Assembly (NCBI RefSeq): GCF_016862575.1
Contig: NZ_BONF01000026.1
Location: 62,001-126,000, forward strand
Length of the DNA: 64,000 nucleotides
Reading direction: 5' to 3'
DNA from: Catellatospora bangladeshensis
GTDB lineage: Bacteria > Actinomycetota > Actinomycetes > Mycobacteriales > Micromonosporaceae
Both the position numbers and the translations under genes were made by a program. This document shows, one piece after another, positions 1-64,000 of the stretch (position 1 is the stretch's first letter; every line of letters starts with the position of its first letter). The notes below the pieces were generated by a model. The model was not told the DNA's origin. It made no database searches and was given only the letters and a program-made list of their open reading frames with translations.

Positions 1-154
1 CGCGGACCGAGCGCGCGGCACCGCGCATGCGGTCCACCCGCCGGCCCACGACCCGGGACGGGCTGACCCGGTCGGTCAGCGCGTCCACGTCGGTGCGCAG
101 GTCCTCACGGGTGCGCTCGATGTCGCGGCGGATCTGATCCGTGTCGGTGCTCAT
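1..154 (-). CDS. DUF3618 domain protein, N-terminal part (runs off left edge)
   Basis: The minus-strand reading from the ATG at 154 gives MSTDTDQIRRDIERTREDLR, then DALTDRVSPSRVVGRRVDRM. This is the usual start of actinobacterial DUF3618 proteins, which are small membrane-associated proteins of unknown role. Only about 51 codons are inside the window, so the C-terminal membrane segment expected for the family is not visible. The ATG overlaps the stop of the upstream holin-like gene (ATGA at 151-154), so the two are very probably cotranslated. Family assignment is by recalled motif; the function is unknown. Confidence 0.8.
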   Translation of the reverse strand, partial: MSTDTDQIRRDIERTREDLRTDVDALTDRVSPSRVVGRRVDRMRGAARSVR

Positions 155-597
155 GGTGTCTTCCTCTCCTCCTCCGGATGCCCGCGCAGCGCGGACGGCA
201 TCTGCTTGACCGACTCCGCCGTCTGCGGCATCGGCCGCAGCTCGCGCAGCCGCGCCCGGCCGGTCGTGTACAGCACGGCCGCGGCGATGCCCCACAGGAC
301 GGCGACCAGCACGGCCGCCCAGCCCGGGTCCATCACGGCCGACAGCAGCCGCCACAACGCCAGCGAGACGAACAGCAGCATCAGGTTCGCCGCGACCGCG
401 GCGCCGCCGAACATGCCGGCGGCCTTGCCGGCCTTGGCCGTCTCCTGGCGCAGCTCCGCCCTGGCCAGTTCGAGCTCCTGCCGCATCAGCGTGGACAGGT
501 CGGTGCTGATCTCGCCCAGCAGCTCGCCGATCGACTGCTGCGACGTCCCGCCCCCGCCGTCGGGGGTCAGGTCCGTACGCAGCGGTTCGGTCCTCAT
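151..597 (-). CDS. Phage holin family (DUF1469-like) membrane protein
   Basis: A 148-aa protein with a hydrophilic N-terminus, an amphipathic helix at about residues 22-60 (GELLGEISTDLSTLMRQELE, then LARAELRQETAKAGKAAG), and two hydrophobic segments at about 62-85 and 92-112. This layout matches the actinobacterial holin superfamily III / DUF1469 proteins. They are chromosomal membrane proteins usually found next to DUF3618 genes, and no lysis role is implied. Its start overlaps the stop of the upstream gene (ATGA at 594-597) and its stop overlaps the DUF3618 start, making a tight three-gene operon. A stress-related envelope role is inference from the promoter and company. Confidence 0.82.
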   Translation of the reverse strand: MRTEPLRTDLTPDGGGGTSQQSIGELLGEISTDLSTLMRQELELARAELRQETAKAGKAAGMFGGAAVAANLMLLFVSLALWRLLSAVMDPGWAAVLVAVLWGIAAAVLYTTGRARLRELRPMPQTAESVKQMPSALRGHPEEERKTP

Positions 598-1337
598 CGC
601 GGCACCTCGCTCTCCCGCTCGTAGCGGCCCGCGCCGCCCGAGTACGCGAGCTCGTCCGGCGTCACGTGACCCGTGGTGGCGCCCAGCCCGGTGCCGGTGC
701 CCGGCATGCCGGTGCGTGCGTCGGCGACCGGCACGGCCGGTGCGGGCAGGTGCACGTCGCGGTGCCCGTCGCCGCCCGCCGCGACGATGCCGCGGGTCAG
801 CCGGCCCACGACCAGGCCCGCCGCGAGCGCACCGAGCAGGAACGTGCCCGGGTGCCGGCGTGCGTAGTCGCGTACCTCGTCGAGCAGCTGGCCCGGCTCG
901 CGGTGCTCCAGCCAGTCCGCGGCGCGGTGGGCCCTGCTGGAGACCTCCTGCATCAGTTCGCCGGCCATCCGGTCGGATCCGTTGCCGGTGCGCATCGACG
1001 ACAGATCGTCGGCGAGCGTACGCAGCCCCGATGCCACACGTTCCTGCTGCGTGGCAGCCTGCCCGCGCAGCTCGTCGGTGGCCGAGCCGGCCAGGTTGCG
1101 CATCTGGCTGCCGGTCTCCTGAGCGACGTGCTTAGCCTGCTCCGTCGCCGTCTTGGCGACGTCCTTGGCCTGCTCGCCGGTGCTCGTCGGGGCACCGGTG
1201 GTGTGCGGGTCGTACGAGCCGGTCGTCATCGCGGGCTCGTCCGCGAAGGGCGGCTGCGCGGTGAAGCCGGTCGTACCCTCGTCTATGCCGCTGCCGGGCC
1301 GGCCGGGGTCGGTCGTGCCCTGGTAATGCTGGGTCAT
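594..1337 (-). CDS. Hypothetical amphipathic protein with one membrane segment
   Basis: A 247-aa protein. I chose the ATG at 1337 because GGAGGGGG lies just upstream; an in-frame ATG 18 bp earlier lacks such a site. Residues about 50-150 are a long Ala/Glu/Gln/Thr-rich amphipathic region (EQAKDVAKTATEQAKHVAQE) like those in LEA or apolipoprotein-type helices. A single hydrophobic stretch follows (TFLLGALAAGLVVGRLTRG), then a Gly/Thr-rich tail. Such proteins commonly accompany DUF3618 and holin-like genes in actinobacteria. I do not know a defined function. It is the first gene of the operon. Confidence 0.75.
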   Translation of the reverse strand: MTQHYQGTTDPGRPGSGIDEGTTGFTAQPPFADEPAMTTGSYDPHTTGAPTSTGEQAKDVAKTATEQAKHVAQETGSQMRNLAGSATDELRGQAATQQERVASGLRTLADDLSSMRTGNGSDRMAGELMQEVSSRAHRAADWLEHREPGQLLDEVRDYARRHPGTFLLGALAAGLVVGRLTRGIVAAGGDGHRDVHLPAPAVPVADARTGMPGTGTGLGATTGHVTPDELAYSGGAGRYERESEVPR

Positions 1338-1429
1338 CGTGTTCCCCCTCCACACGGTGGAAGCGATCGCCGATCAGCTCCGATCAAGGCCCTGGTACGG
1401 CTCGCGACGCTCCTCCCAATTCGCCCCAC

Positions 1430-1454
1430 GTTCCCCGACAGTGGCCGCCGAAAC
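1430..1454 (-). promoter_or_regulatory. Possible sigma-B-type stress promoter for the holin operon
   Basis: On the minus strand GTTT is followed after 15 nt by GGGAAC, one base from the GTTT-N14/15-GGGTAC pattern seen elsewhere in this window. It lies about 95 bp upstream of the first gene. Weaker than the catalase site. Confidence 0.4.
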
Positions 1455-1561
1455 CCTGTTTCCGCTGGTGATAGTGGTTTTTTGGCGTTTGTGGCCGCCC
1501 GGTGGCGGCGCTGGAGGCGACCAAGGAGGCCCTCGGCGAGAGCAGCTAGTGCCGGGCAGCA

Positions 1562-1595
1562 GGCACCCCGCCCACGCGGACGCGGGCGGGGTGCC
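1562..1595 (-). terminator. Hairpin after the catalase gene
   Basis: A perfect 12-bp inverted repeat (GGCACCCCGCCC / GGGCGGGGTGCC) with a 10-nt loop, 13 bp beyond the catalase stop. There is no strong U-tract, as is usual in actinomycetes. Confidence 0.75.
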
Positions 1596-1607
1596 GGTTT
1601 GGGGCGC

Positions 1608-3773
1608 TCAGGCGGCGATGCCGGCGACCGGGCGGTCGTAGTGGCGGTGGGCGATGATCGCGTCCTGGACCTCGGTGAAGAAGCCGGCGTCGGGCGCGGC
1701 GTCCGGGGCCAGGAACACCACGCCGTCCAGCGCGGCCGCCATCGGCTTGCTGGGCACGTCCCCGGTCCGGTCGGAGACCTCGTACACCGGCAGCCGGGCC
1801 GCCTGGACCAGCCGGTCGCCGACGCCGAGCACGATGAGCGGCTTGGCGTGCTTGTAGGCCTCGGCCACGAAGTGCACCGCCACGCCGTCCGCGACCAGCA
1901 GGTCGGCCGCCGCGTCGCCGCCGCCGACCGCGACCGCGTCGTACAGCACCGACGCGACCGTGTTCATGGCCTTGTCCACCGGCAGCGTGCCGCCGGAGGC
2001 GGTGGTCACCGCGCCGTCGACCGGGCCGAGCACGTCCACCACGGCCTGCCCGGCCAGCAACCGCTCGCGCAGGGCCGCGACGCCGGTCTCGTCGACGCCG
2101 TCGGCGACCAGGATCGCGACCTTGCGGCCGCGTACGCCCGTGCTGCCCGGCATGCTGGTCTGGCTCAGCGCGGGCGAGATGCGCCCGTGGTTGGGCCGGC
2201 CCGGCTCCGGGGCCGCCACACCGATGCCGGCGGCGACGGTGACGGCCAGCGTGTGGTCGATCTGGTTGAGGTGCTCGACCATGCGCTCGCGGATGTGCAT
2301 CGGCGCGACCTTGCCCAGCTCGAACTGGTACGCCGCGGCGATGTGCTCCTTCTCCCAGGCGCTCATGCTGTTCCAGAACAGGGTGGCCTGGCTGTAGTGG
2401 TCGGCGAAGGTCTCCGAGCGCTTGCGGCTCTTGTGCCCGTCGACCTGCTCGCGGAAGTGCACGTAGGTGTTCTGGTCGGGCGCGGTCAGGCCCGCGCCGG
2501 GCACGAACGGGCAGCCGCCGCCCAGCGAGTTGGGGTGGTAGTTGGCCTGCCCGAGCGGGATGTCGTCCTGGTGGAAGCCGTCCTGCTGGTGGTTGCGCAC
2601 CGGCGCGACCGGCCGGTTGATCGGGATCTGCGGGAAGTTCGGCCCGCCCAGCCGGGTCAGCTGCGTGTCCAGGTACGAGAACAGCCGGGCATGCAGCAGC
2701 GGATCGTCGGTGAAGTCGATGCCCGGCACCACGTTGCCGATGCAGAACGCGACCTGCTCGGTCTCGGCGAAGAAGTTGTCCGGATTCCGGTCGAGCACCA
2801 TGCGCCCCACGGGCGTGATCGGCACGGCCTCCTCCGGGACGATCTTCGTGGAGTCGAGCAGGTCGATCTCGTCGAAGGCGAACTCGTCGCTCTCGGCGAT
2901 CAGCTGCAGGCCCAGCTCGTACTCCGGGAACACGCCGCCCTCGATGGACTCCCACAGGTCGCGGCGGTTGAAGTCCGGGTCCTTGCCGGAGATCTTCTGC
3001 GCCTCGTCCCACACCAGCGAGTGCACCCCGGCCACCGGCGTCCAGTGGAACTTCACGAACGTGGACCGTCCCTCGGCGTTGACCAGCCGGAACGTATGCA
3101 CCCCGAAGCCCTGCATGGTGCGGTAGCTGCGCGGGATGGCCCGGTCCGACATCAGCCAGATCAGGTGGTGCATGGTCTCCGGCTGCAGCGTCACGAAGTC
3201 CCAGAACGTGTCGTGCGCGGAGGCGGCCTGCGGCATCTCGTGGTGCGGCTCGGGCTTGAGCGCGTGCACCAGGTCGGGGAACTTGATCCCGTCCTGGATG
3301 AAGAAGACCGGCATGTTGTTGCCGACCAGGTCGAAGTTGCCCTGCGCGGTGTAGAACTTGGTGGCGAAGCCGCGCACGTCGCGCGGGGTGTCGGTGGACC
3401 CGCGCGAGCCCTGCACCGTGGAGAAGCGCACGAACACCGGCGTACGCGTGTCCGGGTCGGTCAGGAACGGCGCCACCGTGTACTGCGCCAGCGCGGCGTC
3501 GTACGGCTGGAAGTAGCCGTGCGCCGCGGAGCCTCGCGCGTGCACCACCCGCTCGGGTATGCGCTCGTGGTCGAAACGCATGATCTTCTCGCGCAGGTGG
3601 AAGTCCTCCAGCAGGCTCGGGCCACGCGGCCCGGCCCGCAGCGTGTTGTCGGTGTCGTCGACGCCGATGCCCTGGTCGGTGGTCAGCGCCGTGCCGGTCT
3701 TGTCGACCCGCGCCAGGTCCAGCTGCAACTGCTTGTCGTCCAGTTCGATGTCGAGGTCCTCGTCGGTGCTCAT
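1608..3773 (-). CDS. katE: Large-subunit catalase (HPII type) with C-terminal DJ-1/PfpI domain
   Basis: A 721-aa heme catalase that disproportionates hydrogen peroxide. The ATG at 3773 is preceded by GGGGGAG and gives MSTDEDLDIE. The core shows the catalytic His78 in VVHARGSAAHGYF, the distal Asn in DLVGNNMPVFFIQD, and the heme-ligand Tyr in RLFSYLDTQLTRL. From about residue 555 a flavodoxin-like DJ-1/PfpI domain follows (RKVAILVADGVDETGVAAL), as in clade 2 large-subunit catalases; the length fits that clade. The gene is monocistronic. A GTTT-N14-GGGTAC promoter at 3847-3870 suggests general-stress control, which agrees with stationary-phase or osmotic induction known for this class. Confidence 0.96.
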   Translation of the reverse strand: MSTDEDLDIELDDKQLQLDLARVDKTGTALTTDQGIGVDDTDNTLRAGPRGPSLLEDFHLREKIMRFDHERIPERVVHARGSAAHGYFQPYDAALAQYTVAPFLTDPDTRTPVFVRFSTVQGSRGSTDTPRDVRGFATKFYTAQGNFDLVGNNMPVFFIQDGIKFPDLVHALKPEPHHEMPQAASAHDTFWDFVTLQPETMHHLIWLMSDRAIPRSYRTMQGFGVHTFRLVNAEGRSTFVKFHWTPVAGVHSLVWDEAQKISGKDPDFNRRDLWESIEGGVFPEYELGLQLIAESDEFAFDEIDLLDSTKIVPEEAVPITPVGRMVLDRNPDNFFAETEQVAFCIGNVVPGIDFTDDPLLHARLFSYLDTQLTRLGGPNFPQIPINRPVAPVRNHQQDGFHQDDIPLGQANYHPNSLGGGCPFVPGAGLTAPDQNTYVHFREQVDGHKSRKRSETFADHYSQATLFWNSMSAWEKEHIAAAYQFELGKVAPMHIRERMVEHLNQIDHTLAVTVAAGIGVAAPEPGRPNHGRISPALSQTSMPGSTGVRGRKVAILVADGVDETGVAALRERLLAGQAVVDVLGPVDGAVTTASGGTLPVDKAMNTVASVLYDAVAVGGGDAAADLLVADGVAVHFVAEAYKHAKPLIVLGVGDRLVQAARLPVYEVSDRTGDVPSKPMAAALDGVVFLAPDAAPDAGFFTEVQDAIIAHRHYDRPVAGIAA

Positions 3774-3846
3774 GTCTCTCTCCCCCGCTGTGCGCACGGC
3801 CGTGCCCTGGGGAGCGGCACCGCGCTGGGCCGCCGCCCCGCCCGTC

Positions 3847-3870
3847 GTACCCACCCTGGCCAGGCCAAAC
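3847..3870 (-). promoter_or_regulatory. Sigma-B-type stress promoter of the catalase gene
   Basis: Minus-strand GTTT (3870-3867), 14 nt, then GGGTAC (3852-3847), about 73 bp upstream of the start. It matches the general-stress sigma factor consensus described for Streptomyces SigB-like factors (GNNT-N14-16-GGGTAC/T). Confidence 0.72.
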
Positions 3871-3914
3871 ACCTGGCCCTTGGCGCGGCGGCGGTTTCCT
3901 GCCAGGATCTGCGC

Positions 3915-4676
3915 ATGTCAGACGGGCAGCACGACCCCTTGTCGCATGACGGCTCCGCCGAGATCGGCGTGCTCGTCTGCCACGGTTTCACCGGTTCGCC
4001 GCGCAGCATGCGCCCGTGGGCGCAGCACCTGATCGAGCAGGGCTGGACGGTGCGGCTGCCGCTGCTGCCCGGCCACGGCACCACCTGGCAGGAGGCCAAC
4101 ACCACCACCTGGCAGGACTGGTACGGCTGCGTCGACGCCGCCTTCGCCGAGCTGCGCGGGCGCTGCGAGCGCGTGTTCGTGGTGGGCCTGTCCATGGGCG
4201 GGGCGCTGACGCTGCGCCTGGCCGAGCAGCACGGCTCCGCGGTCTCGGGCATCGTGCTGGTCAACCCGATCGTGGCGATGCTGCAGGCGCAGACCCGGCT
4301 GCTGCCGGTGCTGTCGCGCTTCGTGGCCTCGATGCCCGCGATCGGCAACGACATCGCCCTGCCGGGCGTGCAGGAGGGGGCGTACGAGCGCACCCCGCTG
4401 CGCGCGGCGGCGTCGCTGCGCAGCTTCCTGCGCCTGGTCCGGGCCGACCTGCCGAAGGTGGACCAGCCGCTGCGGCTGTTCCACAGCACGCAGGACCACG
4501 TGGTCGAGCCGGAGAACAGCGCGATCATCCTGCGCGAGGTGAACAGCACCGACGTCGCCGAGATCGTGCTGGCCGACAGCTACCACGTGGCGACCCTCGA
4601 CTACGACGCCGAACGGATCTTCACCGGCAGCGTCGAGTTCATCAAGCAGGTGGGCGAGCAGGCCGCGGCCCGCTGA
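3915..4676 (+). CDS. Alpha/beta hydrolase, carboxylesterase Est30-like
   Basis: A 253-aa cytoplasmic serine hydrolase. It has the oxyanion loop in VLVCHGFTGSPRSM, the nucleophile Ser in VGLSMGGALTLRLA, an acid Asp in HSTQDHVVEP and the catalytic His in ADSYHVATLDYDAE. This order and the short cap are typical of monoacylglycerol lipase / Est30 carboxylesterases (COG1647). The natural substrate is not evident. It diverges from the catalase gene, sharing a 141-bp intergenic region, and is followed convergently by the toxin-antitoxin pair after 13 bp. Confidence 0.88.
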   Translation: MSDGQHDPLSHDGSAEIGVLVCHGFTGSPRSMRPWAQHLIEQGWTVRLPLLPGHGTTWQEANTTTWQDWYGCVDAAFAELRGRCERVFVVGLSMGGALTLRLAEQHGSAVSGIVLVNPIVAMLQAQTRLLPVLSRFVASMPAIGNDIALPGVQEGAYERTPLRAAASLRSFLRLVRADLPKVDQPLRLFHSTQDHVVEPENSAIILREVNSTDVAEIVLADSYHVATLDYDAERIFTGSVEFIKQVGEQAAAR

Positions 4677-4689
4677 ACCGTCCGGCCGG

Positions 4690-5124
4690 TCAGCCGGACC
4701 AGGGCTTCTCCAGCAGGATCGTCGGCACCCCGCCGTAGATCCGGGTGTAGCGCGACGGGTCGTCGGTGAGGACGTACGCCTCCGCCCGCACGGCGAGCAT
4801 CGTCACGTCCGAATCGGTGACGTCGTGCAGCGCGTGCGGGCCGGGACGGGTCAGCTCGAGGAACCGGCCGAGGGAGGCCCAGTCCCCGGTCGAGGTGACG
4901 GTGACGCAGCCGGCGTGCGACTGCAGCAGCTGGACGAGAGCCGGGTCGGCGCCCTGCGCCAGCGCCTCGGCCAGGCACGCCGTCGGCACGGCGAAGCACT
5001 CGCCCTCGTCCTGGATGTCGCCGATGATCTGCCCGACGGTCTCGTTGCCGCCGAACGCGCTGATCGCGGAGGCGTCCAGGATGAGCCGGAGCGGCGGCTG
5101 CCCGCCGGCCGGGTCGTCGCTCAC
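4690..5124 (-). CDS. PIN-domain-like toxin of a toxin-antitoxin pair
   Basis: A 144-aa protein starting with GTG at 5124, which overlaps the antitoxin stop (GTGA). The N-terminal strand LRLILDASAISAFGG places an Asp where PIN nucleases have their first acidic residue. A later acidic region, HDVTDSDVTMLAVRAEAYVL then TDDPSRY, resembles the distal metal-binding residues. PIN toxins of the VapC type cleave RNA and are held by the partner antitoxin. The domain is somewhat divergent, so nuclease activity is inferred rather than certain. The gene order antitoxin-toxin with a 4-bp overlap is typical. Confidence 0.7.
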   Translation of the reverse strand: MSDDPAGGQPPLRLILDASAISAFGGNETVGQIIGDIQDEGECFAVPTACLAEALAQGADPALVQLLQSHAGCVTVTSTGDWASLGRFLELTRPGPHALHDVTDSDVTMLAVRAEAYVLTDDPSRYTRIYGGVPTILLEKPWSG

Positions 5125-5408
5125 GCCGTCCAGCCCATCCGGCGGCGCAGCTCATCGGTCGTGTCGCGGTGCTCGTCGGCGTGCCGGGCGGCGGCGTCGA
5201 GCTGCTCCCGGGACCACCGCTTCGCGCGCTCGCGGGCACGGTCGGACACCGGGTGGCCGTGGATGCGCTCGTACGCCGAGGCCTCCTGCTCGCGCAGCCG
5301 CTCGCGCCGGACCAGCCTGGTGACCGTCGCGGAGGCGTTCTCACTGGAGGCGAGGTATTCCAGCACGTCAGGCGGCAGGTAGAAGCTCTTCGTCCGGTTC
5401 TCGGCCAT
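5121..5408 (-). CDS. Ribbon-helix-helix-like antitoxin
   Basis: A 95-aa protein from the ATG at 5408 (MAENRTKSFYLPPDVLEYLA). The short basic strand KSFYLPP followed by helices with LVRRERLREQEASAYER resembles a ribbon-helix-helix DNA-binding antitoxin with a C-terminal toxin-binding tail rich in charged helices. I preferred this ATG over one 21 bp upstream because a TATTCT -10 box ends 7 nt before it. It is expected to neutralise the PIN toxin and to repress the shared promoter. Confidence 0.68.
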   Translation of the reverse strand: MAENRTKSFYLPPDVLEYLASSENASATVTRLVRRERLREQEASAYERIHGHPVSDRARERAKRWSREQLDAAARHADEHRDTTDELRRRMGWTA

Positions 5409-5421
5409 GCCCAATAGAATA
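5409..5421 (-). promoter_or_regulatory. Leaderless -10 box for the toxin-antitoxin operon
   Basis: Minus-strand TATTCT (5421-5416), then 7 nt and the antitoxin ATG. This spacing makes the transcript start at or next to the start codon. Confidence 0.55.
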
Positions 5422-5479
5422 CGCGTCATTCTCTGTTAGGACTAGCCACCTGCGCTTACGGCAGGTTGCTCACGCTCCG

Positions 5480-5485
5480 TACGCT
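5480..5485 (+). promoter_or_regulatory. Leaderless -10 box for the DUF4760-like gene
   Basis: TACGCT followed by 7 nt and the GTG at 5493; this decides the start chosen for that gene. Confidence 0.5.
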
Positions 5486-5492
5486 CAGCGTC

Positions 5493-6086
5493 GTGATTTC
5501 CGACTTTGTCGATGTCGCGGCCGCCTTCATCTCGATGGTCGCCGTCGTGCTGACCGCCTTGTTCGCGGTACGCCAGCTGCGCTCGGCGCAGACGGCCAAC
5601 CACACGATCGTCGCGATCGAGCTGCTGACCCGGGTCCGCTCCGGCGACGAGTTCCAGGAGGCAGAGGACTATGTGATCAACCAGCTGGCCAAGGCGTATC
5701 CCGAGCCCGACGTCAGCGTCGGCGACCTGCCGCCCGAAGTCCGGCGCCTGGTCAGCCGTGTGGCGCTGTACTACAACGGTCTCGGCCAGATGCTCGCCTT
5801 CGCCGCGGTCGACCCGAGGCTGCTGATGAGCACGGTCAGCTTCCGTTCCCGGCAGGCGTGGCGCGTGCTCGAGCCCTACATCCTGGCCGAGCGTGCCCGC
5901 CGCGGTGAGACTTACCTGTCCCACTTCGAGCATCTCGTCCACACCGCCGCCCACAACCCGTGGGACACCGCCGTGCGCAAGCTGAAGCTACGCCGCTTCG
6001 CGAGCTACCCGGCCGCGCTCGGCCTGGCGGACCGGCCGAAGCAGGCGGCCCAGCCACGCGAGGAGGACCCCCGGCCTGCCGGCTGA
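5493..6086 (+). CDS. DUF4760-like membrane-anchored protein
   Basis: A 197-aa protein. The GTG at 5493 is chosen because a -10 box ends 7 nt upstream; an in-frame TTG at 5466 is the alternative. An N-terminal hydrophobic helix at about residues 5-26 (VAAAFISMVAVVLTALFAVR) is followed by a cytosolic helical domain containing RRLVSRVALYYNGLGQMLAF, then RSRQAWRVLEPYILAERARR. This arrangement resembles DUF4760 proteins, whose role is unknown. The C-terminus is a charged, Pro-rich tail. It is transcribed divergently from the toxin-antitoxin pair and ends in a hairpin at 6113-6149. Confidence 0.68.
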   Translation: MISDFVDVAAAFISMVAVVLTALFAVRQLRSAQTANHTIVAIELLTRVRSGDEFQEAEDYVINQLAKAYPEPDVSVGDLPPEVRRLVSRVALYYNGLGQMLAFAAVDPRLLMSTVSFRSRQAWRVLEPYILAERARRGETYLSHFEHLVHTAAHNPWDTAVRKLKLRRFASYPAALGLADRPKQAAQPREEDPRPAG

Positions 6087-6112
6087 ATCGCCCGGCCTCG
6101 ACCCCGATCCCC

Positions 6113-6149
6113 GCTCCCGCCACACGGTCCTTCACCGCGTGGCGGGAGC
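6113..6149. terminator. Bidirectional hairpin between convergent genes
   Basis: An 11-bp perfect inverted repeat, GCTCCCGCCAC / GTGGCGGGAGC, with a 15-nt loop. It lies between the convergent genes ending at 6086 and 6154. Much of its sequence recurs in the hairpin at 19759-19808. Confidence 0.7.
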
Positions 6150-6153
6150 TTGC

Positions 6154-6417
6154 TCACGCATTGGTCCGGTAGCCGTCCAGAGCGGACAGCCGCTCCTCGC
6201 GCCGTCCCAGCAGCTCGTCGGCGTAGGCGCGCGGCTCCGCGCCGGCGAACAGCGCGTGGCGGTGCAGCCCCGGGGCGTCGCCCAGGGCGTGGTCGAGGCT
6301 CGCCAGACGGGCGACCTCCAGCTGGTAGGAGCCTAGCTCCGCCAGGATCTCTGCACTGATGTGCTGGTCAGCGTCGGTAATAGGGTCATGAGAGCAACCG
6401 CCGGAGCCCACTGCCAC
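6154..6417 (-). CDS. Small hypothetical protein
   Basis: An 87-codon reading frame from a GTG at 6417, rich in Ala/Leu/Glu helices (ISAEILAELGSYQLEVARLA, then HALFAGAEPRAYADELLGRR). Composition and codon use look coding, and the frame fills the gap between a terminator and the next divergent gene. The start is uncertain: no clear ribosome site or -10 box was found for the GTG. No family recognised. Confidence 0.45.
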   Translation of the reverse strand: MAVGSGGCSHDPITDADQHISAEILAELGSYQLEVARLASLDHALGDAPGLHRHALFAGAEPRAYADELLGRREERLSALDGYRTNA

Positions 6418-6497
6418 GCTCAGTCATCATGCGGACAAATGCCATGAAGATCGCGTGCCGGGCAGCAGGCGCGCCGCCCGCTGTCGGTGGTGCGCCC

Positions 6498-6503
6498 TAC
6501 CCT
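6498..6503 (+). promoter_or_regulatory. Leaderless -10 box
   Basis: TACCCT followed by 6 nt and the GTG at 6510, supporting that start over an in-frame upstream ATG at 6429. Confidence 0.5.
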
Positions 6504-6509
6504 GGCGCC

Positions 6510-7022
6510 GTGGGATACGCCGTGTGGCCCTCGGGGCGCCTGCACCTGCCAGAGTCGGAGGACGGCGCGGCGGTGGCCGCCGTGCTGGCGGACTGGGCGG
6601 CGCGCGGCCGCCCGCTGGAGCCGGAGACGGCCGACCCGACCCTGGCCGACATCGTATGGGCGGCGGCCGGCGCGCTCACTCGCGACGGCGACTGGATCGA
6701 GTTCGCCTTCGACGAGGAGGGCGATCCGAAGTGGTCGGACTCGGCCACCGCCTTCTATGTGGCCATCGCGCCGTTCGTGCGCAAGGGGACCGTCCACTTC
6801 GACGGCGAGGACGGCTCTCATTGGTCCTACACCTACACCGACGGCGGCATCACGCAGCACGGCTGGAACGGCTGGGACGCCTCCGTCGAGCCCTTCGGCG
6901 AGGCCCAGGACGGGCCGGTCGAGCCCGACCCGCCCAGCAGCCTGACCGGGCCGCTGCTGCGGCTGCTCGCCGGAGCGGCCGTGGTCGCCGGAGCAGCGAT
7001 GCTGGTGGCGAAGCTCTTCTGA
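6510..7022 (+). CDS. Hypothetical protein with C-terminal membrane anchor
   Basis: A 170-aa protein (MGYAVWPSGRLHLPESEDGA). It is acidic and Trp/Asp/Gly-rich over the first 140 residues, including DGDWIEFAFDEEGDPKWSD and DGSHWSYTYTDGGITQHGW, and ends in a hydrophobic helix at about 148-170 (LLRLLAGAAVVAGAAMLVAK) that may anchor it with the main domain in the cytoplasm. I do not recognise the family. It is convergent with the TetR gene, 9 bp away. The chosen start rests on the -10 box at 6498-6503. Confidence 0.6.
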   Translation: MGYAVWPSGRLHLPESEDGAAVAAVLADWAARGRPLEPETADPTLADIVWAAAGALTRDGDWIEFAFDEEGDPKWSDSATAFYVAIAPFVRKGTVHFDGEDGSHWSYTYTDGGITQHGWNGWDASVEPFGEAQDGPVEPDPPSSLTGPLLRLLAGAAVVAGAAMLVAKLF

Positions 7023-7031
7023 GCCGACGGC

Positions 7032-7643
7032 TCAGGAGGTGGGCGGCAGCACCGTGTCCAGGGTGGCGGCCCACTGGCGCAGCACCCGCGCGCGCCGGGC
7101 GGTGTCGTCGCGCAGCAGCTCGCCCAGGCCCAGGCCACGGGCCAGGTCCAGGGTCGCCTGCACCGTCTCGCGTGCGCCAGGCGTCTCCTCGTCGACGCGC
7201 AGCAGCTCGACGGCCATCCGGTGCGCGGTGCGGCCCAGCTCCGCCTCCAGCGGCCGGACCTTGTCCCGCAGCGCCTCGTCGACCGCGGCGGCGGTCCACA
7301 CGTGCAGCGCGGCCCGGAACACCGGCCCGCGGTAGAGGCCGACCAGCACGGACAGCACCTGCTCGGTGCGGCGCGGGCCGCTGCGCAGCCCGGCGGCGAC
7401 CGACTCGATCTCGGCGGCGCGGACCTCGGTCATGTACTCGATGAGCCCGGTGACCAGGTCCTCGCGGGTCGGGAAGTGGTGCTGGGCGGCGCCGCGGGAC
7501 ACCCCGGCCCGCTCGGCCACCACCGCGACCGTCGTGCCGGACCACCCCAGCTCCGCCATGCAGCGCACCGACGCCTCCAGCAGCCGCCGGCGGGTGGCAC
7601 GGCTGCGGTCCTGGCGGGGCTCGCGTACGGGGGTGGTCGGCAC
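7032..7643 (-). CDS. TetR-family transcriptional regulator
   Basis: A 203-aa regulator. The N-terminal helix-turn-helix is clear: RATRRRLLEASVRCMAELGW followed by TVAVVAERAGVSRGAAQHHF and PTREDLVTGL. The C-terminal ligand domain is Leu/Ala-rich and specific to no named subfamily. The GTG at 7643 is preceded by TACCGT with 7 nt between, so it may be leaderless; a GTG at 7652 is possible but overlaps that box. It lies 20 bp downstream of the acyl-CoA dehydrogenase on the same strand and probably represses the catabolic operon. A candidate operator is the palindrome at 15230-15243 (inference). Confidence 0.88.
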   Translation of the reverse strand: MPTTPVREPRQDRSRATRRRLLEASVRCMAELGWSGTTVAVVAERAGVSRGAAQHHFPTREDLVTGLIEYMTEVRAAEIESVAAGLRSGPRRTEQVLSVLVGLYRGPVFRAALHVWTAAAVDEALRDKVRPLEAELGRTAHRMAVELLRVDEETPGARETVQATLDLARGLGLGELLRDDTARRARVLRQWAATLDTVLPPTS

Positions 7644-7663
7644 GGCGATCACGGTACCCGGGC

Positions 7664-8821
7664 TCAGTAGGACCGCGGCAGGCCCAGGCTGTGCTGGGCC
7701 ACGAAGTTGAGGATCATCTCGCGGCTGACCGGCGCGATCCGGCCCAGCCGTGACGCGACGAGCAGCGTGGCCAGCCCGTACTCGGTGGCCAGGCCGTTGC
7801 CGCCGTGCGTCTGGATGGCCTGGTCCACGGCCTTCACGGTGGCCTCGCCCGCCGCGTACTTGGCCATGTTCGCCGCCTCGCCCGCGGCCTGGTCGTCGCC
7901 GCTGTCGTAGAGGTACGCCGCCTCGCGGGTCATCAGCCGGGCCAGCTCGACCTCGATGTGGCTCGCCGCGAGCGGGTGGCTGATCGCCTGGTGCGCGCCG
8001 ATGGGCGGCCCCCACACGGTGCGCGTCTTGGCGTAGTCCACCGCGCGCGCCAGCGCGTAGCGGGCGATGCCCAGCGCGAACGCCGACGCCATGATGCGCT
8101 CGGGGTTGAGCCCGGCGAACAGCTGCAGCAGCCCCGCGTCGGGGTCGCCGACCAGGGCGTCGCCGGGCAGCCGCACCTCGTCGAAGAACAGGTTGTACTG
8201 CTTCTCCGGCGCGACCAGCTCCGTCGGGATCTGCGTCGCGGTGAACCCGGGCGCGTCGGTCGGCACGATGAACAGCACCGGCTTGAGCCGCCCGGTGCGC
8301 TCGTCGGCGGTGCGCCCCACGACGAGCACCGCCTCGGCCTGGTCGATGCCGGAGATGTAGGTCTTGCGGCCGGTCAGCACCCAGCCGTCCCCGTCACGCG
8401 TGGCGGTGGTCGTGAGCTTGTGCGCGTTGGACCCGGCGTCCGGCTCGGTGATCGCGAACGCGAAGATCCGGGTCCCGTCGGCCAGGCCCGGCAGCCAGCG
8501 CTGCTTCTGCTCGTCCGTGCCGAACCGGGCGATGACGGTGGCGCAGATCGCCGGGGAGACCACCATCATCAGCAGCGGGCAGCCCGCCGCGCCCAGCTCC
8601 TCGCAGACCGCGGCCAGGTCGCCGATGCCGCCGCCTCCGCCGCCGTACTCGACTGGCACGTGCACGCCGAGGTAACCGAGGCGGCCCGCCTCCTGCCACA
8701 GCTCGTCGGTCTTCTCGCCGCTGCGCGCGGTGCGCAGGTAGTAGTCGTGGCCGTACTTGCCGGCCAGGTCGGACACGGCACGGCGCAGCGCGCGGCGCTC
8801 GTCGCTCTCCAGCGGGTTCAC
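7664..8821 (-). CDS. Acyl-CoA dehydrogenase
   Basis: A 385-aa flavoprotein that introduces an alpha,beta double bond into an acyl-CoA. The GTG at 8821 overlaps the stop of the biotin carboxylase (GTGA). Family motifs are present: FAFAITEPDAGSNAHKL (flavin-binding loop), WVLTGRKTYISG, and the C-terminal QTHGGNGLATEYGLATLLVA with ASRLGRIAPVSREMILNFVA. Length is normal for the family. Its place after an AtuA-like protein and an acyl-CoA carboxylase suggests a branched or isoprenoid acyl-CoA substrate such as citronellyl-, isovaleryl- or a related CoA; the exact substrate cannot be read from the sequence. Confidence 0.92.
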   Translation of the reverse strand: MNPLESDERRALRRAVSDLAGKYGHDYYLRTARSGEKTDELWQEAGRLGYLGVHVPVEYGGGGGGIGDLAAVCEELGAAGCPLLMMVVSPAICATVIARFGTDEQKQRWLPGLADGTRIFAFAITEPDAGSNAHKLTTTATRDGDGWVLTGRKTYISGIDQAEAVLVVGRTADERTGRLKPVLFIVPTDAPGFTATQIPTELVAPEKQYNLFFDEVRLPGDALVGDPDAGLLQLFAGLNPERIMASAFALGIARYALARAVDYAKTRTVWGPPIGAHQAISHPLAASHIEVELARLMTREAAYLYDSGDDQAAGEAANMAKYAAGEATVKAVDQAIQTHGGNGLATEYGLATLLVASRLGRIAPVSREMILNFVAQHSLGLPRSY

Positions 8822-10884
8822 TCGGATGCCTCCGGGGTGGTCGGGGTGACGACGGCGAGCACCGCGCCGACCTCGACCTGGCGGCCGGTGGTCACGGGCA
8901 GGCTGGTGACGACGCCGTCGGTCGGGGCGGTGATCTCGTGCTGCATCTTCATGGCCTCCAGCCACAGCAGCGGCTGGCCGGCGGTGACCCGGTCGCCCTC
9001 GGCGACGGCGACGCGGATGACCGCGCCCGGCAACGGCGCGAGCAGCGACCCGGTCGCCACCTGCGCCTCCGGCTCGGGGAAGCGCTCGACCGGCCGCAGC
9101 GCGACCGGCCCGAGCACCGAGTCCACGCACACCAGGCCGTCGAAGGCGGCGACGTCGAAGGCATACCGGACCGGCCCCCGCGACAGCTCGACCCGCGCCG
9201 GGCCGACGTCTCCGGCGGTCAGGCCCTCATCGAGGTGTACGCCACCACGCCCGCCCCGGTACGCCACGTCGATCCGCCCGCACGGTGCCTGGTAGGAGCG
9301 CGTCTGCGCGGCCGAGGCGACGTTGCGCCAGGCGCTCGGCAGTCCCGCGCCGGCCGTCGCCGCCGCGCGCTCGGCGGCGGAGGCGGCCAGCGCCGCCGCG
9401 ACGGCGGACAGCCGCTGCGCGTCCTCGTCGGCCAGCGGCTTGGCCAGCTCGTCCAGCCCGTGCCGGTCGAAGAACGCGGTGTCGGTCTCCCCCGCCAGGA
9501 AGGCCGGGTGCCGCAGCACGTTGACCAGCAGATCCCGGTTCGTCACCAGCCCGTGCACCCGCGCCCCGGCCAGCGCCGACGCCAGCGCTCGCGCGGCCTG
9601 CTCCCGCGTCGGCGCCCACACGATCACCTTCGCCAGCATCGGGTCGTAGTACGACGTCACGACATCCCCGGACGCCACGCCACTGTCCACCCGCACCACC
9701 ACGCCCGCCGCGCGTCCGGCGATCGCGCCCTGCAATTTCGGGGAAACTGCAGCATCCGGGGCCGGAGTTCGTGCAGTTTCCCCGAAACCGCCGACCAAGC
9801 CAACGGCGGAGCCGAACTCGGTGGTGGTGGCGGGGAGGGTGAAGGTGTGGAGGGGGCCGGTCTGGGGGCGCCAGGTGTGGGCGGGGTCCTCGGCGTAGAG
9901 GCGGACCTCGATGGCGTGGCCGGTCATCGCGGGCGGGTTGGGTGGGAGGGCGGCGCCCTCGGCGACGTCGAGTTGCAGGGCGACCAGGTCGAGGCCGGTG
10001 ACGAGTTCGGTGACGGGGTGCTCGACCTGGAGGCGGGTGTTCATCTCCAGGAAGTGGAACGCGCCGTCGGTGCTCGCGAGGAACTCGACGGTGCCCGCGC
10101 CGACGTAGCCGATCGCGGCCGCGGCGGCGGTGGCCGCGTGCTGCAGCCGTTCCCGCATCGCGGTGTCGACCAGCGGGGACGGGGCCTCCTCGACGACCTT
10201 CTGGTGGCGGCGCTGGATGGAGCACTCGCGCTCGCCCAGCGCCCACACGGTGCCGTGCGTGTCGGCCATGACCTGCACCTCGATGTGCCGGCCGGTGGCC
10301 AGGTACGGCTCGCAGAACACCGTCGGGTCGCCGAACGCGGTCGCCGCCTCGGCGCGGGCCGCCTCGACCTGGCCGGGCAGCTCGGCGAGGGTGCGCACCA
10401 CCCGCATGCCCCGGCCGCCGCCGCCCGCCGACGCCTTGATCAGCACCGGGAGGTCGGCCTCGGTGACCGCGGCCGGGTCGAGTTCGGGCAGCACGGGCAC
10501 GCCCGCGGCGGCCATCAGCTTCTTCGACGCGATCTTCGAGCCCATCGCGTCGATCGCCTCGGGCGTGGGCCCGACCCAGGTCAGCCCCGCGTCGAGCACG
10601 GCCTGCGCGAACGCGGCGTTCTCGGACAGGAAGCCGTAGCCGGGGTGCACCGCGTCGGCGCCCGCCGCCCGCGCGGCCTCGATGAGCAGGTCGGCGCGCA
10701 GGTACGTCTCGGCGGCGGTGACGCCGGGCAGGCGTACCACGACGTCGGCCTCGCGGGCGTGCGGCGCGCGGGCGTCGGCGTCGGAGTAGACGGCGACGGT
10801 GGTGATGCCGCGCTCGCGGCACGTGCGGAAGACCCGGCGGGCGATCTCGCCCCGGTTGGCGACCAGCAGTCTCTTGATCATCAT
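8818..10884 (-). CDS. Acyl-CoA carboxylase alpha subunit (biotin carboxylase + BCCP) with in-frame palindromic insertion
   Basis: A 688-aa protein starting MMIKRLLVANRGEIARRVFR. It has the biotin carboxylase fold (HPGYGFLSENAAFAQAV), the ATP-grasp loop (IKASAGGGGRGMRVV), and the biotin attachment site EAMKMQHE with Lys646 near the C-terminus. It would carboxylate biotin and deliver CO2 to the beta subunit next door, acting on acetyl/propionyl- or methylcrotonyl/geranyl-CoA-like substrates. Between FTLPATTTEFGSAVG and VVVRVDSGVASGDVVTS about 34 residues (roughly 360-393) appear inserted, coded by DNA containing a 16-bp perfect inverted repeat. The insertion is in frame, so the enzyme may still work. 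It sits 2 bp after the beta subunit. Confidence 0.92.
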   Translation of the reverse strand: MMIKRLLVANRGEIARRVFRTCRERGITTVAVYSDADARAPHAREADVVVRLPGVTAAETYLRADLLIEAARAAGADAVHPGYGFLSENAAFAQAVLDAGLTWVGPTPEAIDAMGSKIASKKLMAAAGVPVLPELDPAAVTEADLPVLIKASAGGGGRGMRVVRTLAELPGQVEAARAEAATAFGDPTVFCEPYLATGRHIEVQVMADTHGTVWALGERECSIQRRHQKVVEEAPSPLVDTAMRERLQHAATAAAAAIGYVGAGTVEFLASTDGAFHFLEMNTRLQVEHPVTELVTGLDLVALQLDVAEGAALPPNPPAMTGHAIEVRLYAEDPAHTWRPQTGPLHTFTLPATTTEFGSAVGLVGGFGETARTPAPDAAVSPKLQGAIAGRAAGVVVRVDSGVASGDVVTSYYDPMLAKVIVWAPTREQAARALASALAGARVHGLVTNRDLLVNVLRHPAFLAGETDTAFFDRHGLDELAKPLADEDAQRLSAVAAALAASAAERAAATAGAGLPSAWRNVASAAQTRSYQAPCGRIDVAYRGGRGGVHLDEGLTAGDVGPARVELSRGPVRYAFDVAAFDGLVCVDSVLGPVALRPVERFPEPEAQVATGSLLAPLPGAVIRVAVAEGDRVTAGQPLLWLEAMKMQHEITAPTDGVVTSLPVTTGRQVEVGAVLAVVTPTTPEASE
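9736..9787. repeat. Palindromic mini-element inside the biotin carboxylase gene
   Basis: TTTCGGGGAAACTGCA (9736-9751) and its exact complement TGCAGTTTCCCCGAAA (9772-9787) flank 20 nt. It lies in a stretch of coding sequence that has no counterpart in the usual family sequence. Confidence 0.75.
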
Positions 10885-10886
10885 GC

Positions 10887-12482
10887 CTACATCCGGAAAA
10901 CGCCGTAGGGACCCGGGCCCGGGTCGGGAGCGGACTGCACCGCGGACAGGCACATGCCCAGCACGGTGCGGGTGTCGCGGGGGTCGATCACGCCGTCGTC
11001 GTAGCCGAGGCCGGACAGCACCATGGGCAGCGACTCGGCCTCGATCTGGTTCTCCACCATGGTCCGCACGACGGTGTCGGCGTCCTCGTCATAGGGTCGC
11101 CCGGCCGCCGCCGCGGACTGCCGCGCCACGATCGACAGCACGCCCGCGAGCTGCGCCCCGCCCATCACCGCCGACTTCGCCGACGGCCACGCGAACAGGA
11201 AGCGCGGGTCGTACGCCCGCCCGCACATGCCGTAGTGCCCGGCGCCGTAGGACGCTCCGATCAGGACCGAGATGTGCGGCACGGTGCTGTTGGACACCGC
11301 ATTGATCATCATCGCGCCGTGCTTGATGATGCCGCCCTGCTCGTAGTCCTTGCCGACCATGTAGCCGGTCGTGTTGTGCAGGAACACCAGCGGGGTGCGC
11401 GTCTGGTTGGCGAGCTGGATGAACTGCGCAGCCTTCTGCGACTCGGCGCTGAACAGCACGCCGCGCGCGTTGGCCAGGATGCCGACGGGGAAGCCGTGCA
11501 CGCTGGCCCAGCCGGTGGCCAGGCTGGCGCCGTACTCGGGCTTGAACTCGTCGAAGCGGGAGCCGTCGACGACGCGGGCGATCACCTCGCGCGGGTCGAA
11601 CGGCACGCGCAGGTCCGGCGGCACGATGCCGAGCAGCTCCTCGGCGTCGAACAGCGGCTCGCCGGGGTGCGGCGACGGGGCCGCGCCGAGCTTGCGCCAG
11701 CGCAGCGACGCGACGATACGGCGGCCCATGCCGATGGCCTGCACCTCGTCGTCGGCGAGGTAGTCGGCCAGGCCGGAGACGCGGGCGTGCATGGCCGCCC
11801 CGCCCAGCGACTCCTCGTCGGCGTCCTCCCCGGTGGCCATCTTGACCAGCGGCGGTCCGGCCAGGAACACCTGCGACCGCTCCTTGATCATCACGACGTG
11901 GTCGCTCATGCCGGGCACGTACGCCCCGCCGGCCGTCGAATTGCCGAACACCAGCGTGACCGTGGGGATGCCCGCCGCGCTCAGCCGGGTCAGGTCGCGG
12001 AACAGCCGCCCGCCGGGAATGAAGATGTCCTTCTGGCTCTGCAGGTCCGCGCCGCCCGACTCGACCAGGTTGATCAGCGGCAGCCGGTTCTCCCGGGCGA
12101 TGTCCATCGCCCGCAGCGTCTTGCGCAGCGTGTACGGATTGGACGCGCCACCGCGCACCGTCGGGTCGTTCGCGATGATCATGCACTCGGTGTTCTCGAC
12201 GACACCGATCGCGGTCACCACGCTCGCCCCGACCGGGTAGTCGGTGCCGTAGGCGGCCAGCGCCGACAGCTCCAGCAGCGGCGAATCCCGGTCCACCAGC
12301 AGCTCGATGCGCTCGCGCGGCAGCAGCTTGCCCCGGTCGTGATGCCGCTTGACGTACTTCGGCCCGCCCCCGGCCAGCGCCTTGGCATGCTCGGCGTCCA
12401 GCGCGGCGAGCTTGCCCAGCAGCGCGTCGCGGTTGCCGGTGTACGCGGCCGCGCCGGTGTCCAGCGTGGAACGGAGGATCAC
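10887..12482 (-). CDS. Acyl-CoA carboxylase beta (carboxyltransferase) subunit
   Basis: A 531-aa carboxyltransferase. The GTG at 12482 overlaps the AtuA-like stop (GTGA) and gives MILRSTLDTGAAAYTGNRDA. Family features are KLLPRERIELLVD, the acyl-CoA site region LVESGGADLQSQKDIFIPGG, FGNSTAGGAYVPGMSDH and, in the C-terminal half, GYMVGKDYEQGGIIKHGAMM with LIGASYGAGHYGMCGRAYDP. These match methylcrotonyl/geranyl-CoA-type beta subunits more than the acetyl/propionyl-CoA type, and that assignment is from memory. It works with the alpha subunit encoded immediately downstream. Confidence 0.92.
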   Translation of the reverse strand: MILRSTLDTGAAAYTGNRDALLGKLAALDAEHAKALAGGGPKYVKRHHDRGKLLPRERIELLVDRDSPLLELSALAAYGTDYPVGASVVTAIGVVENTECMIIANDPTVRGGASNPYTLRKTLRAMDIARENRLPLINLVESGGADLQSQKDIFIPGGRLFRDLTRLSAAGIPTVTLVFGNSTAGGAYVPGMSDHVVMIKERSQVFLAGPPLVKMATGEDADEESLGGAAMHARVSGLADYLADDEVQAIGMGRRIVASLRWRKLGAAPSPHPGEPLFDAEELLGIVPPDLRVPFDPREVIARVVDGSRFDEFKPEYGASLATGWASVHGFPVGILANARGVLFSAESQKAAQFIQLANQTRTPLVFLHNTTGYMVGKDYEQGGIIKHGAMMINAVSNSTVPHISVLIGASYGAGHYGMCGRAYDPRFLFAWPSAKSAVMGGAQLAGVLSIVARQSAAAAGRPYDEDADTVVRTMVENQIEAESLPMVLSGLGYDDGVIDPRDTRTVLGMCLSAVQSAPDPGPGPYGVFRM

Positions 12483-14221
12483 AGCAGCTCCTCGGGAATG
12501 TCGACGTACCGGGACCGCAGCCACTCGCCCAGCCCCTTGCCCTGCGGATCGAACCGGGTGCCCGCCGAGACCCCGTCCCCGAGCAGCCCCTCCACCACGA
12601 AGTTCACCGCCCGCAGATTCGGCAGCAGATACCTGCTCACCGGCAGCCCCGCCGCCTCCGGCAGCAGCCGCACCAGCTCCTTCTCATCCAGCACCGCCAC
12701 CAGCCACGCGTAGGCCGCATCACCGCGTACCCACACCCCGATGTTCGCGGTGCCGCCCTTGTCCCCACTCCTTGCCCCCGCCACCAGGCCCAACGGCCGC
12801 GAAAGGAAGGGCACCTTCTTATCGTTTTCCGTAGTAGAAGGTGCCCTTCTTAACGGCTCGCTGCGCACGGCCGCGGCATCGTCGGCAGGCGCCGCCGCGG
12901 TGCCGGTGGGGGCGATCGGGTGTTCGGTGCCGTCGGGCAGGACCACGGTGTGTGGGACCTGGCCGGCTGGCACGAGGGCCGAGGTGAAGACGCCGAACGG
13001 GGTACCGTCGCCGGGCGGGGCGAGCATGGTGAAGCCGGGGTAGCTCGCCAGCGCCAGCTCGACGGCTGCGCCGCTGAAGGCGCGGCCGACGACGCTCGGA
13101 TCGGGGTCCTTCACCGTCGCGTGCAGCAGGGCGCTGGCCTCCTCCTGCCCGGCCGCGTCGGCGTGATCGGTGCGGGCCAGCCGCCAGACCAGCTCCTGCG
13201 GTGCCCGGCGCAGCCCGGCGGTGAGCTGCTCGCGGGCCAGCGCCGCCTTGGCCTCGACGTCGAGGCCGGTGAGCACGAACGTGACGTCGTTGCGGAACCC
13301 GCCGAGCGTGTTCAGGCCGACCTTCACCGTGTCCGGCGGCGCCTCACCGCGTACCCCCGTGATCCGCACCCGGTCCGGGCCGTCCTCGGCCAGGGTGACC
13401 GTGTCGAGCCGGGCGACCACGTCGGGGCCGAGGTAGCGCGGGGTGTCCACCTCGTACAGCAGCTGGGCGGTGACGGTGCCGGTGTTCACCACCCCGCCCG
13501 TACCGGGGTGCTTGGTGATCACGCTGGTGCCGTCGGCGTACACCTCCGCCAGCGGGAACCCCGGCCGGCCGATGCTGTGCTCGGTGAAGAACGCGTAGTT
13601 GCCGCCCGTCGCCTGCGCGCCGCACTCGATGACGTGCCCGGCCACGACGGCTCCCGCAAGCGCGTCGAAGTCGTCGCGGGTCCAGCCGAAGTGCGCCGCG
13701 GCAGGCCCGACGACCAGCGACGCGTCGGTGACCCGCCCGGTGACCACGATGTCTGCGCCCTCGGTCAGCGCGTGCGCGATGCCCCACGCGCCGAGGTACG
13801 CGTTGGCGGCCAGCGGCTGCCCGAGTCCCAGCTCATCGGCGCGCCCGAGCAGGTCGTCGCCGATGACGTACGCGATGCGCGGGCTCAGCCCGAGCCGCCC
13901 GGCCAGCGCGCCGACCGCCCCGGCGAGCCCGGCCGGGTTGAGCCCGCCCGCGTTGGCGACGATCTTCACGCCGCGCTCCAGCGCGTCGCCGAGGCACTGC
14001 TCCAGCTGCTTCAGAAACGTCTTGGCGTATCCGGTGGCCGGGTCCTTCATCCGGTCCCGGGCGAGGATCAGCATGGTCAGCTCGGCCAGGTAGTCGCCGG
14101 TCAGCACGTCGACCGGCCCGCCATCGAGCATCTCGCGCATGGCGGACAGCCGGTCGCCGTAGAACCCCGACACGTTCGCGATGCGCAGCGGAGCGCGCCC
14201 GGTGCCGCCCGTTTCGCTCAT
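12479..14221 (-). CDS. AtuA-like protein (DUF1446 family) with in-frame palindromic insertion
   Basis: A 580-aa protein of the acyclic terpene utilisation AtuA / DUF1446 family: LRIANVSGFYGDRLSAMREM at the start, then DVLTGDYLAELTMLILARDR, ECGAQATGGNYAFFTEHS and a C-terminal AtuA-like domain GLVAGARSGDKGGTANIGVW. AtuA is required for citronellol/geraniol degradation in Pseudomonas, but its reaction is not well defined. Residues about 455-475 (EPLRRAPSTTENDKKVPFLS) lie in the linker before the last domain and are coded by a palindromic repeat. The gene is the second of the operon; its start at 14221 is 53 bp after the TIGR03084 stop. Confidence 0.88.
   Translation of the reverse strand: MSETGGTGRAPLRIANVSGFYGDRLSAMREMLDGGPVDVLTGDYLAELTMLILARDRMKDPATGYAKTFLKQLEQCLGDALERGVKIVANAGGLNPAGLAGAVGALAGRLGLSPRIAYVIGDDLLGRADELGLGQPLAANAYLGAWGIAHALTEGADIVVTGRVTDASLVVGPAAAHFGWTRDDFDALAGAVVAGHVIECGAQATGGNYAFFTEHSIGRPGFPLAEVYADGTSVITKHPGTGGVVNTGTVTAQLLYEVDTPRYLGPDVVARLDTVTLAEDGPDRVRITGVRGEAPPDTVKVGLNTLGGFRNDVTFVLTGLDVEAKAALAREQLTAGLRRAPQELVWRLARTDHADAAGQEEASALLHATVKDPDPSVVGRAFSGAAVELALASYPGFTMLAPPGDGTPFGVFTSALVPAGQVPHTVVLPDGTEHPIAPTGTAAAPADDAAAVRSEPLRRAPSTTENDKKVPFLSRPLGLVAGARSGDKGGTANIGVWVRGDAAYAWLVAVLDEKELVRLLPEAAGLPVSRYLLPNLRAVNFVVEGLLGDGVSAGTRFDPQGKGLGEWLRSRYVDIPEELL
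12806..12849. repeat. Palindromic mini-repeat inside the AtuA-like gene
   Basis: Arms GAAGGGCACCTTCT (12806-12819) and AGAAGGTGCCCTTC (12836-12849) flank 16 nt. I recall similar GAAGGGCACCTTCT-type repeats as abundant and intergenic in Micromonosporaceae; here the copy is read through as an in-frame linker. Confidence 0.75.
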
Positions 14222-14273
14222 GCCCCCACCTCGGCGTGCTCGGCGCCGCGACAGGGCGGCACGGTCTGCTCGG

Positions 14274-15179
14274 TCATCGCGTCACCGCGTCCCGCCCCGC
14301 CCGGTCCTCCGAGTCGGCCTGGTCTTCCCGGTCAGCGTCGTGGGCCTGGTCGGCCCGGTCGGCCTCGTGGGCCTGGTCAGCCTGGTCGCGGCTTTGCGGA
14401 GCGCGCCCGGTGCCGGGGGGCCCGGCGAAGGCCTGGGCGATGTCCAGCCAGCGGTCGGCGTCCGGCCCTTCGGCCCGCAGCGCCAGATCGGCGCGGTGGC
14501 GGCGCTGGGTGACCAGCAGGCAGAAGTCCAGGGCCGGGCCGGTGACCCGCTGCGCGGCGTCGTCCGGACCCCAGGTCCAAAGCTCCCCGTCCGGCGCGGT
14601 GAGCACGACGTGGAACGGCTCGGCGGGCGCGTCGAGCCCGTTGGCGGCATACGCGAAGTCGCGGGTGCGTACGCCGAGGTGGGCGATGTGGCGCAGCCGG
14701 GCGGTGGGTTCGCGGACGACCCGGAGGGTGTCGGCGAGATCCTGGCCGTGGGCCCAGGTCTCCATGATCCGGGCGGTCGCCATGGACGCCGCGCTCATCG
14801 GCGGCCCGTACCAGGGCAGCCGCACCCCTGGCGGCACGGCGGCGAGCGCGGCGCGCAGCGCGGCCCGGCCTCGCCGCCAGCGGGCCAGCAGCTGCTCGGG
14901 CGGCAGCACGGCCAGCTCCTGGGCGCCGGCGTCGACGAAGCGCAGCGGGTCGGGCGAGTTCGCGAGGTCGAGCAGGGCCTGCTGGAAGCCGTCGGTGTCG
15001 GTCGCGGCGAGCAGGCTGCGCTCGTCGGTCCACAGCAGATGCGCGATCTGGTGGGCGACGGTCCAGCCGGCCGCGGGCGTGGGCGCCGCCCAGCGGTCCG
15101 CGGGCAGGTCCGCCACGAGGCGGTCGGCGTCGGCGCTCTCGGCGTCCAGCTCGGTAAGCAGTGCCTCGATGTCGGCCAT
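14274..15179 (-). CDS. TIGR03084 family protein (DinB/MDMPI fold) with a repetitive acidic tail
   Basis: A 301-aa protein. The N-terminal part [20 protein letters not shown] followed by [14 protein letters not shown], the [14 protein letters not shown] motif and the C-terminal wHTH-like region fit the TIGR03084 family. These are DinB-fold proteins with conserved His that may bind metal, like mycothiol-dependent enzymes. The last about 38 residues are a degenerate D-Q-A/D-R-A repeat ([20 protein letters not shown]) coded by a tandem repeat in 14277-14395. As the first gene of the operon it may be an accessory catabolic enzyme, but the role is unknown. Confidence 0.82.
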
Positions 15180-15229
15180 GCGCGCTCCTCCCGCTGTCAG
15201 TCCCACCCTTCCGCCGCGCCACAAAAAAG

Positions 15230-15243
15230 TCAAGCGCGCTTGA
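15230..15243. promoter_or_regulatory. Perfect 14-bp palindrome, candidate TetR operator
   Basis: TCAAGCGCGCTTGA lies in the divergent region between the catabolic operon (start 15179) and the lipase-like gene (start 15343), with A/T-rich flanks (AAAAAAG and TTTCTTT). The form and position fit an operator for the TetR regulator at 7032-7643. Binding is inferred. Confidence 0.55.
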
Positions 15244-15342
15244 TTTCTTTCTGGCACACCCGATGTATTGACGCACGCCACGGCCGTGCCCCTTAATCCA
15301 ACGCAAGGAAACGTCGTTTCGTTGATGGAAACAGGAGGCACC

Positions 15343-16311
15343 GTGATCCGTCGCGCCGCCCTCGTCCTCGCCCTCGCCGCCACACTCGCCGCCGCACCCG
15401 CCGCCACCGCCACGGCGGCCGCGCCCGGGGTCGTCGAGGTCAGCAACACCGTCGACATCCGCTGCGCCTTCTACACGATGCGGGCGAACGCCGACTGGTA
15501 CTTCCCGTCCGGCACCCCGCGTGGGCTGGTCTACCTCCAGCACGGGTTCTCCCGCAGCAACGGGAACATGCAGGACCTCGCCGAGCACTATGCTGCCGCG
15601 GGCTTCGTCGTGTTCGCGCCGACGCTGCCGTCGGCGAACCTCTACGGCTGCACCGTGAACAACATCGGCAACAACACCGACTTCCTCAACAACGTCGCCG
15701 ACCTGCTCGGCAAGGCGACCGACCCCACCGACAAGCTCGGGCGCAGCTTCGCCGACGCCCGCACGAAGGCCGGCCGGGCCGGGCTGGGCCTGCCCACCAC
15801 GTACGTCCTGTCCGGGCACTCCGCGGGCGGCGAGGTCGCGTCCTACGTCGCCAACCGGCTGCGCACCACCTATCCGGCCCAGTTCGGCCGGGTGAAGGCG
15901 CTGGTGCTGCTCGACCCGGTCAAGTCGCCGGTCGGCTCCAGCACCGTCGACGCGTTCCGGGGGCTGCGCACCACCGGCCTGCCCATGTACGCGATCTCGT
16001 CGCCGCCGTACCTGGCCAACAGCGACGCCAGCGGCACCGTGGCGCTGACCAGCGAGGTGCCGCGCCCGTTCCTCGGCGTACGGCTGACCAGCGGCTGCCA
16101 CTGCGACGCCGAGGGCGGCAGCACCGACGGCCTGTGCACGCTCACCTCGGGCACACCGCAGGCGAAGAACGTGACCGCGCTGCAGACCCTGGCCGTGGCC
16201 TGGGCCGTGGACGGGGCCGCCGGGAGCACGACCCCGACCTACTACCCGGGCGGCGCCTACTACGACGGCCTGCTCGCCTCGGGCACGACGCAGACCCTGT
16301 CCGGCGTGTAG
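15343..16311 (+). CDS. Secreted alpha/beta hydrolase (lipase/esterase-like)
   Basis: A 322-aa exported hydrolase. The GTG at 15343 follows AGGAGG and gives a Sec signal peptide ([20 protein letters not shown], cleavage likely near ATATAAA-PG). The mature part has [20 protein letters not shown] (oxyanion loop), the nucleophile elbow [20 protein letters not shown], an Asp in [15 protein letters not shown] and Cys pairs that may form disulfides (SGCHCD, DGLCT). It resembles chlorophyllase/PHB-depolymerase-like secreted lipases. It diverges from the acyl-CoA catabolic operon, so it could release an ester substrate for that pathway; this link is inference. Confidence 0.85.
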
Positions 16312-16317
16312 CCGAGC

Positions 16318-16357
16318 AGCCCGGACGGCGCGGCCCTCCCGCCGCGCCGTCCGGGCT
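16318..16357. terminator. Bidirectional hairpin
   Basis: A 17-bp perfect inverted repeat (AGCCCGGACGGCGCGGC and its complement) with a 6-nt loop between convergent genes; its right arm touches the stop codon of the YchJ-like gene. Confidence 0.85.
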
Positions 16358-16746
16358 CAGATCGGTGCGACGTAATACCAGCGGCCACCCTCGCGCAGGA
16401 AGCGGCTGTGCTCCTCCAGCACGCCGGGCCTGCCGCCGTCGCGGTAGTGCGCCCGGAACAGGACCGTGCCCTCGGTGTCGAACATGCTGCCCCGCTCGGC
16501 GGCCAGCACCTCCAGCCGCGTGTAGCGCGGCCCGCCGGTCAGGTCCAGCTCCCGCGGCCGGGTCGTCGGATGCCAGGTGCGCAGCAGGTATGCCGGTTCG
16601 CCGAGCGCGAACGCGCTGAACCGCGAGCGCATGAGCTGCTCGGCGGTGGGCGCGTCGGCGCCCCGGTGCCAGCGGCCGCAGCAGTCGGCGTACCCCTGGC
16701 CGCTGCCGCACGGGCAGGTGGCGGGCTTGTTCTGAGGTCGTGCCAT
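16357..16746 (-). CDS. YchJ-family protein with N-terminal SEC-C zinc motif
   Basis: A 129-aa protein (UPF0225/YchJ family). The N-terminus NKPATCPCGSGQGYADCCGR is a SEC-C zinc-binding motif (CxCGSG...CC). The NTF2-like body contains AEQLMRSRFSAFALGEPAYL and EEHSRFLREGGRWYYV. The cellular role of YchJ proteins is unknown. Starts at 16755 and 16746 are both possible; the latter gives MARPQNKPATC. It is divergent from the SRPBCC gene. Confidence 0.87.
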   Translation of the reverse strand: MARPQNKPATCPCGSGQGYADCCGRWHRGADAPTAEQLMRSRFSAFALGEPAYLLRTWHPTTRPRELDLTGGPRYTRLEVLAAERGSMFDTEGTVLFRAHYRDGGRPGVLEEHSRFLREGGRWYYVAPI

Positions 16747-16878
16747 GGTCACCATGGTGGACCACGGCCCGGCCCGGCGACGCCGCGGCACTCCTCCCGG
16801 CTGATGTGGTCAAACCATCTCAAAAGTAAGGTCGGTCGGTAGGGTGAGAAGCAGTGACCAGCCGAGGGAGCTGCGAAG

Positions 16879-17289
16879 ATGACCGACTATCGGGCCGAGA
16901 AGCAGATCGACCAGGATGTGACCGACGCGTTCACGTACCTCTCCGATCCGGCCAACCTGCCGCAGTACTTCCCGCACATGAAGTCGGCGAAGCTGGTCGC
17001 GCCGGAGCTCGTGCGGACCACAGCGGTGGTCGACACCGACGGCGACGGCACCGAGGAGAAGGTCACCGGCGAGGCGTGGTTCCACGCCGACCCCGACGCC
17101 CACGAGATCACGTGGGGCTCCCCCGGCTCGGGCGACTACCGGGGCTCGCTCAAGGCGGCGGAGCGCGACGGATCGACCCTGCTCACGCTGCTCATCCACA
17201 CCACCGACGACCATCCCGGGATCCAGGAGGGCCTGGACGAGGCCCTGAACGCGATCGCCGAACGGCTCGCCGACCAGTCCAGCCGCTAG
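16879..17289 (+). CDS. SRPBCC-family (polyketide cyclase/START-like) protein
   Basis: A 136-aa protein with the SRPBCC start KQIDQDVTDAFTYLSDPANL then PQYFPHMKSAKLV, a central beta-rich part (EAWFHADPDAHEITWGSPGS), and a C-terminal helix with EGLDEALNAIAERLADQ. These small proteins bind hydrophobic ligands or act as cyclases/dehydratases; nothing shows which ligand. A GAGGGA site lies 9 nt upstream of the ATG. It is single, flanked by a divergent YchJ-like gene and a convergent DUF1772 gene. Confidence 0.85.
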   Translation: MTDYRAEKQIDQDVTDAFTYLSDPANLPQYFPHMKSAKLVAPELVRTTAVVDTDGDGTEEKVTGEAWFHADPDAHEITWGSPGSGDYRGSLKAAERDGSTLLTLLIHTTDDHPGIQEGLDEALNAIAERLADQSSR

Positions 17290-17323
17290 CTCGGGGCGAT
17301 CTCGCCGGGGGACGCCGTCCCGG

Positions 17324-17821
17324 TCAGCCCTGCCCGTATCGCAGCAGCGCCACAGCCAGGCAGATCGCCGCGAGGGTGGTGGCGAGCGTCCGGACGAGGT
17401 TCCACCGCGCCCAGGCCGCCTCGTCGAAGCCGGCCCGCACGCCCGCGAGGTCGGTGATCGTGTCCGGCTCTCCCGCCGCCTTGAGCGCGTTGTTCTTCGG
17501 CACGTTCACCGCGACCGTGATCAGGAAGACGATCAGGTAGAGCACCAGCGCGACGAGCGTCCAGCTCAGCGCCGGTCCGCCCGGACCGGCCAGCAGGACG
17601 GCGGCCGCGCCGGTGAGCACCAGCGCGCCGAGGAAGCCGGTGAGCATGAACCACGGGTTGATGATCGCCCGGTCCAGCGCCTGGAACGCGCCCACGAAGG
17701 TCCGGTCGTCGGTGCGCCGCAGGCCCGGCATGACCGTGTGCGAGTAGAGCCCGAACACCCCGGCCATGAGCCCCATCGACACCGCCGCCGCGACCAGCAC
17801 GATCTCGCGTACCGTCTCCAT
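17324..17821 (-). CDS. DUF1772 (anthrone-oxygenase-like) membrane protein
   Basis: A 165-aa protein with four hydrophobic segments (about 5-27, 60-80, 88-110 and 140-160). It carries the DUF1772 signature VFGLYSHTVMPGLRRTDDRT with INPWFMLTGF and ITVAVNVPKNNAL. The family includes anthrone oxygenases of polyketide pathways but most members are of unknown function; here there is no polyketide context, so a generic call is safer. METVREIV at 17821 is chosen; a GTG 9 bp upstream is possible. Confidence 0.82.
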   Translation of the reverse strand: METVREIVLVAAAVSMGLMAGVFGLYSHTVMPGLRRTDDRTFVGAFQALDRAIINPWFMLTGFLGALVLTGAAAVLLAGPGGPALSWTLVALVLYLIVFLITVAVNVPKNNALKAAGEPDTITDLAGVRAGFDEAAWARWNLVRTLATTLAAICLAVALLRYGQG

Positions 17822-17871
17822 GCCGCCCACTCTGCCAGACGATCACGCCGATGGTGGCGGCCGGTGGCTCG

Positions 17872-18564
17872 TCAGGTCCAGATCGCACACGGTATGCCGT
17901 CGGCGAAGAACTCCGGCTCAGGCGGCAGCGACCCCGCCCGCCCGGTCAGCACCCGGCGCGCGGTCCAGGCGGCGGCCGCCGCGTCGAGCACGTCGTCCAC
18001 TCCCGCCGCCGCACCCGCCGTGCCCAGGTCGCCGGCGGGCAGGGCGCCCTCGGCCGCCAGCAGCGCCCGCCGCTGCTCGGCCCCGGCCCAGCACGACTTG
18101 CGAAACGCGAGCGGCGCGCCCGCCATGGCCGCGAACGACAGTTCCGGGTGCACTTCGACCACTCGGCGGGTCTGGCCGTCGCGCAACCAGCCGTCCACGT
18201 CGAGGATCTTGGCGCGCAGGTGGAACGCCTGCTGCGAGATGCCTTTGAGGCCGAGGTCCCGCTGCACCGCCGCGGCTGCGGCGTAGTCGGCCGCCTCGAC
18301 CGCCCGGCGCACCGGTGTGATGAACACCGAGGAGCGGCGGATGCCCGCCTTCGCGTACGCCTGCAGGTCCGCGGCGCGCGGACCGTGGTCAGCCAGTCCG
18401 ATCGGGATGTCGATGCCGACGACCTCGATCGGGCCCGCCTGCTCGGCCGCGGCGACCAGGGCGGCGATCGTAGCGCCGAAGTGGGCGGTCACGGCATCGC
18501 CGTCCAGCACGATGCCCACCCAGCCCGCCCGGCAGGCGTCGGCGCCCAGCACGCGTCCCGTCAC
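17872..18564 (-). CDS. DUF429 family protein
   Basis: A 230-aa protein beginning MTGRVLGADACRAGWVGIVL (GTG at 18564), with EVVGIDIPIGLADHGPRAAD, RSSVFITPVRRAVEAADY and EVHPELSFAAMAGAPLAFRK. These are conserved motifs of DUF429, a predicted RNase H-like fold nuclease family with conserved Asp and Glu residues. Biochemical function is not established. It is divergent from the PfkB kinase, separated by a 21-bp-arm palindrome. Confidence 0.85.
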   Translation of the reverse strand: MTGRVLGADACRAGWVGIVLDGDAVTAHFGATIAALVAAAEQAGPIEVVGIDIPIGLADHGPRAADLQAYAKAGIRRSSVFITPVRRAVEAADYAAAAAVQRDLGLKGISQQAFHLRAKILDVDGWLRDGQTRRVVEVHPELSFAAMAGAPLAFRKSCWAGAEQRRALLAAEGALPAGDLGTAGAAAGVDDVLDAAAAAWTARRVLTGRAGSLPPEPEFFADGIPCAIWT

Positions 18565-18593
18565 CGCCCCAGCCTGCCACACCCGGCGGCACC

Positions 18594-18647
18594 GTAGATC
18601 TTGTGCAGTTGTTGCTGCTCTGACGACAACAACTGCACAAGATCTAC
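18594..18647. repeat. Long perfect palindromic element in a divergent intergenic region
   Basis: Two 21-bp perfectly complementary arms (18594-18614 and 18627-18647; left arm starts GTAGATCTTGTGCAGTTG) flank 12 nt. It lies between two divergent genes, so a simple terminator role is unlikely. It shares the core GTGCAGTT with the element at 9736-9787. Confidence 0.75.
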
Positions 18648-18746
18648 AGCAGAGAGGGGACAGTGGGAGCCGGTGATCGCCGGTAGGCTGGCCCGGACCC
18701 ACCGCTCGGGCCGACATTTCACGCTCTTTCCGGAAGGTGGGCTTCC

Positions 18747-19673
18747 GTGGCCGACTTCGACGTCCTCGTGCTGGGCGGTGTCGGCGTCGACACCATCGTG
18801 CCGGTGCCCGAGCTGACCGTGCCGCCGGGTGACTTCCTGCAGGTGGGGCCCATCCGCGACTACGTCGCGCACTCCGGCAACGGGGTCGCGCTCGGCTGCC
18901 ACGCGCTCGGGCTGCGCACCAAGCTGATCGACTTCCTCGGCGCGGACCCGCTGGGCGAGCTGGTGCTGGCCCGGTACGCCGCGCTCGGCCTGGACTTCAG
19001 CCACCTTGCCGCGCCGAACGGCACTCCGCGCGCGGTGAACCTGGTCGACCGGGCCGGGCACCGGTTCTCGTTCTTCGACGCCCGCCACCCGGCCGACCTG
19101 ACGCTGCCCCGCGACTTCTACCTGCCGTACCTGTCGCGGACCCGGCACGCGCACGTCGCGTCGGCGCGGGCGGCGGGCGCGTTCGCCGACGCGCACCGGC
19201 TGGGCGTCACCACCTCCGCCGACCTGCACGCCTGGAGCGGCGAGCACGACTGGATCTGGGCGATGGCCCGCGCCGCCGACCTCGTCTTCATGAGCGCCCA
19301 GGCCGTGCCGGACCGGATCGAGCAGCTCATGCACGGCGTCCTGGACACCGGCCGGGCGAGCGTGGTCGTGGCCACGCAGGGCGCCGAAGGCTGCCGGGTG
19401 CTCACCCGCGACGAGCCCCGGGTGCGCCGCTTCCCGGCGGTGGCGCCGGAGCGGCCGGTGGTCGACAGCAACGGCGCGGGCGACGGGTTCAGCACCGCGT
19501 TCCTGAGCGTGTGGCTGGCGGGCGGACCGATCGAGGAGTGCGCGCTGGCCGGGGCGGTTTCCGGCGCGTTCGCCTGCGGCGCGCCCGGCACCCACGAGGA
19601 GCTGATGACCGCCGCCCAGCTCGCCGCGGGCGTCGCGCGGGTGAAGGTGTCCGGCGCGGGTCAGCCCCGGTAG
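18747..19673 (+). CDS. PfkB-family carbohydrate kinase
   Basis: A 308-aa ribokinase-like sugar or nucleoside kinase. The GTG at 18747 follows GGAAGG. The N-terminus DVLVLGGVGVDTIVPVPEL then HSGNGVALGCHALGL is the substrate-binding part, and the C-terminal VVDSNGAGDGFSTAFLSVWL contains the anion-hole GAGD with the catalytic Asp. The usual DTTGAGD is replaced by DSNGAGD, but the key residues remain. The substrate is not evident. It is monocistronic and ends near a hairpin at 19759-19808. Proximity to the sugar locus may be chance. Confidence 0.87.
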   Translation: MADFDVLVLGGVGVDTIVPVPELTVPPGDFLQVGPIRDYVAHSGNGVALGCHALGLRTKLIDFLGADPLGELVLARYAALGLDFSHLAAPNGTPRAVNLVDRAGHRFSFFDARHPADLTLPRDFYLPYLSRTRHAHVASARAAGAFADAHRLGVTTSADLHAWSGEHDWIWAMARAADLVFMSAQAVPDRIEQLMHGVLDTGRASVVVATQGAEGCRVLTRDEPRVRRFPAVAPERPVVDSNGAGDGFSTAFLSVWLAGGPIEECALAGAVSGAFACGAPGTHEELMTAAQLAAGVARVKVSGAGQPR

Positions 19674-19758
19674 CAGCGCCAGGTACGCGGAGCCGGCCGG
19701 TGCGGGTGGATGCCGCGTCGGCACCCGTTCACCGGGAGTCTCCAGAACCGCCCTTGAC

Positions 19759-19808
19759 GATCGAAGCTCCCGCCACGCGGTGAGAGCAGCGTGACGGGAG
19801 CTTCGATC
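19759..19808. terminator. Bidirectional hairpin between PfkB and the secreted-protein cluster
   Basis: A 14-bp perfect inverted repeat (GATCGAAGCTCCCG / CGGGAGCTTCGATC) extended by CACGC/GCGTG with one mismatch. Parts match the hairpin at 6113-6149. Confidence 0.8.
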
Positions 19809-19830
19809 ACGGGCGGGTGCCCGGCACCGG

Positions 19831-20875
19831 TTACTGGAAGGAGATGTGGTCGATGGTGACGGTGGAGCTGCCGCCGTACCAGAAGCCCATGGCCAGCTGG
19901 GACGGGGAGTTGCGGTTGATGCCGTTGGCGACCATCGGGATCTTGATGTCCTGGTAGGACGTCGTGATCACGGGGTGGGCGCCGCCGTCGAGGGTGAAGT
20001 CGCCGAACACCTTCGTCGACCCGCCCAGGCCCAGGTTGAAGTGGGCCTGCTCGCCGCCGGCCGCGCCCTTGATCCGCACCACCAGGTAGGTCCTGGTGGT
20101 GAGGTCGACGCCGACGTCGGAGCCGAACCAGCCGCAGTTGTTGTAGCGCAGGCTCAGCGCCCCGCCGGTGATGACGCCGGAGCCGCCGCCGTCCAGGAAG
20201 CAGTTCGCGCCGGTCCACTTGCCCAGGTCGTTCTGGTTCGACGACGGGTAGGCCGGGGTGCCGTCGAAGTTGTCCAGCACCAGGCCGGTCGGCGCGGGCG
20301 CGGTGGCGTCCGTGGTCACGGACACCGCGTTGCTCGCCGCCGAGCGGTTGCCCGCCGCGTCACGTGCCTTGACCGTGTAGCCGTAGGCGGTCGACGCGGT
20401 CAGCCCCGTGTCGGTGAACGAGGTGCCCGTCGGGCTGCCGACCAGCGTCGCGCCCCGGAAGACCTCGTAACCGGTCACGCCGACGTTGTCGGTCGACGCG
20501 GTCCAGGACAGCGACACGCTCGTGTCGGTCTTGCCGGTCGTGGACAAGGTCGGCGTGCTCGGTGCGGTGCAGTCGCCCGAGCAGCCGGTGGTGGTCGCCG
20601 ACACGGCCGCCGAGGTGCCCGAGGCGTTGCCCGCCGCGTCCACGGCACGCACCGTGTACTGGTACGTCTGCCCCGGCGAGCGGCCGGTGTCGGTGTACGT
20701 CGTCCCCGTCGAGGTCCCGACCTGTACGCCGTCACGCAGCACCTGGTAGCCGGTCACCCCGACGTTGTCGGTCGAGGCCGACCAGGACAGGGACACGCTG
20801 GTGTTGGTCACGCCGGTGACCGTCAGGCCGGTGGGCGTGGACGGCGCGGTGCAGTCACCCGTGCACGTGCCGACG
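19831..20875 (-). repeat. Direct repeat copy 1 (FN3-FN3-binding domain)
   Basis: About 1045 bp coding two FN3 units and the terminal domain is nearly identical to 22419-23463, offset by 2588 bp. It suggests recent tandem duplication or gene conversion. Confidence 0.8.
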
Positions 20876-22347
20876 GTGACGGAGCTGGACAGGACGTTGT
20901 AGCCGTTGGCGGCGTCCCAGGTGCCGGTGTTGGCCAGGCGGACGGAGTACTCCGGCCGGGACTGGAGCCCGGTGGCCGGGTCCGGCAGCCACAGCGCCAG
21001 CTTGTACGTGCCCGCCGTGACGTTGCCCGGCACGGCGGCGTTCGCGGTGATCGTGCTCGCCCCCGGCAGCCAGGCGCGCGGGTCGACGCCGTTGAGCGGC
21101 AGGTTGTAGCGCTGGGTGGCGCTCTGCAGCACCAGGTAGACGGGACGGGTCTTGATCAGGCCGGACCAGCCGTCGTTGGTGAGGTGCGCGGTGAACGCGA
21201 GGTTGGTGCCGGGAGTGACGCTGGCCGGGAAGGTCGCGTCCTGTAGCCGCAGCCGGTAGCCGAGTTTGCGCTTGATGCGCACGAAGCAGGTCTCGGCAGG
21301 GTCGCTGCCGGACGCCGCCAGGTTCGCGGCCTTCCACTTGTCGGTGTTGACCGCCGCGTAGTCCTCGTTGATCTCGCTGAAGTTCAGCCTGTTCATCTCG
21401 GTCTGCGCGTTGACGCATGCCGCGTCGTTGTAGCCGTCCGAGCCGCAGGTCTCCCCGCCGACCATCTTGTTGTACCCGGTCGAGGTGGCCAGGTCATACA
21501 TCCACTGCTTCTTCTGCTCGATGTAGTACCAGCCCATCCAGGACGGGTTGTCGTAGGTGCCCATGTCGTTGACGTCGGCCAGGAAGCAGTCGTTGTGGAA
21601 GCCGACGCGGTCCTTCTGGGCCTGGGTGATCGTGCAGCCGCCGGGCACGACGCAGCTGGTCGGGTCGACGACCTCCTTGATGTAGATCGGGTAGCGCATC
21701 ACCACCGGCATGCTCGCCGGGGTGGTGTCGAGGATCTTCTTGGCGATGCGGTAGCGGGCGGGCGCCTCCTCGACCGAGGACGGGTTGGTGAGGGTGCCGG
21801 TGTGCCACTCGCCCCAGGCGCCGAGGTAGCCGGTCTCCAGGTGCAGCACGACGTCGGCGTTGGCGCTGATCACCGCGTTGAGCTGGCCGATGTGCTCCAG
21901 GATGCGGGACTCGTCGACGCTGGCGTAGCCGTCCCAGGTGTAGGCGGGGCGCAGCACGATCTTCATACCCGCTGCCCGGACCGCGGCCAGGCCGGAGGTC
22001 AGGTTGTCGAGCAGTGCCTGCGGCAGCGTGGCCGTCTTGTACTTGTCCAGGTGCAGGTAGCTGTGCAGCAGCGTGTTGCCGTTGTTCTTGGCACGGGTGA
22101 AGGTGCGGTCGAGCAGGTCCGGGTTGAAGCCGGGGATGGTGGCGGCGTTGACGTAGTCGTTGACCGCCGGGTCGTTGATGATCTCGTAGCGGTTGTGGTA
22201 GCCGCGTTCGGGGTTGGCGAACGCGGTGGCCAGGTCAGCGGTGTAGGTGAACGTGGCGGCCTGCGCGGGTGCGGCGGGCAGCGCCACGACCGCGACGGCG
22301 GCCAGTAACGTTGTCGCGATGGACATCCGCAGTGAGCGGGTGGACAT
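19831..22347 (-). CDS. Secreted DUF4874/DUF4832-type protein with two FN3 domains and a C-terminal carbohydrate-binding-like domain
   Basis: An 838-aa exported protein. The ATG at 22347 follows AGGAAGG and gives a signal peptide ending near ALPAAPAQA-AT. Residues about 30-480 look like a TIM-barrel glycosidase-type fold (DUF4874 then DUF4832): NPERGYHNRY, KIVLRPAYTWDGY, LETGYLGAWGEWHTGTL (Glu180), VVMRYPIYIKE, GFHNDCF and MVGGETCG (Glu299). Two FN3 domains follow at about 495-580 and 588-675, then a beta-rich domain (about 690-838; LVLDNFDGTPAYPSSNQNDL) likely to bind carbohydrate. Glu180 and Glu299 are conserved in all four neighbours and are candidate catalytic acids. No activity is known to me for this family. 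The last 1.05 kb is nearly identical to the next gene. Confidence 0.85.
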   Translation of the reverse strand: MSTRSLRMSIATTLLAAVAVVALPAAPAQAATFTYTADLATAFANPERGYHNRYEIINDPAVNDYVNAATIPGFNPDLLDRTFTRAKNNGNTLLHSYLHLDKYKTATLPQALLDNLTSGLAAVRAAGMKIVLRPAYTWDGYASVDESRILEHIGQLNAVISANADVVLHLETGYLGAWGEWHTGTLTNPSSVEEAPARYRIAKKILDTTPASMPVVMRYPIYIKEVVDPTSCVVPGGCTITQAQKDRVGFHNDCFLADVNDMGTYDNPSWMGWYYIEQKKQWMYDLATSTGYNKMVGGETCGSDGYNDAACVNAQTEMNRLNFSEINEDYAAVNTDKWKAANLAASGSDPAETCFVRIKRKLGYRLRLQDATFPASVTPGTNLAFTAHLTNDGWSGLIKTRPVYLVLQSATQRYNLPLNGVDPRAWLPGASTITANAAVPGNVTAGTYKLALWLPDPATGLQSRPEYSVRLANTGTWDAANGYNVLSSSVTVGTCTGDCTAPSTPTGLTVTGVTNTSVSLSWSASTDNVGVTGYQVLRDGVQVGTSTGTTYTDTGRSPGQTYQYTVRAVDAAGNASGTSAAVSATTTGCSGDCTAPSTPTLSTTGKTDTSVSLSWTASTDNVGVTGYEVFRGATLVGSPTGTSFTDTGLTASTAYGYTVKARDAAGNRSAASNAVSVTTDATAPAPTGLVLDNFDGTPAYPSSNQNDLGKWTGANCFLDGGGSGVITGGALSLRYNNCGWFGSDVGVDLTTRTYLVVRIKGAAGGEQAHFNLGLGGSTKVFGDFTLDGGAHPVITTSYQDIKIPMVANGINRNSPSQLAMGFWYGGSSTVTIDHISFQ

Positions 22348-22375
22348 GGTGGCCTTCCTGATCATCGGGAGGGTA

Positions 22376-22412
22376 GGCCGCCTGGCCGGGTCGGGAGCCC
22401 TGCCAGGCGGCC
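22376..22412 (-). terminator. Hairpin between the second and first cluster genes
   Basis: An 11-bp perfect inverted repeat (GGCCGCCTGGC / GCCAGGCGGCC), 7 bp beyond the stop at 22419, so the 19831-22347 gene may have its own promoter or rely on read-through. Confidence 0.65.
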
Positions 22413-22418
22413 GGGCTG

Positions 22419-23463
22419 CTACTGGAACGTGATGTGGTCGATGGTGATGGTGGAGCTGCCGCCGTACCAGAAGCCCATGGCCAGCTGGGACGGCGAGTTG
22501 CGGTTGATGCCGTTGGCCACCATCGGGATCTTGATGTCCTGGTAGGACGTGGTGATCACCGGGTGCGCGCCGCCGTCGAGGGTGAAGTCGCCGAACACCT
22601 TCGTCGACCCGCCCAGGCCCAGGTTGAAGTGCGCCTGCTCGCCACCGGCCGCCCCCTTGATCCGCACCACGAGGTACGTGTACGAGGACAGGTCCACGCC
22701 GACGTCGGAGCCGAACCAGCCGCAGTTGTTGTAGCGCAGGCTCAGCGCTCCCCCGGTGACCACGCCGTTGCCGCCGCCGTCGAGAAAGCAGTTGCCGCCG
22801 GTCCACTTGCCGAGGTCGTTCTGGTTCGACGACGGGTACGCGGGCGTGCCGTCGTAGTTGTCCAGCACGAGCCCGGTGGGCGGCTGCGGCGGCGCGTTGG
22901 TGGTCACCGACACGGTGTTGCTGGCGGCGGACCGGTTGCCCGCCGCGTCACGTGCCTTGACCGTGTACGAGTACGCGGTCGAGGCGGTCAGCCCGCTGTC
23001 GGTGTACGTGGTCCCCGCCGGGCTGCCGACCAGCGTCCCACCTCGGAACACCTCGTAACCGGTCACGCCGACGTTGTCGGTGGACGCCGTCCAGGACAGC
23101 GACACGCTCGTGTCGGTCTTGCCGGTCGTGGACAGGGTCGGCGCGCTCGGGGCGGTGCAGTCGCCCGAGCAGCCGGTGGTGGTCGCCGAGACGGCCGCCG
23201 ACGGGTTCGACACGTTCCCGGCCGCGTCCACGGCCCGGACCGTGTACTGGTAGGTGGTGCCCGCGGTGCGGCCCGAGTCGGTGTACGTGGTCCCGGTCGG
23301 CGTGCCGACCTGCACCCCGTCGCGGAACACCCGGTAGCCGGTCACCCCGACGTTGTCGGTCGCGGCCGACCACGACAGAGACACGCTGGTGTTCGTCACG
23401 CCGGACACCGCGAGGTTGGCCGGGGCCGACGGTGCGGTGCAGTCACCGGTGCAGGTCCCCGAG
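22419..23463 (-). repeat. Direct repeat copy 2 (FN3-FN3-binding domain)
   Basis: Partner of 19831-20875. Both copies keep the CTGDCTAPS linker before the first FN3 unit and CSGDCTAPS before the second. Confidence 0.8.
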
Positions 23464-25094
23464 GTGCTGACCGCGCCGAGGTCGACCCAGCCGTCGGCGC
23501 CCTGGTTGGCGTTGGCGAACGACAGCGGCAGGCGCGGCCGCCACTGGTCGATGATCCAGTCGGTGAGCCTGCTGGCGGCGGGACGGGCGCGCAGCACGTC
23601 CGCGGTGACCGCCTCCAGCGGGTTGCGCACCTTCAGCACCAGGCTGTAGCTGCCCGCGGGCACGCCTGCGGTGCTGACCGTCGTGGAGAAGTTGACCGGC
23701 CGGCCGAAGTCGAGGTACTTCGGGTCGGCGCCCACGTTCCAGTCCGGGAACGCCCGGATCTTCAGCGGCTGGACCCCGCGCAGGTCCCACGGGGTGTCCC
23801 AGGTCTTTACGACCGTGCCCGCGCTGTTGCGCAGGCCGAGCTGCACCGTCCACGGGTAGTAGAACGGTGCCACGCCGTCGTTCTGGACCGTCACGCCGAC
23901 CTTGAGGCTGCCCGACGCGGTGGCGTTGAAGTTGGCCTGCGGGATGTGCAGGTTGTAGCCCAGCTTGCGGATGCCCGCGGCCACCTTCGGGTCGGTGGGG
24001 CTGTAGCCGCCCGCCCCGGTCTGGTTGATCATCCAGGTGATGTGGGTGAGCTCGGTCGCGGCGAGCACGTCGTCGACCTGCCCGGAACCGCCCGGCCAGT
24101 TGGCGTAGAGCTGTCCCTGGATCTCGGGCCGGGCCTCGCCGCCGATGGACTGGGTGATCCACCGGTTCTCGGTGCCGGTGTTGAGCTGCAGCTGCAGGAA
24201 CGCGTCCGCCCAGCCGTTCATCGACATCGGCAGCGTCATGCTCTTGAGCTGCCCGCCCTCGCGGAACTCCTTGTACGGCCAGGAGTCGTCGTGGAAGCCG
24301 ATGTTCGCGGTCTCCGTGCCGGCCAGCGGGTAGCGGACCTCCAGCTGGATGTTGTCGAACGCGGTGTCGTACGCCCCGATCAGGGTGCGGATGGTGGCGT
24401 CGGTCGGCATCAGGTCCGGGTAGCCGTCGGCCAGGTCCCGGTCGTAGGGCCAGGTGTGCCACTCGCCCCACAGGCCGACCAGGCCCAGCGACATGTAACC
24501 GATGCGCGGGTCGGCGCTGCCGCCCGGCCCGGCCTTGTCATAACGCGCCGCGAACGCGTTGATGAAGGTGACCAGCGCGCTGACCACGTCCGGGTCGTCG
24601 TAGTCGGGGCTGACGGTGCCCCAGAACCCGTTGGTGCGCAGCGCCATCTTGCCGTTCAGGCACGGCGGGATGCCGTTGCCGGGGTGCGTGCCGCTGCCGC
24701 CCGGGTATTCCAGGTAGAACCGGAACGCGACCTGGCGGCTCCAGACGGCGGCCTCGTCGAGGGCCTTCTCGAACACGCTCCAGTCGATGTCGGCGCAGTT
24801 GGCGGGGTTCTTCATCACCTCGTTGAGTGCGAAGTAGCTCCAGACCAGGCCCCCGGGGAACTTGGTGGACAGGTTGTCGCCGGGGAACAGGTACGGGGCG
24901 ATGCCCTTCAGCGGCTGGCCGAGCGGTGCGTCGGCGTAGGCGTAGGTGTGCGTGGTGAGGCTCGTGTCCGGGCCGGGTCCGGCCGGCGGGCGCGGCGGCG
25001 GGCCCGCCGGTGCCGCCGTCGCGCCGGTGCCGGCGGACACGGCCACGAGCAGTGCTGCCGCGGTGGCCGCGAGCAGCTTGCGTAGCGAGGGCAT
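22419..25094 (-). CDS. Secreted DUF4832-type protein with two FN3 domains and a C-terminal carbohydrate-binding-like domain
   Basis: An 891-aa exported protein. MPSLRKLLAATAAALLVAVS is a signal peptide, followed by a Pro-rich linker. The catalytic-like region (about 45-540) contains NPANCADIDWSVFEKALDEA, FRFYLEYPGGSGTHPGNGIP, GLVGLWGEWHTWPYD (Glu211), LEVRYPL, GFHDDSW, SIGGEARPEIQ (Glu320) and HITWMINQTG. A beta-sandwich with FYYPWTVQLGLRNSAG follows and may be a non-catalytic domain. FN3 units lie at about 548-632 and 640-728; the terminal domain is at about 742-891. No terminator separates it from the upstream 451-aa gene (53 bp), so they are probably cotranscribed. Confidence 0.85.
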   Translation of the reverse strand: MPSLRKLLAATAAALLVAVSAGTGATAAPAGPPPRPPAGPGPDTSLTTHTYAYADAPLGQPLKGIAPYLFPGDNLSTKFPGGLVWSYFALNEVMKNPANCADIDWSVFEKALDEAAVWSRQVAFRFYLEYPGGSGTHPGNGIPPCLNGKMALRTNGFWGTVSPDYDDPDVVSALVTFINAFAARYDKAGPGGSADPRIGYMSLGLVGLWGEWHTWPYDRDLADGYPDLMPTDATIRTLIGAYDTAFDNIQLEVRYPLAGTETANIGFHDDSWPYKEFREGGQLKSMTLPMSMNGWADAFLQLQLNTGTENRWITQSIGGEARPEIQGQLYANWPGGSGQVDDVLAATELTHITWMINQTGAGGYSPTDPKVAAGIRKLGYNLHIPQANFNATASGSLKVGVTVQNDGVAPFYYPWTVQLGLRNSAGTVVKTWDTPWDLRGVQPLKIRAFPDWNVGADPKYLDFGRPVNFSTTVSTAGVPAGSYSLVLKVRNPLEAVTADVLRARPAASRLTDWIIDQWRPRLPLSFANANQGADGWVDLGAVSTSGTCTGDCTAPSAPANLAVSGVTNTSVSLSWSAATDNVGVTGYRVFRDGVQVGTPTGTTYTDSGRTAGTTYQYTVRAVDAAGNVSNPSAAVSATTTGCSGDCTAPSAPTLSTTGKTDTSVSLSWTASTDNVGVTGYEVFRGGTLVGSPAGTTYTDSGLTASTAYSYTVKARDAAGNRSAASNTVSVTTNAPPQPPTGLVLDNYDGTPAYPSSNQNDLGKWTGGNCFLDGGGNGVVTGGALSLRYNNCGWFGSDVGVDLSSYTYLVVRIKGAAGGEQAHFNLGLGGSTKVFGDFTLDGGAHPVITTSYQDIKIPMVANGINRNSPSQLAMGFWYGGSSTITIDHITFQ

Positions 25095-25147
25095 GAACGT
25101 TGTTCCTTTCAGGGGACGAGGTGCAGGAACAGCGGTGCGGGGCGGTG

Positions 25148-26503
25148 TCAGCGGGTGGTGACGGTGCCCAGGTGCAGCCAGCCGGAGTGGGTGTCCTGGC
25201 TGGTGTTGGCGAAGCGCAGCGGGATGCCCTGGGGCAGCGGGTTGGCCACCCGCAGGACGATGTCGTACGTGCCGCGCCGCAGCCCACGGGTGTTGATCGG
25301 GGTGGTCAGCTCGGCCGGGTCGGCGCCGGGCTGGATGCCGGCGACGTTCCAGCCGGTCTTCCAGCGGGCGGCGACGCGGCCCGCGGCGTCGATCGCGGCC
25401 AGCTCGGCCTGCCACGGGTAGTAGAAGGGCGCGGTGCCCCGGTTGGCGACGCGCACCGACACCCGCTGCGCGCCGACGGCGGCCTCGGTGACGGTCAGCT
25501 CGTAGCCGAGCGAGCGGGCGGCGTCCAGGGCGCGGAAGTACTCGTCGCCGGTGTAGCCGGTGGCGAACGCCTGGTGGTTGATCAGCCAGGAGGCGTGCGT
25601 CTGGTCGACCGAGGCGGCGTAATCCTCGTACTGGCCGCAGCTGACGGGCTGCTCGAACAGGCACTGCTGGATCTCGGGGCGCAGCTCGCCGCCGACGGGC
25701 TCGGTGCGCCACTTCTCGGTGACGCCGTTGTCGATGAGGCGCTGCACGAAGTGCCACGAGGTCGGCGGCAGCGTCTCGAACGCGAACGAGTCGTCGTGGT
25801 AGCCGATCGGCAGCTCCTTGTTCTCCGCGCTCGGGTAGCGGGCCAGCAGCCGGGTCCTGTCGAACGACTCGTCGAACGCGGTCAGGATGCGGGTGAGGAT
25901 CTCGGTGCTCGGCATCCAGTTGTCGGGGTTGGTCCAGCCGTCGTACGGCCAGGTGTGCCACTCGCCCCAGAAGCCGATCAGGCCGAGGGTGACGAAGCCG
26001 ATGCGCGGGTCGCCGTCGTAGCGGCGGCCGAACGCGGTGATGAAGTTCTCCAGGGCGCTGACCAGGCGCGGGTCGCTGTAGTCGGGGGCGACGCTGACCC
26101 CGTTGTTGCCGAAGTCGTCGTACGCGTGGGTGGTCAGGCCCTGGTCGAGCAGGTACTGCGGGATGCCGGTGGGCTTGCCCGGGTAGTCGAGGTAGAACCG
26201 GAACACGCCCTGGTGGCCGCGCGCGGCGACGGTGTTGAGCTGCCGCTCCAGCGCGGTCCAGGAGAATTGGTCCGGTCCGGTCATCACGTCGCGCAGCGGC
26301 AGGTAGAACCACTCCATGCTGTGCGGGAACGTGTCGTAGCTGCCCGCGAACGGCATGAATCCCTTGAGCGGATTGTCGGCGGGCGCGGGCGTGTAGGACA
26401 GGGCCGCCCACTGGGGCGCGGCCGGGGTGGCCACCGCGGGGGTCGCGGCGGCCACGGAAAGGGTGGCCAGAAGCGCGACGGTGAGTCGCACGGCTCTTCT
26501 CAT
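25148..26503 (-). CDS. Secreted DUF4832-type protein, single-domain
   Basis: A 451-aa exported protein, the shortest of the four, with a signal peptide (MRRAVRLTVALLATLSVAAA) and GAGGAAA before the ATG at 26503. It has the shared core: NPLKGFMPFAGSYDTFPHSM, FRFYLDYPGKPTGIPQYLL, GLIGFWGEWHTWPYDG (Glu181), LLARYPSAENKE, GYHDDSF, PVGGELRPEIQ (Glu273) and HASWLINHQAF, then a beta-sandwich with APFYYPWQAELAAID. It has no FN3 or binding module, so it defines the minimal unit of the family. It is separated from the upstream 866-aa gene by a hairpin. Confidence 0.85.
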   Translation of the reverse strand: MRRAVRLTVALLATLSVAAATPAVATPAAPQWAALSYTPAPADNPLKGFMPFAGSYDTFPHSMEWFYLPLRDVMTGPDQFSWTALERQLNTVAARGHQGVFRFYLDYPGKPTGIPQYLLDQGLTTHAYDDFGNNGVSVAPDYSDPRLVSALENFITAFGRRYDGDPRIGFVTLGLIGFWGEWHTWPYDGWTNPDNWMPSTEILTRILTAFDESFDRTRLLARYPSAENKELPIGYHDDSFAFETLPPTSWHFVQRLIDNGVTEKWRTEPVGGELRPEIQQCLFEQPVSCGQYEDYAASVDQTHASWLINHQAFATGYTGDEYFRALDAARSLGYELTVTEAAVGAQRVSVRVANRGTAPFYYPWQAELAAIDAAGRVAARWKTGWNVAGIQPGADPAELTTPINTRGLRRGTYDIVLRVANPLPQGIPLRFANTSQDTHSGWLHLGTVTTR

Positions 26504-26529
26504 GACTGTTTCCTCGCAGGGTGATATGG

Positions 26530-26553
26530 CCGGCCGGGCGGGTGCCCGGCCGG
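26530..26553 (-). terminator. Hairpin after the first cluster gene
   Basis: A 10-bp perfect inverted repeat (CCGGCCGGGC / GCCCGGCCGG) with a 4-nt loop, about 20 bp beyond the stop at 26574. Confidence 0.7.
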
Positions 26554-26573
26554 ATCTCGTGGGGGTATGGGGA

Positions 26574-29174
26574 TTAGCTGACGGTGATCCGGTCGATGTC
26601 CGGTGCCCAGCCGCTCGGGTTGCTGATCGTGATCGTGTTGCTGCCCGAGGCCAGGTTCAGCGTGAACGAGGCGGAGCCGACGGTGTCCCAGTTGGCGGTG
26701 GCCGGGAAGTTCACCGTCTGCCCGTTGATCACCGCACTGCGGGCGGCGGCGGAGGTGTAGTAGACCGTCACCGTCTTCGCGCCGCCGGCGCCTCCGGCCA
26801 CGCCGTTGAAGGCGAGGGTCGCGCCGTTGCCGACGTAGCCGACCTTCGACCCGCCCGAGCAGGCCCCGCACGCCGCGATCACGGCGGTGCCGGTCCGGGT
26901 GTTGCCCGACGCCTCGGCCTCGTAGCCGGTCGGGCCGGTGCCGCCGCCGCTGGTGGCGACGGTGATCCGGTCGATGTCGGGCGCCCAGCCGCTCGGGTTG
27001 CCGATCGTGATCGTGTTGCTCCCGGAGGCCAGGTTCAGCGTGAACGAGGCGGAGCCGACGGTGTCCCAGTTCGCGGTGGCCGGGAGGTTCACCGTCTGCC
27101 CGTTGATCACGGCGGTGCGGGCCTCGGCCGAGGTGTAGTACACGGTGACCGTCCTGGACCCGCCGGTGCCACCGGCGACGCCGTTGAAGGCCAGGGTCGC
27201 GCCGTTGCCGACGTAGCCGACCTTCGACCCGCCCGAGCAGGCCCCGCACGCCGCGACGACGGCGGTGCCGGTCCGGGTGTTGCCCGACGCCTCGGCCTCG
27301 TAGCTGGTGGTGCCACCGCCGCCGCTCGCGGACGTGGTGGCGGTCAGCGGTGACGAGGCGGCCGAGTAGTTGCCCGCGGCGTCGTACGCCTTGACCGTGT
27401 ACGTGTACGCGGTCGACGCGGTCAGGCCGCTGTCGGTGTACGTGGTGCCCGCCGAGGTGCCGACGGCGGTGCCGCCGCGCAGGATCTGGTAGCCGGTGAC
27501 CCCGACGTTGTCGGTGGACGCGGTCCAGCTCAGCGACACCGACGACGCGGTCTGGCCGGTGGTGTTGAGCCCGGCCGGGGTGCTCGGGGCGGTGGTGTCA
27601 CCGCCGCCGGTGGCGACCGTGGTCGCGCCGAGGCTGAGCCAGCCGTCGGCCTGCTGGGTCGTGTTGGCGAAGCGCAGCTTCTTGGCGTTGGCGTTGACGG
27701 TCTCCAGCGGGTTGCGGACCCGCAGCACCCACTGGTAGTCGCCCGCGGCGAGGCCGCTGAGGCTGACCGACGTCTGGAAGTACTGCGGGTAGCCGTAGGC
27801 GCGGTAGCTCGGGTCGGCGCCAACATTCCAGTCGGGGAAGTTGCGGATCTGCAGCGGCTGCACCGTGCGCAGGTCCCAGCTGGTGTCGAAGGTGCGCACG
27901 ACGGTCCCGGAGCTGTTCTTCAGCCCGAGCACCATCGTCCACGGGTAGTAGAACGGGGCCACCCCGGTGTTGGAGATCTGCACGCCGACGTTGACGGTGC
28001 CGCTCGCGGTGTTCTTGTAGTACGCGTTGTTGACCGTGAGGTTGTAGCCCATCAGGCGCACCGCGGCGGCCACGTTGGCGTCGCCGGAGGCGTAGTTGCC
28101 GCTCTGCTCGTTGATCATCCAGGTGGCGTGGTCCAGCTCGATGCACGCCTTGAGGTTGTCGACCGCGCCGGAGCCGTTGGGCCAGTACTGGAACGCGGTG
28201 GACTGGATCTCGGGGCGCAGCTCGCCGCCCATCGAGCTGGTGATCCACTTGTTCTCGGTGCCGACGTTGAGCTTGCGCTGGAGCTGGGCGTAGGACGCGC
28301 CGCCCATGGACATGGGCAGGCTGACGCCCTGCAGCGGGGAGCCCTCGCGGAAGCAGAACGAGTCGTCGTGGTAGCCGATGTCGCGCGCGTTCGCCGCTCC
28401 CCCGGCCGCGTCCGGGTAGCGGATCTCCAGCTTGGTGGTGTTGAACGCGGCGTCGAAGGCCGCCACGAGCTGCGCGCCGTTGGCGTCGGTGGGCATGTAG
28501 TTGGGCAGGCCGTCGGCGGTGTCGGTGTCGTACGGCCAGGTGTGCCACTCGCCCCAGAGCCCGACCAGGCCCATGTGGATGAACCCGAGGCGCGGGTCGC
28601 CGTCGTAGCGCGCGCCGAACGCGGCGATGAAGTTCTTCATCGCGTTGAGCAGGAACGCGCTGTCGTAGTCGGGGTGGGTGACGTTCCAGTACGTGTCGCC
28701 GCGCATGGCGACGTTGCCGTTGAAGCAGCTCGGGATGGCGTTGGCCGGGTGGCTGCCGGTGCCGCCGGGGTAGGTCAGGTAGATCCGGATCGCGGCCTGG
28801 TTCCCGTAGCCGGCCGTCTCGGCCAGCATGCTGTCGATGATCGACCAGTTGTAGCTGCCGCAGTTCGAGGCGCTGGTCATGATCTCGGAGAGGCCGAAGT
28901 AGCCCCAGGTCAGCGAGTGCGGATAGCCGGTGTTCTGGTTGCCGCCGGGGTTGTAGAACTTCGCCCAGCCCTTCAGCGGGTTGTCGACCGGGCCGGGCGC
29001 GGCGCTCAGCGCGTGGACCTGCAACGTCGGGTCGGGACTGGCCGGGGCGGCCGGGCGCGGCGGAGGTCCGGCGGGTGCGGCCTGGGCCGCGCCGGGTGCG
29101 ATCAGGACGAGGGCGGCGCCGAGCACTGCGGCGCCGAGCGCGGCCGCGAAACGGCCACGGGGACGTGAATTCAT
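26574..29174 (-). CDS. Secreted DUF4832-type protein with FN3 and two tandem CBM35/CBM6-like domains
   Basis: An 866-aa exported protein with a signal peptide (FAAALGAAVLGAALVLIAPG, then AAQAAPAG). The core has NPLKGWAKFYNPGGNQNTGY, IRIYLTYPGGTGSHPANAIP, GLVGLWGEWHTWPYDT (Glu209), LEIRYPDA, GYHDDSF, SMGGELRPEIQ (Glu318) and HATWMINEQSG. One FN3 unit (about 530-612) precedes two nearly identical carbohydrate-binding domains at about 624-740 and 750-866 (SYEAEASGNTRTGTAVVAAC; ITIGNPSGWAPDIDRITV), which look like CBM35/CBM6 modules. These often bind galactose- or uronate-containing glycans (known for CBM35, not shown here). It is the first gene of the cluster and divergent from the ABC importer. 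Confidence 0.87.
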   Translation of the reverse strand: MNSRPRGRFAAALGAAVLGAALVLIAPGAAQAAPAGPPPRPAAPASPDPTLQVHALSAAPGPVDNPLKGWAKFYNPGGNQNTGYPHSLTWGYFGLSEIMTSASNCGSYNWSIIDSMLAETAGYGNQAAIRIYLTYPGGTGSHPANAIPSCFNGNVAMRGDTYWNVTHPDYDSAFLLNAMKNFIAAFGARYDGDPRLGFIHMGLVGLWGEWHTWPYDTDTADGLPNYMPTDANGAQLVAAFDAAFNTTKLEIRYPDAAGGAANARDIGYHDDSFCFREGSPLQGVSLPMSMGGASYAQLQRKLNVGTENKWITSSMGGELRPEIQSTAFQYWPNGSGAVDNLKACIELDHATWMINEQSGNYASGDANVAAAVRLMGYNLTVNNAYYKNTASGTVNVGVQISNTGVAPFYYPWTMVLGLKNSSGTVVRTFDTSWDLRTVQPLQIRNFPDWNVGADPSYRAYGYPQYFQTSVSLSGLAAGDYQWVLRVRNPLETVNANAKKLRFANTTQQADGWLSLGATTVATGGGDTTAPSTPAGLNTTGQTASSVSLSWTASTDNVGVTGYQILRGGTAVGTSAGTTYTDSGLTASTAYTYTVKAYDAAGNYSAASSPLTATTSASGGGGTTSYEAEASGNTRTGTAVVAACGACSGGSKVGYVGNGATLAFNGVAGGTGGSRTVTVYYTSAEARTAVINGQTVNLPATANWDTVGSASFTLNLASGSNTITIGNPSGWAPDIDRITVATSGGGTGPTGYEAEASGNTRTGTAVIAACGACSGGSKVGYVGNGATLAFNGVAGGAGGAKTVTVYYTSAAARSAVINGQTVNFPATANWDTVGSASFTLNLASGSNTITISNPSGWAPDIDRITVS
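26577..26924 (-). repeat. Intragenic direct repeat, carbohydrate-binding domain copy 2
   Basis: About 348 bp nearly identical to 26955-27302, period 378 bp; each unit codes one YEAEASGN...DIDRITV domain. Confidence 0.85.
26955..27302 (-). repeat. Intragenic direct repeat, carbohydrate-binding domain copy 1
   Basis: Partner of 26577-26924 in the same gene. Confidence 0.85.
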
Positions 29175-29347
29175 GCGGTTCTCCGTGCGGGAGTGGGGCG
29201 TAGCTGCGGGTGTGCGGCGCGCGTGCCGGGCTCAGCACGAGCGGCTGTGCGGGTGGTGCAGACCCCGACGCGCAGGTCGGAGCTGGTGCGCAGTGCTACG
29301 AGACCTCTCGCTTGCTCCCGTTGTTGCCGAAGCAATACGAAGAGGTG

Positions 29348-29372
29348 TTGACAAAATTTCGAAGGTCTACAT
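29348..29372 (+). promoter_or_regulatory. Promoter region of the sugar importer operon
   Basis: A consensus TTGACA (29348-29353) lies in the 258-bp divergent region, with an AT-rich stretch downstream (CATCATTATT). No well-spaced -10 box is certain: CATTAT is 19 nt away. TTGC-N4-GCAA (29324-29335) is a nearby dyad that could be an operator. The ten-base block TTGACAAAAT matches TTTACAAAAT (reverse strand) upstream of the ROK gene except for one base. Confidence 0.45.
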
Positions 29373-29432
29373 CATTATTCGAGAGCGGGGCGGCTGGCAA
29401 GAGCCGACCGATAGACGGATCCGAGGACGTGG

Positions 29433-30314
29433 ATGAGCTCGACAAAACCGCGAGACGACCGCCGGGCGGCATGGTGGTTCCTGCTGCCCGTGCTGGTGGG
29501 ATTCGCCGTCTTCTACGGCTACCCCGCCGCCCGGGGCCTGTGGTACTCGGTCACCGACTACACGATGCTCAACACCCCGTCGTACGTCGGCGCCGAGAAC
29601 TACAGCAAGCTCGTGCAGGACGACAAGTTCTGGAACGCGCTGCTGGTCACCGGCTGGTACGTGGTGCTGAACATCGGGTCGCAGACGCTGCTGGCGCTGG
29701 GCATCGCGACGCTGATGCACCGGCTGACCCGCTCGGTCGTGCTGCGGGCCACGCTGCTGCTGCCCTGGCTGGTGCCCAACGTGACCATCGGCCTGCTGTG
29801 GATGTGGCTGCTGGACACCAACCTGGGGTTCTTCAACCAGCTGCTGCACACCGTCGGCTGGGGCCCGGTGGGCTTCTTCACCGACGAGACCTGGGCGATG
29901 CCGACGGTCGCGGGCATCAACACCTGGGCCTACACCGGCTACACGGCGCTGCTGCTCTACGCCGGGATGCTGCAGATCCCGCAGTACCTCTACGAGGGGG
30001 CGTCCATCGACGGCGCCGGCGAGTGGCGCATGTTCCGCCGCATCACCCTGCCGCTGCTGCGCCCGGTGCTGGCGCTGGCGCTGGTCGTGTCGCTGATCGG
30101 CTCGTTCCAGATCTTCGACACCATCGCGGTCACCACCAAGGGCGGCCCGGTGTCGGCGACGCAGGTCATCTACTACTTCATCTACCTGCAGGCATTCAAG
30201 TACTTCCACATGGGCTACGCCGCGGCGGCGGCGGTGTTCCTGGCGCTGATCCTCGGCGTGCTCACCGCGATACAGATGCGCCTGCTGCGCGCGTCCCGCT
30301 CGGACCTGGCGTGA
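29433..30314 (+). CDS. Carbohydrate ABC transporter permease 1 (MalF-like)
   Basis: A 293-aa inner-membrane permease of the CUT1 class, with GAGGA before the ATG. It has about six transmembrane helices, an N-terminal RAAWWFLLPVLVGFAVFYGY segment typical of MalF/UgpA homologues, and the ATPase-contact loop YEGASIDGAGEWRMFRRITL (EAA motif, G-A-x-I-D-G-A). It pairs with the permease downstream and the lipoprotein at 31256. It is the first gene of the importer operon, divergent from the secreted-protein cluster. Confidence 0.93.
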   Translation: MSSTKPRDDRRAAWWFLLPVLVGFAVFYGYPAARGLWYSVTDYTMLNTPSYVGAENYSKLVQDDKFWNALLVTGWYVVLNIGSQTLLALGIATLMHRLTRSVVLRATLLLPWLVPNVTIGLLWMWLLDTNLGFFNQLLHTVGWGPVGFFTDETWAMPTVAGINTWAYTGYTALLLYAGMLQIPQYLYEGASIDGAGEWRMFRRITLPLLRPVLALALVVSLIGSFQIFDTIAVTTKGGPVSATQVIYYFIYLQAFKYFHMGYAAAAAVFLALILGVLTAIQMRLLRASRSDLA

Positions 30315-30325
30315 AGGGGCAGACC

Positions 30326-31207
30326 GTGACGAAGAAGCTCAACCCCGGCCGGTTCCTCGCGTGGGCCGCGATGATCGTGGTGATCCTGGCGACGGTCTTC
30401 CCGTTCTGGTGGATGGTCCGCACGGCGCTCACCCCGGCCGCCGACATCTACACCGACAACCTCGGCCTGCTGCCCGAGCACCCGACCCTCATCAACTTCC
30501 TGCGGGTGCTGGGCCTGACCAGCGAGGCGGAGAACCGCGCGGCCGGCGGGTCCGGCGCGCAGCTCGACTTCGCCGCGTACCTGGTGAATTCGATCATCTA
30601 CTGCGGGCTGATCGCGGCCCTGCAGACGCTGTTCTGCGCGATGGCGGGCTACGCGTTCGCCCGGCTGCGCTTCCCGGGGCGCGACCTGGTGTTCGCGATC
30701 GTGATCGCGGCGCTGATGGTGCCCCCGATCTTCACGCTGCTGCCGAACTTCGTGCTGGTCAAGGACCTCGGCCTGATGAACACCATGGCCGGCATGGTCG
30801 CCCCGACACTGCTGATGACGCCGTTCGCGGTGTTCTTCCTGCGCCAGTTCTTCCTGTCGCTGCCGCGTGACGTGGAGGAGGCGGCGATCCTCGACGGCAA
30901 CGGCCCGTGGGGCATCTTCTGGCGCATCGCGCTGCCGATGAGCCGCGGCCCGCTGATCACCATCGGGCTCACCACCATCGTGTGGGCCTGGAAGGACTAC
31001 CTGTGGCCGCTGCTGGTCGGCCGGGACGAGGACAACCGCCTGGTCACCGTCGCGCTCGGGGTGTTCCTCCAGCAGTCGCCCAACACCCAGCCCGACTGGA
31101 CCGGCCTGATGGCCGCCTCGACGCTGTCGGTCCTGCCCGTGCTGCTGCTGCTCGTCTTCGTGGGCAAGCGGCTGGTCCAGTCCCTGAACTTCACCGGAAG
31201 CAAGTGA
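30326..31207 (+). CDS. Carbohydrate ABC transporter permease 2 (MalG-like)
   Basis: A 293-aa permease of the MalG/UgpE type: ATVFPFWWMVRTALTPAADI near the N-terminus, a family-typical helical core (CAMAGYAFARLRFPGRDLVF) and the EAA loop DVEEAAILDGNGPWGIFWRI. The GTG at 30326 is chosen because AAGGGG lies 6 nt upstream; a GTG at 30311 overlapping the upstream stop (GTGA) is the alternative. An insert with SEAENRAAGGSGAQLDF in the first periplasmic loop is slightly unusual. Confidence 0.92.
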   Translation: MTKKLNPGRFLAWAAMIVVILATVFPFWWMVRTALTPAADIYTDNLGLLPEHPTLINFLRVLGLTSEAENRAAGGSGAQLDFAAYLVNSIIYCGLIAALQTLFCAMAGYAFARLRFPGRDLVFAIVIAALMVPPIFTLLPNFVLVKDLGLMNTMAGMVAPTLLMTPFAVFFLRQFFLSLPRDVEEAAILDGNGPWGIFWRIALPMSRGPLITIGLTTIVWAWKDYLWPLLVGRDEDNRLVTVALGVFLQQSPNTQPDWTGLMAASTLSVLPVLLLLVFVGKRLVQSLNFTGSK

Positions 31208-31255
31208 CCGTTACACCCCACCGCACCATCACCCCCTGAGAAAGAAGGATCAGTA

Positions 31256-32605
31256 ATGAACCGTGTGACACGGGCCGGGGCGGCGCTGCTGTCCCTGGCC
31301 GTGGCGGCCGGCCTGGCCGCGTGCAGCCAGTCCGAGGAGCCCGGCACGGGCGAGGCGGTGACGCTCAACTACTGGCTGTGGGACGACAACCAGAAGGCGT
31401 CCTACCAGCAGTGCGCCGACGAGTTCACCAAGGCCAACCCGAACATCACCATCAAGATCAGCCAGTCGGCGTGGAACGAGTACTGGCAGAACCTCACCAC
31501 GCAGATCGCGGCGGGCGACGCGCCGGACGTGTGGACCAACCAGGGCTCGTACTACCCGCAGTTCGTCAGCTCGGGGCAGATCCTGGACATCCAGCCCTAC
31601 GTCACCAAGGACGGCGTCGACCTGTCGCAGTACCAGGGCGGCCTGGCCGACCTGTTCACCAAGGGCGACCAGCGCTTCGGCCTGCCGAAGGACTGGGACA
31701 CCATGGCCCTGGTCTACAACGCCGACCACCTCAAGGCACAGGGCCTCGACGCGGCCTCGCTGGCGAACCTGACCTGGAACCCGGCCGACGGCGGCACCTT
31801 CGAGCAGGCCATCGCCAAGGCGACGGTCGACGAGAAGGGCCGCAACGGCCTCGACCCGGCCTTCGACAAGACCAAGGTCAAGGTGTTCGGCTTCCTGCCG
31901 GAGTGGGCCGACGGCTCGCAGGGCCAGAACGGCTGGGGCAACCTGGCCGCCAGCAACGGGTTCACCTACCTGGACAAGAACCCGTGGGGCACCCAGTACA
32001 AGTACGACGACCCGAAGCTGGCCGAGACCATCGACTGGTTCAAGAAGCTGATCGACAAGGGCTACAGCCCGGCGCTGGACAAGGCCTCCACGCTCAGCCG
32101 GGACTCCCTGCTCAACGCCGGTAAGGGCGCGATCACCTTCGCCGGCTCCTGGATGATCAACAGCTACCTGGGCGACGGCGCGAAGCTCAAGTTCGCGTTC
32201 GCGCCACTGCCGGCCGGGCCGCAGGGCCGCAAGACGGCCATCAACGGCCTGTCCGACGCGATCTGGGCCGGCACCAAGCACAAGGACGAGGCCTGGCAGT
32301 GGGTCAAGTTCCTGGGCTCGGCGCAGTGCCAGAACATCGTCGGCGGCAACGGCGTGGTCTTCCCGGCCATCAAGTCCGCCAGCGAGAAGGCCCTGGCCGC
32401 GCACACCGCCAAGGGCCGCGACGTGAAGGTGTTCGTCGACGAGGCGGCGGCGCCCGGCGGCACGTTCTTCGTGCCGATCACCGAGCACGGCAACGAGATC
32501 AGCCAGACCGTCCAGGACGCCATCCAGTCCGCGATCCTCGGCCAGGCGAGCGCGGCCGACGCGCTGAAGAAGGCCAACGACCAGGTCAACGCGCTGTTCA
32601 AGTAG
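31256..32605 (+). CDS. Extracellular sugar-binding lipoprotein
   Basis: A 449-aa solute-binding protein of family 1. The signal peptide ends in the lipobox LAAC (about residues 19-22), so it should be lipid-anchored outside the membrane. Mature motifs include VTLNYWLWDDNQKASYQQCA, ITIKISQSAWNEYWQNLTTQ, AAGDAPDVWTNQ and KGAITFAGSWMINSYLGD. AAGGA precedes the ATG. It would deliver an oligosaccharide to the two permeases. Substrate is inferred as an alpha-galactoside from the GH36 gene next door. It is followed by a hairpin that may favour higher expression of this gene. Confidence 0.93.
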   Translation: MNRVTRAGAALLSLAVAAGLAACSQSEEPGTGEAVTLNYWLWDDNQKASYQQCADEFTKANPNITIKISQSAWNEYWQNLTTQIAAGDAPDVWTNQGSYYPQFVSSGQILDIQPYVTKDGVDLSQYQGGLADLFTKGDQRFGLPKDWDTMALVYNADHLKAQGLDAASLANLTWNPADGGTFEQAIAKATVDEKGRNGLDPAFDKTKVKVFGFLPEWADGSQGQNGWGNLAASNGFTYLDKNPWGTQYKYDDPKLAETIDWFKKLIDKGYSPALDKASTLSRDSLLNAGKGAITFAGSWMINSYLGDGAKLKFAFAPLPAGPQGRKTAINGLSDAIWAGTKHKDEAWQWVKFLGSAQCQNIVGGNGVVFPAIKSASEKALAAHTAKGRDVKVFVDEAAAPGGTFFVPITEHGNEISQTVQDAIQSAILGQASAADALKKANDQVNALFK

Positions 32606-32626
32606 GCGCCGCGCCAACCGTGTCAC

Positions 32627-32657
32627 CGCGGCGGGCCGGGTACACCGGCCCGCCGCG
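32627..32657 (+). terminator. Hairpin between binding protein and alpha-galactosidase
   Basis: A 13-bp perfect inverted repeat (CGCGGCGGGCCGG / CCGGCCCGCCGCG), 5-nt loop. It probably acts as a partial terminator or 3'-stabiliser inside the operon. Confidence 0.7.
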
Positions 32658-32695
32658 CCGCAATCCTCGTCGCATCGCACCTGTCTAGGAGAACC

Positions 32696-34192
32696 ATGGC
32701 ACTGCTCATCGAGCTCGCCGGCCACACCTTCGCCCTCGAACATGACGGACCCGGCAGCCCGCTCGCAGCCGACGGGGGCCTGATTCTTCCACCGGGGCGC
32801 GTCGCGCTCCTGCACGGACTCGGCGACGTGCCGTTCTACCGGCACGGCTACAACTCGTGGAGCCCGTGCGGGTGGCGGCGGCTGTCCGAGCCGCCGCTGC
32901 GGATCGCCAACCCCCAGCGCCGCGTCACCGCCGACGACGACGCCTGGGACGACCCTTCCCGCCACCACTCCTCGGCCGTGGCCGCGCTCGACGCCGGGGA
33001 CGGCAACGTGCTGCTGCTGGGCGCGCTCGGGCTGGGCGTGCCGCGCCTGTCGGCGGACCGGGACACCCTCGCCGGCTGGTACGAGACCGGTGGCCAGCCC
33101 TGGTTCGCCGCCTACGGCCCCGAGGACGAGGTGTTCGCGGCGTACACCCGGCAGCTCGCGCAGCGGCTCGGCAGCAGCGGGCGCCGCGCCGGCAACGTCT
33201 GGTGCTCCTGGTACGCCTACTACGAGACCATCACCGAGCAGCAGCTGGCCAAGGACGTCGACGACCTGCGCGGCCTGCCGTTCGACGTGGTGCAGGTCGA
33301 CGACGGGTGGGAGCGGCTGGTCGGCGACTGGGAGCCCAACCACAAGTTCCCGTCCGGCATGAAGGCGCTGGCCGAGCGCATCACCGACGCCGGGATGACC
33401 GCCGGGCTGTGGCTGGCCCCGTTCATCGCGCTGCCCGGCTCGGACCTGGCCCGGCAGCATCCGGAGATGCTGCTGCGCGACGGGCGGGGCGAGCTGGTGG
33501 TAGCCGGGCACAACTGGGGCACCGGCTACCACGCCCTGGACCTGTCCCGGCCCGCCACCCGCGATCACCTGGCCGAGCTGACCCACCGGGTGGTGCACGA
33601 GTGGGGGTTCAAGTACCTCAAGCTCGACTTCGTCAACGCGGGTGCGGCACCCGGCGCTCGCGAGGGCGGTGCCGAGCGCGAGCAGAGCTACCGCGACGCG
33701 CTCATGCTGATCCGGCAGGTCGCCGGGGACGATGTGTACCTGCTCGGCAGCGGCGCCATGCTGCTGCCGTCGCTGGGGGTGCTGGACGGGATGCGCAGCG
33801 GCCCGGACGTGGCGCCGATGTGGCAGAACTACGCCAGCGACGACCCGTCGGACGCGATGGCGCGCAACGCCGTGGTCAACACGGTGCACCGGCTGTGGCA
33901 GCAGCCGCTCGCCGAGGTGGACCCGGATGTCATCTACTTCCGCAGCCGGCTCAACCTGCTCACCGAGCAGCAGCTGGCCTGGCTGCGGGACCTTGCCGAC
34001 ATCTGCGGGTTCCGGGCCGTGTCCGATCCGCCGAGCTGGCTGAGCCCCACCGAGCTGGAGGACATGACCGGATACCTGGCCGCTCGGCCGGAGATCCGGC
34101 GGCTGGGCCGATACCGGTACACAGTGGATGGGCGCGAGACTGACTTCGGTCCGGCGATCACCCCGGCGGCGCAGGCATACCCCATCTCGTGA
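32696..34192 (+). CDS. GH36-family alpha-galactosidase, cytoplasmic
   Basis: A 498-aa glycosidase without signal peptide; AGGAG precedes the ATG. The barrel has FDVVQVDDGWERLVGDWEPN, WLAPFIALPGSDLARQHPEM, the nucleophile Asp311 in FKYLKLDFVNAG and the acid/base Asp371 in DGMRSGPDVAPMW. The 60-residue spacing equals that of Thermotoga GH36 enzymes as I recall. The N-terminal beta-domain is short (about 150 residues), as in compact GH36 members. It would cleave terminal alpha-galactose from imported oligosaccharides. It sits between the importer genes and the ROK regulator. Confidence 0.92.
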   Translation: MALLIELAGHTFALEHDGPGSPLAADGGLILPPGRVALLHGLGDVPFYRHGYNSWSPCGWRRLSEPPLRIANPQRRVTADDDAWDDPSRHHSSAVAALDAGDGNVLLLGALGLGVPRLSADRDTLAGWYETGGQPWFAAYGPEDEVFAAYTRQLAQRLGSSGRRAGNVWCSWYAYYETITEQQLAKDVDDLRGLPFDVVQVDDGWERLVGDWEPNHKFPSGMKALAERITDAGMTAGLWLAPFIALPGSDLARQHPEMLLRDGRGELVVAGHNWGTGYHALDLSRPATRDHLAELTHRVVHEWGFKYLKLDFVNAGAAPGAREGGAEREQSYRDALMLIRQVAGDDVYLLGSGAMLLPSLGVLDGMRSGPDVAPMWQNYASDDPSDAMARNAVVNTVHRLWQQPLAEVDPDVIYFRSRLNLLTEQQLAWLRDLADICGFRAVSDPPSWLSPTELEDMTGYLAARPEIRRLGRYRYTVDGRETDFGPAITPAAQAYPIS

Positions 34193-34197
34193 CGCCG

Positions 34198-34231
34198 CGG
34201 CGGCGGGACCCGCAGCCGGGTCCCGCCGCCG
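34198..34231 (+). terminator. Strong hairpin after the alpha-galactosidase
   Basis: A 14-bp perfect inverted repeat (CGGCGGCGGGACCC and complement) with a 6-nt loop, followed by outer pairs GACGCC/GGCGTC. Confidence 0.85.
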
Positions 34232-34269
34232 GGGCGTCACGCACGGTGGGCTTGCCATCACCCGCCGAT

Positions 34270-34284
34270 TTTGTAAAGATCAAA
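34270..34284. promoter_or_regulatory. Possible regulator-binding dyad upstream of the ROK gene
   Basis: TTTG-N7-CAAA in an unusually AT-rich stretch 44-58 bp before the ROK start, resembling operators of ROK or LacI-type repressors. It contains the ATTTTGTAAA block that is nearly repeated (reverse strand) at the importer promoter. Confidence 0.35.
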
Positions 34285-34327
34285 GCGTATTAGGCGGCCA
34301 AGGCCGCTCCAGGACAAGGGACAGATC

Positions 34328-35497
34328 GTGACAGAACTGGCAACGACCGGCACGGATCTGCCGCGACTGCGCGAACTCAACTCGCTGAGCATCGTGCGGG
34401 CGCTGCGCGACCAGCCGCCGTCCACGGTCACCGAGCTGTCCCAGCGCACCGGCCTGTCCCGACCCGCCGTCGACGTCATCGCGCAGGGCCTGGTCGCCGA
34501 CGGCTGGGCCACCGTGCTGGAGCCCGGCGCCAACAGCGCCGTGGGCCGCCCCGCCCGCCGCTACCAGTTCCGGGCCACCGCCGGGCACGTGCTCGGCATC
34601 GACGTCGGCGTACACAAGATCCTCGCGCTGCTGTCCGACCTGGACGGCAACATCGTGCACTCGGTCCGGCAGAGCGTGGCCGCCGACGCCCCGCCCGCCG
34701 ACCGCCTCGCCGAGCTGGACAACGTGATCAGTGCGTGCCTGACCGGGGCCGGCAAGGCGCCCGCCGACATCTGGGCGGTCACCGTCGCGGTCACCGGCGC
34801 CGTCGACGCCTCCGGCCGGACCAGCTTCTTCACGCCGCTGCCCGGCTGGGGCGACGTCGACCTCACGGGGCACCTCGCCAGCCGGTTCGCCTGCCCGGTG
34901 CAGGTCGAGAACGACTGCAAGCTGGCCGCCGTCGCCGAGCGGTGGCAGGGCGCGGCCAGCGACGCCAACGACATCGTCTACGTGCTGGCCGGTATGCGTA
35001 CCGGCGCGGGCCTGATCCTGGACGGGGTGCTGCGCCGCGGCTACGGAGGCGCGGCCGGTGAGATCGGCGCGCTCAAGCACGTGCGCTGGCTCAACGCACC
35101 CGCGCACCTGCAGAACTGCCCCGGGGTGCCCGACACGGTCGGCCCCGACGACGCCGCCGCGTGGGTGTTCAACGCGGCGCGCGAGGGGGACAAGGCCGCC
35201 CGCACCGCCGTCAGCCGCTACGTCAAGGATCTCGCCGTCGGCGCCGCGGCGCTGGTGCTGGCCCTGGACCCGCAGGTGGTCATCCTCGGCGGCGGCTTCT
35301 CCCGCTCGGCCGACCTGATCCTCAACGCGCTGCGGCAGGAGCTGCAGCGGCTGTGCCTGCGGATGCCCGAGGTGCGCGCGTCCACGCTGGGCGCCGACTC
35401 CGTCGCGCTCGGGGCGCTCAAGCTGTCGCTCAACGAGGTCGACGACCGGCTGTTCAGCGCGGGCCTGTCGGCACCGGTCGCGCCCCGCCGCAAGTAA
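34328..35497 (+). CDS. ROK-family transcriptional regulator
   Basis: A 389-aa regulator. The N-terminal winged helix is clear (RELNSLSIVRALRDQPPSTV, then TELSQRTGLSRPAVDVIAQG), followed by the sugar kinase-like ROK domain (HVLGIDVGVHKILALLSDLD; VAVTGAVDASGRTSFF; VQVENDCKLAAVAERWQGAA). The usual zinc motif CxCGxxGCxE is missing: after ALKHV the sequence reads WLNAPAHLQNCPGVPDTVG. It may sense a sugar from GH36 action and repress the locus; this is inferred from position. The start is GTG at 34328 after AAGGGAC. Confidence 0.9.
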   Translation: MTELATTGTDLPRLRELNSLSIVRALRDQPPSTVTELSQRTGLSRPAVDVIAQGLVADGWATVLEPGANSAVGRPARRYQFRATAGHVLGIDVGVHKILALLSDLDGNIVHSVRQSVAADAPPADRLAELDNVISACLTGAGKAPADIWAVTVAVTGAVDASGRTSFFTPLPGWGDVDLTGHLASRFACPVQVENDCKLAAVAERWQGAASDANDIVYVLAGMRTGAGLILDGVLRRGYGGAAGEIGALKHVRWLNAPAHLQNCPGVPDTVGPDDAAAWVFNAAREGDKAARTAVSRYVKDLAVGAAALVLALDPQVVILGGGFSRSADLILNALRQELQRLCLRMPEVRASTLGADSVALGALKLSLNEVDDRLFSAGLSAPVAPRRK

Positions 35498-35619
35498 CGC
35501 CGAAGGTGTTCGGCCGGCCGCGAATGTTCCCGGCCGGGCCGGGTAGGTCAGGTATTCCGCACGAAGGCCGTGCCGCCCTGCGTGCGGCCGGACACCGGAA
35601 GTGAGCGGAGGAACCACCG

Positions 35620-36021
35620 ATGGCTGACATGACCCACTTCACGATCGCCACCGTCGCCGAGCAGAGCGCCGATTTCCGGCGTGTGCTGTGGACGGGCCGC
35701 CACACCCAGCTGGTGATCATGACGATCCCGCCCGGCGGCGAGATCGGCGAGGAGGTGCACGAGCACAACGACCAGATCCTGACCTTCGTCAGCGGCACCG
35801 GCGAGGCCGCCGTGGGCGGCGAGACCCGCCAGGTCACCCAGGGCGACCTGGTCGCCGTGCCGGCCGGCACCCGGCACAACTTCCGCAACACCGGCGTGAA
35901 CCCGCTGGTCCTGTACACGGTCTACGGCCCGCCCGACCACGCCGACGGCGTCGTGCACGCCACGAAGGAGGAGGCCGAGGCCGCGGAGGCCGCCGGCCGG
36001 GACGAGCCGCCCGCCCACTGA
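35620..36021 (+). CDS. Small cupin-domain protein
   Basis: A 133-aa single-cupin protein with GGAGG before the ATG. Cupin motif 1 (PPGGEIGEEVHEHNDQILTF) and motif 2 (PAGTRHNFRNTGVNPLVLYT) are present, with His/Glu metal ligands VHEHND...E and a later His. The C-terminus is Ala/Glu-rich and acidic. Members of this type bind a metal and may be sugar or oxidative-stress linked, but no substrate can be read here. Confidence 0.88.
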   Translation: MADMTHFTIATVAEQSADFRRVLWTGRHTQLVIMTIPPGGEIGEEVHEHNDQILTFVSGTGEAAVGGETRQVTQGDLVAVPAGTRHNFRNTGVNPLVLYTVYGPPDHADGVVHATKEEAEAAEAAGRDEPPAH

Positions 36022-36082
36022 TCCCTGCATCCGGCCGGGGTTGCGCCGCCCGGTCAGCGCTGCCGGCGGCGCCGCCTCGGCC

Positions 36083-36370
36083 TCATCGGCCGCCCCGCTC
36101 CGGCGGCCCGCCCCACGACCCCAGGCTGAGGAACGCGCACATCGCGATCACCAGCAGCAGCAGCGCGACCCCTCGGCCGATCCCGGCGACGACCGCCACC
36201 ACCACCGCGGCCACCAGGCCGATGAGCGCCAGCCACGGCCATATCCGACGGGCCGCCCGCTCGGGCCCCGAGCGCTCGCCGCTCATCGACCGGGCAAAAG
36301 CCGGGTCGTCCCGGGCCGACTCCCGTTCGAGGTCCCGCAGCCGCCTGCGCTCCTCCGGAGTGAGAGACAC
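36083..36370 (-). CDS. DUF3040 membrane protein
   Basis: A 95-aa protein (MSLTPEERRRLRDLERESAR, GTG at 36370 with GGGAGG upstream). The N-terminal charged helix and DDPAFARSM are the DUF3040 signature; two transmembrane helices follow (about 42-62 and 63-82). The function is unknown. A GTTT-N15-GGGTAC promoter at 36441-36465 suggests general stress control, like the DUF4383 gene nearby. Confidence 0.85.
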   Translation of the reverse strand: MSLTPEERRRLRDLERESARDDPAFARSMSGERSGPERAARRIWPWLALIGLVAAVVVAVVAGIGRGVALLLLVIAMCAFLSLGSWGGPPERGGR

Positions 36371-36440
36371 CTCGCACCTCCCGCCGTCGTCGCGCGCCGC
36401 CCCCGCCGGTCGTGGTTCCCGCCCCGGCCAGGGCTCCGGC

Positions 36441-36465
36441 GTACCCACGCCGGATTTCGGCAAAC
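36441..36465 (-). promoter_or_regulatory. Sigma-B-type stress promoter of the DUF3040 gene
   Basis: Minus-strand GTTT (36465-36462), 15 nt, GGGTAC (36446-36441), about 70 bp upstream of the GTG. Confidence 0.65.
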
Positions 36466-36493
36466 CCGGTGGCAGCCGGTGCGCCGCCCCGGA

Positions 36494-36970
36494 TCAGGGC
36501 CGCCGTGCGGGCGCCGCCCCGGCGGGCACGGCGGCCGGCTCGCGCACCATGACGACATCCACCTCGTCGTCGCGTTCCGGCGTGAACCCGTGCCGCTCGT
36601 AGAGCCCGGCGGCCGCGCTGCCGCGCAGCACGATCAGCCGGACCCGGAGCCCGTCGCGATCGCAGCGCCCGAGCAGCGTCCGCAGCACCGCCCCGCCCAC
36701 GCCCCGGCCCTGCACCGCCGGGTCCAGGTAGAAGTGCTCCAGCCAGTGCGCGTCAGCCGCGGGCCGCAGCGCCACGCAGCCGGCGAACCCGCCGCCCACC
36801 TCGATCACCCAGGTGTTCGCCGCGCTGAACCCGTCGCGCAGCCGCTGGCGAACCCGCTGCTCGTCGTAGCGCCCGAGCCGTTCCAGGTCCGCCCGGAGCA
36901 CCACGGCCCGCAGCTCGGCGACGACCTCGACGTCGGCCTCGGTCGCCGGCCGCATCTCCCACTCCGCCAT
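36494..36970 (-). CDS. GNAT-family N-acetyltransferase
   Basis: A 158-aa acetyltransferase. MAEWEMRPATEADVEVVAEL starts the fold; HWLEHFYLDPAVQGRGVGGA is the acetyl-CoA-binding motif (QGRGVGG), and SAAAGLYERHGFTPERDDEV is motif B. The target is unknown. The ATG at 36970 is preceded by TAGCAT with 7 nt between, so the transcript is probably leaderless. It shares its strand with the DUF3040 gene but is separated from it by 123 bp including that gene's promoter. Confidence 0.87.
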   Translation of the reverse strand: MAEWEMRPATEADVEVVAELRAVVLRADLERLGRYDEQRVRQRLRDGFSAANTWVIEVGGGFAGCVALRPAADAHWLEHFYLDPAVQGRGVGGAVLRTLLGRCDRDGLRVRLIVLRGSAAAGLYERHGFTPERDDEVDVVMVREPAAVPAGAAPARRP

Positions 36971-37042
36971 GATCGCGATGCTAGCGTCCCGCGCGCCGGG
37001 TTCCGGCACTGCCCACATACCGGCCATGAGCTGGGCAGACGT

Positions 37043-37066
37043 GTTTTCCTCCGACCGTCGGGGTAC
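37043..37066 (+). promoter_or_regulatory. Sigma-B-type stress promoter of the DUF4383 gene
   Basis: GTTT (37043-37046), 14 nt, GGGTAC (37061-37066), 33 bp upstream of the ATG; a perfect match to the pattern. Confidence 0.72.
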
Positions 37067-37099
37067 TCCCGCCGTAGCCGGACCGCAGAGGAGAAGATC

Positions 37100-37576
37100 A
37101 TGACGAGCCGGTATGAAACGACCACCCGCGTCACCGCACGGGCACCCGTCCGCATCGCCGCGGCCGTCGTCGGCGTGGTGTTCCTGCTCGTGGGCATCTT
37201 CGGGTTCATCCCGGGCCTCACCACGAACTACGACACCATGCAGGCCGCCGGACACCAGTCCCAGGCGATGCTGCTGGGCGTCTTCCAGGTGTCCGTGCTG
37301 CACAACATCGTGCACCTGCTGTTCGGCGTCGCCGGACTGATCATGTCCCGCACCGTGCCCGCCGCCCGGACGTACCTCATCGGCGGCGGTGTCGTCTACG
37401 GGCTGCTGTGGCTGTACGGCCTGCTGGTCGACCAGTCCGGCGCGGCCAACTTCGTCCCGGTCAACACCGCCGACAACTGGCTGCACTTCCTGCTCGCCGT
37501 CGGCATGATCGGACTCGGGGTGCTGCTGACCCGGCGCACGGCCGACGACGCAGACCGCGGGCGGGTGCGCATCTGA
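37100..37576 (+). CDS. DUF4383 membrane protein
   Basis: A 158-aa integral membrane protein with four hydrophobic segments (about 17-38, 58-82, 90-112 and 125-145). The family motif VSVLHNIVHLLFGVAGLIMS is clear, as are GIFGFIPGLTTNYD and NFVPVNTADNWLHFLLAVGM. GAGGAGA precedes the ATG at 37100. Function is unknown; family members are common in stress-related loci. A perfect stress promoter lies directly upstream. Confidence 0.88.
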   Translation: MTSRYETTTRVTARAPVRIAAAVVGVVFLLVGIFGFIPGLTTNYDTMQAAGHQSQAMLLGVFQVSVLHNIVHLLFGVAGLIMSRTVPAARTYLIGGGVVYGLLWLYGLLVDQSGAANFVPVNTADNWLHFLLAVGMIGLGVLLTRRTADDADRGRVRI

Positions 37577-37644
37577 GCGCATCGGCCGAGGGCCGGCGCG
37601 CGCGTCGCGCCGCAGGTCACCGGCGCCTGCCGGACAATGGCGGG

Positions 37645-39108
37645 ATGCGGCGCCGCTGGCTGTTCGCCGACCAGCTCGGCCCACATTTCCTGGACGCACC
37701 GGAGCAGCCGGTGCTGCTGGTGGAGTCCAAAGCCGTGTTCCGCCGCCGGGCGTTCCACCGGCAGAAGGCGCACCTGGTGCTGTCCGCACTGCGCCACCGC
37801 GCCGCCGAGCTGGGCGGCCGGGCGGTGTTCGTCCAGAGCGAGACCTACCGCGAGGCCCTCGATCGGGTACGCGAGCCGCTGGAGGTCTGCCACCCGACGT
37901 CGCGCGCCGCCCGGGACCTGGTCCGCGGGGCCGGGGTCGAGATGCTGCCGCCGCGCGGCTTCGTGTCCAGCCCGCAGCAGTTCACCGACTGGGCGCAGGG
38001 GCGCAAGCGGCTGCGCATGGAGGACTTCTACCGCCACGCTCGCGTGCTGCACGACCTGCTCATGGACGGCGGCGAACCGGCCGGCGGGCGCTGGAACCTC
38101 GACGCCGACAACCGGCAGCCGCCGCCGCGCTCGGGACACCTCGACGTGCCCGCGCCGCCGCTGCCCGCCGAGGACGACATCGACGCCCAGGTCCGCGCCG
38201 ACCTGGACCGGTGGGAGGCCGAGGGGATCCGGTTCCTCGGCCGGGACGGGCCGAGGCTGTTCCCGGCCACGCATGCCGAGGCGACGGCACGGCTGCGGCA
38301 TTTCGTGCAGCACCGGCTCGGCGCGTTCGGGCCGTACGAGGACGCGATGCTGTCCGGCGACCCGTGGCTGGCGCACAGCATGCTGTCCGCCCCGCTGAAC
38401 CTGGGCCTGCTCGACCCGCTCGACGCCGCGCACCGGGCCGAGGAGGCCTATCGCGCCGGGCGGGTGCCACTGGCCAGCGCCGAGGGATTCATCCGGCAGC
38501 TCATCGGCTGGCGCGACTACATCTGGCACCTGTACTGGTATCTCGGCGAGCAGTACCGGCACCGCAACCGGCTCGGCGCCCGGCGCACCGTGCCGGGCTG
38601 GTTCGCCGAGCTGGACGCCGACGCGGTGCAGGCGCGCTGCCTGTCCGACGTGCTCGCCGGGGTGCGCGATCGCGGCTGGGTGCACCACATCCCGCGGCTC
38701 ATGGTGCTGGGCAACTACGGGCTGCAGCGAGGCTGGCGGCCCGGTGAGCTGGCCGACTGGTTCCACCGGGCGTTCGTCGACGGCTACGAGTGGGTCATGA
38801 CGGCCAACGTGGTCGGCATGAGCCAGTACGCCGACGCGGGGACGATCACGACGAAGCCGTATGCCGCCGGAGGCGCCTACGTCAACCGGATGAGCGACTA
38901 CTGCGGCGGCTGCCGCTACGACCCGCGCCACCGGCTCGGCGCGGACGCCTGCCCGTACACCGCCGGGTACTGGGCGTTCCTCGACCGCAACCGGGAACGG
39001 CTGGCCGGCAACGTGCGGCTGGCGCAGCCGCTGCGGCAGCTGGACCGGCTGGCCGACCTGCCCGAGGTCGCCGAGCAGGAGCGCCAGCGTGGCTCGCACG
39101 CCCCCTGA
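37645..39108 (+). CDS. Cryptochrome/photolyase-related iron-sulfur protein (FeS-BCP type)
   Basis: A 487-aa flavoprotein. The N-terminal antenna domain starts RRRWLFADQLGPHFLDAPEQ. The FAD-binding half contains EGFIRQLIGWRDYIWHLYWY, ARCLSDVL, HIPRLMVLGNYGLQRG, EWVMTANVVGMSQYADAGTI and DYCGGCRYDPRHRLGADACP. The Cys pattern C...CxxC-N12-C equals the four 4Fe-4S ligands of bacterial PhrB/CryB-type (6-4) photolyases. It would repair UV photoproducts or sense light; repair is the better guess. GACAAT ends 6 nt before the ATG, so a leaderless start is likely. Confidence 0.9.
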   Translation: MRRRWLFADQLGPHFLDAPEQPVLLVESKAVFRRRAFHRQKAHLVLSALRHRAAELGGRAVFVQSETYREALDRVREPLEVCHPTSRAARDLVRGAGVEMLPPRGFVSSPQQFTDWAQGRKRLRMEDFYRHARVLHDLLMDGGEPAGGRWNLDADNRQPPPRSGHLDVPAPPLPAEDDIDAQVRADLDRWEAEGIRFLGRDGPRLFPATHAEATARLRHFVQHRLGAFGPYEDAMLSGDPWLAHSMLSAPLNLGLLDPLDAAHRAEEAYRAGRVPLASAEGFIRQLIGWRDYIWHLYWYLGEQYRHRNRLGARRTVPGWFAELDADAVQARCLSDVLAGVRDRGWVHHIPRLMVLGNYGLQRGWRPGELADWFHRAFVDGYEWVMTANVVGMSQYADAGTITTKPYAAGGAYVNRMSDYCGGCRYDPRHRLGADACPYTAGYWAFLDRNRERLAGNVRLAQPLRQLDRLADLPEVAEQERQRGSHAP

Positions 39109-39116
39109 GGCGGGCG

Positions 39117-39147
39117 GGCGGCCGGTGGCCTGAGGGCACCGGCCGCC
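39117..39147. terminator. Bidirectional hairpin
   Basis: An 11-bp perfect inverted repeat (GGCGGCCGGTG / CACCGGCCGCC) with a 9-nt loop between convergent genes. Confidence 0.75.
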
Positions 39148-39157
39148 GTCACGCCGA

Positions 39158-39763
39158 TCAGGGCAGGGTGTACTTGACCTTGTAGTTGCCGCCGTCGCCG
39201 ACGTACGTCGCCCACGTACCGCTCACCGATGCCGTGGTCGCGGCCGTGGCCACCAGCTCGTCGTTGCTCAGGTACATGTTCGTCGTGTTGCGCAGCGTGT
39301 TGCGCAGCTCGGAGTTCCGCGTGGCCGCGTCCTTCCAGAACGAGATCTGGTACTGGTTGTACATGTTGTTGCCGATCCAGGTGATCTCGCCGGCCGACAG
39401 GTCGTTGTCGTAGTCCTCCTCCAGCATCACCGAGATGAGCAGCCAGCCGCTGCTGACGCCGCTGACGATGGAGGCGTTCGGGTAGTAGGTCTCGCCGCTG
39501 GCGACCTCGGCGTCCCAGCCGCCGGGGCCCCACTTGCCGAAGGCGGTCGCCCCCGGGTTGGTCGTGCTGGCCGCGAAGACCAGGAAGTACGGGCTGTCGT
39601 CGCCGACCTCGTCGGTCTCCTCGATGCACTGCACGGTCGCGACCCGCAGCGTGGTGCCCGCCTGCGCAGGGGCGGCTACGGCGAGTCCGGCCGCGAGCGC
39701 GACGCCGGTCAGCGCGCCGAGCATGCCGATCCGGCGGGTCAGGTGGCTGAGCGATGTGGACAT
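39158..39763 (-). CDS. Secreted hypothetical protein
   Basis: A 201-aa exported protein with a signal peptide (LGALTGVALAAGLAVAAPAQ, cleavage near AQA-GT) and GGAG before the ATG at 39763. The mature part is beta-rich and acidic, with TVQCIEETDEVGDDSPYFLV, SVMLEEDYDNDLSAGEITWI and GDGGNYKVKYTLP. The acidic DED stretches could bind calcium. I do not recognise a family. It stands alone. Confidence 0.75.
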   Translation of the reverse strand: MSTSLSHLTRRIGMLGALTGVALAAGLAVAAPAQAGTTLRVATVQCIEETDEVGDDSPYFLVFAASTTNPGATAFGKWGPGGWDAEVASGETYYPNASIVSGVSSGWLLISVMLEEDYDNDLSAGEITWIGNNMYNQYQISFWKDAATRNSELRNTLRNTTNMYLSNDELVATAATTASVSGTWATYVGDGGNYKVKYTLP

Positions 39764-39866
39764 CAGGGGCTCCGTCCTGCCGCGGCATCCCGGTGAACCC
39801 GCGGCTTGCGTACCGGAAACGGGCCGGTGGACCCGGCCACCGCCTCAGGGAACGCCGCCGGGGTTG

Positions 39867-42149
39867 TCACGGGGTTGTGGCGAGGTTGTCCCCCAGGTCA
39901 CCGCCGAGACGAGCCGGTGCGGCCGCGGCGACGGGCAGGCGGCAGCGTACGACCGTGCCGTTAGGTGCGGCGGCGGTGATGACCGCTCGGCCGCCGAGTT
40001 CGAGGCAGCGTTCGCGGATGCTCGTCACGCCCATGCCCGGCCGGTAGTCCGGCGCGATGCCCCGCCCGTCGTCGGTGACCTCGATGTGCAGGTCCCCGTC
40101 CCGCCATACCCGGACGGCGCAGTGCTCGGCGGCGGCGTGCCGGACGACGTTGGTGAGCGCCTCGGAGACGATCCGGTAGGCGGCGACCTCCACCGCCGCC
40201 GGGATCGGGTCGGCGCCGATCGCGCAGTCGAGCCGGGTGCGCATCCCGCCCGCGAGCCGGTCGACGAGCTCGCGCAGCGCGGCGGGGAGCCCGAGGTGGT
40301 CCAGGACGGTGGGGCGCAGGTCGTCGATGAGCTGCCGGATGTCGCCGACGACGGCGCGGTGGATCTCGGCGAGGTCGGCGAGGATGCGTTCGGCGGCGGC
40401 CGGGTCGGTGGCGATGAGGGAGCGGCCGAGGTCGAGGCGCATGGACGCGGAGGCCAGCGTCGGGCCGATGCCGTCGTGGATCTCCCTGCGCAGGCGGCGG
40501 CGCTCCTCCTCCAGGATGGTCACGGTGCCTTCCAGCGCCCGCTGGAGCCGGGCTGCCAGCAGCAGGCTGTACGCGGTGGCGCCGGCCTGGCGGGCGAGGC
40601 CGCTGAGGAGGCGGCGATCGGCGGGGCCGAACGGTTCCCGGTCGGGTCCCGGGTCGAGGACGAGGCGGCCGATGGGTTCGCCGTCGTGGACGAGGTCGAG
40701 GCGGGTGGCGGTGGGTCCGGGCAGGCCGTGGCTGCTGGAGGGCAGCGCGAGTCCGGGCACCTCGATGGCGGCGTGGGTGAGCCGCAGCGCGCGGACGAGG
40801 GTCGCGACGAGCTGGTGCAGCGCCGCTTCGGCGGAGTGCGCCGACTCCAGCCGCTGCCCGAGCTGGCGAAGCACCTCGTACGGGTCTTCGCGCTGGCCGT
40901 AGACGAGGCGGCTGACGACCCGGCGCAGCCCGGACCGGGCGGCGGTGAAGGAGACGGCGACGACCACGACGAGCAGGACCGGCACGAGTTCGAGCTCGGC
41001 GTGGAAGGCGTGGCTGAGCAGGGCGGCGGCGCCGATGTACACGCCGATCAGGGCCGCCGTGACGAGTCCGTAGACCAGCGAGCGGCGCAGGATGAGCTGG
41101 ATGTCCCACAGCCGGTAGCGCAGGACGGCGGCGGCGAGGAGCAGCAGGGCGGGGATCCAGACGACGGTCAGGTATGCCCACGGGATCAGCGGCCGCCCGA
41201 GGAGCTGCTCGGGCAGCTTGCCGAGCAGGAGGTAGCCCCCGGCGAGGACGGCCAGGCCGTAGCTGACCAGGCGCATCCGCTGCCGGGACAGCGGATCGCG
41301 GGCTAGGACGTAGCTGGTGACGACGGCGGCGAGCACGAGGACGGGGAAGAACCCGGCGGCGGGGACGGAGACGCCGATGAGGGTCCACGTGCGGCGCAGC
41401 CCCTGCGCGGCGTGCAGGCTCGTGGCCAGGACCGTGCCGTAGGCGGCGAAGGGCAGGGCGTAGCCGAGGGCGATCAGCCACGGCCTGCGGCGCAGCAGCG
41501 GCCAGGTCCGCGGGAACGAGATGGCGAAGTGGAGCAGGCACGCCCAGAGCAGGCAGTTCACCGCCTCCGCCGCCGTGGTGACCCAGAGCCGGCCGGTGGC
41601 GATCTCGACGGCCTGGGTGCCGTACATATGCGAGGCGTACCCGATGAACTGCAGGATCGCGACCAGGTAGAGGGTGACGGCGGCCGGGTCGCGCGGGCGC
41701 CGGGCGAGCACGAGCGCGGACAGCAGCACCAGGAAGACGATGTAGGGCAGGGTGTACGCGTTACGCGCGGCCAGCCGCGGCAGCGGATAGTCGGTGAGGG
41801 TGACGGGCAGGTCGAGGCGGTGCCCGTCCCGGGCGACGGTGTAGACGACGGTGTCGCCGATGCGCGGCGGCCGGTCGGCGAGGGACCCGGCGGCAAGCGG
41901 GCGGCCGCCGATGGCGACGACGACGTCCCCGGCGCGCAGCGGTGTGCCGTCACCGGCGGCGACGGAGAGCACGAGGCCGTCCGGACGCCAGGCGCGGGAG
42001 TCGGTGTTGGTGGCGGTGCCGTCGGAGGGGTGTCCGGCGCGGGCCGCCCACAGCCAGCCGAGGGCGAGCAGTGCGATGAGGACGGCGAGGACCATCCGTG
42101 CGATCCAGGCGCGACTGGGGCGGGCGGCGGGCTCGGCCACTGCTGTCAT
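39867..42149 (-). CDS. Membrane histidine kinase with PDZ-like sensor, GAF-like and HisKA_3 domains
   Basis: A 760-aa sensor kinase. After an N-terminal helix (about 17-37) comes a PDZ-like domain facing outward (about 55-120: LVLSVAAGDGTPLRAGDVVV, AIGGRPLAAGS). About seven to eight hydrophobic helices follow to residue 400, then a GAF-like region (about 430-540) and HisKA_3 with the phospho-acceptor His558 in LRREIHDGIGPTLASASMRL. The HATPase domain has EALTNVVRHA and VTDDGRGIAPDYRPGMGVTS. It is head-to-head with the response regulator at 42254 and should phosphorylate it. The signal is unknown. Confidence 0.9.
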   Translation of the reverse strand: MTAVAEPAARPSRAWIARMVLAVLIALLALGWLWAARAGHPSDGTATNTDSRAWRPDGLVLSVAAGDGTPLRAGDVVVAIGGRPLAAGSLADRPPRIGDTVVYTVARDGHRLDLPVTLTDYPLPRLAARNAYTLPYIVFLVLLSALVLARRPRDPAAVTLYLVAILQFIGYASHMYGTQAVEIATGRLWVTTAAEAVNCLLWACLLHFAISFPRTWPLLRRRPWLIALGYALPFAAYGTVLATSLHAAQGLRRTWTLIGVSVPAAGFFPVLVLAAVVTSYVLARDPLSRQRMRLVSYGLAVLAGGYLLLGKLPEQLLGRPLIPWAYLTVVWIPALLLLAAAVLRYRLWDIQLILRRSLVYGLVTAALIGVYIGAAALLSHAFHAELELVPVLLVVVVAVSFTAARSGLRRVVSRLVYGQREDPYEVLRQLGQRLESAHSAEAALHQLVATLVRALRLTHAAIEVPGLALPSSSHGLPGPTATRLDLVHDGEPIGRLVLDPGPDREPFGPADRRLLSGLARQAGATAYSLLLAARLQRALEGTVTILEEERRRLRREIHDGIGPTLASASMRLDLGRSLIATDPAAAERILADLAEIHRAVVGDIRQLIDDLRPTVLDHLGLPAALRELVDRLAGGMRTRLDCAIGADPIPAAVEVAAYRIVSEALTNVVRHAAAEHCAVRVWRDGDLHIEVTDDGRGIAPDYRPGMGVTSIRERCLELGGRAVITAAAPNGTVVRCRLPVAAAAPARLGGDLGDNLATTP

Positions 42150-42253
42150 CGCTTTCCATGGAGGTGCTGTCCCGGGACGGCCGACCCATTGACGGCGGGA
42201 CGGCGGTGAACGCATGGTTGGGCACGTCCCCCAGTGCCGACCAGGAGGGTACC

Positions 42254-42928
42254 TTGCCTGAGCAAGAACCGGCCGTGACGCCCCTGGGCGTGCTGGTCGC
42301 CGACGACCATCCCATCTTCCTGGCCGGGATGCGGCAGCTGCTGGACGCCTATCCGGGGCTGACCTGCGTCGCGGCGGTGACGTCGGGCGCGGAGGCGGTG
42401 CGGCAGGTGGTCGCGCGGCGCCCGGACGTGGCCGTGCTGGACCTGGACATGCCCGAGCTGTCGGGAGTGGAGGTGGTCCGCGCGATCGGGGTGCAGGCGC
42501 CGGAGGTCGGAGTGCTGATGCTGACGATGCACGGCGACGACGAGTCGGTGTTCGCGGCGCTGCGCGCGGGGGCCCGAGGCTACCTGCTCAAGGGCGCGAC
42601 TCCGGACGAGGTGGCGGCGGCGATCCGGTCGGTGGCGTCCGGCGGGGCGGTGTTCGGGCCGAGTATCGCCTCACGCCTGGTCGAGTACTTCGCGGCGCGC
42701 CCGCTGGCCGTGTCGGCCGCGCCGGCGCTGCCGGAACTCACCGACCGCGAGCGGGAGATCCTGACCCACCTGGCCGACGGCGAGGCCAACGCGACCATCG
42801 CCGCGCGGCTCTACCTCAGCCCGAAGACGGTGCGCAACCACGTGTCGAACATCTTCACCAAGCTCCACGTGGCCGACCGCCACGCTGCGGCCCGCCGCGC
42901 CCGCGAGGCGGGTCTGGGCCGCCCCTGA
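42254..42928 (+). CDS. NarL/LuxR-family response regulator
   Basis: A 224-aa regulator. The TTG at 42254 is chosen because AGGAGG ends 5-6 nt upstream and the resulting protein (MPEQEPAVTPLGVLVADDHP) has the normal family length; an ATG about 96 bp upstream would add an unusual leader. The receiver has the phospho-acceptor Asp63 in VAVLDLDMPELSG and the conserved Lys in GYLLKGATPDEVAAAI. The LuxR-type HTH follows (LTDREREILTHLADGEANAT, then SPKTVRNHVSNIFTKLHVAD). It is the partner of the divergent PDZ kinase. Confidence 0.92.
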   Translation: MPEQEPAVTPLGVLVADDHPIFLAGMRQLLDAYPGLTCVAAVTSGAEAVRQVVARRPDVAVLDLDMPELSGVEVVRAIGVQAPEVGVLMLTMHGDDESVFAALRAGARGYLLKGATPDEVAAAIRSVASGGAVFGPSIASRLVEYFAARPLAVSAAPALPELTDREREILTHLADGEANATIAARLYLSPKTVRNHVSNIFTKLHVADRHAAARRAREAGLGRP

Positions 42929-42947
42929 TCGGACCCGAGCCGGGTGA

Positions 42948-42978
42948 TGGCCGCCCCGGCGTTTCGCCGGGGCGGCCA
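42948..42978. terminator. Bidirectional hairpin
   Basis: A 13-bp perfect inverted repeat (TGGCCGCCCCGGC / GCCGGGGCGGCCA) with the loop GTTTC, between the convergent regulator and protease genes. Confidence 0.85.
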
Positions 42979-42993
42979 CGACTACCTGCCGGG

Positions 42994-45900
42994 TTACGGG
43001 GTGGTCTGGAGGCCGCCGGTCATGCAGTCGGTGCCGTCGGGCTCCCAGATGTCGTACACGGCGCGCAGGAAGATCCCGCCGGTGCCGATGTGCCACCAGC
43101 CCAGGGTCGCCGCGAGGTCCTGCGGCTGGCCGGGGTTGGTGCGGCTGATGGTGAAGCCGCGGATGCCGTCGGCGTAGGTGGTCGCTGACGGCGGTGCCGG
43201 CACGGTGTGCCCGCCGGAGCCGTTGGCCCGCCAGTACAGCAGGCCGGTGACCCGCTCGACGCTGCACCCGGCGGGGAGCGACTGGAACGCGTTGAGCACC
43301 GTGTTGCCGCGGTGTCCGTCGAGGATCACCGGGTAGCGCGCGAACTTGGTGCTGCTGTACAGGGTCCGGCGGTGCACCGGCGTGGGAGGCGTCCGGCACT
43401 GGTCGTCGGTGACTCCGGCCGGCTTGTTGTAGGTCTCGACGAGGTCGACGATGACCCGGCTGTCCCCGTCCTGCCACGGCACGAAGATCTCGATCAGGGC
43501 TTCGCGCCCCGCCGGGTTGCTCGCCGACGCCCGCGACACCACCCGGGCGTCCCACTCCCCGCCGAAGCTGAGGCTCAGCCCGCCGGCGATGTTCGACGTC
43601 AGCACCAGCCCGGTCGACACGTCCCTCGCGACGAGGGTCTGGTCGGCGATTGTGCAGCCCCGGTAGAGGGTCAGCCCGCCGTGCACCGTGTACTGCCGCG
43701 GGCCGATGAAGGTCACCTGCCAGCCGATGTCCTCGAACGCGGTGATCCCGACGGCGTCGAACGCCCTGGCGACGTGCTCGCACATCGCGGCCGTGAAGGC
43801 GATGCCGCCCAGCGGCGCGCCCACGGCGGCCTTGCAGGTGGCCAGGGTCTCGACCCGGTGGTCCAGGAAGCCCGACGCCGGGCCGAGCCGCCCACCGGTG
43901 AGCGTGGCATAGGCGAGCTGCGCCATCGCGGGCCGCCCGATGCCCGGGGTGCCGACGCCCGGCACGCCGCCGTCGGTGATCATCACCGCAGCCCGGTTCG
44001 GCACCCCGGCCGTCTTGTGGGTGCACAACGGGCACCCCTGGTTGACCAAGGCCATGTGGTCCGGGTCGCCGAACGCCCGCGGATTCGCCATGTCGCGCAC
44101 CGCGCCGCCCGGGGAGTCCTCGGCGACGCGCCAATCCGCGGCGTCGTTCTCCACCAGGTTTCCCATCAGGTCGGCGTAGTGCTCGCCGAGCGCGCCCGGC
44201 TCGCCGGCGGCGAAGAACGCGGTGGCGCTCTCGACGACGCCGTGGGTGAACTCGTGTGCCACGATGTCCCGCGAAAGGATCTTGGTGCCGAGGTGCATGC
44301 GGATGTCGAGGCAGTCGAGGTATCCGTACAGGCCCGGGTCCGAGGTCTGCCGCGGCAGGGTGGTCTCCTGCGGGGTGCGCCCGCACCAGACGGCGTTGCC
44401 GTCGAAGGCCGACCCGACTCGCACCTTGATCGGCGAGCCCTGGCCGTCGAAGCTGTCGCGGCCCAGCGACGTGTAGAACGCGTCGGTGGCGTCCAGGAAC
44501 GACGCTGCCGTGATCGAGTCCGGGTGCATGGTGCCGGCGGGGACCAGGTGGGTGCCGGGGGTCAGCGGCGGGGTGCCGGGCGCCTTGCTGATCTCGGCGC
44601 GGTCCTGCTGCTGACCGTTGAGGATCGTGTAGGGCACGGCATGGGCCTGCGAGTCGACGGCGAACACCTCACCGCCGCTGCGGGCATCGACGTACGCGAT
44701 GCGGCCGGGCAGGCTCACCCGGTAGACGAGCCGCTCCTCGCCCTGTCCCAGGTTCGTCCCGGCGAACAGGTCCGCCGACAGGACCACCAGCGGCGGCGCA
44801 GGCGGATTCGCCGACAGCCAACCGGCGAACCAGGTCAGGCAGTCCAGCCGCCACTCGCAGACCGCGTCGCGGTAGCGGTTGGCCGCGGCTGCGACGGCGT
44901 TCGCCGAGGTCATGGTCGCCTGCTGGTGCGCGGTGGGGAAACTGACGAACCTGGCGCTGATCGACTCGGCCTGGCCGGTCGCCCTCAGCGTGACCGTGAG
45001 GTAGGCGCCCTCCACCGGGTAGCCCGCGTAGTACTCCTGGAAGCGGACGCTGACCCGCCCGCCGACGTCGGTGAACTGCTGCGGCGACCGCAGGTGGTGG
45101 GTCGGCCGCAGGGTGCCGTAAAGCTGCGCGAACAGCGGCTGGGCCATCAGGTCGCGGGCCCGGTCGACGGGCGTGGCACCCTGCGTCGCGATGCTCATGT
45201 GACCGAGGCCCACCCAGGCGGGGGTGCCGGTCGCCGGGTCGAGGACGACCCGCTGCAGCCAGGTGACGGGGTTGCTGGACGGGCAGCCCCCGATCGACTT
45301 CCCGGTCAGCGTCAGGCCGGGCCCGGTCGCGGCCACCGCCGCGGTGCTCTGATCGACCAGCTGCAGGCCCGCCGGGACCTCCTTCTCGGGTTCCAGCCAC
45401 TCCGGCGTGCCGAAGAGCCAGCCCCGGCGCGGCGAGTGCGCCCCGCCGGTCAGGAAGAACGGGTCGATGACGACCTCCGTCGGCGCGGGCAATGCCACCA
45501 CGTCCGCGTCCTCGTAGCCTCGCGCGGCCTGGTAGGCGCGCACGACCTCGACGGCCTTGGCGGCCTCGAGCTTCTTGGTGTCGACCTCGCCGAGCTTCTC
45601 CCCCGTCAGCTGGCCCGCCACGCCCCGGATGACACCGTCGCGGGTGAGCACGACGGACATGGCGGCGTTGGCGACCACCAGCCTGTCCGGGGTGATACGG
45701 CTGAACGTCACCGTCGAGCAGTCACCGGCGCTCACGACGCGGGTGACCTCGGCGTCGCGGATGTCGGCGAGGTTCCACAGCGCCAGGTGCTGCTGGACGA
45801 ACGCGATGGCGTGCTCGGTGAGCGACGCCTTGGGGTCCAGGCCGCTGGGGATCTCCAGTTCCAGCCGCCCCACGGTGCGGGCCTGCTGCCAGCTCTCCGC

Positions 45901-46122
45901 CCGCAGCTGGATCGCCGAATTGGCACTGAGCTCGTCGAGAAGCTTGACCTGCTCCTTGGCGAGGTAGGGGTCCTTGCGGTAGTCGGTGGTGATGGTGGAT
46001 TCCGGTGCCGCATTCACCGTGGACCGGGTGGAGTCGGTGATGACGACCGCCAGGCTCGCCACCAGCGTCAGGCCGGCCGTTATCGCCACCGCCCGCCGCG
46101 ACACGAAAGATTGCCGATGCAT
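42994..46122 (-). CDS. Secreted M4 (thermolysin-like) metalloprotease with long propeptide and extra C-terminal domain
   Basis: A 1042-aa exported zinc protease. AGGAGG precedes the ATG at 46122. The signal peptide (RAVAITAGLTLVASLAVVIT) is followed by a propeptide with FTP/PepSY-like segments over about 490 residues. The catalytic domain has HEFTH at 623-627 (SRDIVAHEFTHGVVESATAF) and the third ligand Glu647 in GALGEHYADLMG, 20 residues after the second His as in thermolysin. After about residue 820 lies a further region (about 220 aa; SSTKFARYPVILDGHRGNTV, GWWHIGTGGIFLRAVYDIWE) that I cannot assign. The length is about twice that of classical M4 precursors. Confidence 0.9.
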   Translation of the reverse strand: MHRQSFVSRRAVAITAGLTLVASLAVVITDSTRSTVNAAPESTITTDYRKDPYLAKEQVKLLDELSANSAIQLRAESWQQARTVGRLELEIPSGLDPKASLTEHAIAFVQQHLALWNLADIRDAEVTRVVSAGDCSTVTFSRITPDRLVVANAAMSVVLTRDGVIRGVAGQLTGEKLGEVDTKKLEAAKAVEVVRAYQAARGYEDADVVALPAPTEVVIDPFFLTGGAHSPRRGWLFGTPEWLEPEKEVPAGLQLVDQSTAAVAATGPGLTLTGKSIGGCPSSNPVTWLQRVVLDPATGTPAWVGLGHMSIATQGATPVDRARDLMAQPLFAQLYGTLRPTHHLRSPQQFTDVGGRVSVRFQEYYAGYPVEGAYLTVTLRATGQAESISARFVSFPTAHQQATMTSANAVAAAANRYRDAVCEWRLDCLTWFAGWLSANPPAPPLVVLSADLFAGTNLGQGEERLVYRVSLPGRIAYVDARSGGEVFAVDSQAHAVPYTILNGQQQDRAEISKAPGTPPLTPGTHLVPAGTMHPDSITAASFLDATDAFYTSLGRDSFDGQGSPIKVRVGSAFDGNAVWCGRTPQETTLPRQTSDPGLYGYLDCLDIRMHLGTKILSRDIVAHEFTHGVVESATAFFAAGEPGALGEHYADLMGNLVENDAADWRVAEDSPGGAVRDMANPRAFGDPDHMALVNQGCPLCTHKTAGVPNRAAVMITDGGVPGVGTPGIGRPAMAQLAYATLTGGRLGPASGFLDHRVETLATCKAAVGAPLGGIAFTAAMCEHVARAFDAVGITAFEDIGWQVTFIGPRQYTVHGGLTLYRGCTIADQTLVARDVSTGLVLTSNIAGGLSLSFGGEWDARVVSRASASNPAGREALIEIFVPWQDGDSRVIVDLVETYNKPAGVTDDQCRTPPTPVHRRTLYSSTKFARYPVILDGHRGNTVLNAFQSLPAGCSVERVTGLLYWRANGSGGHTVPAPPSATTYADGIRGFTISRTNPGQPQDLAATLGWWHIGTGGIFLRAVYDIWEPDGTDCMTGGLQTTP

Positions 46123-46274
46123 TGGAGCTGCCTCCTCGAAGCCGAATCAGGCCGAGGATGGTCGAACCGGATCACCGGGCGCATGGGACACCAGTCCCCA
46201 TTGGAGTCCCGACTATCCCGGCGGACACGCGCCGCCACGTGGGACACATCGAGGCATGTCATGTCGACATACGT

Positions 46275-46314
46275 CCGTGGGCAGGGACGCGCCGCACGGC
46301 GTCCCTGCCCACGG
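46275..46314 (-). terminator. Hairpin after the decayed secreted-protein gene
   Basis: A 15-bp perfect inverted repeat (CCGTGGGCAGGGACG / CGTCCCTGCCCACGG) with a 10-nt loop, just beyond the last stop at 46321. Confidence 0.8.
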
Positions 46315-46320
46315 CCGGTC

Positions 46321-47030
46321 TCACAGCCGTGACGGCGTCAGCTGTCCCGGCGTGATGTAGTCGATCCAGATCACGTACCCGTCGTCGAGCCGGAACGCGA
46401 CCGTCGCCCCGGCGGGCACCCGCACGGGGACCGTCACCGTCGTCCACGGGGTCGGACTGCCCTGGTTGGGCAGCCCCAAGGTCGTCGCCACGACACCGTT
46501 GACCAGCATTGTCACCCGGACGTTGCCGGTGGGTGGTGGTCGCATAGCGCAGTTCGAGCTGCCGCGCGGGGCGCAGACCGTCGAACTCCAGCGCCGCACC
46601 GTGGGCGTACACCAGCGCGGTGCGCTGCCCGGACGCGGTCACATCGGCGACGGCGATGTCGGTGGTTGTCGCGGATGTAGTCGAAGAACGGCCGGTACCA
46701 CTGCTGCCAGAGCTGCTCGGCGCGACCGGGTGGGCGCCGCCGGTCCCGTCGTCCTTGAGGATGCAGCCTGCCGTGTGCTCGCCGACCGAGTACGCCTGAG
46801 GGTCACGCCCGCCGGCCGGGGGAACCGGGGGTCGGCGTCGAGGACGTCGGCGGCGAACACGGCCAGCGTCGTGCTGTCCTGGCCAAGGTAGAACAGCCCT
46901 TGCCATTCGCGCGCAGGTTGCGGGCGGTGAGGCGGCCGTCGGGCCGGGCCGCCGCCGAGGTCGCCCCCGAAAGGGTGACCGCCAACGCCAGCAGGACGGC
47001 GGCGAACATGCGCGGGCTTCTGCGCACCAT
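46321..47030 (-). pseudogene. Secreted protein gene broken by several frameshifts
   Basis: The ATG at 47030 follows AGGAG and opens a signal peptide (MVRRSPRMFAAVLLALAVTL, then SGATSAAARPDG). The sense then moves through the frames: LFYLGQDSTTLAVFAADVLD in a second frame, RDPQAYSVGEHTAGCILKDD in a third, EQLWQQWYRPFFDYIRDN in another, TALVYAHGAALEFDGL again elsewhere, and NVRVTMLVNGVVATTLGLPN to PAGATVAFRLDDGYVIWIDY at the end. At least four frame changes within 710 bp mean no intact product. Clustered sequencing errors are an alternative. No family recognised. Confidence 0.75.
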
Positions 47031-47204
47031 GTGCTCCTGGAGATTCGGAGAGAGAAGTGCCGGTGCCCCGCAGAGTGCCCGCGGGGCGTGCGCCGACGAC
47101 CGCGACCAAGGCGTCAACGGCCACCGAGGTTGCGGCGTACATCTCAAGGCTCCGGCCCTTGTCCGGGCAATCGTTTGCGCAACGGAAGGCGGTCCCGGCG
47201 CCGG

Positions 47205-49504
<2,300 letters not shown>

Positions 49505-49556
49505 CCGCGCGCTCCCGGCCTAAAGTTCAGACACGGCTCGCGGCTGGAGGGTGCTG

Positions 49557-50372
49557 ATGAAGGTCGACCGGATCACGTCCGCCGACGGCGCGGCGATCAC
49601 GCTGCACACGACCGGCACCGGACCCGGCGTCGTCATCCTGCACGACGGTCTCGTGCCGCTGGCGCACTATCACGGGCTCGCCGAGGCGCTGGAGCACCGT
49701 TTCACCGTGCACCTCTACGACCGGCGCGGGCGGGCGGACGCGGCCCCGCTGCAGGGCGGCGAGACCGTCGCGACCGACCTCGCGGACCTGTCCGCCGTGC
49801 TCGAGCACACCGGCGCGGTGAACGTCCTCGGCCACGGGACCGGCGGTTTCCTCGCGCTGCGGGCGGCGCTGCGGCTGCCGCTGGAGCGGGTCGCGGTGTA
49901 CGACCCGCTCGTGTCCCTGGACGGCTCGCCCGTCCTCGGTGACCTCGACGAGCTGGAGCAGGCCGTCGCCACCGGGGACCACGCCCTCGCGCTGACCCTG
50001 CTCGGCCGGGCCAGGCACCCCGGCGGGGCCCCGTTCGGGCTGGCGCTGCTGTCTCAGCGGGTGCTGCTGCGCACCCCCTCGCGGCGCGCCGTGACGGCCC
50101 TGCTGCCGGCGGCGGCGGCTGAGTTGCGCCGCATCCGCGACCACGACGGGCCACCCGGCGACTACGCCGCCGCCGGCGCCGAGATCCTGCTCGCCGCCGG
50201 GACGCGCAGCCCGGAGCACTTCGCCGAGAACTGCCGGGCGCTGGCCGAGGCGCTCCCCCACGCCCAGGCGCTCATCGTCCCGGGCGCGTCGCACGACGCT
50301 GCCACGGCCGCGCCTCACGAACTCGTCCGGCCGGTCTCCCGGTTCCTCGCCGGACTGCCCATAACGGACTGA
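49557..50372 (+). CDS. Alpha/beta hydrolase-fold protein with a substituted nucleophile
   Basis: A 271-aa protein (MKVDRITSADGAAITLHTTG). The fold is clear: GPGVVILHDGLVPLAHYHGL, HLYDRRGRADAAPLQGGETV and NVLGHGTGGFLALRAALRL. The elbow, normally GHSxGG, reads GHGTGG, so the catalytic Ser is replaced by Gly. The His (PGASHDAATAA) is present. It may be a non-hydrolytic family member or a binder. GGAGGG lies before the ATG. It follows the LysR gene by 52 bp on the same strand, possibly with its own promoter. Confidence 0.8.
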   Translation: MKVDRITSADGAAITLHTTGTGPGVVILHDGLVPLAHYHGLAEALEHRFTVHLYDRRGRADAAPLQGGETVATDLADLSAVLEHTGAVNVLGHGTGGFLALRAALRLPLERVAVYDPLVSLDGSPVLGDLDELEQAVATGDHALALTLLGRARHPGGAPFGLALLSQRVLLRTPSRRAVTALLPAAAAELRRIRDHDGPPGDYAAAGAEILLAAGTRSPEHFAENCRALAEALPHAQALIVPGASHDAATAAPHELVRPVSRFLAGLPITD

Positions 50373-50397
50373 CCGACCCGGCCGCTAGCCTGTCCGC

Positions 50398-50802
50398 ATG
50401 GGACGGCGCAGGACACGGGCGCTGTCAGTGGGTCAGGTGACGTACCGCTGGACCGTCTCGCACACGCACCGCGTGGAGGTGGTGGACGGCGTACGGCGGC
50501 TGCACGACTGCAGCGACCACGTTCGGCTGGGCCGTGACGGCGCGCCCGGCCGCCTGAACGTCGTCTTCGCCGAGGGGCCGGGCCGGGTGGTGTCCGGCGG
50601 CGGGTACACGCACGCCGGTGCCGTGTCCCGTGACGGCGACTACCTGAACCTCAACCGGCCGGGCGTGGTGCGAGCCGTCCTCGACGAAGCGCTCCATCGC
50701 GGCTGGCAGCCGGAACAACACGCCGAACTCGACGGCTGGGCGATGTACGACGGGGTCCTGACCCGCCTGCGCGCCGCGGAGCCTGCCGCCGAGTCCGGCT
50801 GA
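50398..50802 (+). CDS. Hypothetical protein
   Basis: A 134-aa basic protein (MGRRRTRALSVGQVTYRWTV) with a beta-rich central part (VEVVDGVRRLHDCSDHVRLG) and a C-terminal helix EQHAELDGWAMYDGVLTRLR. No family recognised. TAGCCT ends 6 nt before the ATG, so it is probably leaderless, and it follows the hydrolase by 25 bp. Both could be one transcript or separate. Confidence 0.65.
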   Translation: MGRRRTRALSVGQVTYRWTVSHTHRVEVVDGVRRLHDCSDHVRLGRDGAPGRLNVVFAEGPGRVVSGGGYTHAGAVSRDGDYLNLNRPGVVRAVLDEALHRGWQPEQHAELDGWAMYDGVLTRLRAAEPAAESG

Positions 50803-50817
50803 GGCGCCCGCGGCTGC

Positions 50818-51186
50818 TCACCTGGCGCGGGTGGGCGCGGCCGCGAACAGGTGCAGGTCCGGCGGCGGCGCGAGCACCGTGGTCAGCTGCGGGCTGTGCC
50901 GCCCGTCGTGGCCCTCGGGCAGCAGGCAGGCGTCGGCGGGCGTGCAGTCGTCGCAGCAGTACGGCAGCTCGATCAGCGAGCGCCCGTCGCGCGTCCAGGT
51001 CAGCCACCAGGCGCTCTGCTCAGCCTGGTCGAGGCACTGCACGAAGGCGATGTGGTCCTGGCCGTGGCCTTCCTGCAGGTCGCAGGTCACGCGGTGGGGC
51101 AGCTGGTACTGCCCGCCGGGCAGCCCGGCCAGGAACGCGAACTCGGCATCGGTCACCGTGTTGCCGGTGCGGCAGCGTAGGTACAC
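50818..51186 (-). CDS. Cys/Trp-rich hypothetical protein
   Basis: A 122-aa protein from GTG at 51186 with a GAGGAG site upstream. It has paired Cys and His residues (LPHRVTCDLQEGHGQDHIAF, IELPYCCDDCTPADACLLPE, GHDGRHS) that could bind zinc, and a Trp cluster (SAWWLTWTRDG). No family recognised. It lies 36 bp downstream of a 61-aa gene on the same strand, likely one operon. Confidence 0.65.
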   Translation of the reverse strand: MYLRCRTGNTVTDAEFAFLAGLPGGQYQLPHRVTCDLQEGHGQDHIAFVQCLDQAEQSAWWLTWTRDGRSLIELPYCCDDCTPADACLLPEGHDGRHSPQLTTVLAPPPDLHLFAAAPTRAR

Positions 51187-51222
51187 GGTTTCTCACTCCT
51201 CGGTTCGATGAGCCGTCACGGG

Positions 51223-51408
51223 TCAGTGGGTCAGCTGCACGCGTACCCGCCGGGCCGCCTCGTCGGTCAGCACCGTCTCGGCGGCGCCGGTCCCGCGCTG
51301 CGCGACCACCGCGGCCTCGCCCTGCTGGCCGACGAGCTGCTGCACGTATGCCTGCACGTCGTCGGTCGTGACGTCGAGTGCGCTTGCCAGCGTTGCGATC
51401 GTCTCCAT
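51223..51408 (-). CDS. Small hypothetical protein, 61 aa
   Basis: METIATLASALDVTTDDVQA then YVQQLVGQQGEAAVVAQRGT. GGAGGTAACAG, a near-perfect ribosome site, precedes the ATG at 51408. It looks helical with no Cys or membrane segment, and a C-terminal VLTDEAARRVRVQLTH could be part of a DNA-binding or wing-like fold. It is the first gene of a two-gene operon. No family recognised. Confidence 0.65.
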   Translation of the reverse strand: METIATLASALDVTTDDVQAYVQQLVGQQGEAAVVAQRGTGAAETVLTDEAARRVRVQLTH

Positions 51409-51531
51409 GACTGTTACCTCCGTTCGTGTTCTTGCATCCCCGTCCTCCGCGCCCGTAATCCCGGCCGAAACCGTCCGGCTCGGAGACGAACGCCACACAC
51501 CTGCCTGAGCACCGGTGGCGGAGCGGTCGAG

Positions 51532-51556
51532 GGTTATCGCGACGCCAGGCGGGTAT
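51532..51556 (+). promoter_or_regulatory. Possible sigma-B-type promoter of the small membrane protein operon
   Basis: GGTT (51532-51535), 15 nt, GGGTAT (51551-51556), about 41 bp upstream of the leader frame at 51598. It matches GNNT-N14/16-GGGTAC/T with T as the last base. Confidence 0.5.
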
Positions 51557-51597
51557 CGCCTCCGCAGTCCCGACCCGGTCGTGCGAGGAGGCAGCTC

Positions 51598-51642
51598 ATG
51601 CGAGGCAAGGATGGCGTCCTGACGTACGGCCGGTGGTCGTGA
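51598..51642 (+). CDS. 14-codon leader frame coupled to the next gene
   Basis: MRGKDGVLTYGRWS. A strong GAGGAGG site lies 6 nt before the ATG, and its TGA (51640-51642) overlaps the GTG/ATG of the next frame. It may be a leader that couples translation of the small membrane protein, since that gene has no good ribosome site of its own. Confidence 0.4.
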   Translation: MRGKDGVLTYGRWS

Positions 51643-51875
51643 TGCGGCGCGTGGTGTGGCTCGGCGCCGGGTTCGTGCTCGGCGCGGCCGCGGTGCCCGT
51701 GGTGACCAGCCGAGTGCGCCGCTCGGCGCCCGTGCGGGCGGTGCGGGTGGCCGGTGGTTCGTACCGCCGGGTCCGCCGGGCCGTCGGCGCGTTCTTCGAC
51801 GAGTTCCACGACGGCATGCGGGAGCGGGAGGCGCAGCTCCAGGCGGCCCGCGCGCACCGGGCCGGCCGGGTCTAG
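51642..51875 (+). CDS. Small membrane-anchored basic protein
   Basis: A 77-aa protein (MRRVVWLGAGFVLGAAAVPV): one N-terminal hydrophobic helix at about 3-22, then a basic region rich in Arg (RVRRSAPVRAVRVAGGSYRR) and an amphipathic helix AVGAFFDEFHDGMREREAQL. A GTG 3 bp upstream is an equal start. The arrangement recalls small envelope stress proteins. Its possible stress promoter and leader frame make it notable. Function unknown. Confidence 0.65.
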   Translation: MRRVVWLGAGFVLGAAAVPVVTSRVRRSAPVRAVRVAGGSYRRVRRAVGAFFDEFHDGMREREAQLQAARAHRAGRV

Positions 51876-52018
51876 ACCGGCGCCCGGTCCTCAGCGCCTG
51901 TCGAGCGCCGCGACGGCGACCACCAGCGCCGCCGCTGTTAACCGCTCGCAAGCACATCGACAATCTGGAATACCGCGGCAAGCGGCACGTCCGGCGGACG
52001 GCTCCGGAAACTCAGCCC

Positions 52019-52058
52019 GACCGGCCTGGCAGCTCCATGAACAGCTGCCAGGCCGGTC
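52019..52058 (-). terminator. Hairpin after the methyltransferase
   Basis: A 16-bp perfect inverted repeat (GACCGGCCTGGCAGCT / AGCTGCCAGGCCGGTC), 8-nt loop, about 42 bp beyond the stop at 52100. The rest of 51876-52099 holds nothing further I could identify. Confidence 0.8.
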
Positions 52059-52099
52059 CGCGCCGGGTGGCCAGAAAGGGTTTGCGACTCCGCCGGGTT

Positions 52100-52846
52100 T
52101 CAGACGATGAGCAACCGGAGGCCGAGTTCCGCGGCATCGAGACCGGCCAGTTCACGGTTGCGTTCCGCCCACCGTCCCGAGGCCAGGTCGTCGCGGAGGC
52201 CGCGCACCGCCCGCTGCTCGGCCTCGGGCCCGACCCTGGCCCAGACCGACACGCCGCGGCGGACGTTCTCGTCCAGGTAGGCGTCGGGCCTGCGCCAGTA
52301 GGCCTCGAAGAAGCCGTCCGCGCAGTCCCACGGGATCGGCACCGGCTCGGCGCGCGCTCCGATCGCACCGGCCAGCTCCTCCAGCGAAGGCCGGCCGGCG
52401 ACGAGGGTTCCGGCTTCCGGGAGGTAGTCGCGGGTGAGCCAGAAGCGGTGCAGCCAGCCGGCGTCGCTGGTGTCGTGGGTGAACACCACGACGAGGCGGG
52501 CGACGCGGCGCATCTCACGCAGGCCCGCGATCGGGTCCCGCCAGTGGTGGAGGGTGGCGAAGGCCATCGCCGCGTCGAAGGCCTGATCGGCGAACGGCAG
52601 GCTCTCCGCGACGGCGGCCACGCACGGCGCCGCCCCCGCGGGGCGCTGCGCGCGCATGAGCGCCGACGGCTCCACGGCGGTGACGTCGCGATCGGCAGGC
52701 TCGTAGGAGCCGGTGCCGGCCCCGACGTTCAGCACCGTCCGCGCGTCGCCGAGCGCGGCCCAGACCTGCGCGGCGATACGCGGTTCGGTACGCCGCGTCA
52801 CGGTGTAACCGGCCCCGATGGTGTCGTACAGCTGCCCGTCCGGCAT
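52100..52846 (-). CDS. Class I SAM-dependent methyltransferase
   Basis: A 248-aa enzyme. Motif I is DARTVLNVGAGTGSYEPADR, followed by VTAVEPSALM (motif II) and FDAAMAFATLHHWRDPIAGL (motif IV/V), the typical layout of small-molecule methyltransferases. The C-terminus has AGLDAAELGLRLLIV. The acceptor is unknown. MPDGQLYDTIGAGYTVTRRT from the ATG at 52846 is chosen, with AGGTGGGGG upstream. It is monocistronic, ending at the hairpin 52019-52058. Confidence 0.88.
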   Translation of the reverse strand: MPDGQLYDTIGAGYTVTRRTEPRIAAQVWAALGDARTVLNVGAGTGSYEPADRDVTAVEPSALMRAQRPAGAAPCVAAVAESLPFADQAFDAAMAFATLHHWRDPIAGLREMRRVARLVVVFTHDTSDAGWLHRFWLTRDYLPEAGTLVAGRPSLEELAGAIGARAEPVPIPWDCADGFFEAYWRRPDAYLDENVRRGVSVWARVGPEAEQRAVRGLRDDLASGRWAERNRELAGLDAAELGLRLLIV

Positions 52847-52955
52847 GTCCCCCACCTCGCCGGTCGCCACCCGGTCCTCGCCCCGCGCGGGATCCGGTGA
52901 CGCCGCCCTGGAGCGTAGATCAGGTGCACACCGTTCGGCCATGGGCCCGATCGGG

Positions 52956-53243
52956 TCACCGCGGGCAGTCCGGTGCCATGCAGTCGTAGCGCCGACCGTG
53001 AATACGCAGGTCGTTCGCGCTGATCTGGACGACGCTCAGGCGGGGGCGCATCGGGCCGGAGCGCCAGTACCGGAAGTCGGCGACGGCGGCGCGCACCGCG
53101 TCGGCCTCGGTCAACCGCGGCAGGACGAACTCGTGGGTGGCCGGATGAGACCAGTCCCGGCGCACCGCGTACAGCACCCGGCTGTCGCGCACGCTCTCCG
53201 ACAGCTCGCCATGCCGGGCCCTTACCGCCTGTAGGCGTTCCAC
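52956..53243 (-). CDS. SOS-regulated small hypothetical protein
   Basis: A 95-aa basic protein from GTG at 53243: MERLQAVRARHGELSESVRD, then RDWSHPATHEFVLPRLTEAD, AVADFRYWRSGPMRPRLSVV and RIHGRRYDCMAPDCPR at the end. The C-terminal CMAPDC may bind metal or form a disulfide. I do not recognise a family. Its promoter has a TATGGT -10 box (53297-53292) directly downstream of a perfect actinobacterial LexA box, so it should be induced by DNA damage. AAGGGTGG precedes the GTG. Confidence 0.7.
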   Translation of the reverse strand: MERLQAVRARHGELSESVRDSRVLYAVRRDWSHPATHEFVLPRLTEADAVRAAVADFRYWRSGPMRPRLSVVQISANDLRIHGRRYDCMAPDCPR

Positions 53244-53298
53244 GCGCTGACCACCCTTCGAAGTTCGGGCTGCTCAGAAGCCGGCAGCCACACCATAA

Positions 53299-53314
53299 TC
53301 GAACACTTGTTCGA
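53299..53314. promoter_or_regulatory. LexA-binding SOS box
   Basis: TCGAACACTTGTTCGA, a palindromic match to the actinobacterial SOS box TCGAAC-N4-GTTCGA. It sits against the -10 box of the 95-aa gene at 52956-53243. On the plus strand a TATGTT lies just downstream, 70 bp from the M20 gene, which has its own closer box. Confidence 0.88.
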
Positions 53315-53382
53315 ACGTCTATGTTAGCAGCGAACGCCGATTCCTGAACCGAATGTCCAAGACCGATCCGCGCCCCCCGGCC

Positions 53383-53388
53383 TAGGCT
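53383..53388 (+). promoter_or_regulatory. Leaderless -10 box of the amidohydrolase
   Basis: TAGGCT, 7 nt, then ATG at 53396. Confidence 0.55.
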
Positions 53389-53395
53389 GGCGGTC

Positions 53396-54628
53396 ATGGA
53401 ACCGGACCTGGCCGAACGGCTGCGCGACGTCTACCGCGACCTGCACACCCACCCGGAGCTGTCGTTCCAGGAGCGGCGCACCGCGCAGCTAGGCGCCGCG
53501 TGGCTGCGCGACCTCGGCTTCGAGGTGACGGAGCACGTCGGCACCACCGGCGTGGTCGGCGTGCTGGCCAACGGCACCGGCCCGACGGTGCTGCTGCGGG
53601 CCGACATGGACGCCCTGCCCGTGCAGGAGGCCACCGGGCTTCCCTACGCCAGCCAGGCCGAGGGCGTCATGCACGCCTGCGGCCACGACATGCACGTCAC
53701 CTGCCTGCTAGGCGCGGCCGCCGTCCTGGCCGCCTCGCGCGGGGACTGGACCGGGACCGTCGTGGCCGTGTTGCAGCCCGCCGAGGAGCTTGTCGCGGGC
53801 GCGTCGGCCATGGTGACCGACGGCCTGTTCGACCGGATCCCGCGGCCCGACGTGGTGCTGGGCCAGCACGTCGCCCCGATTCCGGCCGGCACCGTCGGCC
53901 TGCGCCCCGGCCCGGCCTTCGCGGCGACCGACTCGCTGCGGGTCACCCTGTACGGCACCGGCGGGCACGGGTCGCGGCCGGAGACCACCGTCGACCCCGT
54001 CGTCATGGCCGCCGCGACCGTCATGCGGCTGCAGGGCATCGTCGCCCGGGAGATCTCCGGCAACGACACCGCGGTGGTCACCGTCGGCGCCCTCAACGCC
54101 GGTTCGAAGAACAACATCATCCCGGACCGGGCCGAGCTGCTGCTGTCGGTCCGCACGTTCGACACGGTGGTACGCGAGCGCGTGCTGGCCGCGATCGAGC
54201 GCATCGTGCGGGCCGAGGCCCAGGCCTCCGGCGCGCCCCGGGAGCCGCAAATCGAGATCACCGAATCAGCACCGGCCGTGATCAACGACCCGGACGCCGC
54301 CGAGCGCATCCGTGCCGCGCTGGCCGGGGTCGTCGGCGCCGAACGCGTCCTGGACCCCGGCCCGGTGACCGGCAGCGAGGACGTCGGCGTGCTCGCCGCG
54401 GCAGCGGGCGCCCCGCTCGTGTTCTGGCTGCTCGGCGGTGCCGATCCGAGCGCGTTCGCCGGGGCCGGGGACCCTCGGGAGCTGGCCCGGGTCGCCGGGT
54501 CGCTGCCGTCGAACCACTCCCCGCGATACGCCCCGGTCGAGCAGCCCACGATCAGCGTGGGGGTCGCGGCGCTGGTGGCGGCCGCCCGGCAGTGGCTCGG
54601 CGGGAGCGGCGACAACGCGATGGCCTAG
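53396..54628 (+). CDS. M20 peptidase / amidohydrolase
   Basis: A 410-aa di-metal hydrolase of the M20D (hippurate hydrolase/IAA-amino acid hydrolase) type. Metal ligands are the Cys/His of HACGHDMHV, the Glu pair of VLQPAEELVAGA, the His in VLGQHVAPIPAG and a late NHSPRYAP. The dimerisation domain includes GTGGHGSRPETTVDPVVMAA. It would remove an acyl group from an N-acyl amino acid or similar amide in the cytoplasm. TAGGCT ends 7 nt before the ATG. It is monocistronic. Confidence 0.93.
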   Translation: MEPDLAERLRDVYRDLHTHPELSFQERRTAQLGAAWLRDLGFEVTEHVGTTGVVGVLANGTGPTVLLRADMDALPVQEATGLPYASQAEGVMHACGHDMHVTCLLGAAAVLAASRGDWTGTVVAVLQPAEELVAGASAMVTDGLFDRIPRPDVVLGQHVAPIPAGTVGLRPGPAFAATDSLRVTLYGTGGHGSRPETTVDPVVMAAATVMRLQGIVAREISGNDTAVVTVGALNAGSKNNIIPDRAELLLSVRTFDTVVRERVLAAIERIVRAEAQASGAPREPQIEITESAPAVINDPDAAERIRAALAGVVGAERVLDPGPVTGSEDVGVLAAAAGAPLVFWLLGGADPSAFAGAGDPRELARVAGSLPSNHSPRYAPVEQPTISVGVAALVAAARQWLGGSGDNAMA

Positions 54629-54687
54629 GCGGTGCCGCACGGCGCCGGGCACGGTTGCCGGACTCCGCCGTGGGGTAGGCGACGCCC

Positions 54688-55257
54688 ATGACGAGTGTCG
54701 AGGTGGAGGGCTATCCGGAGCCGCCGGCCGTGGCCGGCGAGGCGGAGACGCTGCTGGGTTCGCTGGAGCGGCAGCGGGCCACGTTCGCGTGGAAGTGCGC
54801 CGACCTGGACGGCACCGCTCTGCGGGCGAGCGTCGGCGCCTCGGCGATGACGCTGGGCGGGCTGCTCAAGCACCTGGCCTACATGGAGGACGTCAACTTC
54901 ACCGGTGACCTGGCCGGAGCGCCCCTGCCGTCGCCGTGGGCCGAGGCGGAGCTGACCGCCGGGCCGGGCTGGGAGTGGCGCTCCGCCGCCGCCGACACCG
55001 CCGAGGACCTCTACGAACTGTGGGAGCAGGCCGTCGCCCGGTCCCGGCAGGTGGTCGCGGCCGTCCTCGCACAGACCGGAGTGGACACCGTATACACCGC
55101 GCCGGACGGCACGCTGCTGACCATGCGGCGGCTGCTGGTCGCCATGATCGAGGAGTACGCCCGGCACACCGGCCACGCCGACCTCATCCGGGAGACGATC
55201 GACGGCCGGGTGGGCGAGGACCCGCCCGGAGCCGCGTACGACTACCGGCTCCCGTAG
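54688..55257 (+). CDS. DinB/DUF664-family protein
   Basis: A 189-aa protein of the DinB-like DUF664 family. MTLGGLLKHLAYMEDVNFTG carries the first conserved His, and RRLLVAMIEEYARHTGHADL with LIRETIDGR carries the pair of C-terminal His, forming a probable metal site. These proteins may be thiol-dependent transferases or metal-binding; the exact activity is unknown. It lies 59 bp after the amidohydrolase on the same strand. Confidence 0.85.
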   Translation: MTSVEVEGYPEPPAVAGEAETLLGSLERQRATFAWKCADLDGTALRASVGASAMTLGGLLKHLAYMEDVNFTGDLAGAPLPSPWAEAELTAGPGWEWRSAAADTAEDLYELWEQAVARSRQVVAAVLAQTGVDTVYTAPDGTLLTMRRLLVAMIEEYARHTGHADLIRETIDGRVGEDPPGAAYDYRLP

Positions 55258-55262
55258 CCCGC

Positions 55263-55726
55263 TCACAGCAGCGCGAACCCTCGCGACTCCGTCACCTCGA
55301 TCGGGATCCGCGTGCCGTAGCGCTTCGGCAGCTCGATCCGGGCCCGCTCGACCTGCTCGACGCCGACCGTCACCCCGGAGCCGTCGTAGCGCGGGCCGGT
55401 CTCGTGCACGGTTATCCCCCGCTCGCGCCAGTAAGCCGTGTCGTCGCTGATCCGCCTGGACAGCGCCAGCAGGTCCGCCTGGCTGTGGTCGGCGTCGCGC
55501 AGGTAGAGGCATGGTCGAGCGCACCGATGCTGCCGTACATGGTGGGCCCGGCCGTCTCGATCGGGCTCGGCGCGGGCGCGGGTGACGCGCAGCCCGTGGT
55601 GGCCGGCCCGCCGGCGCCGGCCGAGCCGCCGTCCTGCCCACCGGCACAGCCGGTCAGAGCGGCGGCCAGGGCCAGCGAGGCGATGAGCAGCGCCGTCCCG
55701 CAGCGGGTGACCCGATGAGTCGTCAT
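55263..55726 (-). pseudogene. Lipoprotein gene with a mid-gene frameshift
   Basis: The ATG at 55726 opens a lipoprotein (MTTHRVTRCGTALLIASLAL, lipobox ALTGC) followed by a Gly/Ala/Pro-rich linker to MYGSIGALDHA. The frame then shifts at about 55505-55515, and LYLRDADHSQADLLALSRRI to RYGTRIPIEVTESRGFALL continues in another frame to the stop at 55263. Both halves look coding, so this is one gene carrying a single frameshift or a sequencing error. No family recognised. Confidence 0.7.
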
Positions 55727-55872
55727 AGTCCTGAAGACGCGCCGACCGGAACACAGGTTGCCGAGTGCCCGGATCCGACGTGGATGCGAGGAGATGTCAC
55801 TACCGAATTCCTACGGCGTGTCGGAGGTCGGGCCGTTTAGGGCTATTTCATCATCTCTTGGTGGGTTCTCAG

Positions 55873-56784
55873 ATGAACAGGAGGGTCAGGCGCGTGCTCG
55901 GCAGCGTGGCGGGCCGCGCGTCGCTGATCGTCGCGGTGCTGGCGGCCGGAATGGTCGTCGCGTTCGGCGGCGCGTCCGAGGGGAGGCCGCCGGTGCTGGT
56001 CGGCGCCGGTGACATCGCCAGCTGCACCAGCAAGGGGGACGAGATCACCGCGAAGCTGCTCGACGACATCCCGGGGACCGTGTTCACCCTGGGCGACAAC
56101 GCCTACATGGACGGCTCCGCGAAGCAGTTCCGCCGCTGCTACGACCCCAACTGGGGACGCCACCGCGACCGCACCCGCCCCGTCCTGGGCAACCACGACC
56201 TGCGCAGGTCCGACGGCAAGGCCTACTACGACTACTTCGGCGCCGACGTCGGCAGGCACGGCGAGGGCTGGTACGCCTACCACGTCGCGGGCTGGCAGGT
56301 GCTCGTCCTCAACAGCCAGTGCGACCAGGTCGCCTGCGGGCCGGACTCGCCGCAGGCCCGGTGGCTCGAAGAGGTCCTCGACCGCGAACCGGCCCGGTGC
56401 ACCGTCGCGATGTGGCACCACCCGCTGTTCACCTCGGGCGGCAAGCACACGGCCGAGCCGCGGATGCGCCCGCTCTACCAGATCCTCTACGACCGCGGGG
56501 CCGAGCTGGTGCTCACCGCGCACAACCACAACTACGAGCGCTTCGCGCCGCAGGATCCCGCCGGGGTCCGTGACGACGGCCGGGGCATCCGCCAGTTCGT
56601 CGTCGGCACCGGCGGAGCGAGCCTCTACCGGTTCGGCGACGAGGTCGCCGTCAACTCCGAGTCCCGCGACGACCGGACCTACGGCGTGCTCAAGCTGACC
56701 CTGGAGCCGGACTCCTACCGCTGGCAGTTCATCGGCCAGCCCGGTGCGGCCTTCACCGACTCGGGGTCGGGCACCTGCCACTGA
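55873..56784 (+). CDS. Exported or membrane-anchored metallophosphoesterase
   Basis: A 303-aa phosphoesterase. The ATG at 55873 starts MNRRVRRVLGSVAGRASLIV, an N-terminal hydrophobic helix that is a signal or anchor. The di-metal site is complete: GAGDIASCTSKGDE, TLGDNAYMDGSAKQF, RPVLGNHDLRRSDGKAYYDY, VAMWHHPLFTSGGKHT and LTAHNHNYERFAPQ. The layout is that of purple acid phosphatase-like enzymes. It should hydrolyse phosphoesters outside the cell. It is convergent with the M56 peptidase, 12 bp apart. Confidence 0.92.
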   Translation: MNRRVRRVLGSVAGRASLIVAVLAAGMVVAFGGASEGRPPVLVGAGDIASCTSKGDEITAKLLDDIPGTVFTLGDNAYMDGSAKQFRRCYDPNWGRHRDRTRPVLGNHDLRRSDGKAYYDYFGADVGRHGEGWYAYHVAGWQVLVLNSQCDQVACGPDSPQARWLEEVLDREPARCTVAMWHHPLFTSGGKHTAEPRMRPLYQILYDRGAELVLTAHNHNYERFAPQDPAGVRDDGRGIRQFVVGTGGASLYRFGDEVAVNSESRDDRTYGVLKLTLEPDSYRWQFIGQPGAAFTDSGSGTCH

Positions 56785-56796
56785 CGCGCGCGAGCC

Positions 56797-57690
56797 TCAG
56801 CCGAGCATGCCCAGCCAGGCGCCGGCCACCCCGGCGAACTCGACCGCGGCCGCCGCCGTGGCTGCCAGCAGCGCCAACGACAGCACGGTGACCCCGGCCA
56901 GCGCCGGCCAGCGGCTGGGCTGGCGCGGCCCCTGCATCGCCATGACCCGCTCGACCGCGCCCGACCCGCTCATGCCCATCGCGGGCGCGACCTGCCTGCG
57001 GTGACCGGCGAGCGACGCCTTCGCCACAGCCCGCGCCACCAGGCGCCGGTCGCCGACGACCGCCGCGGCCTCCTCGTCGGCCCACCGCTCCACCAGGCGG
57101 CCGACCAGCCCCGCCATCGGAGCCAGCAGCGGATTCAGCGCGGCCGACCAGCTCGCGGCCGTGACCCACCGGTGGTGACGACACCGCAGGTGGGCGTTCT
57201 CGTGGGCGAACAGCACCCGCTGCTCGGCGGGGCTCAGCGCCCGCAGCATCCCAGATGTGACCAGGATGTGCCCCGGCCTGCCCGGCACCGCCACCGCGAA
57301 CGGCTCCGCCCAGTCTGCGACCACGAGCCCGGCGTGCGGTCGGCCCGCCTCGCGCAGTTCGCGCAGCACGCGTCGGCGCAACAGGATCTCGCGGATCAGG
57401 CGCACCGCGCCGGTCAGCAGCGCCAGCGCCGCGATCAGCGCGACCAGGCCCGGCACCGGCTTGGGCAGCCCGAGTTCCGGGCGGTCGTCGAACCGCCACA
57501 GCGGCGGCAGGTCGTCGAACAGCGTCAGTGCGAGCAGCGCCAGGCAGCACACGTACCCACCGGCCGCCGCGGCGGCGGCGACGGCGACGGTCCGGGCGGC
57601 GGCGGACGGCGCGACCCGGCCCGCCATGAGCCGCGACGCGTACGGCAGCAGCGCCGACAGCAGCAGCGGCAGGTAGACCCAGGTCGTCAC
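56797..57690 (-). CDS. M56 (BlaR1-like) membrane peptidase
   Basis: A 297-aa membrane protein. The GTG at 57690 overlaps the BlaI-like stop (GTGA). It has TM helices at about 5-20, 34-56, 78-100 and the C-terminus, and a zinc site HENAH in RVLFAHENAHLRCRHHRWVT with a later Glu in VERWADEEAAAVVGDR. This is the peptidase half of BlaR1/MecR1-type systems without a penicillin sensor domain. It probably controls the BlaI-like repressor encoded just upstream by cleaving it. The signal is unknown. Confidence 0.9.
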   Translation of the reverse strand: MTTWVYLPLLLSALLPYASRLMAGRVAPSAAARTVAVAAAAAAGGYVCCLALLALTLFDDLPPLWRFDDRPELGLPKPVPGLVALIAALALLTGAVRLIREILLRRRVLRELREAGRPHAGLVVADWAEPFAVAVPGRPGHILVTSGMLRALSPAEQRVLFAHENAHLRCRHHRWVTAASWSAALNPLLAPMAGLVGRLVERWADEEAAAVVGDRRLVARAVAKASLAGHRRQVAPAMGMSGSGAVERVMAMQGPRQPSRWPALAGVTVLSLALLAATAAAAVEFAGVAGAWLGMLG

Positions 57691-58067
57691 GGTTCCACCG
57701 GGGACATGTCGGACAGCAGCCGCCGCAGCACCTGCGCCTCGGCGTCGTCGAGGGTCTCGGCGAACCGCTGCAGCGTGAGCCGCCGGTCGCCGACCCCGCT
57801 GAGCGTGGCGCGCAGCTGGGCGGCGGCCGCGTCGGCCTCGCTGCGCACGGGCTCGTACGCGTGCGCCCGGCCCACCCGCCTGCGCCGCACCAGCTGCTTG
57901 TCCACAAGCCGGATGAGGATCGTCTGCACCGTGTTGTACGCGGGCGCGTGTTCGAGCCGCGCCTGCACCTCGGCAGGGGTCATCGACCGGCCGCCCGCCC
58001 ACAGGACGTTCATAACCTGGCCCTCAAGCTCGCCGGAGGCGCGTCTGCGCCCGTCGCCGTCATTCAT
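57687..58067 (-). CDS. BlaI/MecI-family repressor
   Basis: A 126-aa winged-helix repressor: GELEGQVMNVLWAGGRSMTP, AYNTVQTILIRLVDKQLVRR and a C-terminal dimerisation helix ending LRRLLSDMSPVEP. It pairs with the M56 peptidase downstream (GTGA overlap). The targets of such pairs in actinomycetes vary (antibiotic, respiratory or envelope genes); no beta-lactamase is nearby. GGAG precedes the ATG. Confidence 0.92.
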   Translation of the reverse strand: MNDGDGRRRASGELEGQVMNVLWAGGRSMTPAEVQARLEHAPAYNTVQTILIRLVDKQLVRRRRVGRAHAYEPVRSEADAAAAQLRATLSGVGDRRLTLQRFAETLDDAEAQVLRRLLSDMSPVEP

Positions 58068-58156
58068 CTCCGAACCGTCCAGGCGCTGGTGTCGTCGGGT
58101 TCCGCTGTGCGCTCACCGGGGACAACGACGGCGGCGCGGAACTGTTCTGCGGGCGG

Positions 58157-59197
58157 TCACTCGGCACCGGCGGGCAGCGCGTGCGCCGGTCCGCTGACGG
58201 TGAGCGCGACGCGGGTCCCCGGGCTGAACTCCCTCGGGTCGTCGAGCAGCCGCGCGGTGACCGGCGTCCCGTCGTCGAGGGTCAGGTCCAGCACCGCGTC
58301 GTGGCCGTGGAACAGGTGGCGGCGCACGGTGGCGGGCACCGCGGCGGCCGCGTCGCCGGGTGGCAGGACCCGGATCTGCTCGGGCCGCACCAGCACGGTC
58401 GTGGTGCCGGTGCACGGCTGGTGCAGGTCGAGCGCACCGAGCGGGGTACGCGCGCCGCCGCCGTCCGCCGTCGCGGTGAGCAGCACGGCGTCGCCGACGA
58501 ACGCGGCGACCCACGGGTCGGCGGGCGTGCGGTAAACCTGCAGCGGGGTGCCCTGCTGCCGGACCCGGCCCCGGTGCATGACCACGACCTGGTCGGCCAT
58601 GGACAGCGCCTCGCCCTGGTCGTGGGTGACCAGGACAGCGGTGGCCCCGTCGGCGTGCAGCGCGGCGCGTACGTCGGCCCGCACCTCGGCGCGCAGCCCG
58701 GCGTCGAGCGCACTGAACGGCTCGTCGAGCAGGACCAGCCGGGGTCGGGGCGCGAGCGCCCTGGCCACCGCGACGCGCTGCTGCTGCCCGCCGGACAGCT
58801 GGTGGGGCAGGCGGCTGCCGTATCCGGCGAGCCCGACCAGCTCCAGGACCTCGTCGATGCGGCCGGCGCGGCGGGCGGCGGCGTCGAGCCCGTAGCCGAC
58901 ATTGCCGGCGACGTCGAGGTGCGGGAACAGGGCGCCGTCCTGCGGCACCACGGCCACGCCGCGCCGGTGGGCCGGGACGTGCGCGCGGGGTCCGGACACC
59001 GGCCGGTCGCCGAGGGCGATCTCACCGGCGTCGAGGCGCTCGAACCCGGCGACGCAGCGCAGCAGGGTGGTCTTGCCGCAGCCGGAGGGGCCGAGCACCG
59101 CGGTGAGCGTCCCGCCGGGCACTGCCAGGTCGGCCCCGTCGAGGGCCTTCACCTGCCCGAACGCCTTGTGTGCGGCGCGGACGACGAGTGCGTTCAC
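58157..59197 (-). CDS. ABC transporter ATPase (iron/spermidine-type)
   Basis: A 346-aa ATPase. Walker A is GPSGCGKTT, Q-loop VVPQDGALF, signature LSGGQQQRVAVARAL, Walker B LVLLDEPFSALDAGLRAE and the switch His in VTHDQGEALSM. The C-terminal TOBE-like domain has TTVLVRPEQIRVLPP. The GTG at 59197 overlaps the permease stop (GTGA). With the permease and binding protein it forms a Fe(III)-type (FbpABC/FutABC) importer. It is the last gene of the operon. Confidence 0.93.
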   Translation of the reverse strand: MNALVVRAAHKAFGQVKALDGADLAVPGGTLTAVLGPSGCGKTTLLRCVAGFERLDAGEIALGDRPVSGPRAHVPAHRRGVAVVPQDGALFPHLDVAGNVGYGLDAAARRAGRIDEVLELVGLAGYGSRLPHQLSGGQQQRVAVARALAPRPRLVLLDEPFSALDAGLRAEVRADVRAALHADGATAVLVTHDQGEALSMADQVVVMHRGRVRQQGTPLQVYRTPADPWVAAFVGDAVLLTATADGGGARTPLGALDLHQPCTGTTTVLVRPEQIRVLPPGDAAAAVPATVRRHLFHGHDAVLDLTLDDGTPVTARLLDDPREFSPGTRVALTVSGPAHALPAGAE

Positions 59198-60798
59198 GGT
59201 CTGCCTCCGGGGGTGAGGGCGCGGCGGGCGAGCACCAGCACCGGTGCCGCCGACAGGAGGACCAGCAGCGCCGCGTACGGCGAGGCGGCGGCGTAGGCGG
59301 CCACGGAGGTGTGCGTCCACAGCTCGGTGGCCAGGGTGTCCATGCCGGTGGGCCGCAGCAGCAGGGTGGCCGGGAGTTCTTTCATGCAGGTGAGGAACAC
59401 CAGTGCCGCGCCCGCGCCGATGCCGGGCAGGGTCAGCGGCAGGGTGACGGTGCGCAGCACCGTCCACGGCCCGCGGCCGAGCGAGCGGGCGGCCTCCTCC
59501 AGGCTGGGCGGGGACTGGGCGGCGGCCGCGGCGACCGCGCCCACGGCCAGCGGCAGGAACAGGGTGGCGTACGCCAGCGCGAGCAGCCACTGCGTCTGGT
59601 AGAGCGGGTAGGCGACGTTGATGCCGAAGAACACCAGCGACAGCCCGACGACGAGGCCGGGCAACGCGTGGGTGAGGTAGGTCAGCCGGTCGAGCACCGC
59701 CGCCAGCGGGCCGGGCGCGCGGGCGGCCAGCAGCCCGATCGGCAGGGCCAGCAGCATGGTCAGCGCGGCGCCGAGCGCGGACACGCCCATCGAGTTGCCG
59801 GCCGCGGTGGCGATCTCGGCGAGCGAGCCCGGCCGGGACACACCTTCGGCCGTCCAGTGCACGAGCGCGGCGGCCGGCACGGCGAAGCTGCCGGCGGCGA
59901 CGGCGGCCATCGCGAGCAGCGCCGGTGCCCGCCACGGGCCGAGCCGCAGGATGTGCGGCGGGCGGCGCGCTCCGGCGCCGACCTTGGCGTATCGGGTGTC
60001 GTGGCGGCGTACGGCCAGCTCGGCGCCGAGGATGACGAGGGTGACCGCGACCAGCGCGGTCGCCTGCACCAGTGCTCCGGTGCGGTCGAACCCGAGGTCG
60101 AACGAGGTGAACACGGCGCGGGTGAAGGTGTTGACGCGCAGCAGCGCGACGGCGCCGAAGTCGGACAGCACGTAGAGGGCGACGAGCAGCCCGCCGGCGA
60201 CGACGGCCGGGCGGATCTGGCGCAGGGTGACGCCGGTGAAGGTGCGCCAGGCGCCGCGGCCCAGCGACTGCGACACCTCCTCAGTGGCGGGGTCGACGCT
60301 GATCAGCGCCGCGGCCGCCGGCAGGTAGACGTAGGGGTACGAGCAGAAGGTCAGCACCAGCGCGGTGGGCCAGAAGCCGTGGAAGCCGTCGACGATGGAC
60401 ACCCAGCCGAACGCGGCGACGTAGGTCGGCATGGCCAGCGGCAGTGCCGCGACGACGCCGAACGTGCGCCGCAGGGGCAGGTCGGTGCGGGTGACCAGGT
60501 AGGCCGCGCCGACGCCGAGCAGCAGGCAGCCGGCGGTGACGACCGCGGCCAGCGACAGGCTGACGGCGGCCAGGTCGAGCGTGGTGCCGGTGAGCAGTTC
60601 GGCGCGGATGCGCGCGCCGCCCGCCTCGGTGGTGCGTACGCCCAGGTAGACCAGCGGGATCAGCGCGACGGCGACGGCCGCCAGGCTGCCGGCGAGCAGC
60701 GCCGGGCGCGGGGCGAGCCGCCGCAGCCGGTGGCGGACGCCGCGCGGGGCGGGCGCGCCGGTGCGCGCCCGCCGTCCGGTTGCGGTGGGGGTGTTCAG
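59194..60798 (-). CDS. Fe(III)-type ABC transporter permease (FbpB-like) with non-canonical start
   Basis: A 534-aa permease with two fused membrane halves of about six helices each (total about twelve), typical for FbpB/AfuB. EAA loops are ATEEVSQSLGRGAWRTFTGV and PPSLEEAARSLGRGPWTVLR. No ATG, GTG or TTG lies in frame before residue 123 (ATG at 60432), yet the preceding 122 codons encode clear coding sequence, including ALLAGSLAAVAVALIPLVYL and a second helix. The likely start is a CTG at 60798, overlapping the TGA of the binding-protein gene, so translation would be coupled. A sequence error near the start is the alternative. Confidence 0.85.
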   Translation of the reverse strand: MNTPTATGRRARTGAPAPRGVRHRLRRLAPRPALLAGSLAAVAVALIPLVYLGVRTTEAGGARIRAELLTGTTLDLAAVSLSLAAVVTAGCLLLGVGAAYLVTRTDLPLRRTFGVVAALPLAMPTYVAAFGWVSIVDGFHGFWPTALVLTFCSYPYVYLPAAAALISVDPATEEVSQSLGRGAWRTFTGVTLRQIRPAVVAGGLLVALYVLSDFGAVALLRVNTFTRAVFTSFDLGFDRTGALVQATALVAVTLVILGAELAVRRHDTRYAKVGAGARRPPHILRLGPWRAPALLAMAAVAAGSFAVPAAALVHWTAEGVSRPGSLAEIATAAGNSMGVSALGAALTMLLALPIGLLAARAPGPLAAVLDRLTYLTHALPGLVVGLSLVFFGINVAYPLYQTQWLLALAYATLFLPLAVGAVAAAAAQSPPSLEEAARSLGRGPWTVLRTVTLPLTLPGIGAGAALVFLTCMKELPATLLLRPTGMDTLATELWTHTSVAAYAAASPYAALLVLLSAAPVLVLARRALTPGGRP

Positions 60799-61880
60799 GA
60801 GGTCAGCCCCGAACTCTTGATCATCCCGACGGAGGCGGCGAGGGTGTCGAGGTCGTTGAGGTCGATCGGCGGGATCTTCAGGTCGGCCAGCACGGGCAGG
60901 CCGGGGGCGGCGGGCACCCCCGCGATCAGCGGGTACTCGAACGTCTTGGTCGCGAAGTAGGTCTGGCCGTCGGCGCCGAGCAGGTAGTCCATGAACTGCC
61001 TGGCCTTGTCGTTGCCGGTGGCCTTCTTCAGCAGGCCGAGGCCGGAGACGTTGAGCAGGCCGCCGGTGTCGCCGTCGCCGAAGTAGTGCAGCTTGACCTT
61101 GAGCTGGTCGGGGCTGACGCCGAGCTCGGCCGCCTTCTCGAACAGGTAGTAGTGGTTGACCAGGCCCGCCGCGAGCTTGCCGTCGTTGATCTCGCCGACG
61201 ATGACGATGTTGTTGTCGCGGATCTGCGGCTCGTTGGCCTTGATCGCGCCGAGGAACTCCTTGGCCTTGGCGTCACCGTGCTGCACCCGCATGGCGGTGA
61301 CGAACGTCTGAAACGAGGCGTTGGTGGGCGCGACGCCCAGCCGGCCCTTCCACTGCGGCCCGGTCACGTCCAGCACCGACTTGGGCAGCTCCGCGGGCTT
61401 GACCTGGTCGGCGTTGTACGCGAAGACCCGCAGCCGCCCGGTCACGCCGACCCACTGGCCGCCGGTGTGCTGGTAGGGGGCGGGGACCTTGGCGAGCAGC
61501 TCGGCCGGGAGCTGGGCGAGCAGCCCCGCCTTGGCGACGGCGCCGAGGGCCCCGGCGTCCTGGGAGAGGAACACGTCGGCGGGGGACTTGTCGCCCTCCT
61601 CCTGCAGCTGCGCGGCCATCTGCGCGGTGGTGCCGTAGCGCACGTCGACGGTGATGCCGGTCTTCTTGGTGAACTCGTCGATCAGCGGCTGGACCAGTGT
61701 CTGGGTGCGTCCGCTGTAGACGGTGACGTCCTTGGGCTCGCTGCCCGAGCAGGCGGTGAGGCCCGCGGCGAGGAACACGGCCGCGGCGAGGAAGGCGGCC
61801 GTGCCCGTGCGGGGTGCGGCCTTGCGCGGGGCACCGTTACCGATCGTCGAGGCGGTGCTGCGCCGGAGATTGGTACGCAC
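60795..61880 (-). CDS. Iron(III)-type periplasmic binding lipoprotein
   Basis: A 361-aa binding protein. GTG at 61880 follows AGGAGACGGC. A long basic N-terminal leader, then a helix and lipobox LTAC (VFLAAGLTACSGSEPKDVTV). Mature motifs of iron-binding Fbp/FutA proteins are VTVYSGRTQTLVQPLIDEFT, SPADVFLSQDAGALGAVAKA, GRLRVFAYNAD and VNHYYLFEKAAEL, with two adjacent Tyr as probable metal ligands. It would bind Fe(III) and feed the permease and ATPase below. Two iron-box-like sequences upstream (61917-61955) support control by an IdeR/DmdR regulator. Confidence 0.93.
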   Translation of the reverse strand: MRTNLRRSTASTIGNGAPRKAAPRTGTAAFLAAAVFLAAGLTACSGSEPKDVTVYSGRTQTLVQPLIDEFTKKTGITVDVRYGTTAQMAAQLQEEGDKSPADVFLSQDAGALGAVAKAGLLAQLPAELLAKVPAPYQHTGGQWVGVTGRLRVFAYNADQVKPAELPKSVLDVTGPQWKGRLGVAPTNASFQTFVTAMRVQHGDAKAKEFLGAIKANEPQIRDNNIVIVGEINDGKLAAGLVNHYYLFEKAAELGVSPDQLKVKLHYFGDGDTGGLLNVSGLGLLKKATGNDKARQFMDYLLGADGQTYFATKTFEYPLIAGVPAAPGLPVLADLKIPPIDLNDLDTLAASVGMIKSSGLTS

Positions 61881-61916
61881 GCCGTCTCCTCTCCCAGGTT
61901 TGACAGGCTGTAGAAG

Positions 61917-61955
61917 TTAGGAAATCCTAACCTAGATTTGGTAAGCCTGCCCTAA
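61917..61955. promoter_or_regulatory. Two tandem iron-box-like (IdeR/DmdR) sites
   Basis: TTAGGAAATCCTAACCTAG (61917-61935) and TTTGGTAAGCCTGCCCTAA (61937-61955) each match the DtxR/IdeR consensus TTAGGTTAGGCTAACCTAA at about 14 of 19 positions. They fill the divergent region between the iron importer and the adenylation-fusion gene, so both are probably repressed when iron is plentiful. Confidence 0.75.
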
Positions 61956-61964
61956 GGCCCCCTC

Positions 61965-64000
61965 ATGACTCTGGTAGCCACCGACCCGTCCACCTCCGGC
62001 GTCCCCTTCGCCCGGGATCTCGCGCTGCACGGCGACCGCCCGGCGCTGATCACCGACGCGGGCGTGCTCACCTATAGCGACCTGGCCGAACTGGTCGCCG
62101 AACGCGCCCGCTTCCTGGGCGTCCGGCGCAGGCTGGTCATGGTCACCGGAACCAATCGCGTCCACGCGCTGGTCAACTACCTCGCCGCGCTGTCCGCCGG
62201 GCACCCCGTGCTGCTCGCGCCCGGCGACAGCCCGACCGCGTTCGAGGCGCTGCGCGCCGCCTACGACCCCGATGTCGTGGCGGGCGAGACGGTCCACGAG
62301 GTGCGCGCCACCTCCGCGCACGAACTGCACCCGGAGCTGGCGCTGCTGCTGAGCACCTCCGGTTCGACGGGCTCACCGAAGCTGGTCCGGCTGTCGCGGG
62401 AGAACCTGCAGGCCAACGCCGAGTCCATCGGCACGTACCTCGGCCTCACCGCCGACGACCGGGCGGCGACCACCCTGCCGATGCACTACTGCTACGGCCT
62501 CTCCGTGATCAACAGTCACCTGCTGCGGGGCGCGTCGCTGCTGCTCACCGACCTGTCTGTGGTGGAGCCCGAGTTCTGGCGGCTGTTCGCCGCGCACCGC
62601 GCGACCAGCTTCGCCGGGGTGCCCTACACGTTCGAGCTGCTGGACCGGGTCGGCTTCGACCGGATGACGCTGCCGAGCCTGCGCTACGTCACCCAGGCCG
62701 GCGGGCGGCTGGACCCGCAGCGGGTGCGCCGCTTCGCCGCGCTCGGCCGCCGCGCGGGCTGGGACCTGTTCGTCATGTACGGCCAGACCGAGGCCACCGC
62801 CCGGATGGCATACCTGCCGCCCGAACTCGCCGAACACAGCCCGCACGCGATCGGCGTACCCGTCCCCGGCGGCAGCCTGCACCTGAGCCCGGCCGACGAC
62901 GCCCCCGACGGCGTCGGCGAGCTGGTCTACCGCGGCCCCAACGTCATGCTCGGCTACGCCGAAAGCCCCGCCGACCTGGCCCTCGGGCGCACCGTGCACG
63001 AGCTGCGCACCGGCGACCTCGCCCGGTGCACCCCCGGCGGCCTGTTCGAGATCGTCGGGCGGCGCAGCCGGTTCACGAAGATCTTCGGCCTGCGCCTGGA
63101 CCTGCAGCAGATCGAGGCCCGGCTGCGCCAGGCGGGCGTCGCCGCCAGCTGCACCGGCGACGACGACAGCCTGGCCGTCGCCTACGAGGGCGGCCACTGC
63201 CCCGAGCACGTCCGGCAGCTGGTCGCCGAGGCCCACGGGCTGCCCGCCCGCGTGATCCACACCGCCGCCGTCGCCGAGCTGCCCCGCCTCGCCTCCGGCA
63301 AACCCGACTACCCGGCCGTACGGGCGCTGGCCACCCCATCCGAGGCCGCCCCGGCCCTCGGCAGCGACGTCCACCGGACCTTCGCCCGGGTCCTGGGCCA
63401 CCACGACATCCGCGACACCGACACCTTCGTCAGCCTCGGCGGCGACTCCCTGTCCTACGTCGACATGTCGATCAAGCTGGAACAACTGCTCGGCCGCCTG
63501 CCGGAGCGCTGGCACACGACACCGGTGGGCGAGCTGGCCGCGACGGCCGAGCGCACCACCGCAGCAGCCGGGAGCGCCCCGCCACGCCGGCGGCGGGTGC
63601 GCGTCGACACGACCGTCGCGCTGCGCGCCATCGCGATCGTGCTCATCGTCGGCAGCCACATCCAGGTCTTCGACCTGCCCGGCGGCGCCCACGTGCTGAT
63701 CGGGGTGGCCGGGTTCAACTTCGCCCGCTTCCACCTCACCACCGCCGAGCGCCGCGAACGCGTACGCCACCTCGCCCGCAGCACGGCCCGTATCGTGCTG
63801 GGGGCCGTCACCTGGATCGGCGCCATGTACCTGCTCACCGACGACTACGAACCGGCCAGCGTGTTCCTGCTCGGCTACCTGTTCGCGCCGGAGCACGCCG
63901 ACAACTACTGGTGGCACTTCTGGTTCGTCGAGGCGCTGGTCTACTACCTGCTGATCCTGCTGGCGGCGCTGTGCCTGCCCGCGTTCGACCGGCTGGAGCG
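61965..64000 (+). CDS. Adenylation-carrier-acyltransferase fusion protein (runs off right edge)
   Basis: The reading frame from the ATG at 61965 to the window end covers 678 codons. Domain 1 is an AMP-forming adenylation enzyme: LLLSTSGSTGSPKLVRL (residues 127-143), MYGQTEATARMAYL, GELVYRGPNVMLGYAE, RTGDLARC, and the terminal Lys446 in LPRLASGKPDYP. Domain 2 is a carrier protein with the 4'-phosphopantetheine Ser495 in VSLGGDSLSYVDMSIKLEQL. Domain 3 from residue 547 is a multi-helix acyltransferase-3-type membrane domain (VALRAIAIVLIVGSHIQVFD). It would activate a carboxylate, load it on the carrier and transfer it at the membrane. Control by iron suggests siderophore or envelope modification under iron limitation. 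Confidence 0.85.
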   Translation, partial: MTLVATDPSTSGVPFARDLALHGDRPALITDAGVLTYSDLAELVAERARFLGVRRRLVMVTGTNRVHALVNYLAALSAGHPVLLAPGDSPTAFEALRAAYDPDVVAGETVHEVRATSAHELHPELALLLSTSGSTGSPKLVRLSRENLQANAESIGTYLGLTADDRAATTLPMHYCYGLSVINSHLLRGASLLLTDLSVVEPEFWRLFAAHRATSFAGVPYTFELLDRVGFDRMTLPSLRYVTQAGGRLDPQRVRRFAALGRRAGWDLFVMYGQTEATARMAYLPPELAEHSPHAIGVPVPGGSLHLSPADDAPDGVGELVYRGPNVMLGYAESPADLALGRTVHELRTGDLARCTPGGLFEIVGRRSRFTKIFGLRLDLQQIEARLRQAGVAASCTGDDDSLAVAYEGGHCPEHVRQLVAEAHGLPARVIHTAAVAELPRLASGKPDYPAVRALATPSEAAPALGSDVHRTFARVLGHHDIRDTDTFVSLGGDSLSYVDMSIKLEQLLGRLPERWHTTPVGELAATAERTTAAAGSAPPRRRRVRVDTTVALRAIAIVLIVGSHIQVFDLPGGAHVLIGVAGFNFARFHLTTAERRERVRHLARSTARIVLGAVTWIGAMYLLTDDYEPASVFLLGYLFAPEHADNYWWHFWFVEALVYYLLILLAALCLPAFDRLE

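Follow-up and report, generated by a model that had tools for sequence, protein, structure and literature searches.

A Catellatospora bangladeshensis locus joining secreted DUF4832 proteins to a CUT1 importer and a GH36 enzyme: a probable utilisation system for an α-galactoside-bearing polysaccharide

Introduction

What do secreted proteins of the DUF4832 family do beside a sugar importer and a predicted α-galactosidase? The question is raised by a nine-gene locus of Catellatospora bangladeshensis, lying in a window of 64,000 nucleotides (the whole stretch of DNA analysed here). CUT1 importers combined with GH36 or GH4 enzymes are a known type of α-galactoside uptake operon. The locus likewise has a binding lipoprotein, two permeases, a predicted cytoplasmic α-galactosidase and a local regulator. 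What sets it apart is the constant presence of a secreted DUF4832 protein, an indication that a polymer is the starting point. No experiment on this locus was found in the literature searched, and publications on galactosaminogalactan use by bacteria and on GH36/CUT1/ROK loci yielded nothing on it. An earlier note on this DNA held that the DUF4832 family had no described activity. That statement is outdated: SIR_1591, a DUF4832 protein of Streptococcus intermedius, disperses Pel aggregates, according to the available text of a recent report (mBio 2025, PMC12345266).

Results and Discussion

The minus strand encodes four exported proteins (D1–D4). Divergent from them, on the plus strand, are genes for a pair of CUT1 permeases, the binding lipoprotein, the GH36 enzyme and the ROK regulator:

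19831..22347, minus strand: D1, exported DUF4874-DUF4832 protein, 838 aa, with two FN3 domains and a C-terminal CBM-like module
22365, minus strand: alternative start of D1, giving 844 aa
22419..25094, minus strand: D2, exported DUF4832 protein, 891 aa, with two FN3 domains and a C-terminal module as in D1
25148..26503, minus strand: D3, exported DUF4832 protein, 451 aa, without accessory modules
26574..29174, minus strand: D4, exported DUF4832 protein, 866 aa, with one FN3 and two CBM6 domains
29348..29378, plus strand: putative promoter/operator box TTGACAAAnTTTCG-N8-CATCATTAT, between both arms
29433..30314, plus strand: CUT1 permease 1 (Pfam BPD_transp_1)
30311..31207, plus strand: CUT1 permease 2 (Pfam BPD_transp_1), start at 30311 or 30329
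31256..32605, plus strand: sugar-binding lipoprotein (Pfam SBP_bac_1)
32696..34192, plus strand: predicted GH36 α-galactosidase (Pfam Melibiase), without signal peptide
34328..35497, plus strand: ROK-family regulator (Pfam ROK) with an N-terminal HTH

Every part lies where the earlier note had placed it. Two starts were corrected, since the longest frames were over-extended: D1 begins at 22347 or 22365 rather than 22806, and D2 at 25094 rather than 26411. The gene count falls from ten to nine, unless a cupin gene at 35620-36021 is included.

All four D proteins exceed the Pfam cut-off for DUF4832 (PF16116, 29.2 bits), at 178.5, 38.3, 32.6 and 40.5 bits for D1 to D4, and have signal-peptide-like N-termini as judged by eye and by pattern, bearing out their description as four tandem exported paralogues. 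D1 alone exceeds the cut-off for DUF4874 (PF16173, 104.3 against 30.1 bits); D2 (20.9) and D3 (19.6) fall below it and D4 has no listed match. Three of the proteins carry accessory modules, as claimed: Pfam detects FN3 twice in D1, twice in D2 and once in D4, which also has two CBM6 domains, and neither in D3.

Conservation of the neighbourhood was examined in the best 79 of 282 relatives, collected with the seed patterns G[LF]WGEWHT and [MIV]GGE[LVA]RPEI. These seeds are of D4 type, so the linkage rate holds for D4-like proteins. The hosts of these 79 loci are Actinomycetota and Paenibacillaceae. Importer and GH36 are both present in 65 of the 79, while the cupin gene is found in none; among control genes from the window outside the locus, pfkB occurs once, a photolyase and a DUF4383-like gene never, and a histidine kinase six times at 30s% identity. 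A full importer match is lacking in ten loci. Seven of these lie at contig ends and one (L109) has no binding-protein match; the other two (L131 and L133) are full-length stretches with D2 and D3 but without an importer, and are real exceptions. Around distant plasmid-borne DUF4832 relatives no sugar importer is annotated, in gene tables that are incomplete.

Within the family, 32 of 40 loci hand-picked from DUF4832 matches contain importer and GH36. The remaining eight (L052, L062–L064 and L068–L071) lack the full set; L062–L064 are D4 genes without GH36. DUF4832 occurs in at least 69 of 300 family genomes, and GH36 orthologues (at least 71% identity) in at least 40, all 40 among those with DUF4832; among the matches listed, the next GH36 by score reaches 218.6 bits and 37% identity. 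All 11 sampled genus members have DUF4832. The linkage of DUF4832 to GH36 and CUT1 importers, proposed earlier as a check, is therefore strong. The four DUF4832 matches of the own genome all fall at the locus, and this, together with recurrence across many genera, places the arrangement beyond chance.

The earlier note built the locus on four secreted proteins. Four genes are indeed present, but D4 is the most widely kept secreted member among the best 79 of 282 and in 29 of these loci is the sole one accompanying all five partner genes. The commonest form of the locus needs one secreted protein, D4, and four are unnecessary.

The GH36 protein scores 59.5 bits against a Pfam cut-off of 27 for Melibiase. 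Its best PDB match is 6lcj (E 2.5e-113, aligned over residues 27-487), with which it shares the motifs KLDF and GPD; 1zy9 has KIDF and GPD. We take these motifs to play their usual roles in GH36 enzymes. Domain and aspartate motifs thus place it in an α-galactosidase family, with the corresponding activity predicted, and the absence of a signal-peptide-like start (by eye and pattern) agrees with the cytoplasmic location assigned before. The organism and substrate of 6lcj were not found in the literature searched. Other α-galactosidase families occur beside DUF4832 genes elsewhere. Two Paenibacillus loci have GH31 enzymes resembling PDB 8j50/8j53, entitled 'GH31 alpha-galactosidase' (E 8e-137 and 3e-138), and one distant DUF4832 locus (L070) has GH27. 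Of 86 neighbourhoods examined, 14 contain GH4 (L068 and 13 of the 79 loci); for all nine that were scored α-galactosidase was the best family, six of them above the cut-off. The own-genome background is low, with two GH4, three PF02065 and two PF16499 genes, one being counted in both PF families. These neighbours back the α-galactoside assignment.

The box TTGACAAAnTTTCG-N8-CATCATTAT is a single site in the 8.8 Mb genome at up to three mismatches. At the same threshold the whole box was found in 65 of the best 79 of 282 loci, the best control site having six mismatches; its core (up to four mismatches) was found in 54 of 85 regions, whereas none of 425 shuffles, which keep base composition only, had it. 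It accompanies all 61 loci with a ROK match and four of the 18 without. In split loci, eight hand-picked for layout, the box occurs twice in each; a further comparison covered ten loci, also hand-picked for layout. Three copies without an importer have it 5' of D3. It is missing in the Paenibacillaceae loci and in four loci of Acrocarpospora/Nonomuraea (L137, L140, L141 and L147) that lack a ROK match although importer and GH36 are present. The common promoter box supports joint control of both arms, and we infer that the ROK protein binds it.

The two permeases and the family-1 binding lipoprotein together have the composition of a CUT1 importer. NCBIfam matches of the permeases are of UgpA/UgpE, GlcT/GlcU and MalF/MalG type, all below cut-offs. 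No importer ATPase was found by Pfam among the nine genes; presumably a shared ATPase such as MsiK could serve. The lipoprotein has the lipobox LAAC (Cys 23), and UspC is its best PDB match (E 2e-39, one of 55 matches). An amino-sugar ligand was considered from this likeness and set aside as a weak lead, the reported UspC affinities being tens of mM.

The D4 structure was predicted with a pLDDT of 95.6. Foldseek matches of the model are glycoside hydrolases, including GH35, GH5 and GH39 enzymes, with a similarity so low (TM 0.13-0.42, rmsd 13-22 Å among 50 matches listed) that it indicates no more than a fold class. D4 is modelled as a TIM-barrel-type hydrolase with a C-terminal β-sandwich. 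Clan GH-A enzymes are TIM barrels whose two catalytic glutamates sit where strands 4 and 7 end, at a retaining spacing. The candidate catalytic residues of D4 are E175, nine residues past strand 162-166, and E284, on strand 281-285 (D4-core numbering). Both are invariant in 60 of 60 aligned rows, partly by selection through the seed patterns. A wider 29-row alignment took in rows outside the seed patterns (D1 type, plasmid matches, L068, L070, L071 and others) and keeps each glutamate in 28, Acidisarcina being the exception for both.

Profile comparison of the D4 type by hhalign, with frames chosen automatically, gave insignificant probabilities for GH14 (0.2%, 1 sequence), GH42 (0.2%, 12 sequences) and GH114 (0.1%, 12 sequences). 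The stretch GGELRPEIQ presumably resembles a β-amylase motif, a likeness dropped in light of these comparisons. PDB searches returned nothing for the D4-type profile at E up to 10, one chance antibody match for D3, and matches through FN3 domains only for D1. The D4 core has no match among phages; the phage-like context of L069 was rejected as a shared minor-tail N-terminus. The C-terminal module of D1 and D2 (~150 aa) is common to both and modelled as a CBM-like β-sandwich. It has no Pfam match and no sequence match in the PDB, and is nearest to CBM30, CBM8 and CBM11, with CBM4 also named among the resemblances.

Taken together, the locus is probably a dedicated utilisation system for an α-galactoside-bearing polysaccharide, combining secreted DUF4832 hydrolases, import and GH36. 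D1–D4 would act as secreted glycoside hydrolases, cutting the polymer with the aid of the CBM6 and CBM-like modules. The lipoprotein would capture the freed oligosaccharides, the two permeases would take them up, and cytoplasmic GH36 would remove α-galactose, with both arms governed by the ROK protein through the common box. Hydrolysis by D1–D4 and import of its products are inferred. Of the dedicated galactose-glycan pathway proposed earlier, the linkage and the α-galactoside part stand; the identity of the glycan is not established.

If one substrate had to be named, our guess would be an α-1,4-linked polymer of galactose/galactosamine that other organisms make, either Pel-like or the galactosaminogalactan of fungi. 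GH114 enzymes hydrolyse α-1,4-GalNAc/GalN polymers. The same is described for the PelA hydrolase domain, Sph3 and Ega3 in the available text of PMC12345266; these are set beside the D proteins by description, and no profile relation was found between GH114 and D4. SIR_1591, likened to the locus by description, shares with the D proteins DUF4832, a predicted TIM barrel with C-terminal β-sandwich and an extracellular location. It differs in having a predicted transmembrane helix and lying in a Pel synthesis operon, and the portion of that paper available mentions no importer or α-galactosidase alongside. A relative grouping with D3-type proteins sits ~2 kb from a PelF-type gene. Galactosaminogalactan chemistry counts for our best explanation. 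Points against it include these: a GalNAc-rich polymer would call for amino-sugar phosphate metabolism, for which no gene is present among the nine, and the C-terminal module lies near CBM30 and CBM11, which are β-glucan binders. The substrate is perhaps of Pel/galactosaminogalactan type, with a plant glycan equally likely. Exopolysaccharides were on the earlier substrate list; Pel-type or galactosaminogalactan polymers narrow that entry to a more definite candidate, beside the plant glycans also listed there.

A plant or algal galactoside (galactomannan, galactoglucomannan, raffinose-type sugars or arabinogalactan side chains), with the mechanism otherwise unchanged, is a credible substrate though short of probable. 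The resemblance of the D1/D2 module to CBM30/11/4 fits it, as do the L070 locus, with GH3 and with an arabinofuranosidase (PF09206) and GH27 that both carry CBM2, and a cellulosomal DUF4874-DUF4832-dockerin protein listed from a rumen consortium. Hosts such as Paenibacillus and many soil actinomycetes fit as well. However, Pfam found no mannanase, galactanase or β-galactosidase domains in the nine genes, and the PelF-linked relatives and SIR_1591, as described in the text available, indicate Pel-type polymers.

Remodelling or recycling of the host's own exopolysaccharide appears improbable. DUF4832 does occur in synthesis clusters of streptococcal Pel, of Enterobacter and Klebsiella exopolysaccharides and of Paenarthrobacter, but the own genome has no match to PF11997 (PelF-type), which is present in at least three of 11 sampled genus members against 11 of 11 for DUF4832, and an importer with a cytoplasmic α-galactosidase fits feeding. 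It is likewise very doubtful that the D proteins merely bind or present glycan at the surface: FN3 and CBM modules, and the SLH repeats of a Paenibacillus DUF4832 member, would suit such a role, but the conserved glutamate pair, the hydrolase-like predicted fold and the reported dispersal of Pel aggregates by a family member speak for catalysis.

Conclusions

DUF4832 is widespread, with one reported activity in the literature searched. Its constant neighbourhood ties it to a pathway and narrows the product to α-galactosides, and the locus supplies candidate catalytic residues, together with a regulator and putative operator for finding the inducer. Tentatively, and with less than even confidence, DUF4874/DUF4832 might form a new glycoside hydrolase family for α-1,4-linked galacto-configured polymers with two uses: matrix makers would trim or release their own Pel-type matrices, and soil actinomycetes and Paenibacillus would scavenge the matrices that fungi and other bacteria build from galactosaminogalactan or Pel. 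If the Pel/galactosaminogalactan reading is true, soil bacteria would possess a route dedicated to consuming the matrix of biofilms and fungi, and enzymes that cut such matrices would be obtainable from the locus.

Results and Discussion

The genes described in the earlier note were confirmed:

19831-22347, minus strand: D1, exported DUF4832 (PF16116) protein, signal-peptide-like start
22419-25094, minus strand: D2, exported DUF4832 protein, signal-peptide-like start
25148-26503, minus strand: D3, exported DUF4832 protein, signal-peptide-like start
26574-29174, minus strand: D4, exported DUF4832 protein, signal-peptide-like start
29348-29378, oriented toward the importer genes: box (candidate operator), TTGACAAAnTTTCG-N8-CATCATTAT
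29433-35497, plus strand, divergent from D4: two CUT1 permeases, binding lipoprotein, GH36 enzyme without signal, ROK regulator

Gaps of 53-71 bp separate D1 to D4, and no ATPase gene occurs among the nine genes of the locus. The 8.83 Mb genome contains four DUF4832 matches, all within the locus. Elsewhere in the window, 42994-46122 encodes a 1042-aa protein with an HEFTH motif that by eye appears exported and thermolysin-like.

DUF4832 was present in 69 of 300 family genomes, including that of the window, among the matches listed. Forty family loci were hand-picked from these matches. In 32 the secreted genes diverge from genes for permeases, a binding protein and GH36, and 30 of those have a ROK match; the other eight loci are L052, L062-L064 and L068-L071, of which L070 carries a different CUT1 importer and ROK. 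A named-genome search gave 282 relatives, from which 79 loci were retained. Their hosts are Micromonosporaceae, Streptosporangiaceae, Kribbella, Streptomyces, Actinacidiphila, Lentzea, Umezawaea, Paenibacillus and Cohnella; the closest loci among these named genomes are from Catellatospora. The neighbourhood conservation that the earlier note had proposed checking was borne out, with importer and GH36 in 65/79 loci and importer, GH36 and ROK together in 59/79. Control genes flanking the locus in the window were found in one (pfkB), none (cupin, photolyase, DUF4383-like gene) and six (histidine kinase, identity in the 30s%) of the 79. The nearest relative, L035, has pfkB and cupin at 96-98% identity, so the flanking controls are detectable by the search. 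The remaining 14 loci comprise four from Paenibacillaceae with a different CUT1 importer (27-33% identity) and ten with no full importer match, seven ended by a contig edge plus L109, L131 and L133. D4 is the most frequent secreted member (58 loci, against 38 for D3, 28 for D2 and 22 for D1) and the sole one beside all five partners in 29/79. In the reverse search, GH36 at 71-100% identity occurred in 40/300 family genomes, all 40 within the 69 DUF4832 genomes, and the next match by score had 37% identity, in each case among the matches listed.

The 18-base core of the box was found with ≤4 mismatches in 54/85 intergenic or upstream regions (0/425 shuffled copies) and with ≤5 in 65/85 (2/425). 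The whole box (22 fixed bases) occurred with ≤3 mismatches in 65/79 loci and had ≥6 in the remaining 14; the reversed control pattern reached 6 at best across the 79. The window's own genome has a single site at ≤3 mismatches. Presence followed the ROK match (61/61 loci with, 4/18 without). No box was found in the Paenibacillaceae loci. It was also absent from four loci that carry importer and GH36 genes and gave no ROK match (L137, L140, L141, L147); three of these four have a DeoR-type gene. Where the importer genes are split into two units (8 loci), both have a box (0-2 mismatches) and any third site has ≥7. We infer that the ROK protein binds the box; RokB, a ROK regulator that has been studied, binds sites with A-rich borders, one an inverted repeat (PMC4856308). 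In ten short-spacer loci the distance from the far box edge to the ATG of the secreted gene is 29-59 bp (173 bp in the window), and the promoter of that gene should therefore overlap the box there. Three importer-less Dactylosporangium copies with D3-D2 (L131, L133, L135) keep the box ~190-230 bp upstream of D3, which points to a role for it in the secreted arm as well.

A model of the 486-aa D4 core, from a 60-sequence alignment, reached pLDDT 95.6 and pTM 0.93. Best Foldseek PDB matches were GH35 beta-galactosidases, endoglycoceramidase, PslG and beta-amylase (best E 2.8e-8); the 50 matches listed had TM 0.13-0.42 and rmsd 13-22 Å. As modelled, the likeness is one of fold class, with no close relative. 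Two glutamates, E175 of the motif GLWGEWHT and E284 of the motif GGE, do not vary across the alignment, partly by selection of its sequences, and each is kept in 28/29 rows of a wider set; we propose them as the candidate catalytic pair. The modelled C-terminal module of D1/D2 (pLDDT 96.2) is nearest CBM30, CBM8 and CBM11. A 2565-aa Paenibacillus protein (L144, 9887-17584) combines DUF4832 with three SLH repeats and several domains resembling CBM11, and is thus probably anchored at the cell surface. A distant DUF4832 frame (L069, 9209-11020) lies amid frames that are phage-like by eye; residues 32-151 match Gordonia phage minor tail proteins, the DUF4832 part being uncovered among the matches listed.

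The GH36 enzyme aligned with PDB 6lcj over residues 27 to 487 (E 2.5e-113), with KLDF and GPD motifs common to both. Among the four Paenibacillaceae importer loci, L146 and L150 have a GH31 as the importer-adjacent enzyme. Its top PDB matches are the 'GH31 alpha-galactosidase' entries 8j50 and 8j53 (E 8e-137, 3e-138), and next comes MYORG, which PMC9491548 reports to be an alpha-galactosidase. No importer-adjacent GH31 was seen in L144, and the scan of L151 covered part of that stretch. A GH4 gene occurred in 14/86 neighbourhoods examined; nine were scored, all with 'alpha-galactosidase' PRK15076 as best family (six above its cut-off, three slightly under). L068 (228-10935) has a distant DUF4832 gene beside GH4 (alpha-galactosidase type), a CUT1 importer and a SIS-domain protein, and also encodes a weak GH114/TM1410-like protein; L070 has GH27 with CBM2. 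Chance proximity of such enzymes is unlikely because the window's genome has so few of their genes (GH4 2, PF02065 3, PF16499 2). The alpha-galactoside part of the locus function is well supported.

A Gfo/Idh/MocA oxidoreductase recurs in 21/86 neighbourhoods of actinomycetes and Paenibacillus (e.g. L119 11846-13150, L150 3497-4792); all seven scanned matched that family. An Actinomyces oris plasmid (L196, 10761-23305) carries a DUF4832 gene and a GH36 gene separated by ~10 kb that includes CRISPR-associated genes.

A Paenarthrobacter plasmid (L195) has a DUF4832 gene that adjoins galE; ~2 kb away is the gene of a protein that combines PF11997, a marker of PelF, with a glycosyltransferase domain. 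The DUF4832 protein of this plasmid forms a group (support 100/99) with proteins of D3 type from two other loci, a group that the window's D3 joins weakly (81/64), and shares 68% identity with the L104 D3, 54% with the window's D3 and 41% with D4. Strong PF16116 matches, which are therefore D1-like, occur within ~4 kb of PF11997 matches in at least four family genomes (G187, G193, G215, G243). The window's genome gave no PF11997 match and 3/11 genus members did, among the matches listed, so Pel made by the bacteria themselves is not the common substrate. GH114 and PF11997 matches also lie a few kb apart in several family genomes (such as G055:C53, G075:C47, G042:C31 and G071:C6), which suggests Pel-like clusters there. 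GGDEF/EAL proteins adjoin or lie a few kb from DUF4832 genes on Treponema and Paenarthrobacter plasmids (L198 3127-14110, L195 7023-12296).

Purified SIR_1591 (DUF4832) broke up S. intermedius aggregates, which contain a GalNAc-rich polymer (PMC12345266); streptococcal and clostridial Pel clusters contain DUF4832 genes, with galE near Pel operons (PMC7112168); and a Klebsiella capsule/colanic-acid region lists a DUF4832 gene (PMC6258164). Fungal galactosaminogalactan is described in PMC3213105 as linear alpha-1,4-Gal/alpha-1,4-GalNAc, with 2-10-galactose stretches in one fraction; such stretches would yield products for the alpha-galactosidase. A Pel/galactosaminogalactan-type polymer is tentatively a possible substrate. 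Against it stand the CBM resemblance of the D1/D2 module, the enzymes encoded in L070, a DUF4874-DUF4832-dockerin protein (PMC7480376) and the absence of amino-sugar genes from the locus; a plant glycan is a possibility we hold just as tentatively.

The portions of the literature searched, DUF4832 papers included, held no description of the present locus. The locus is real and widely conserved, a utilisation system of a general kind already known, and its unusual part is the secreted DUF4832 family, predicted to be enzymes.
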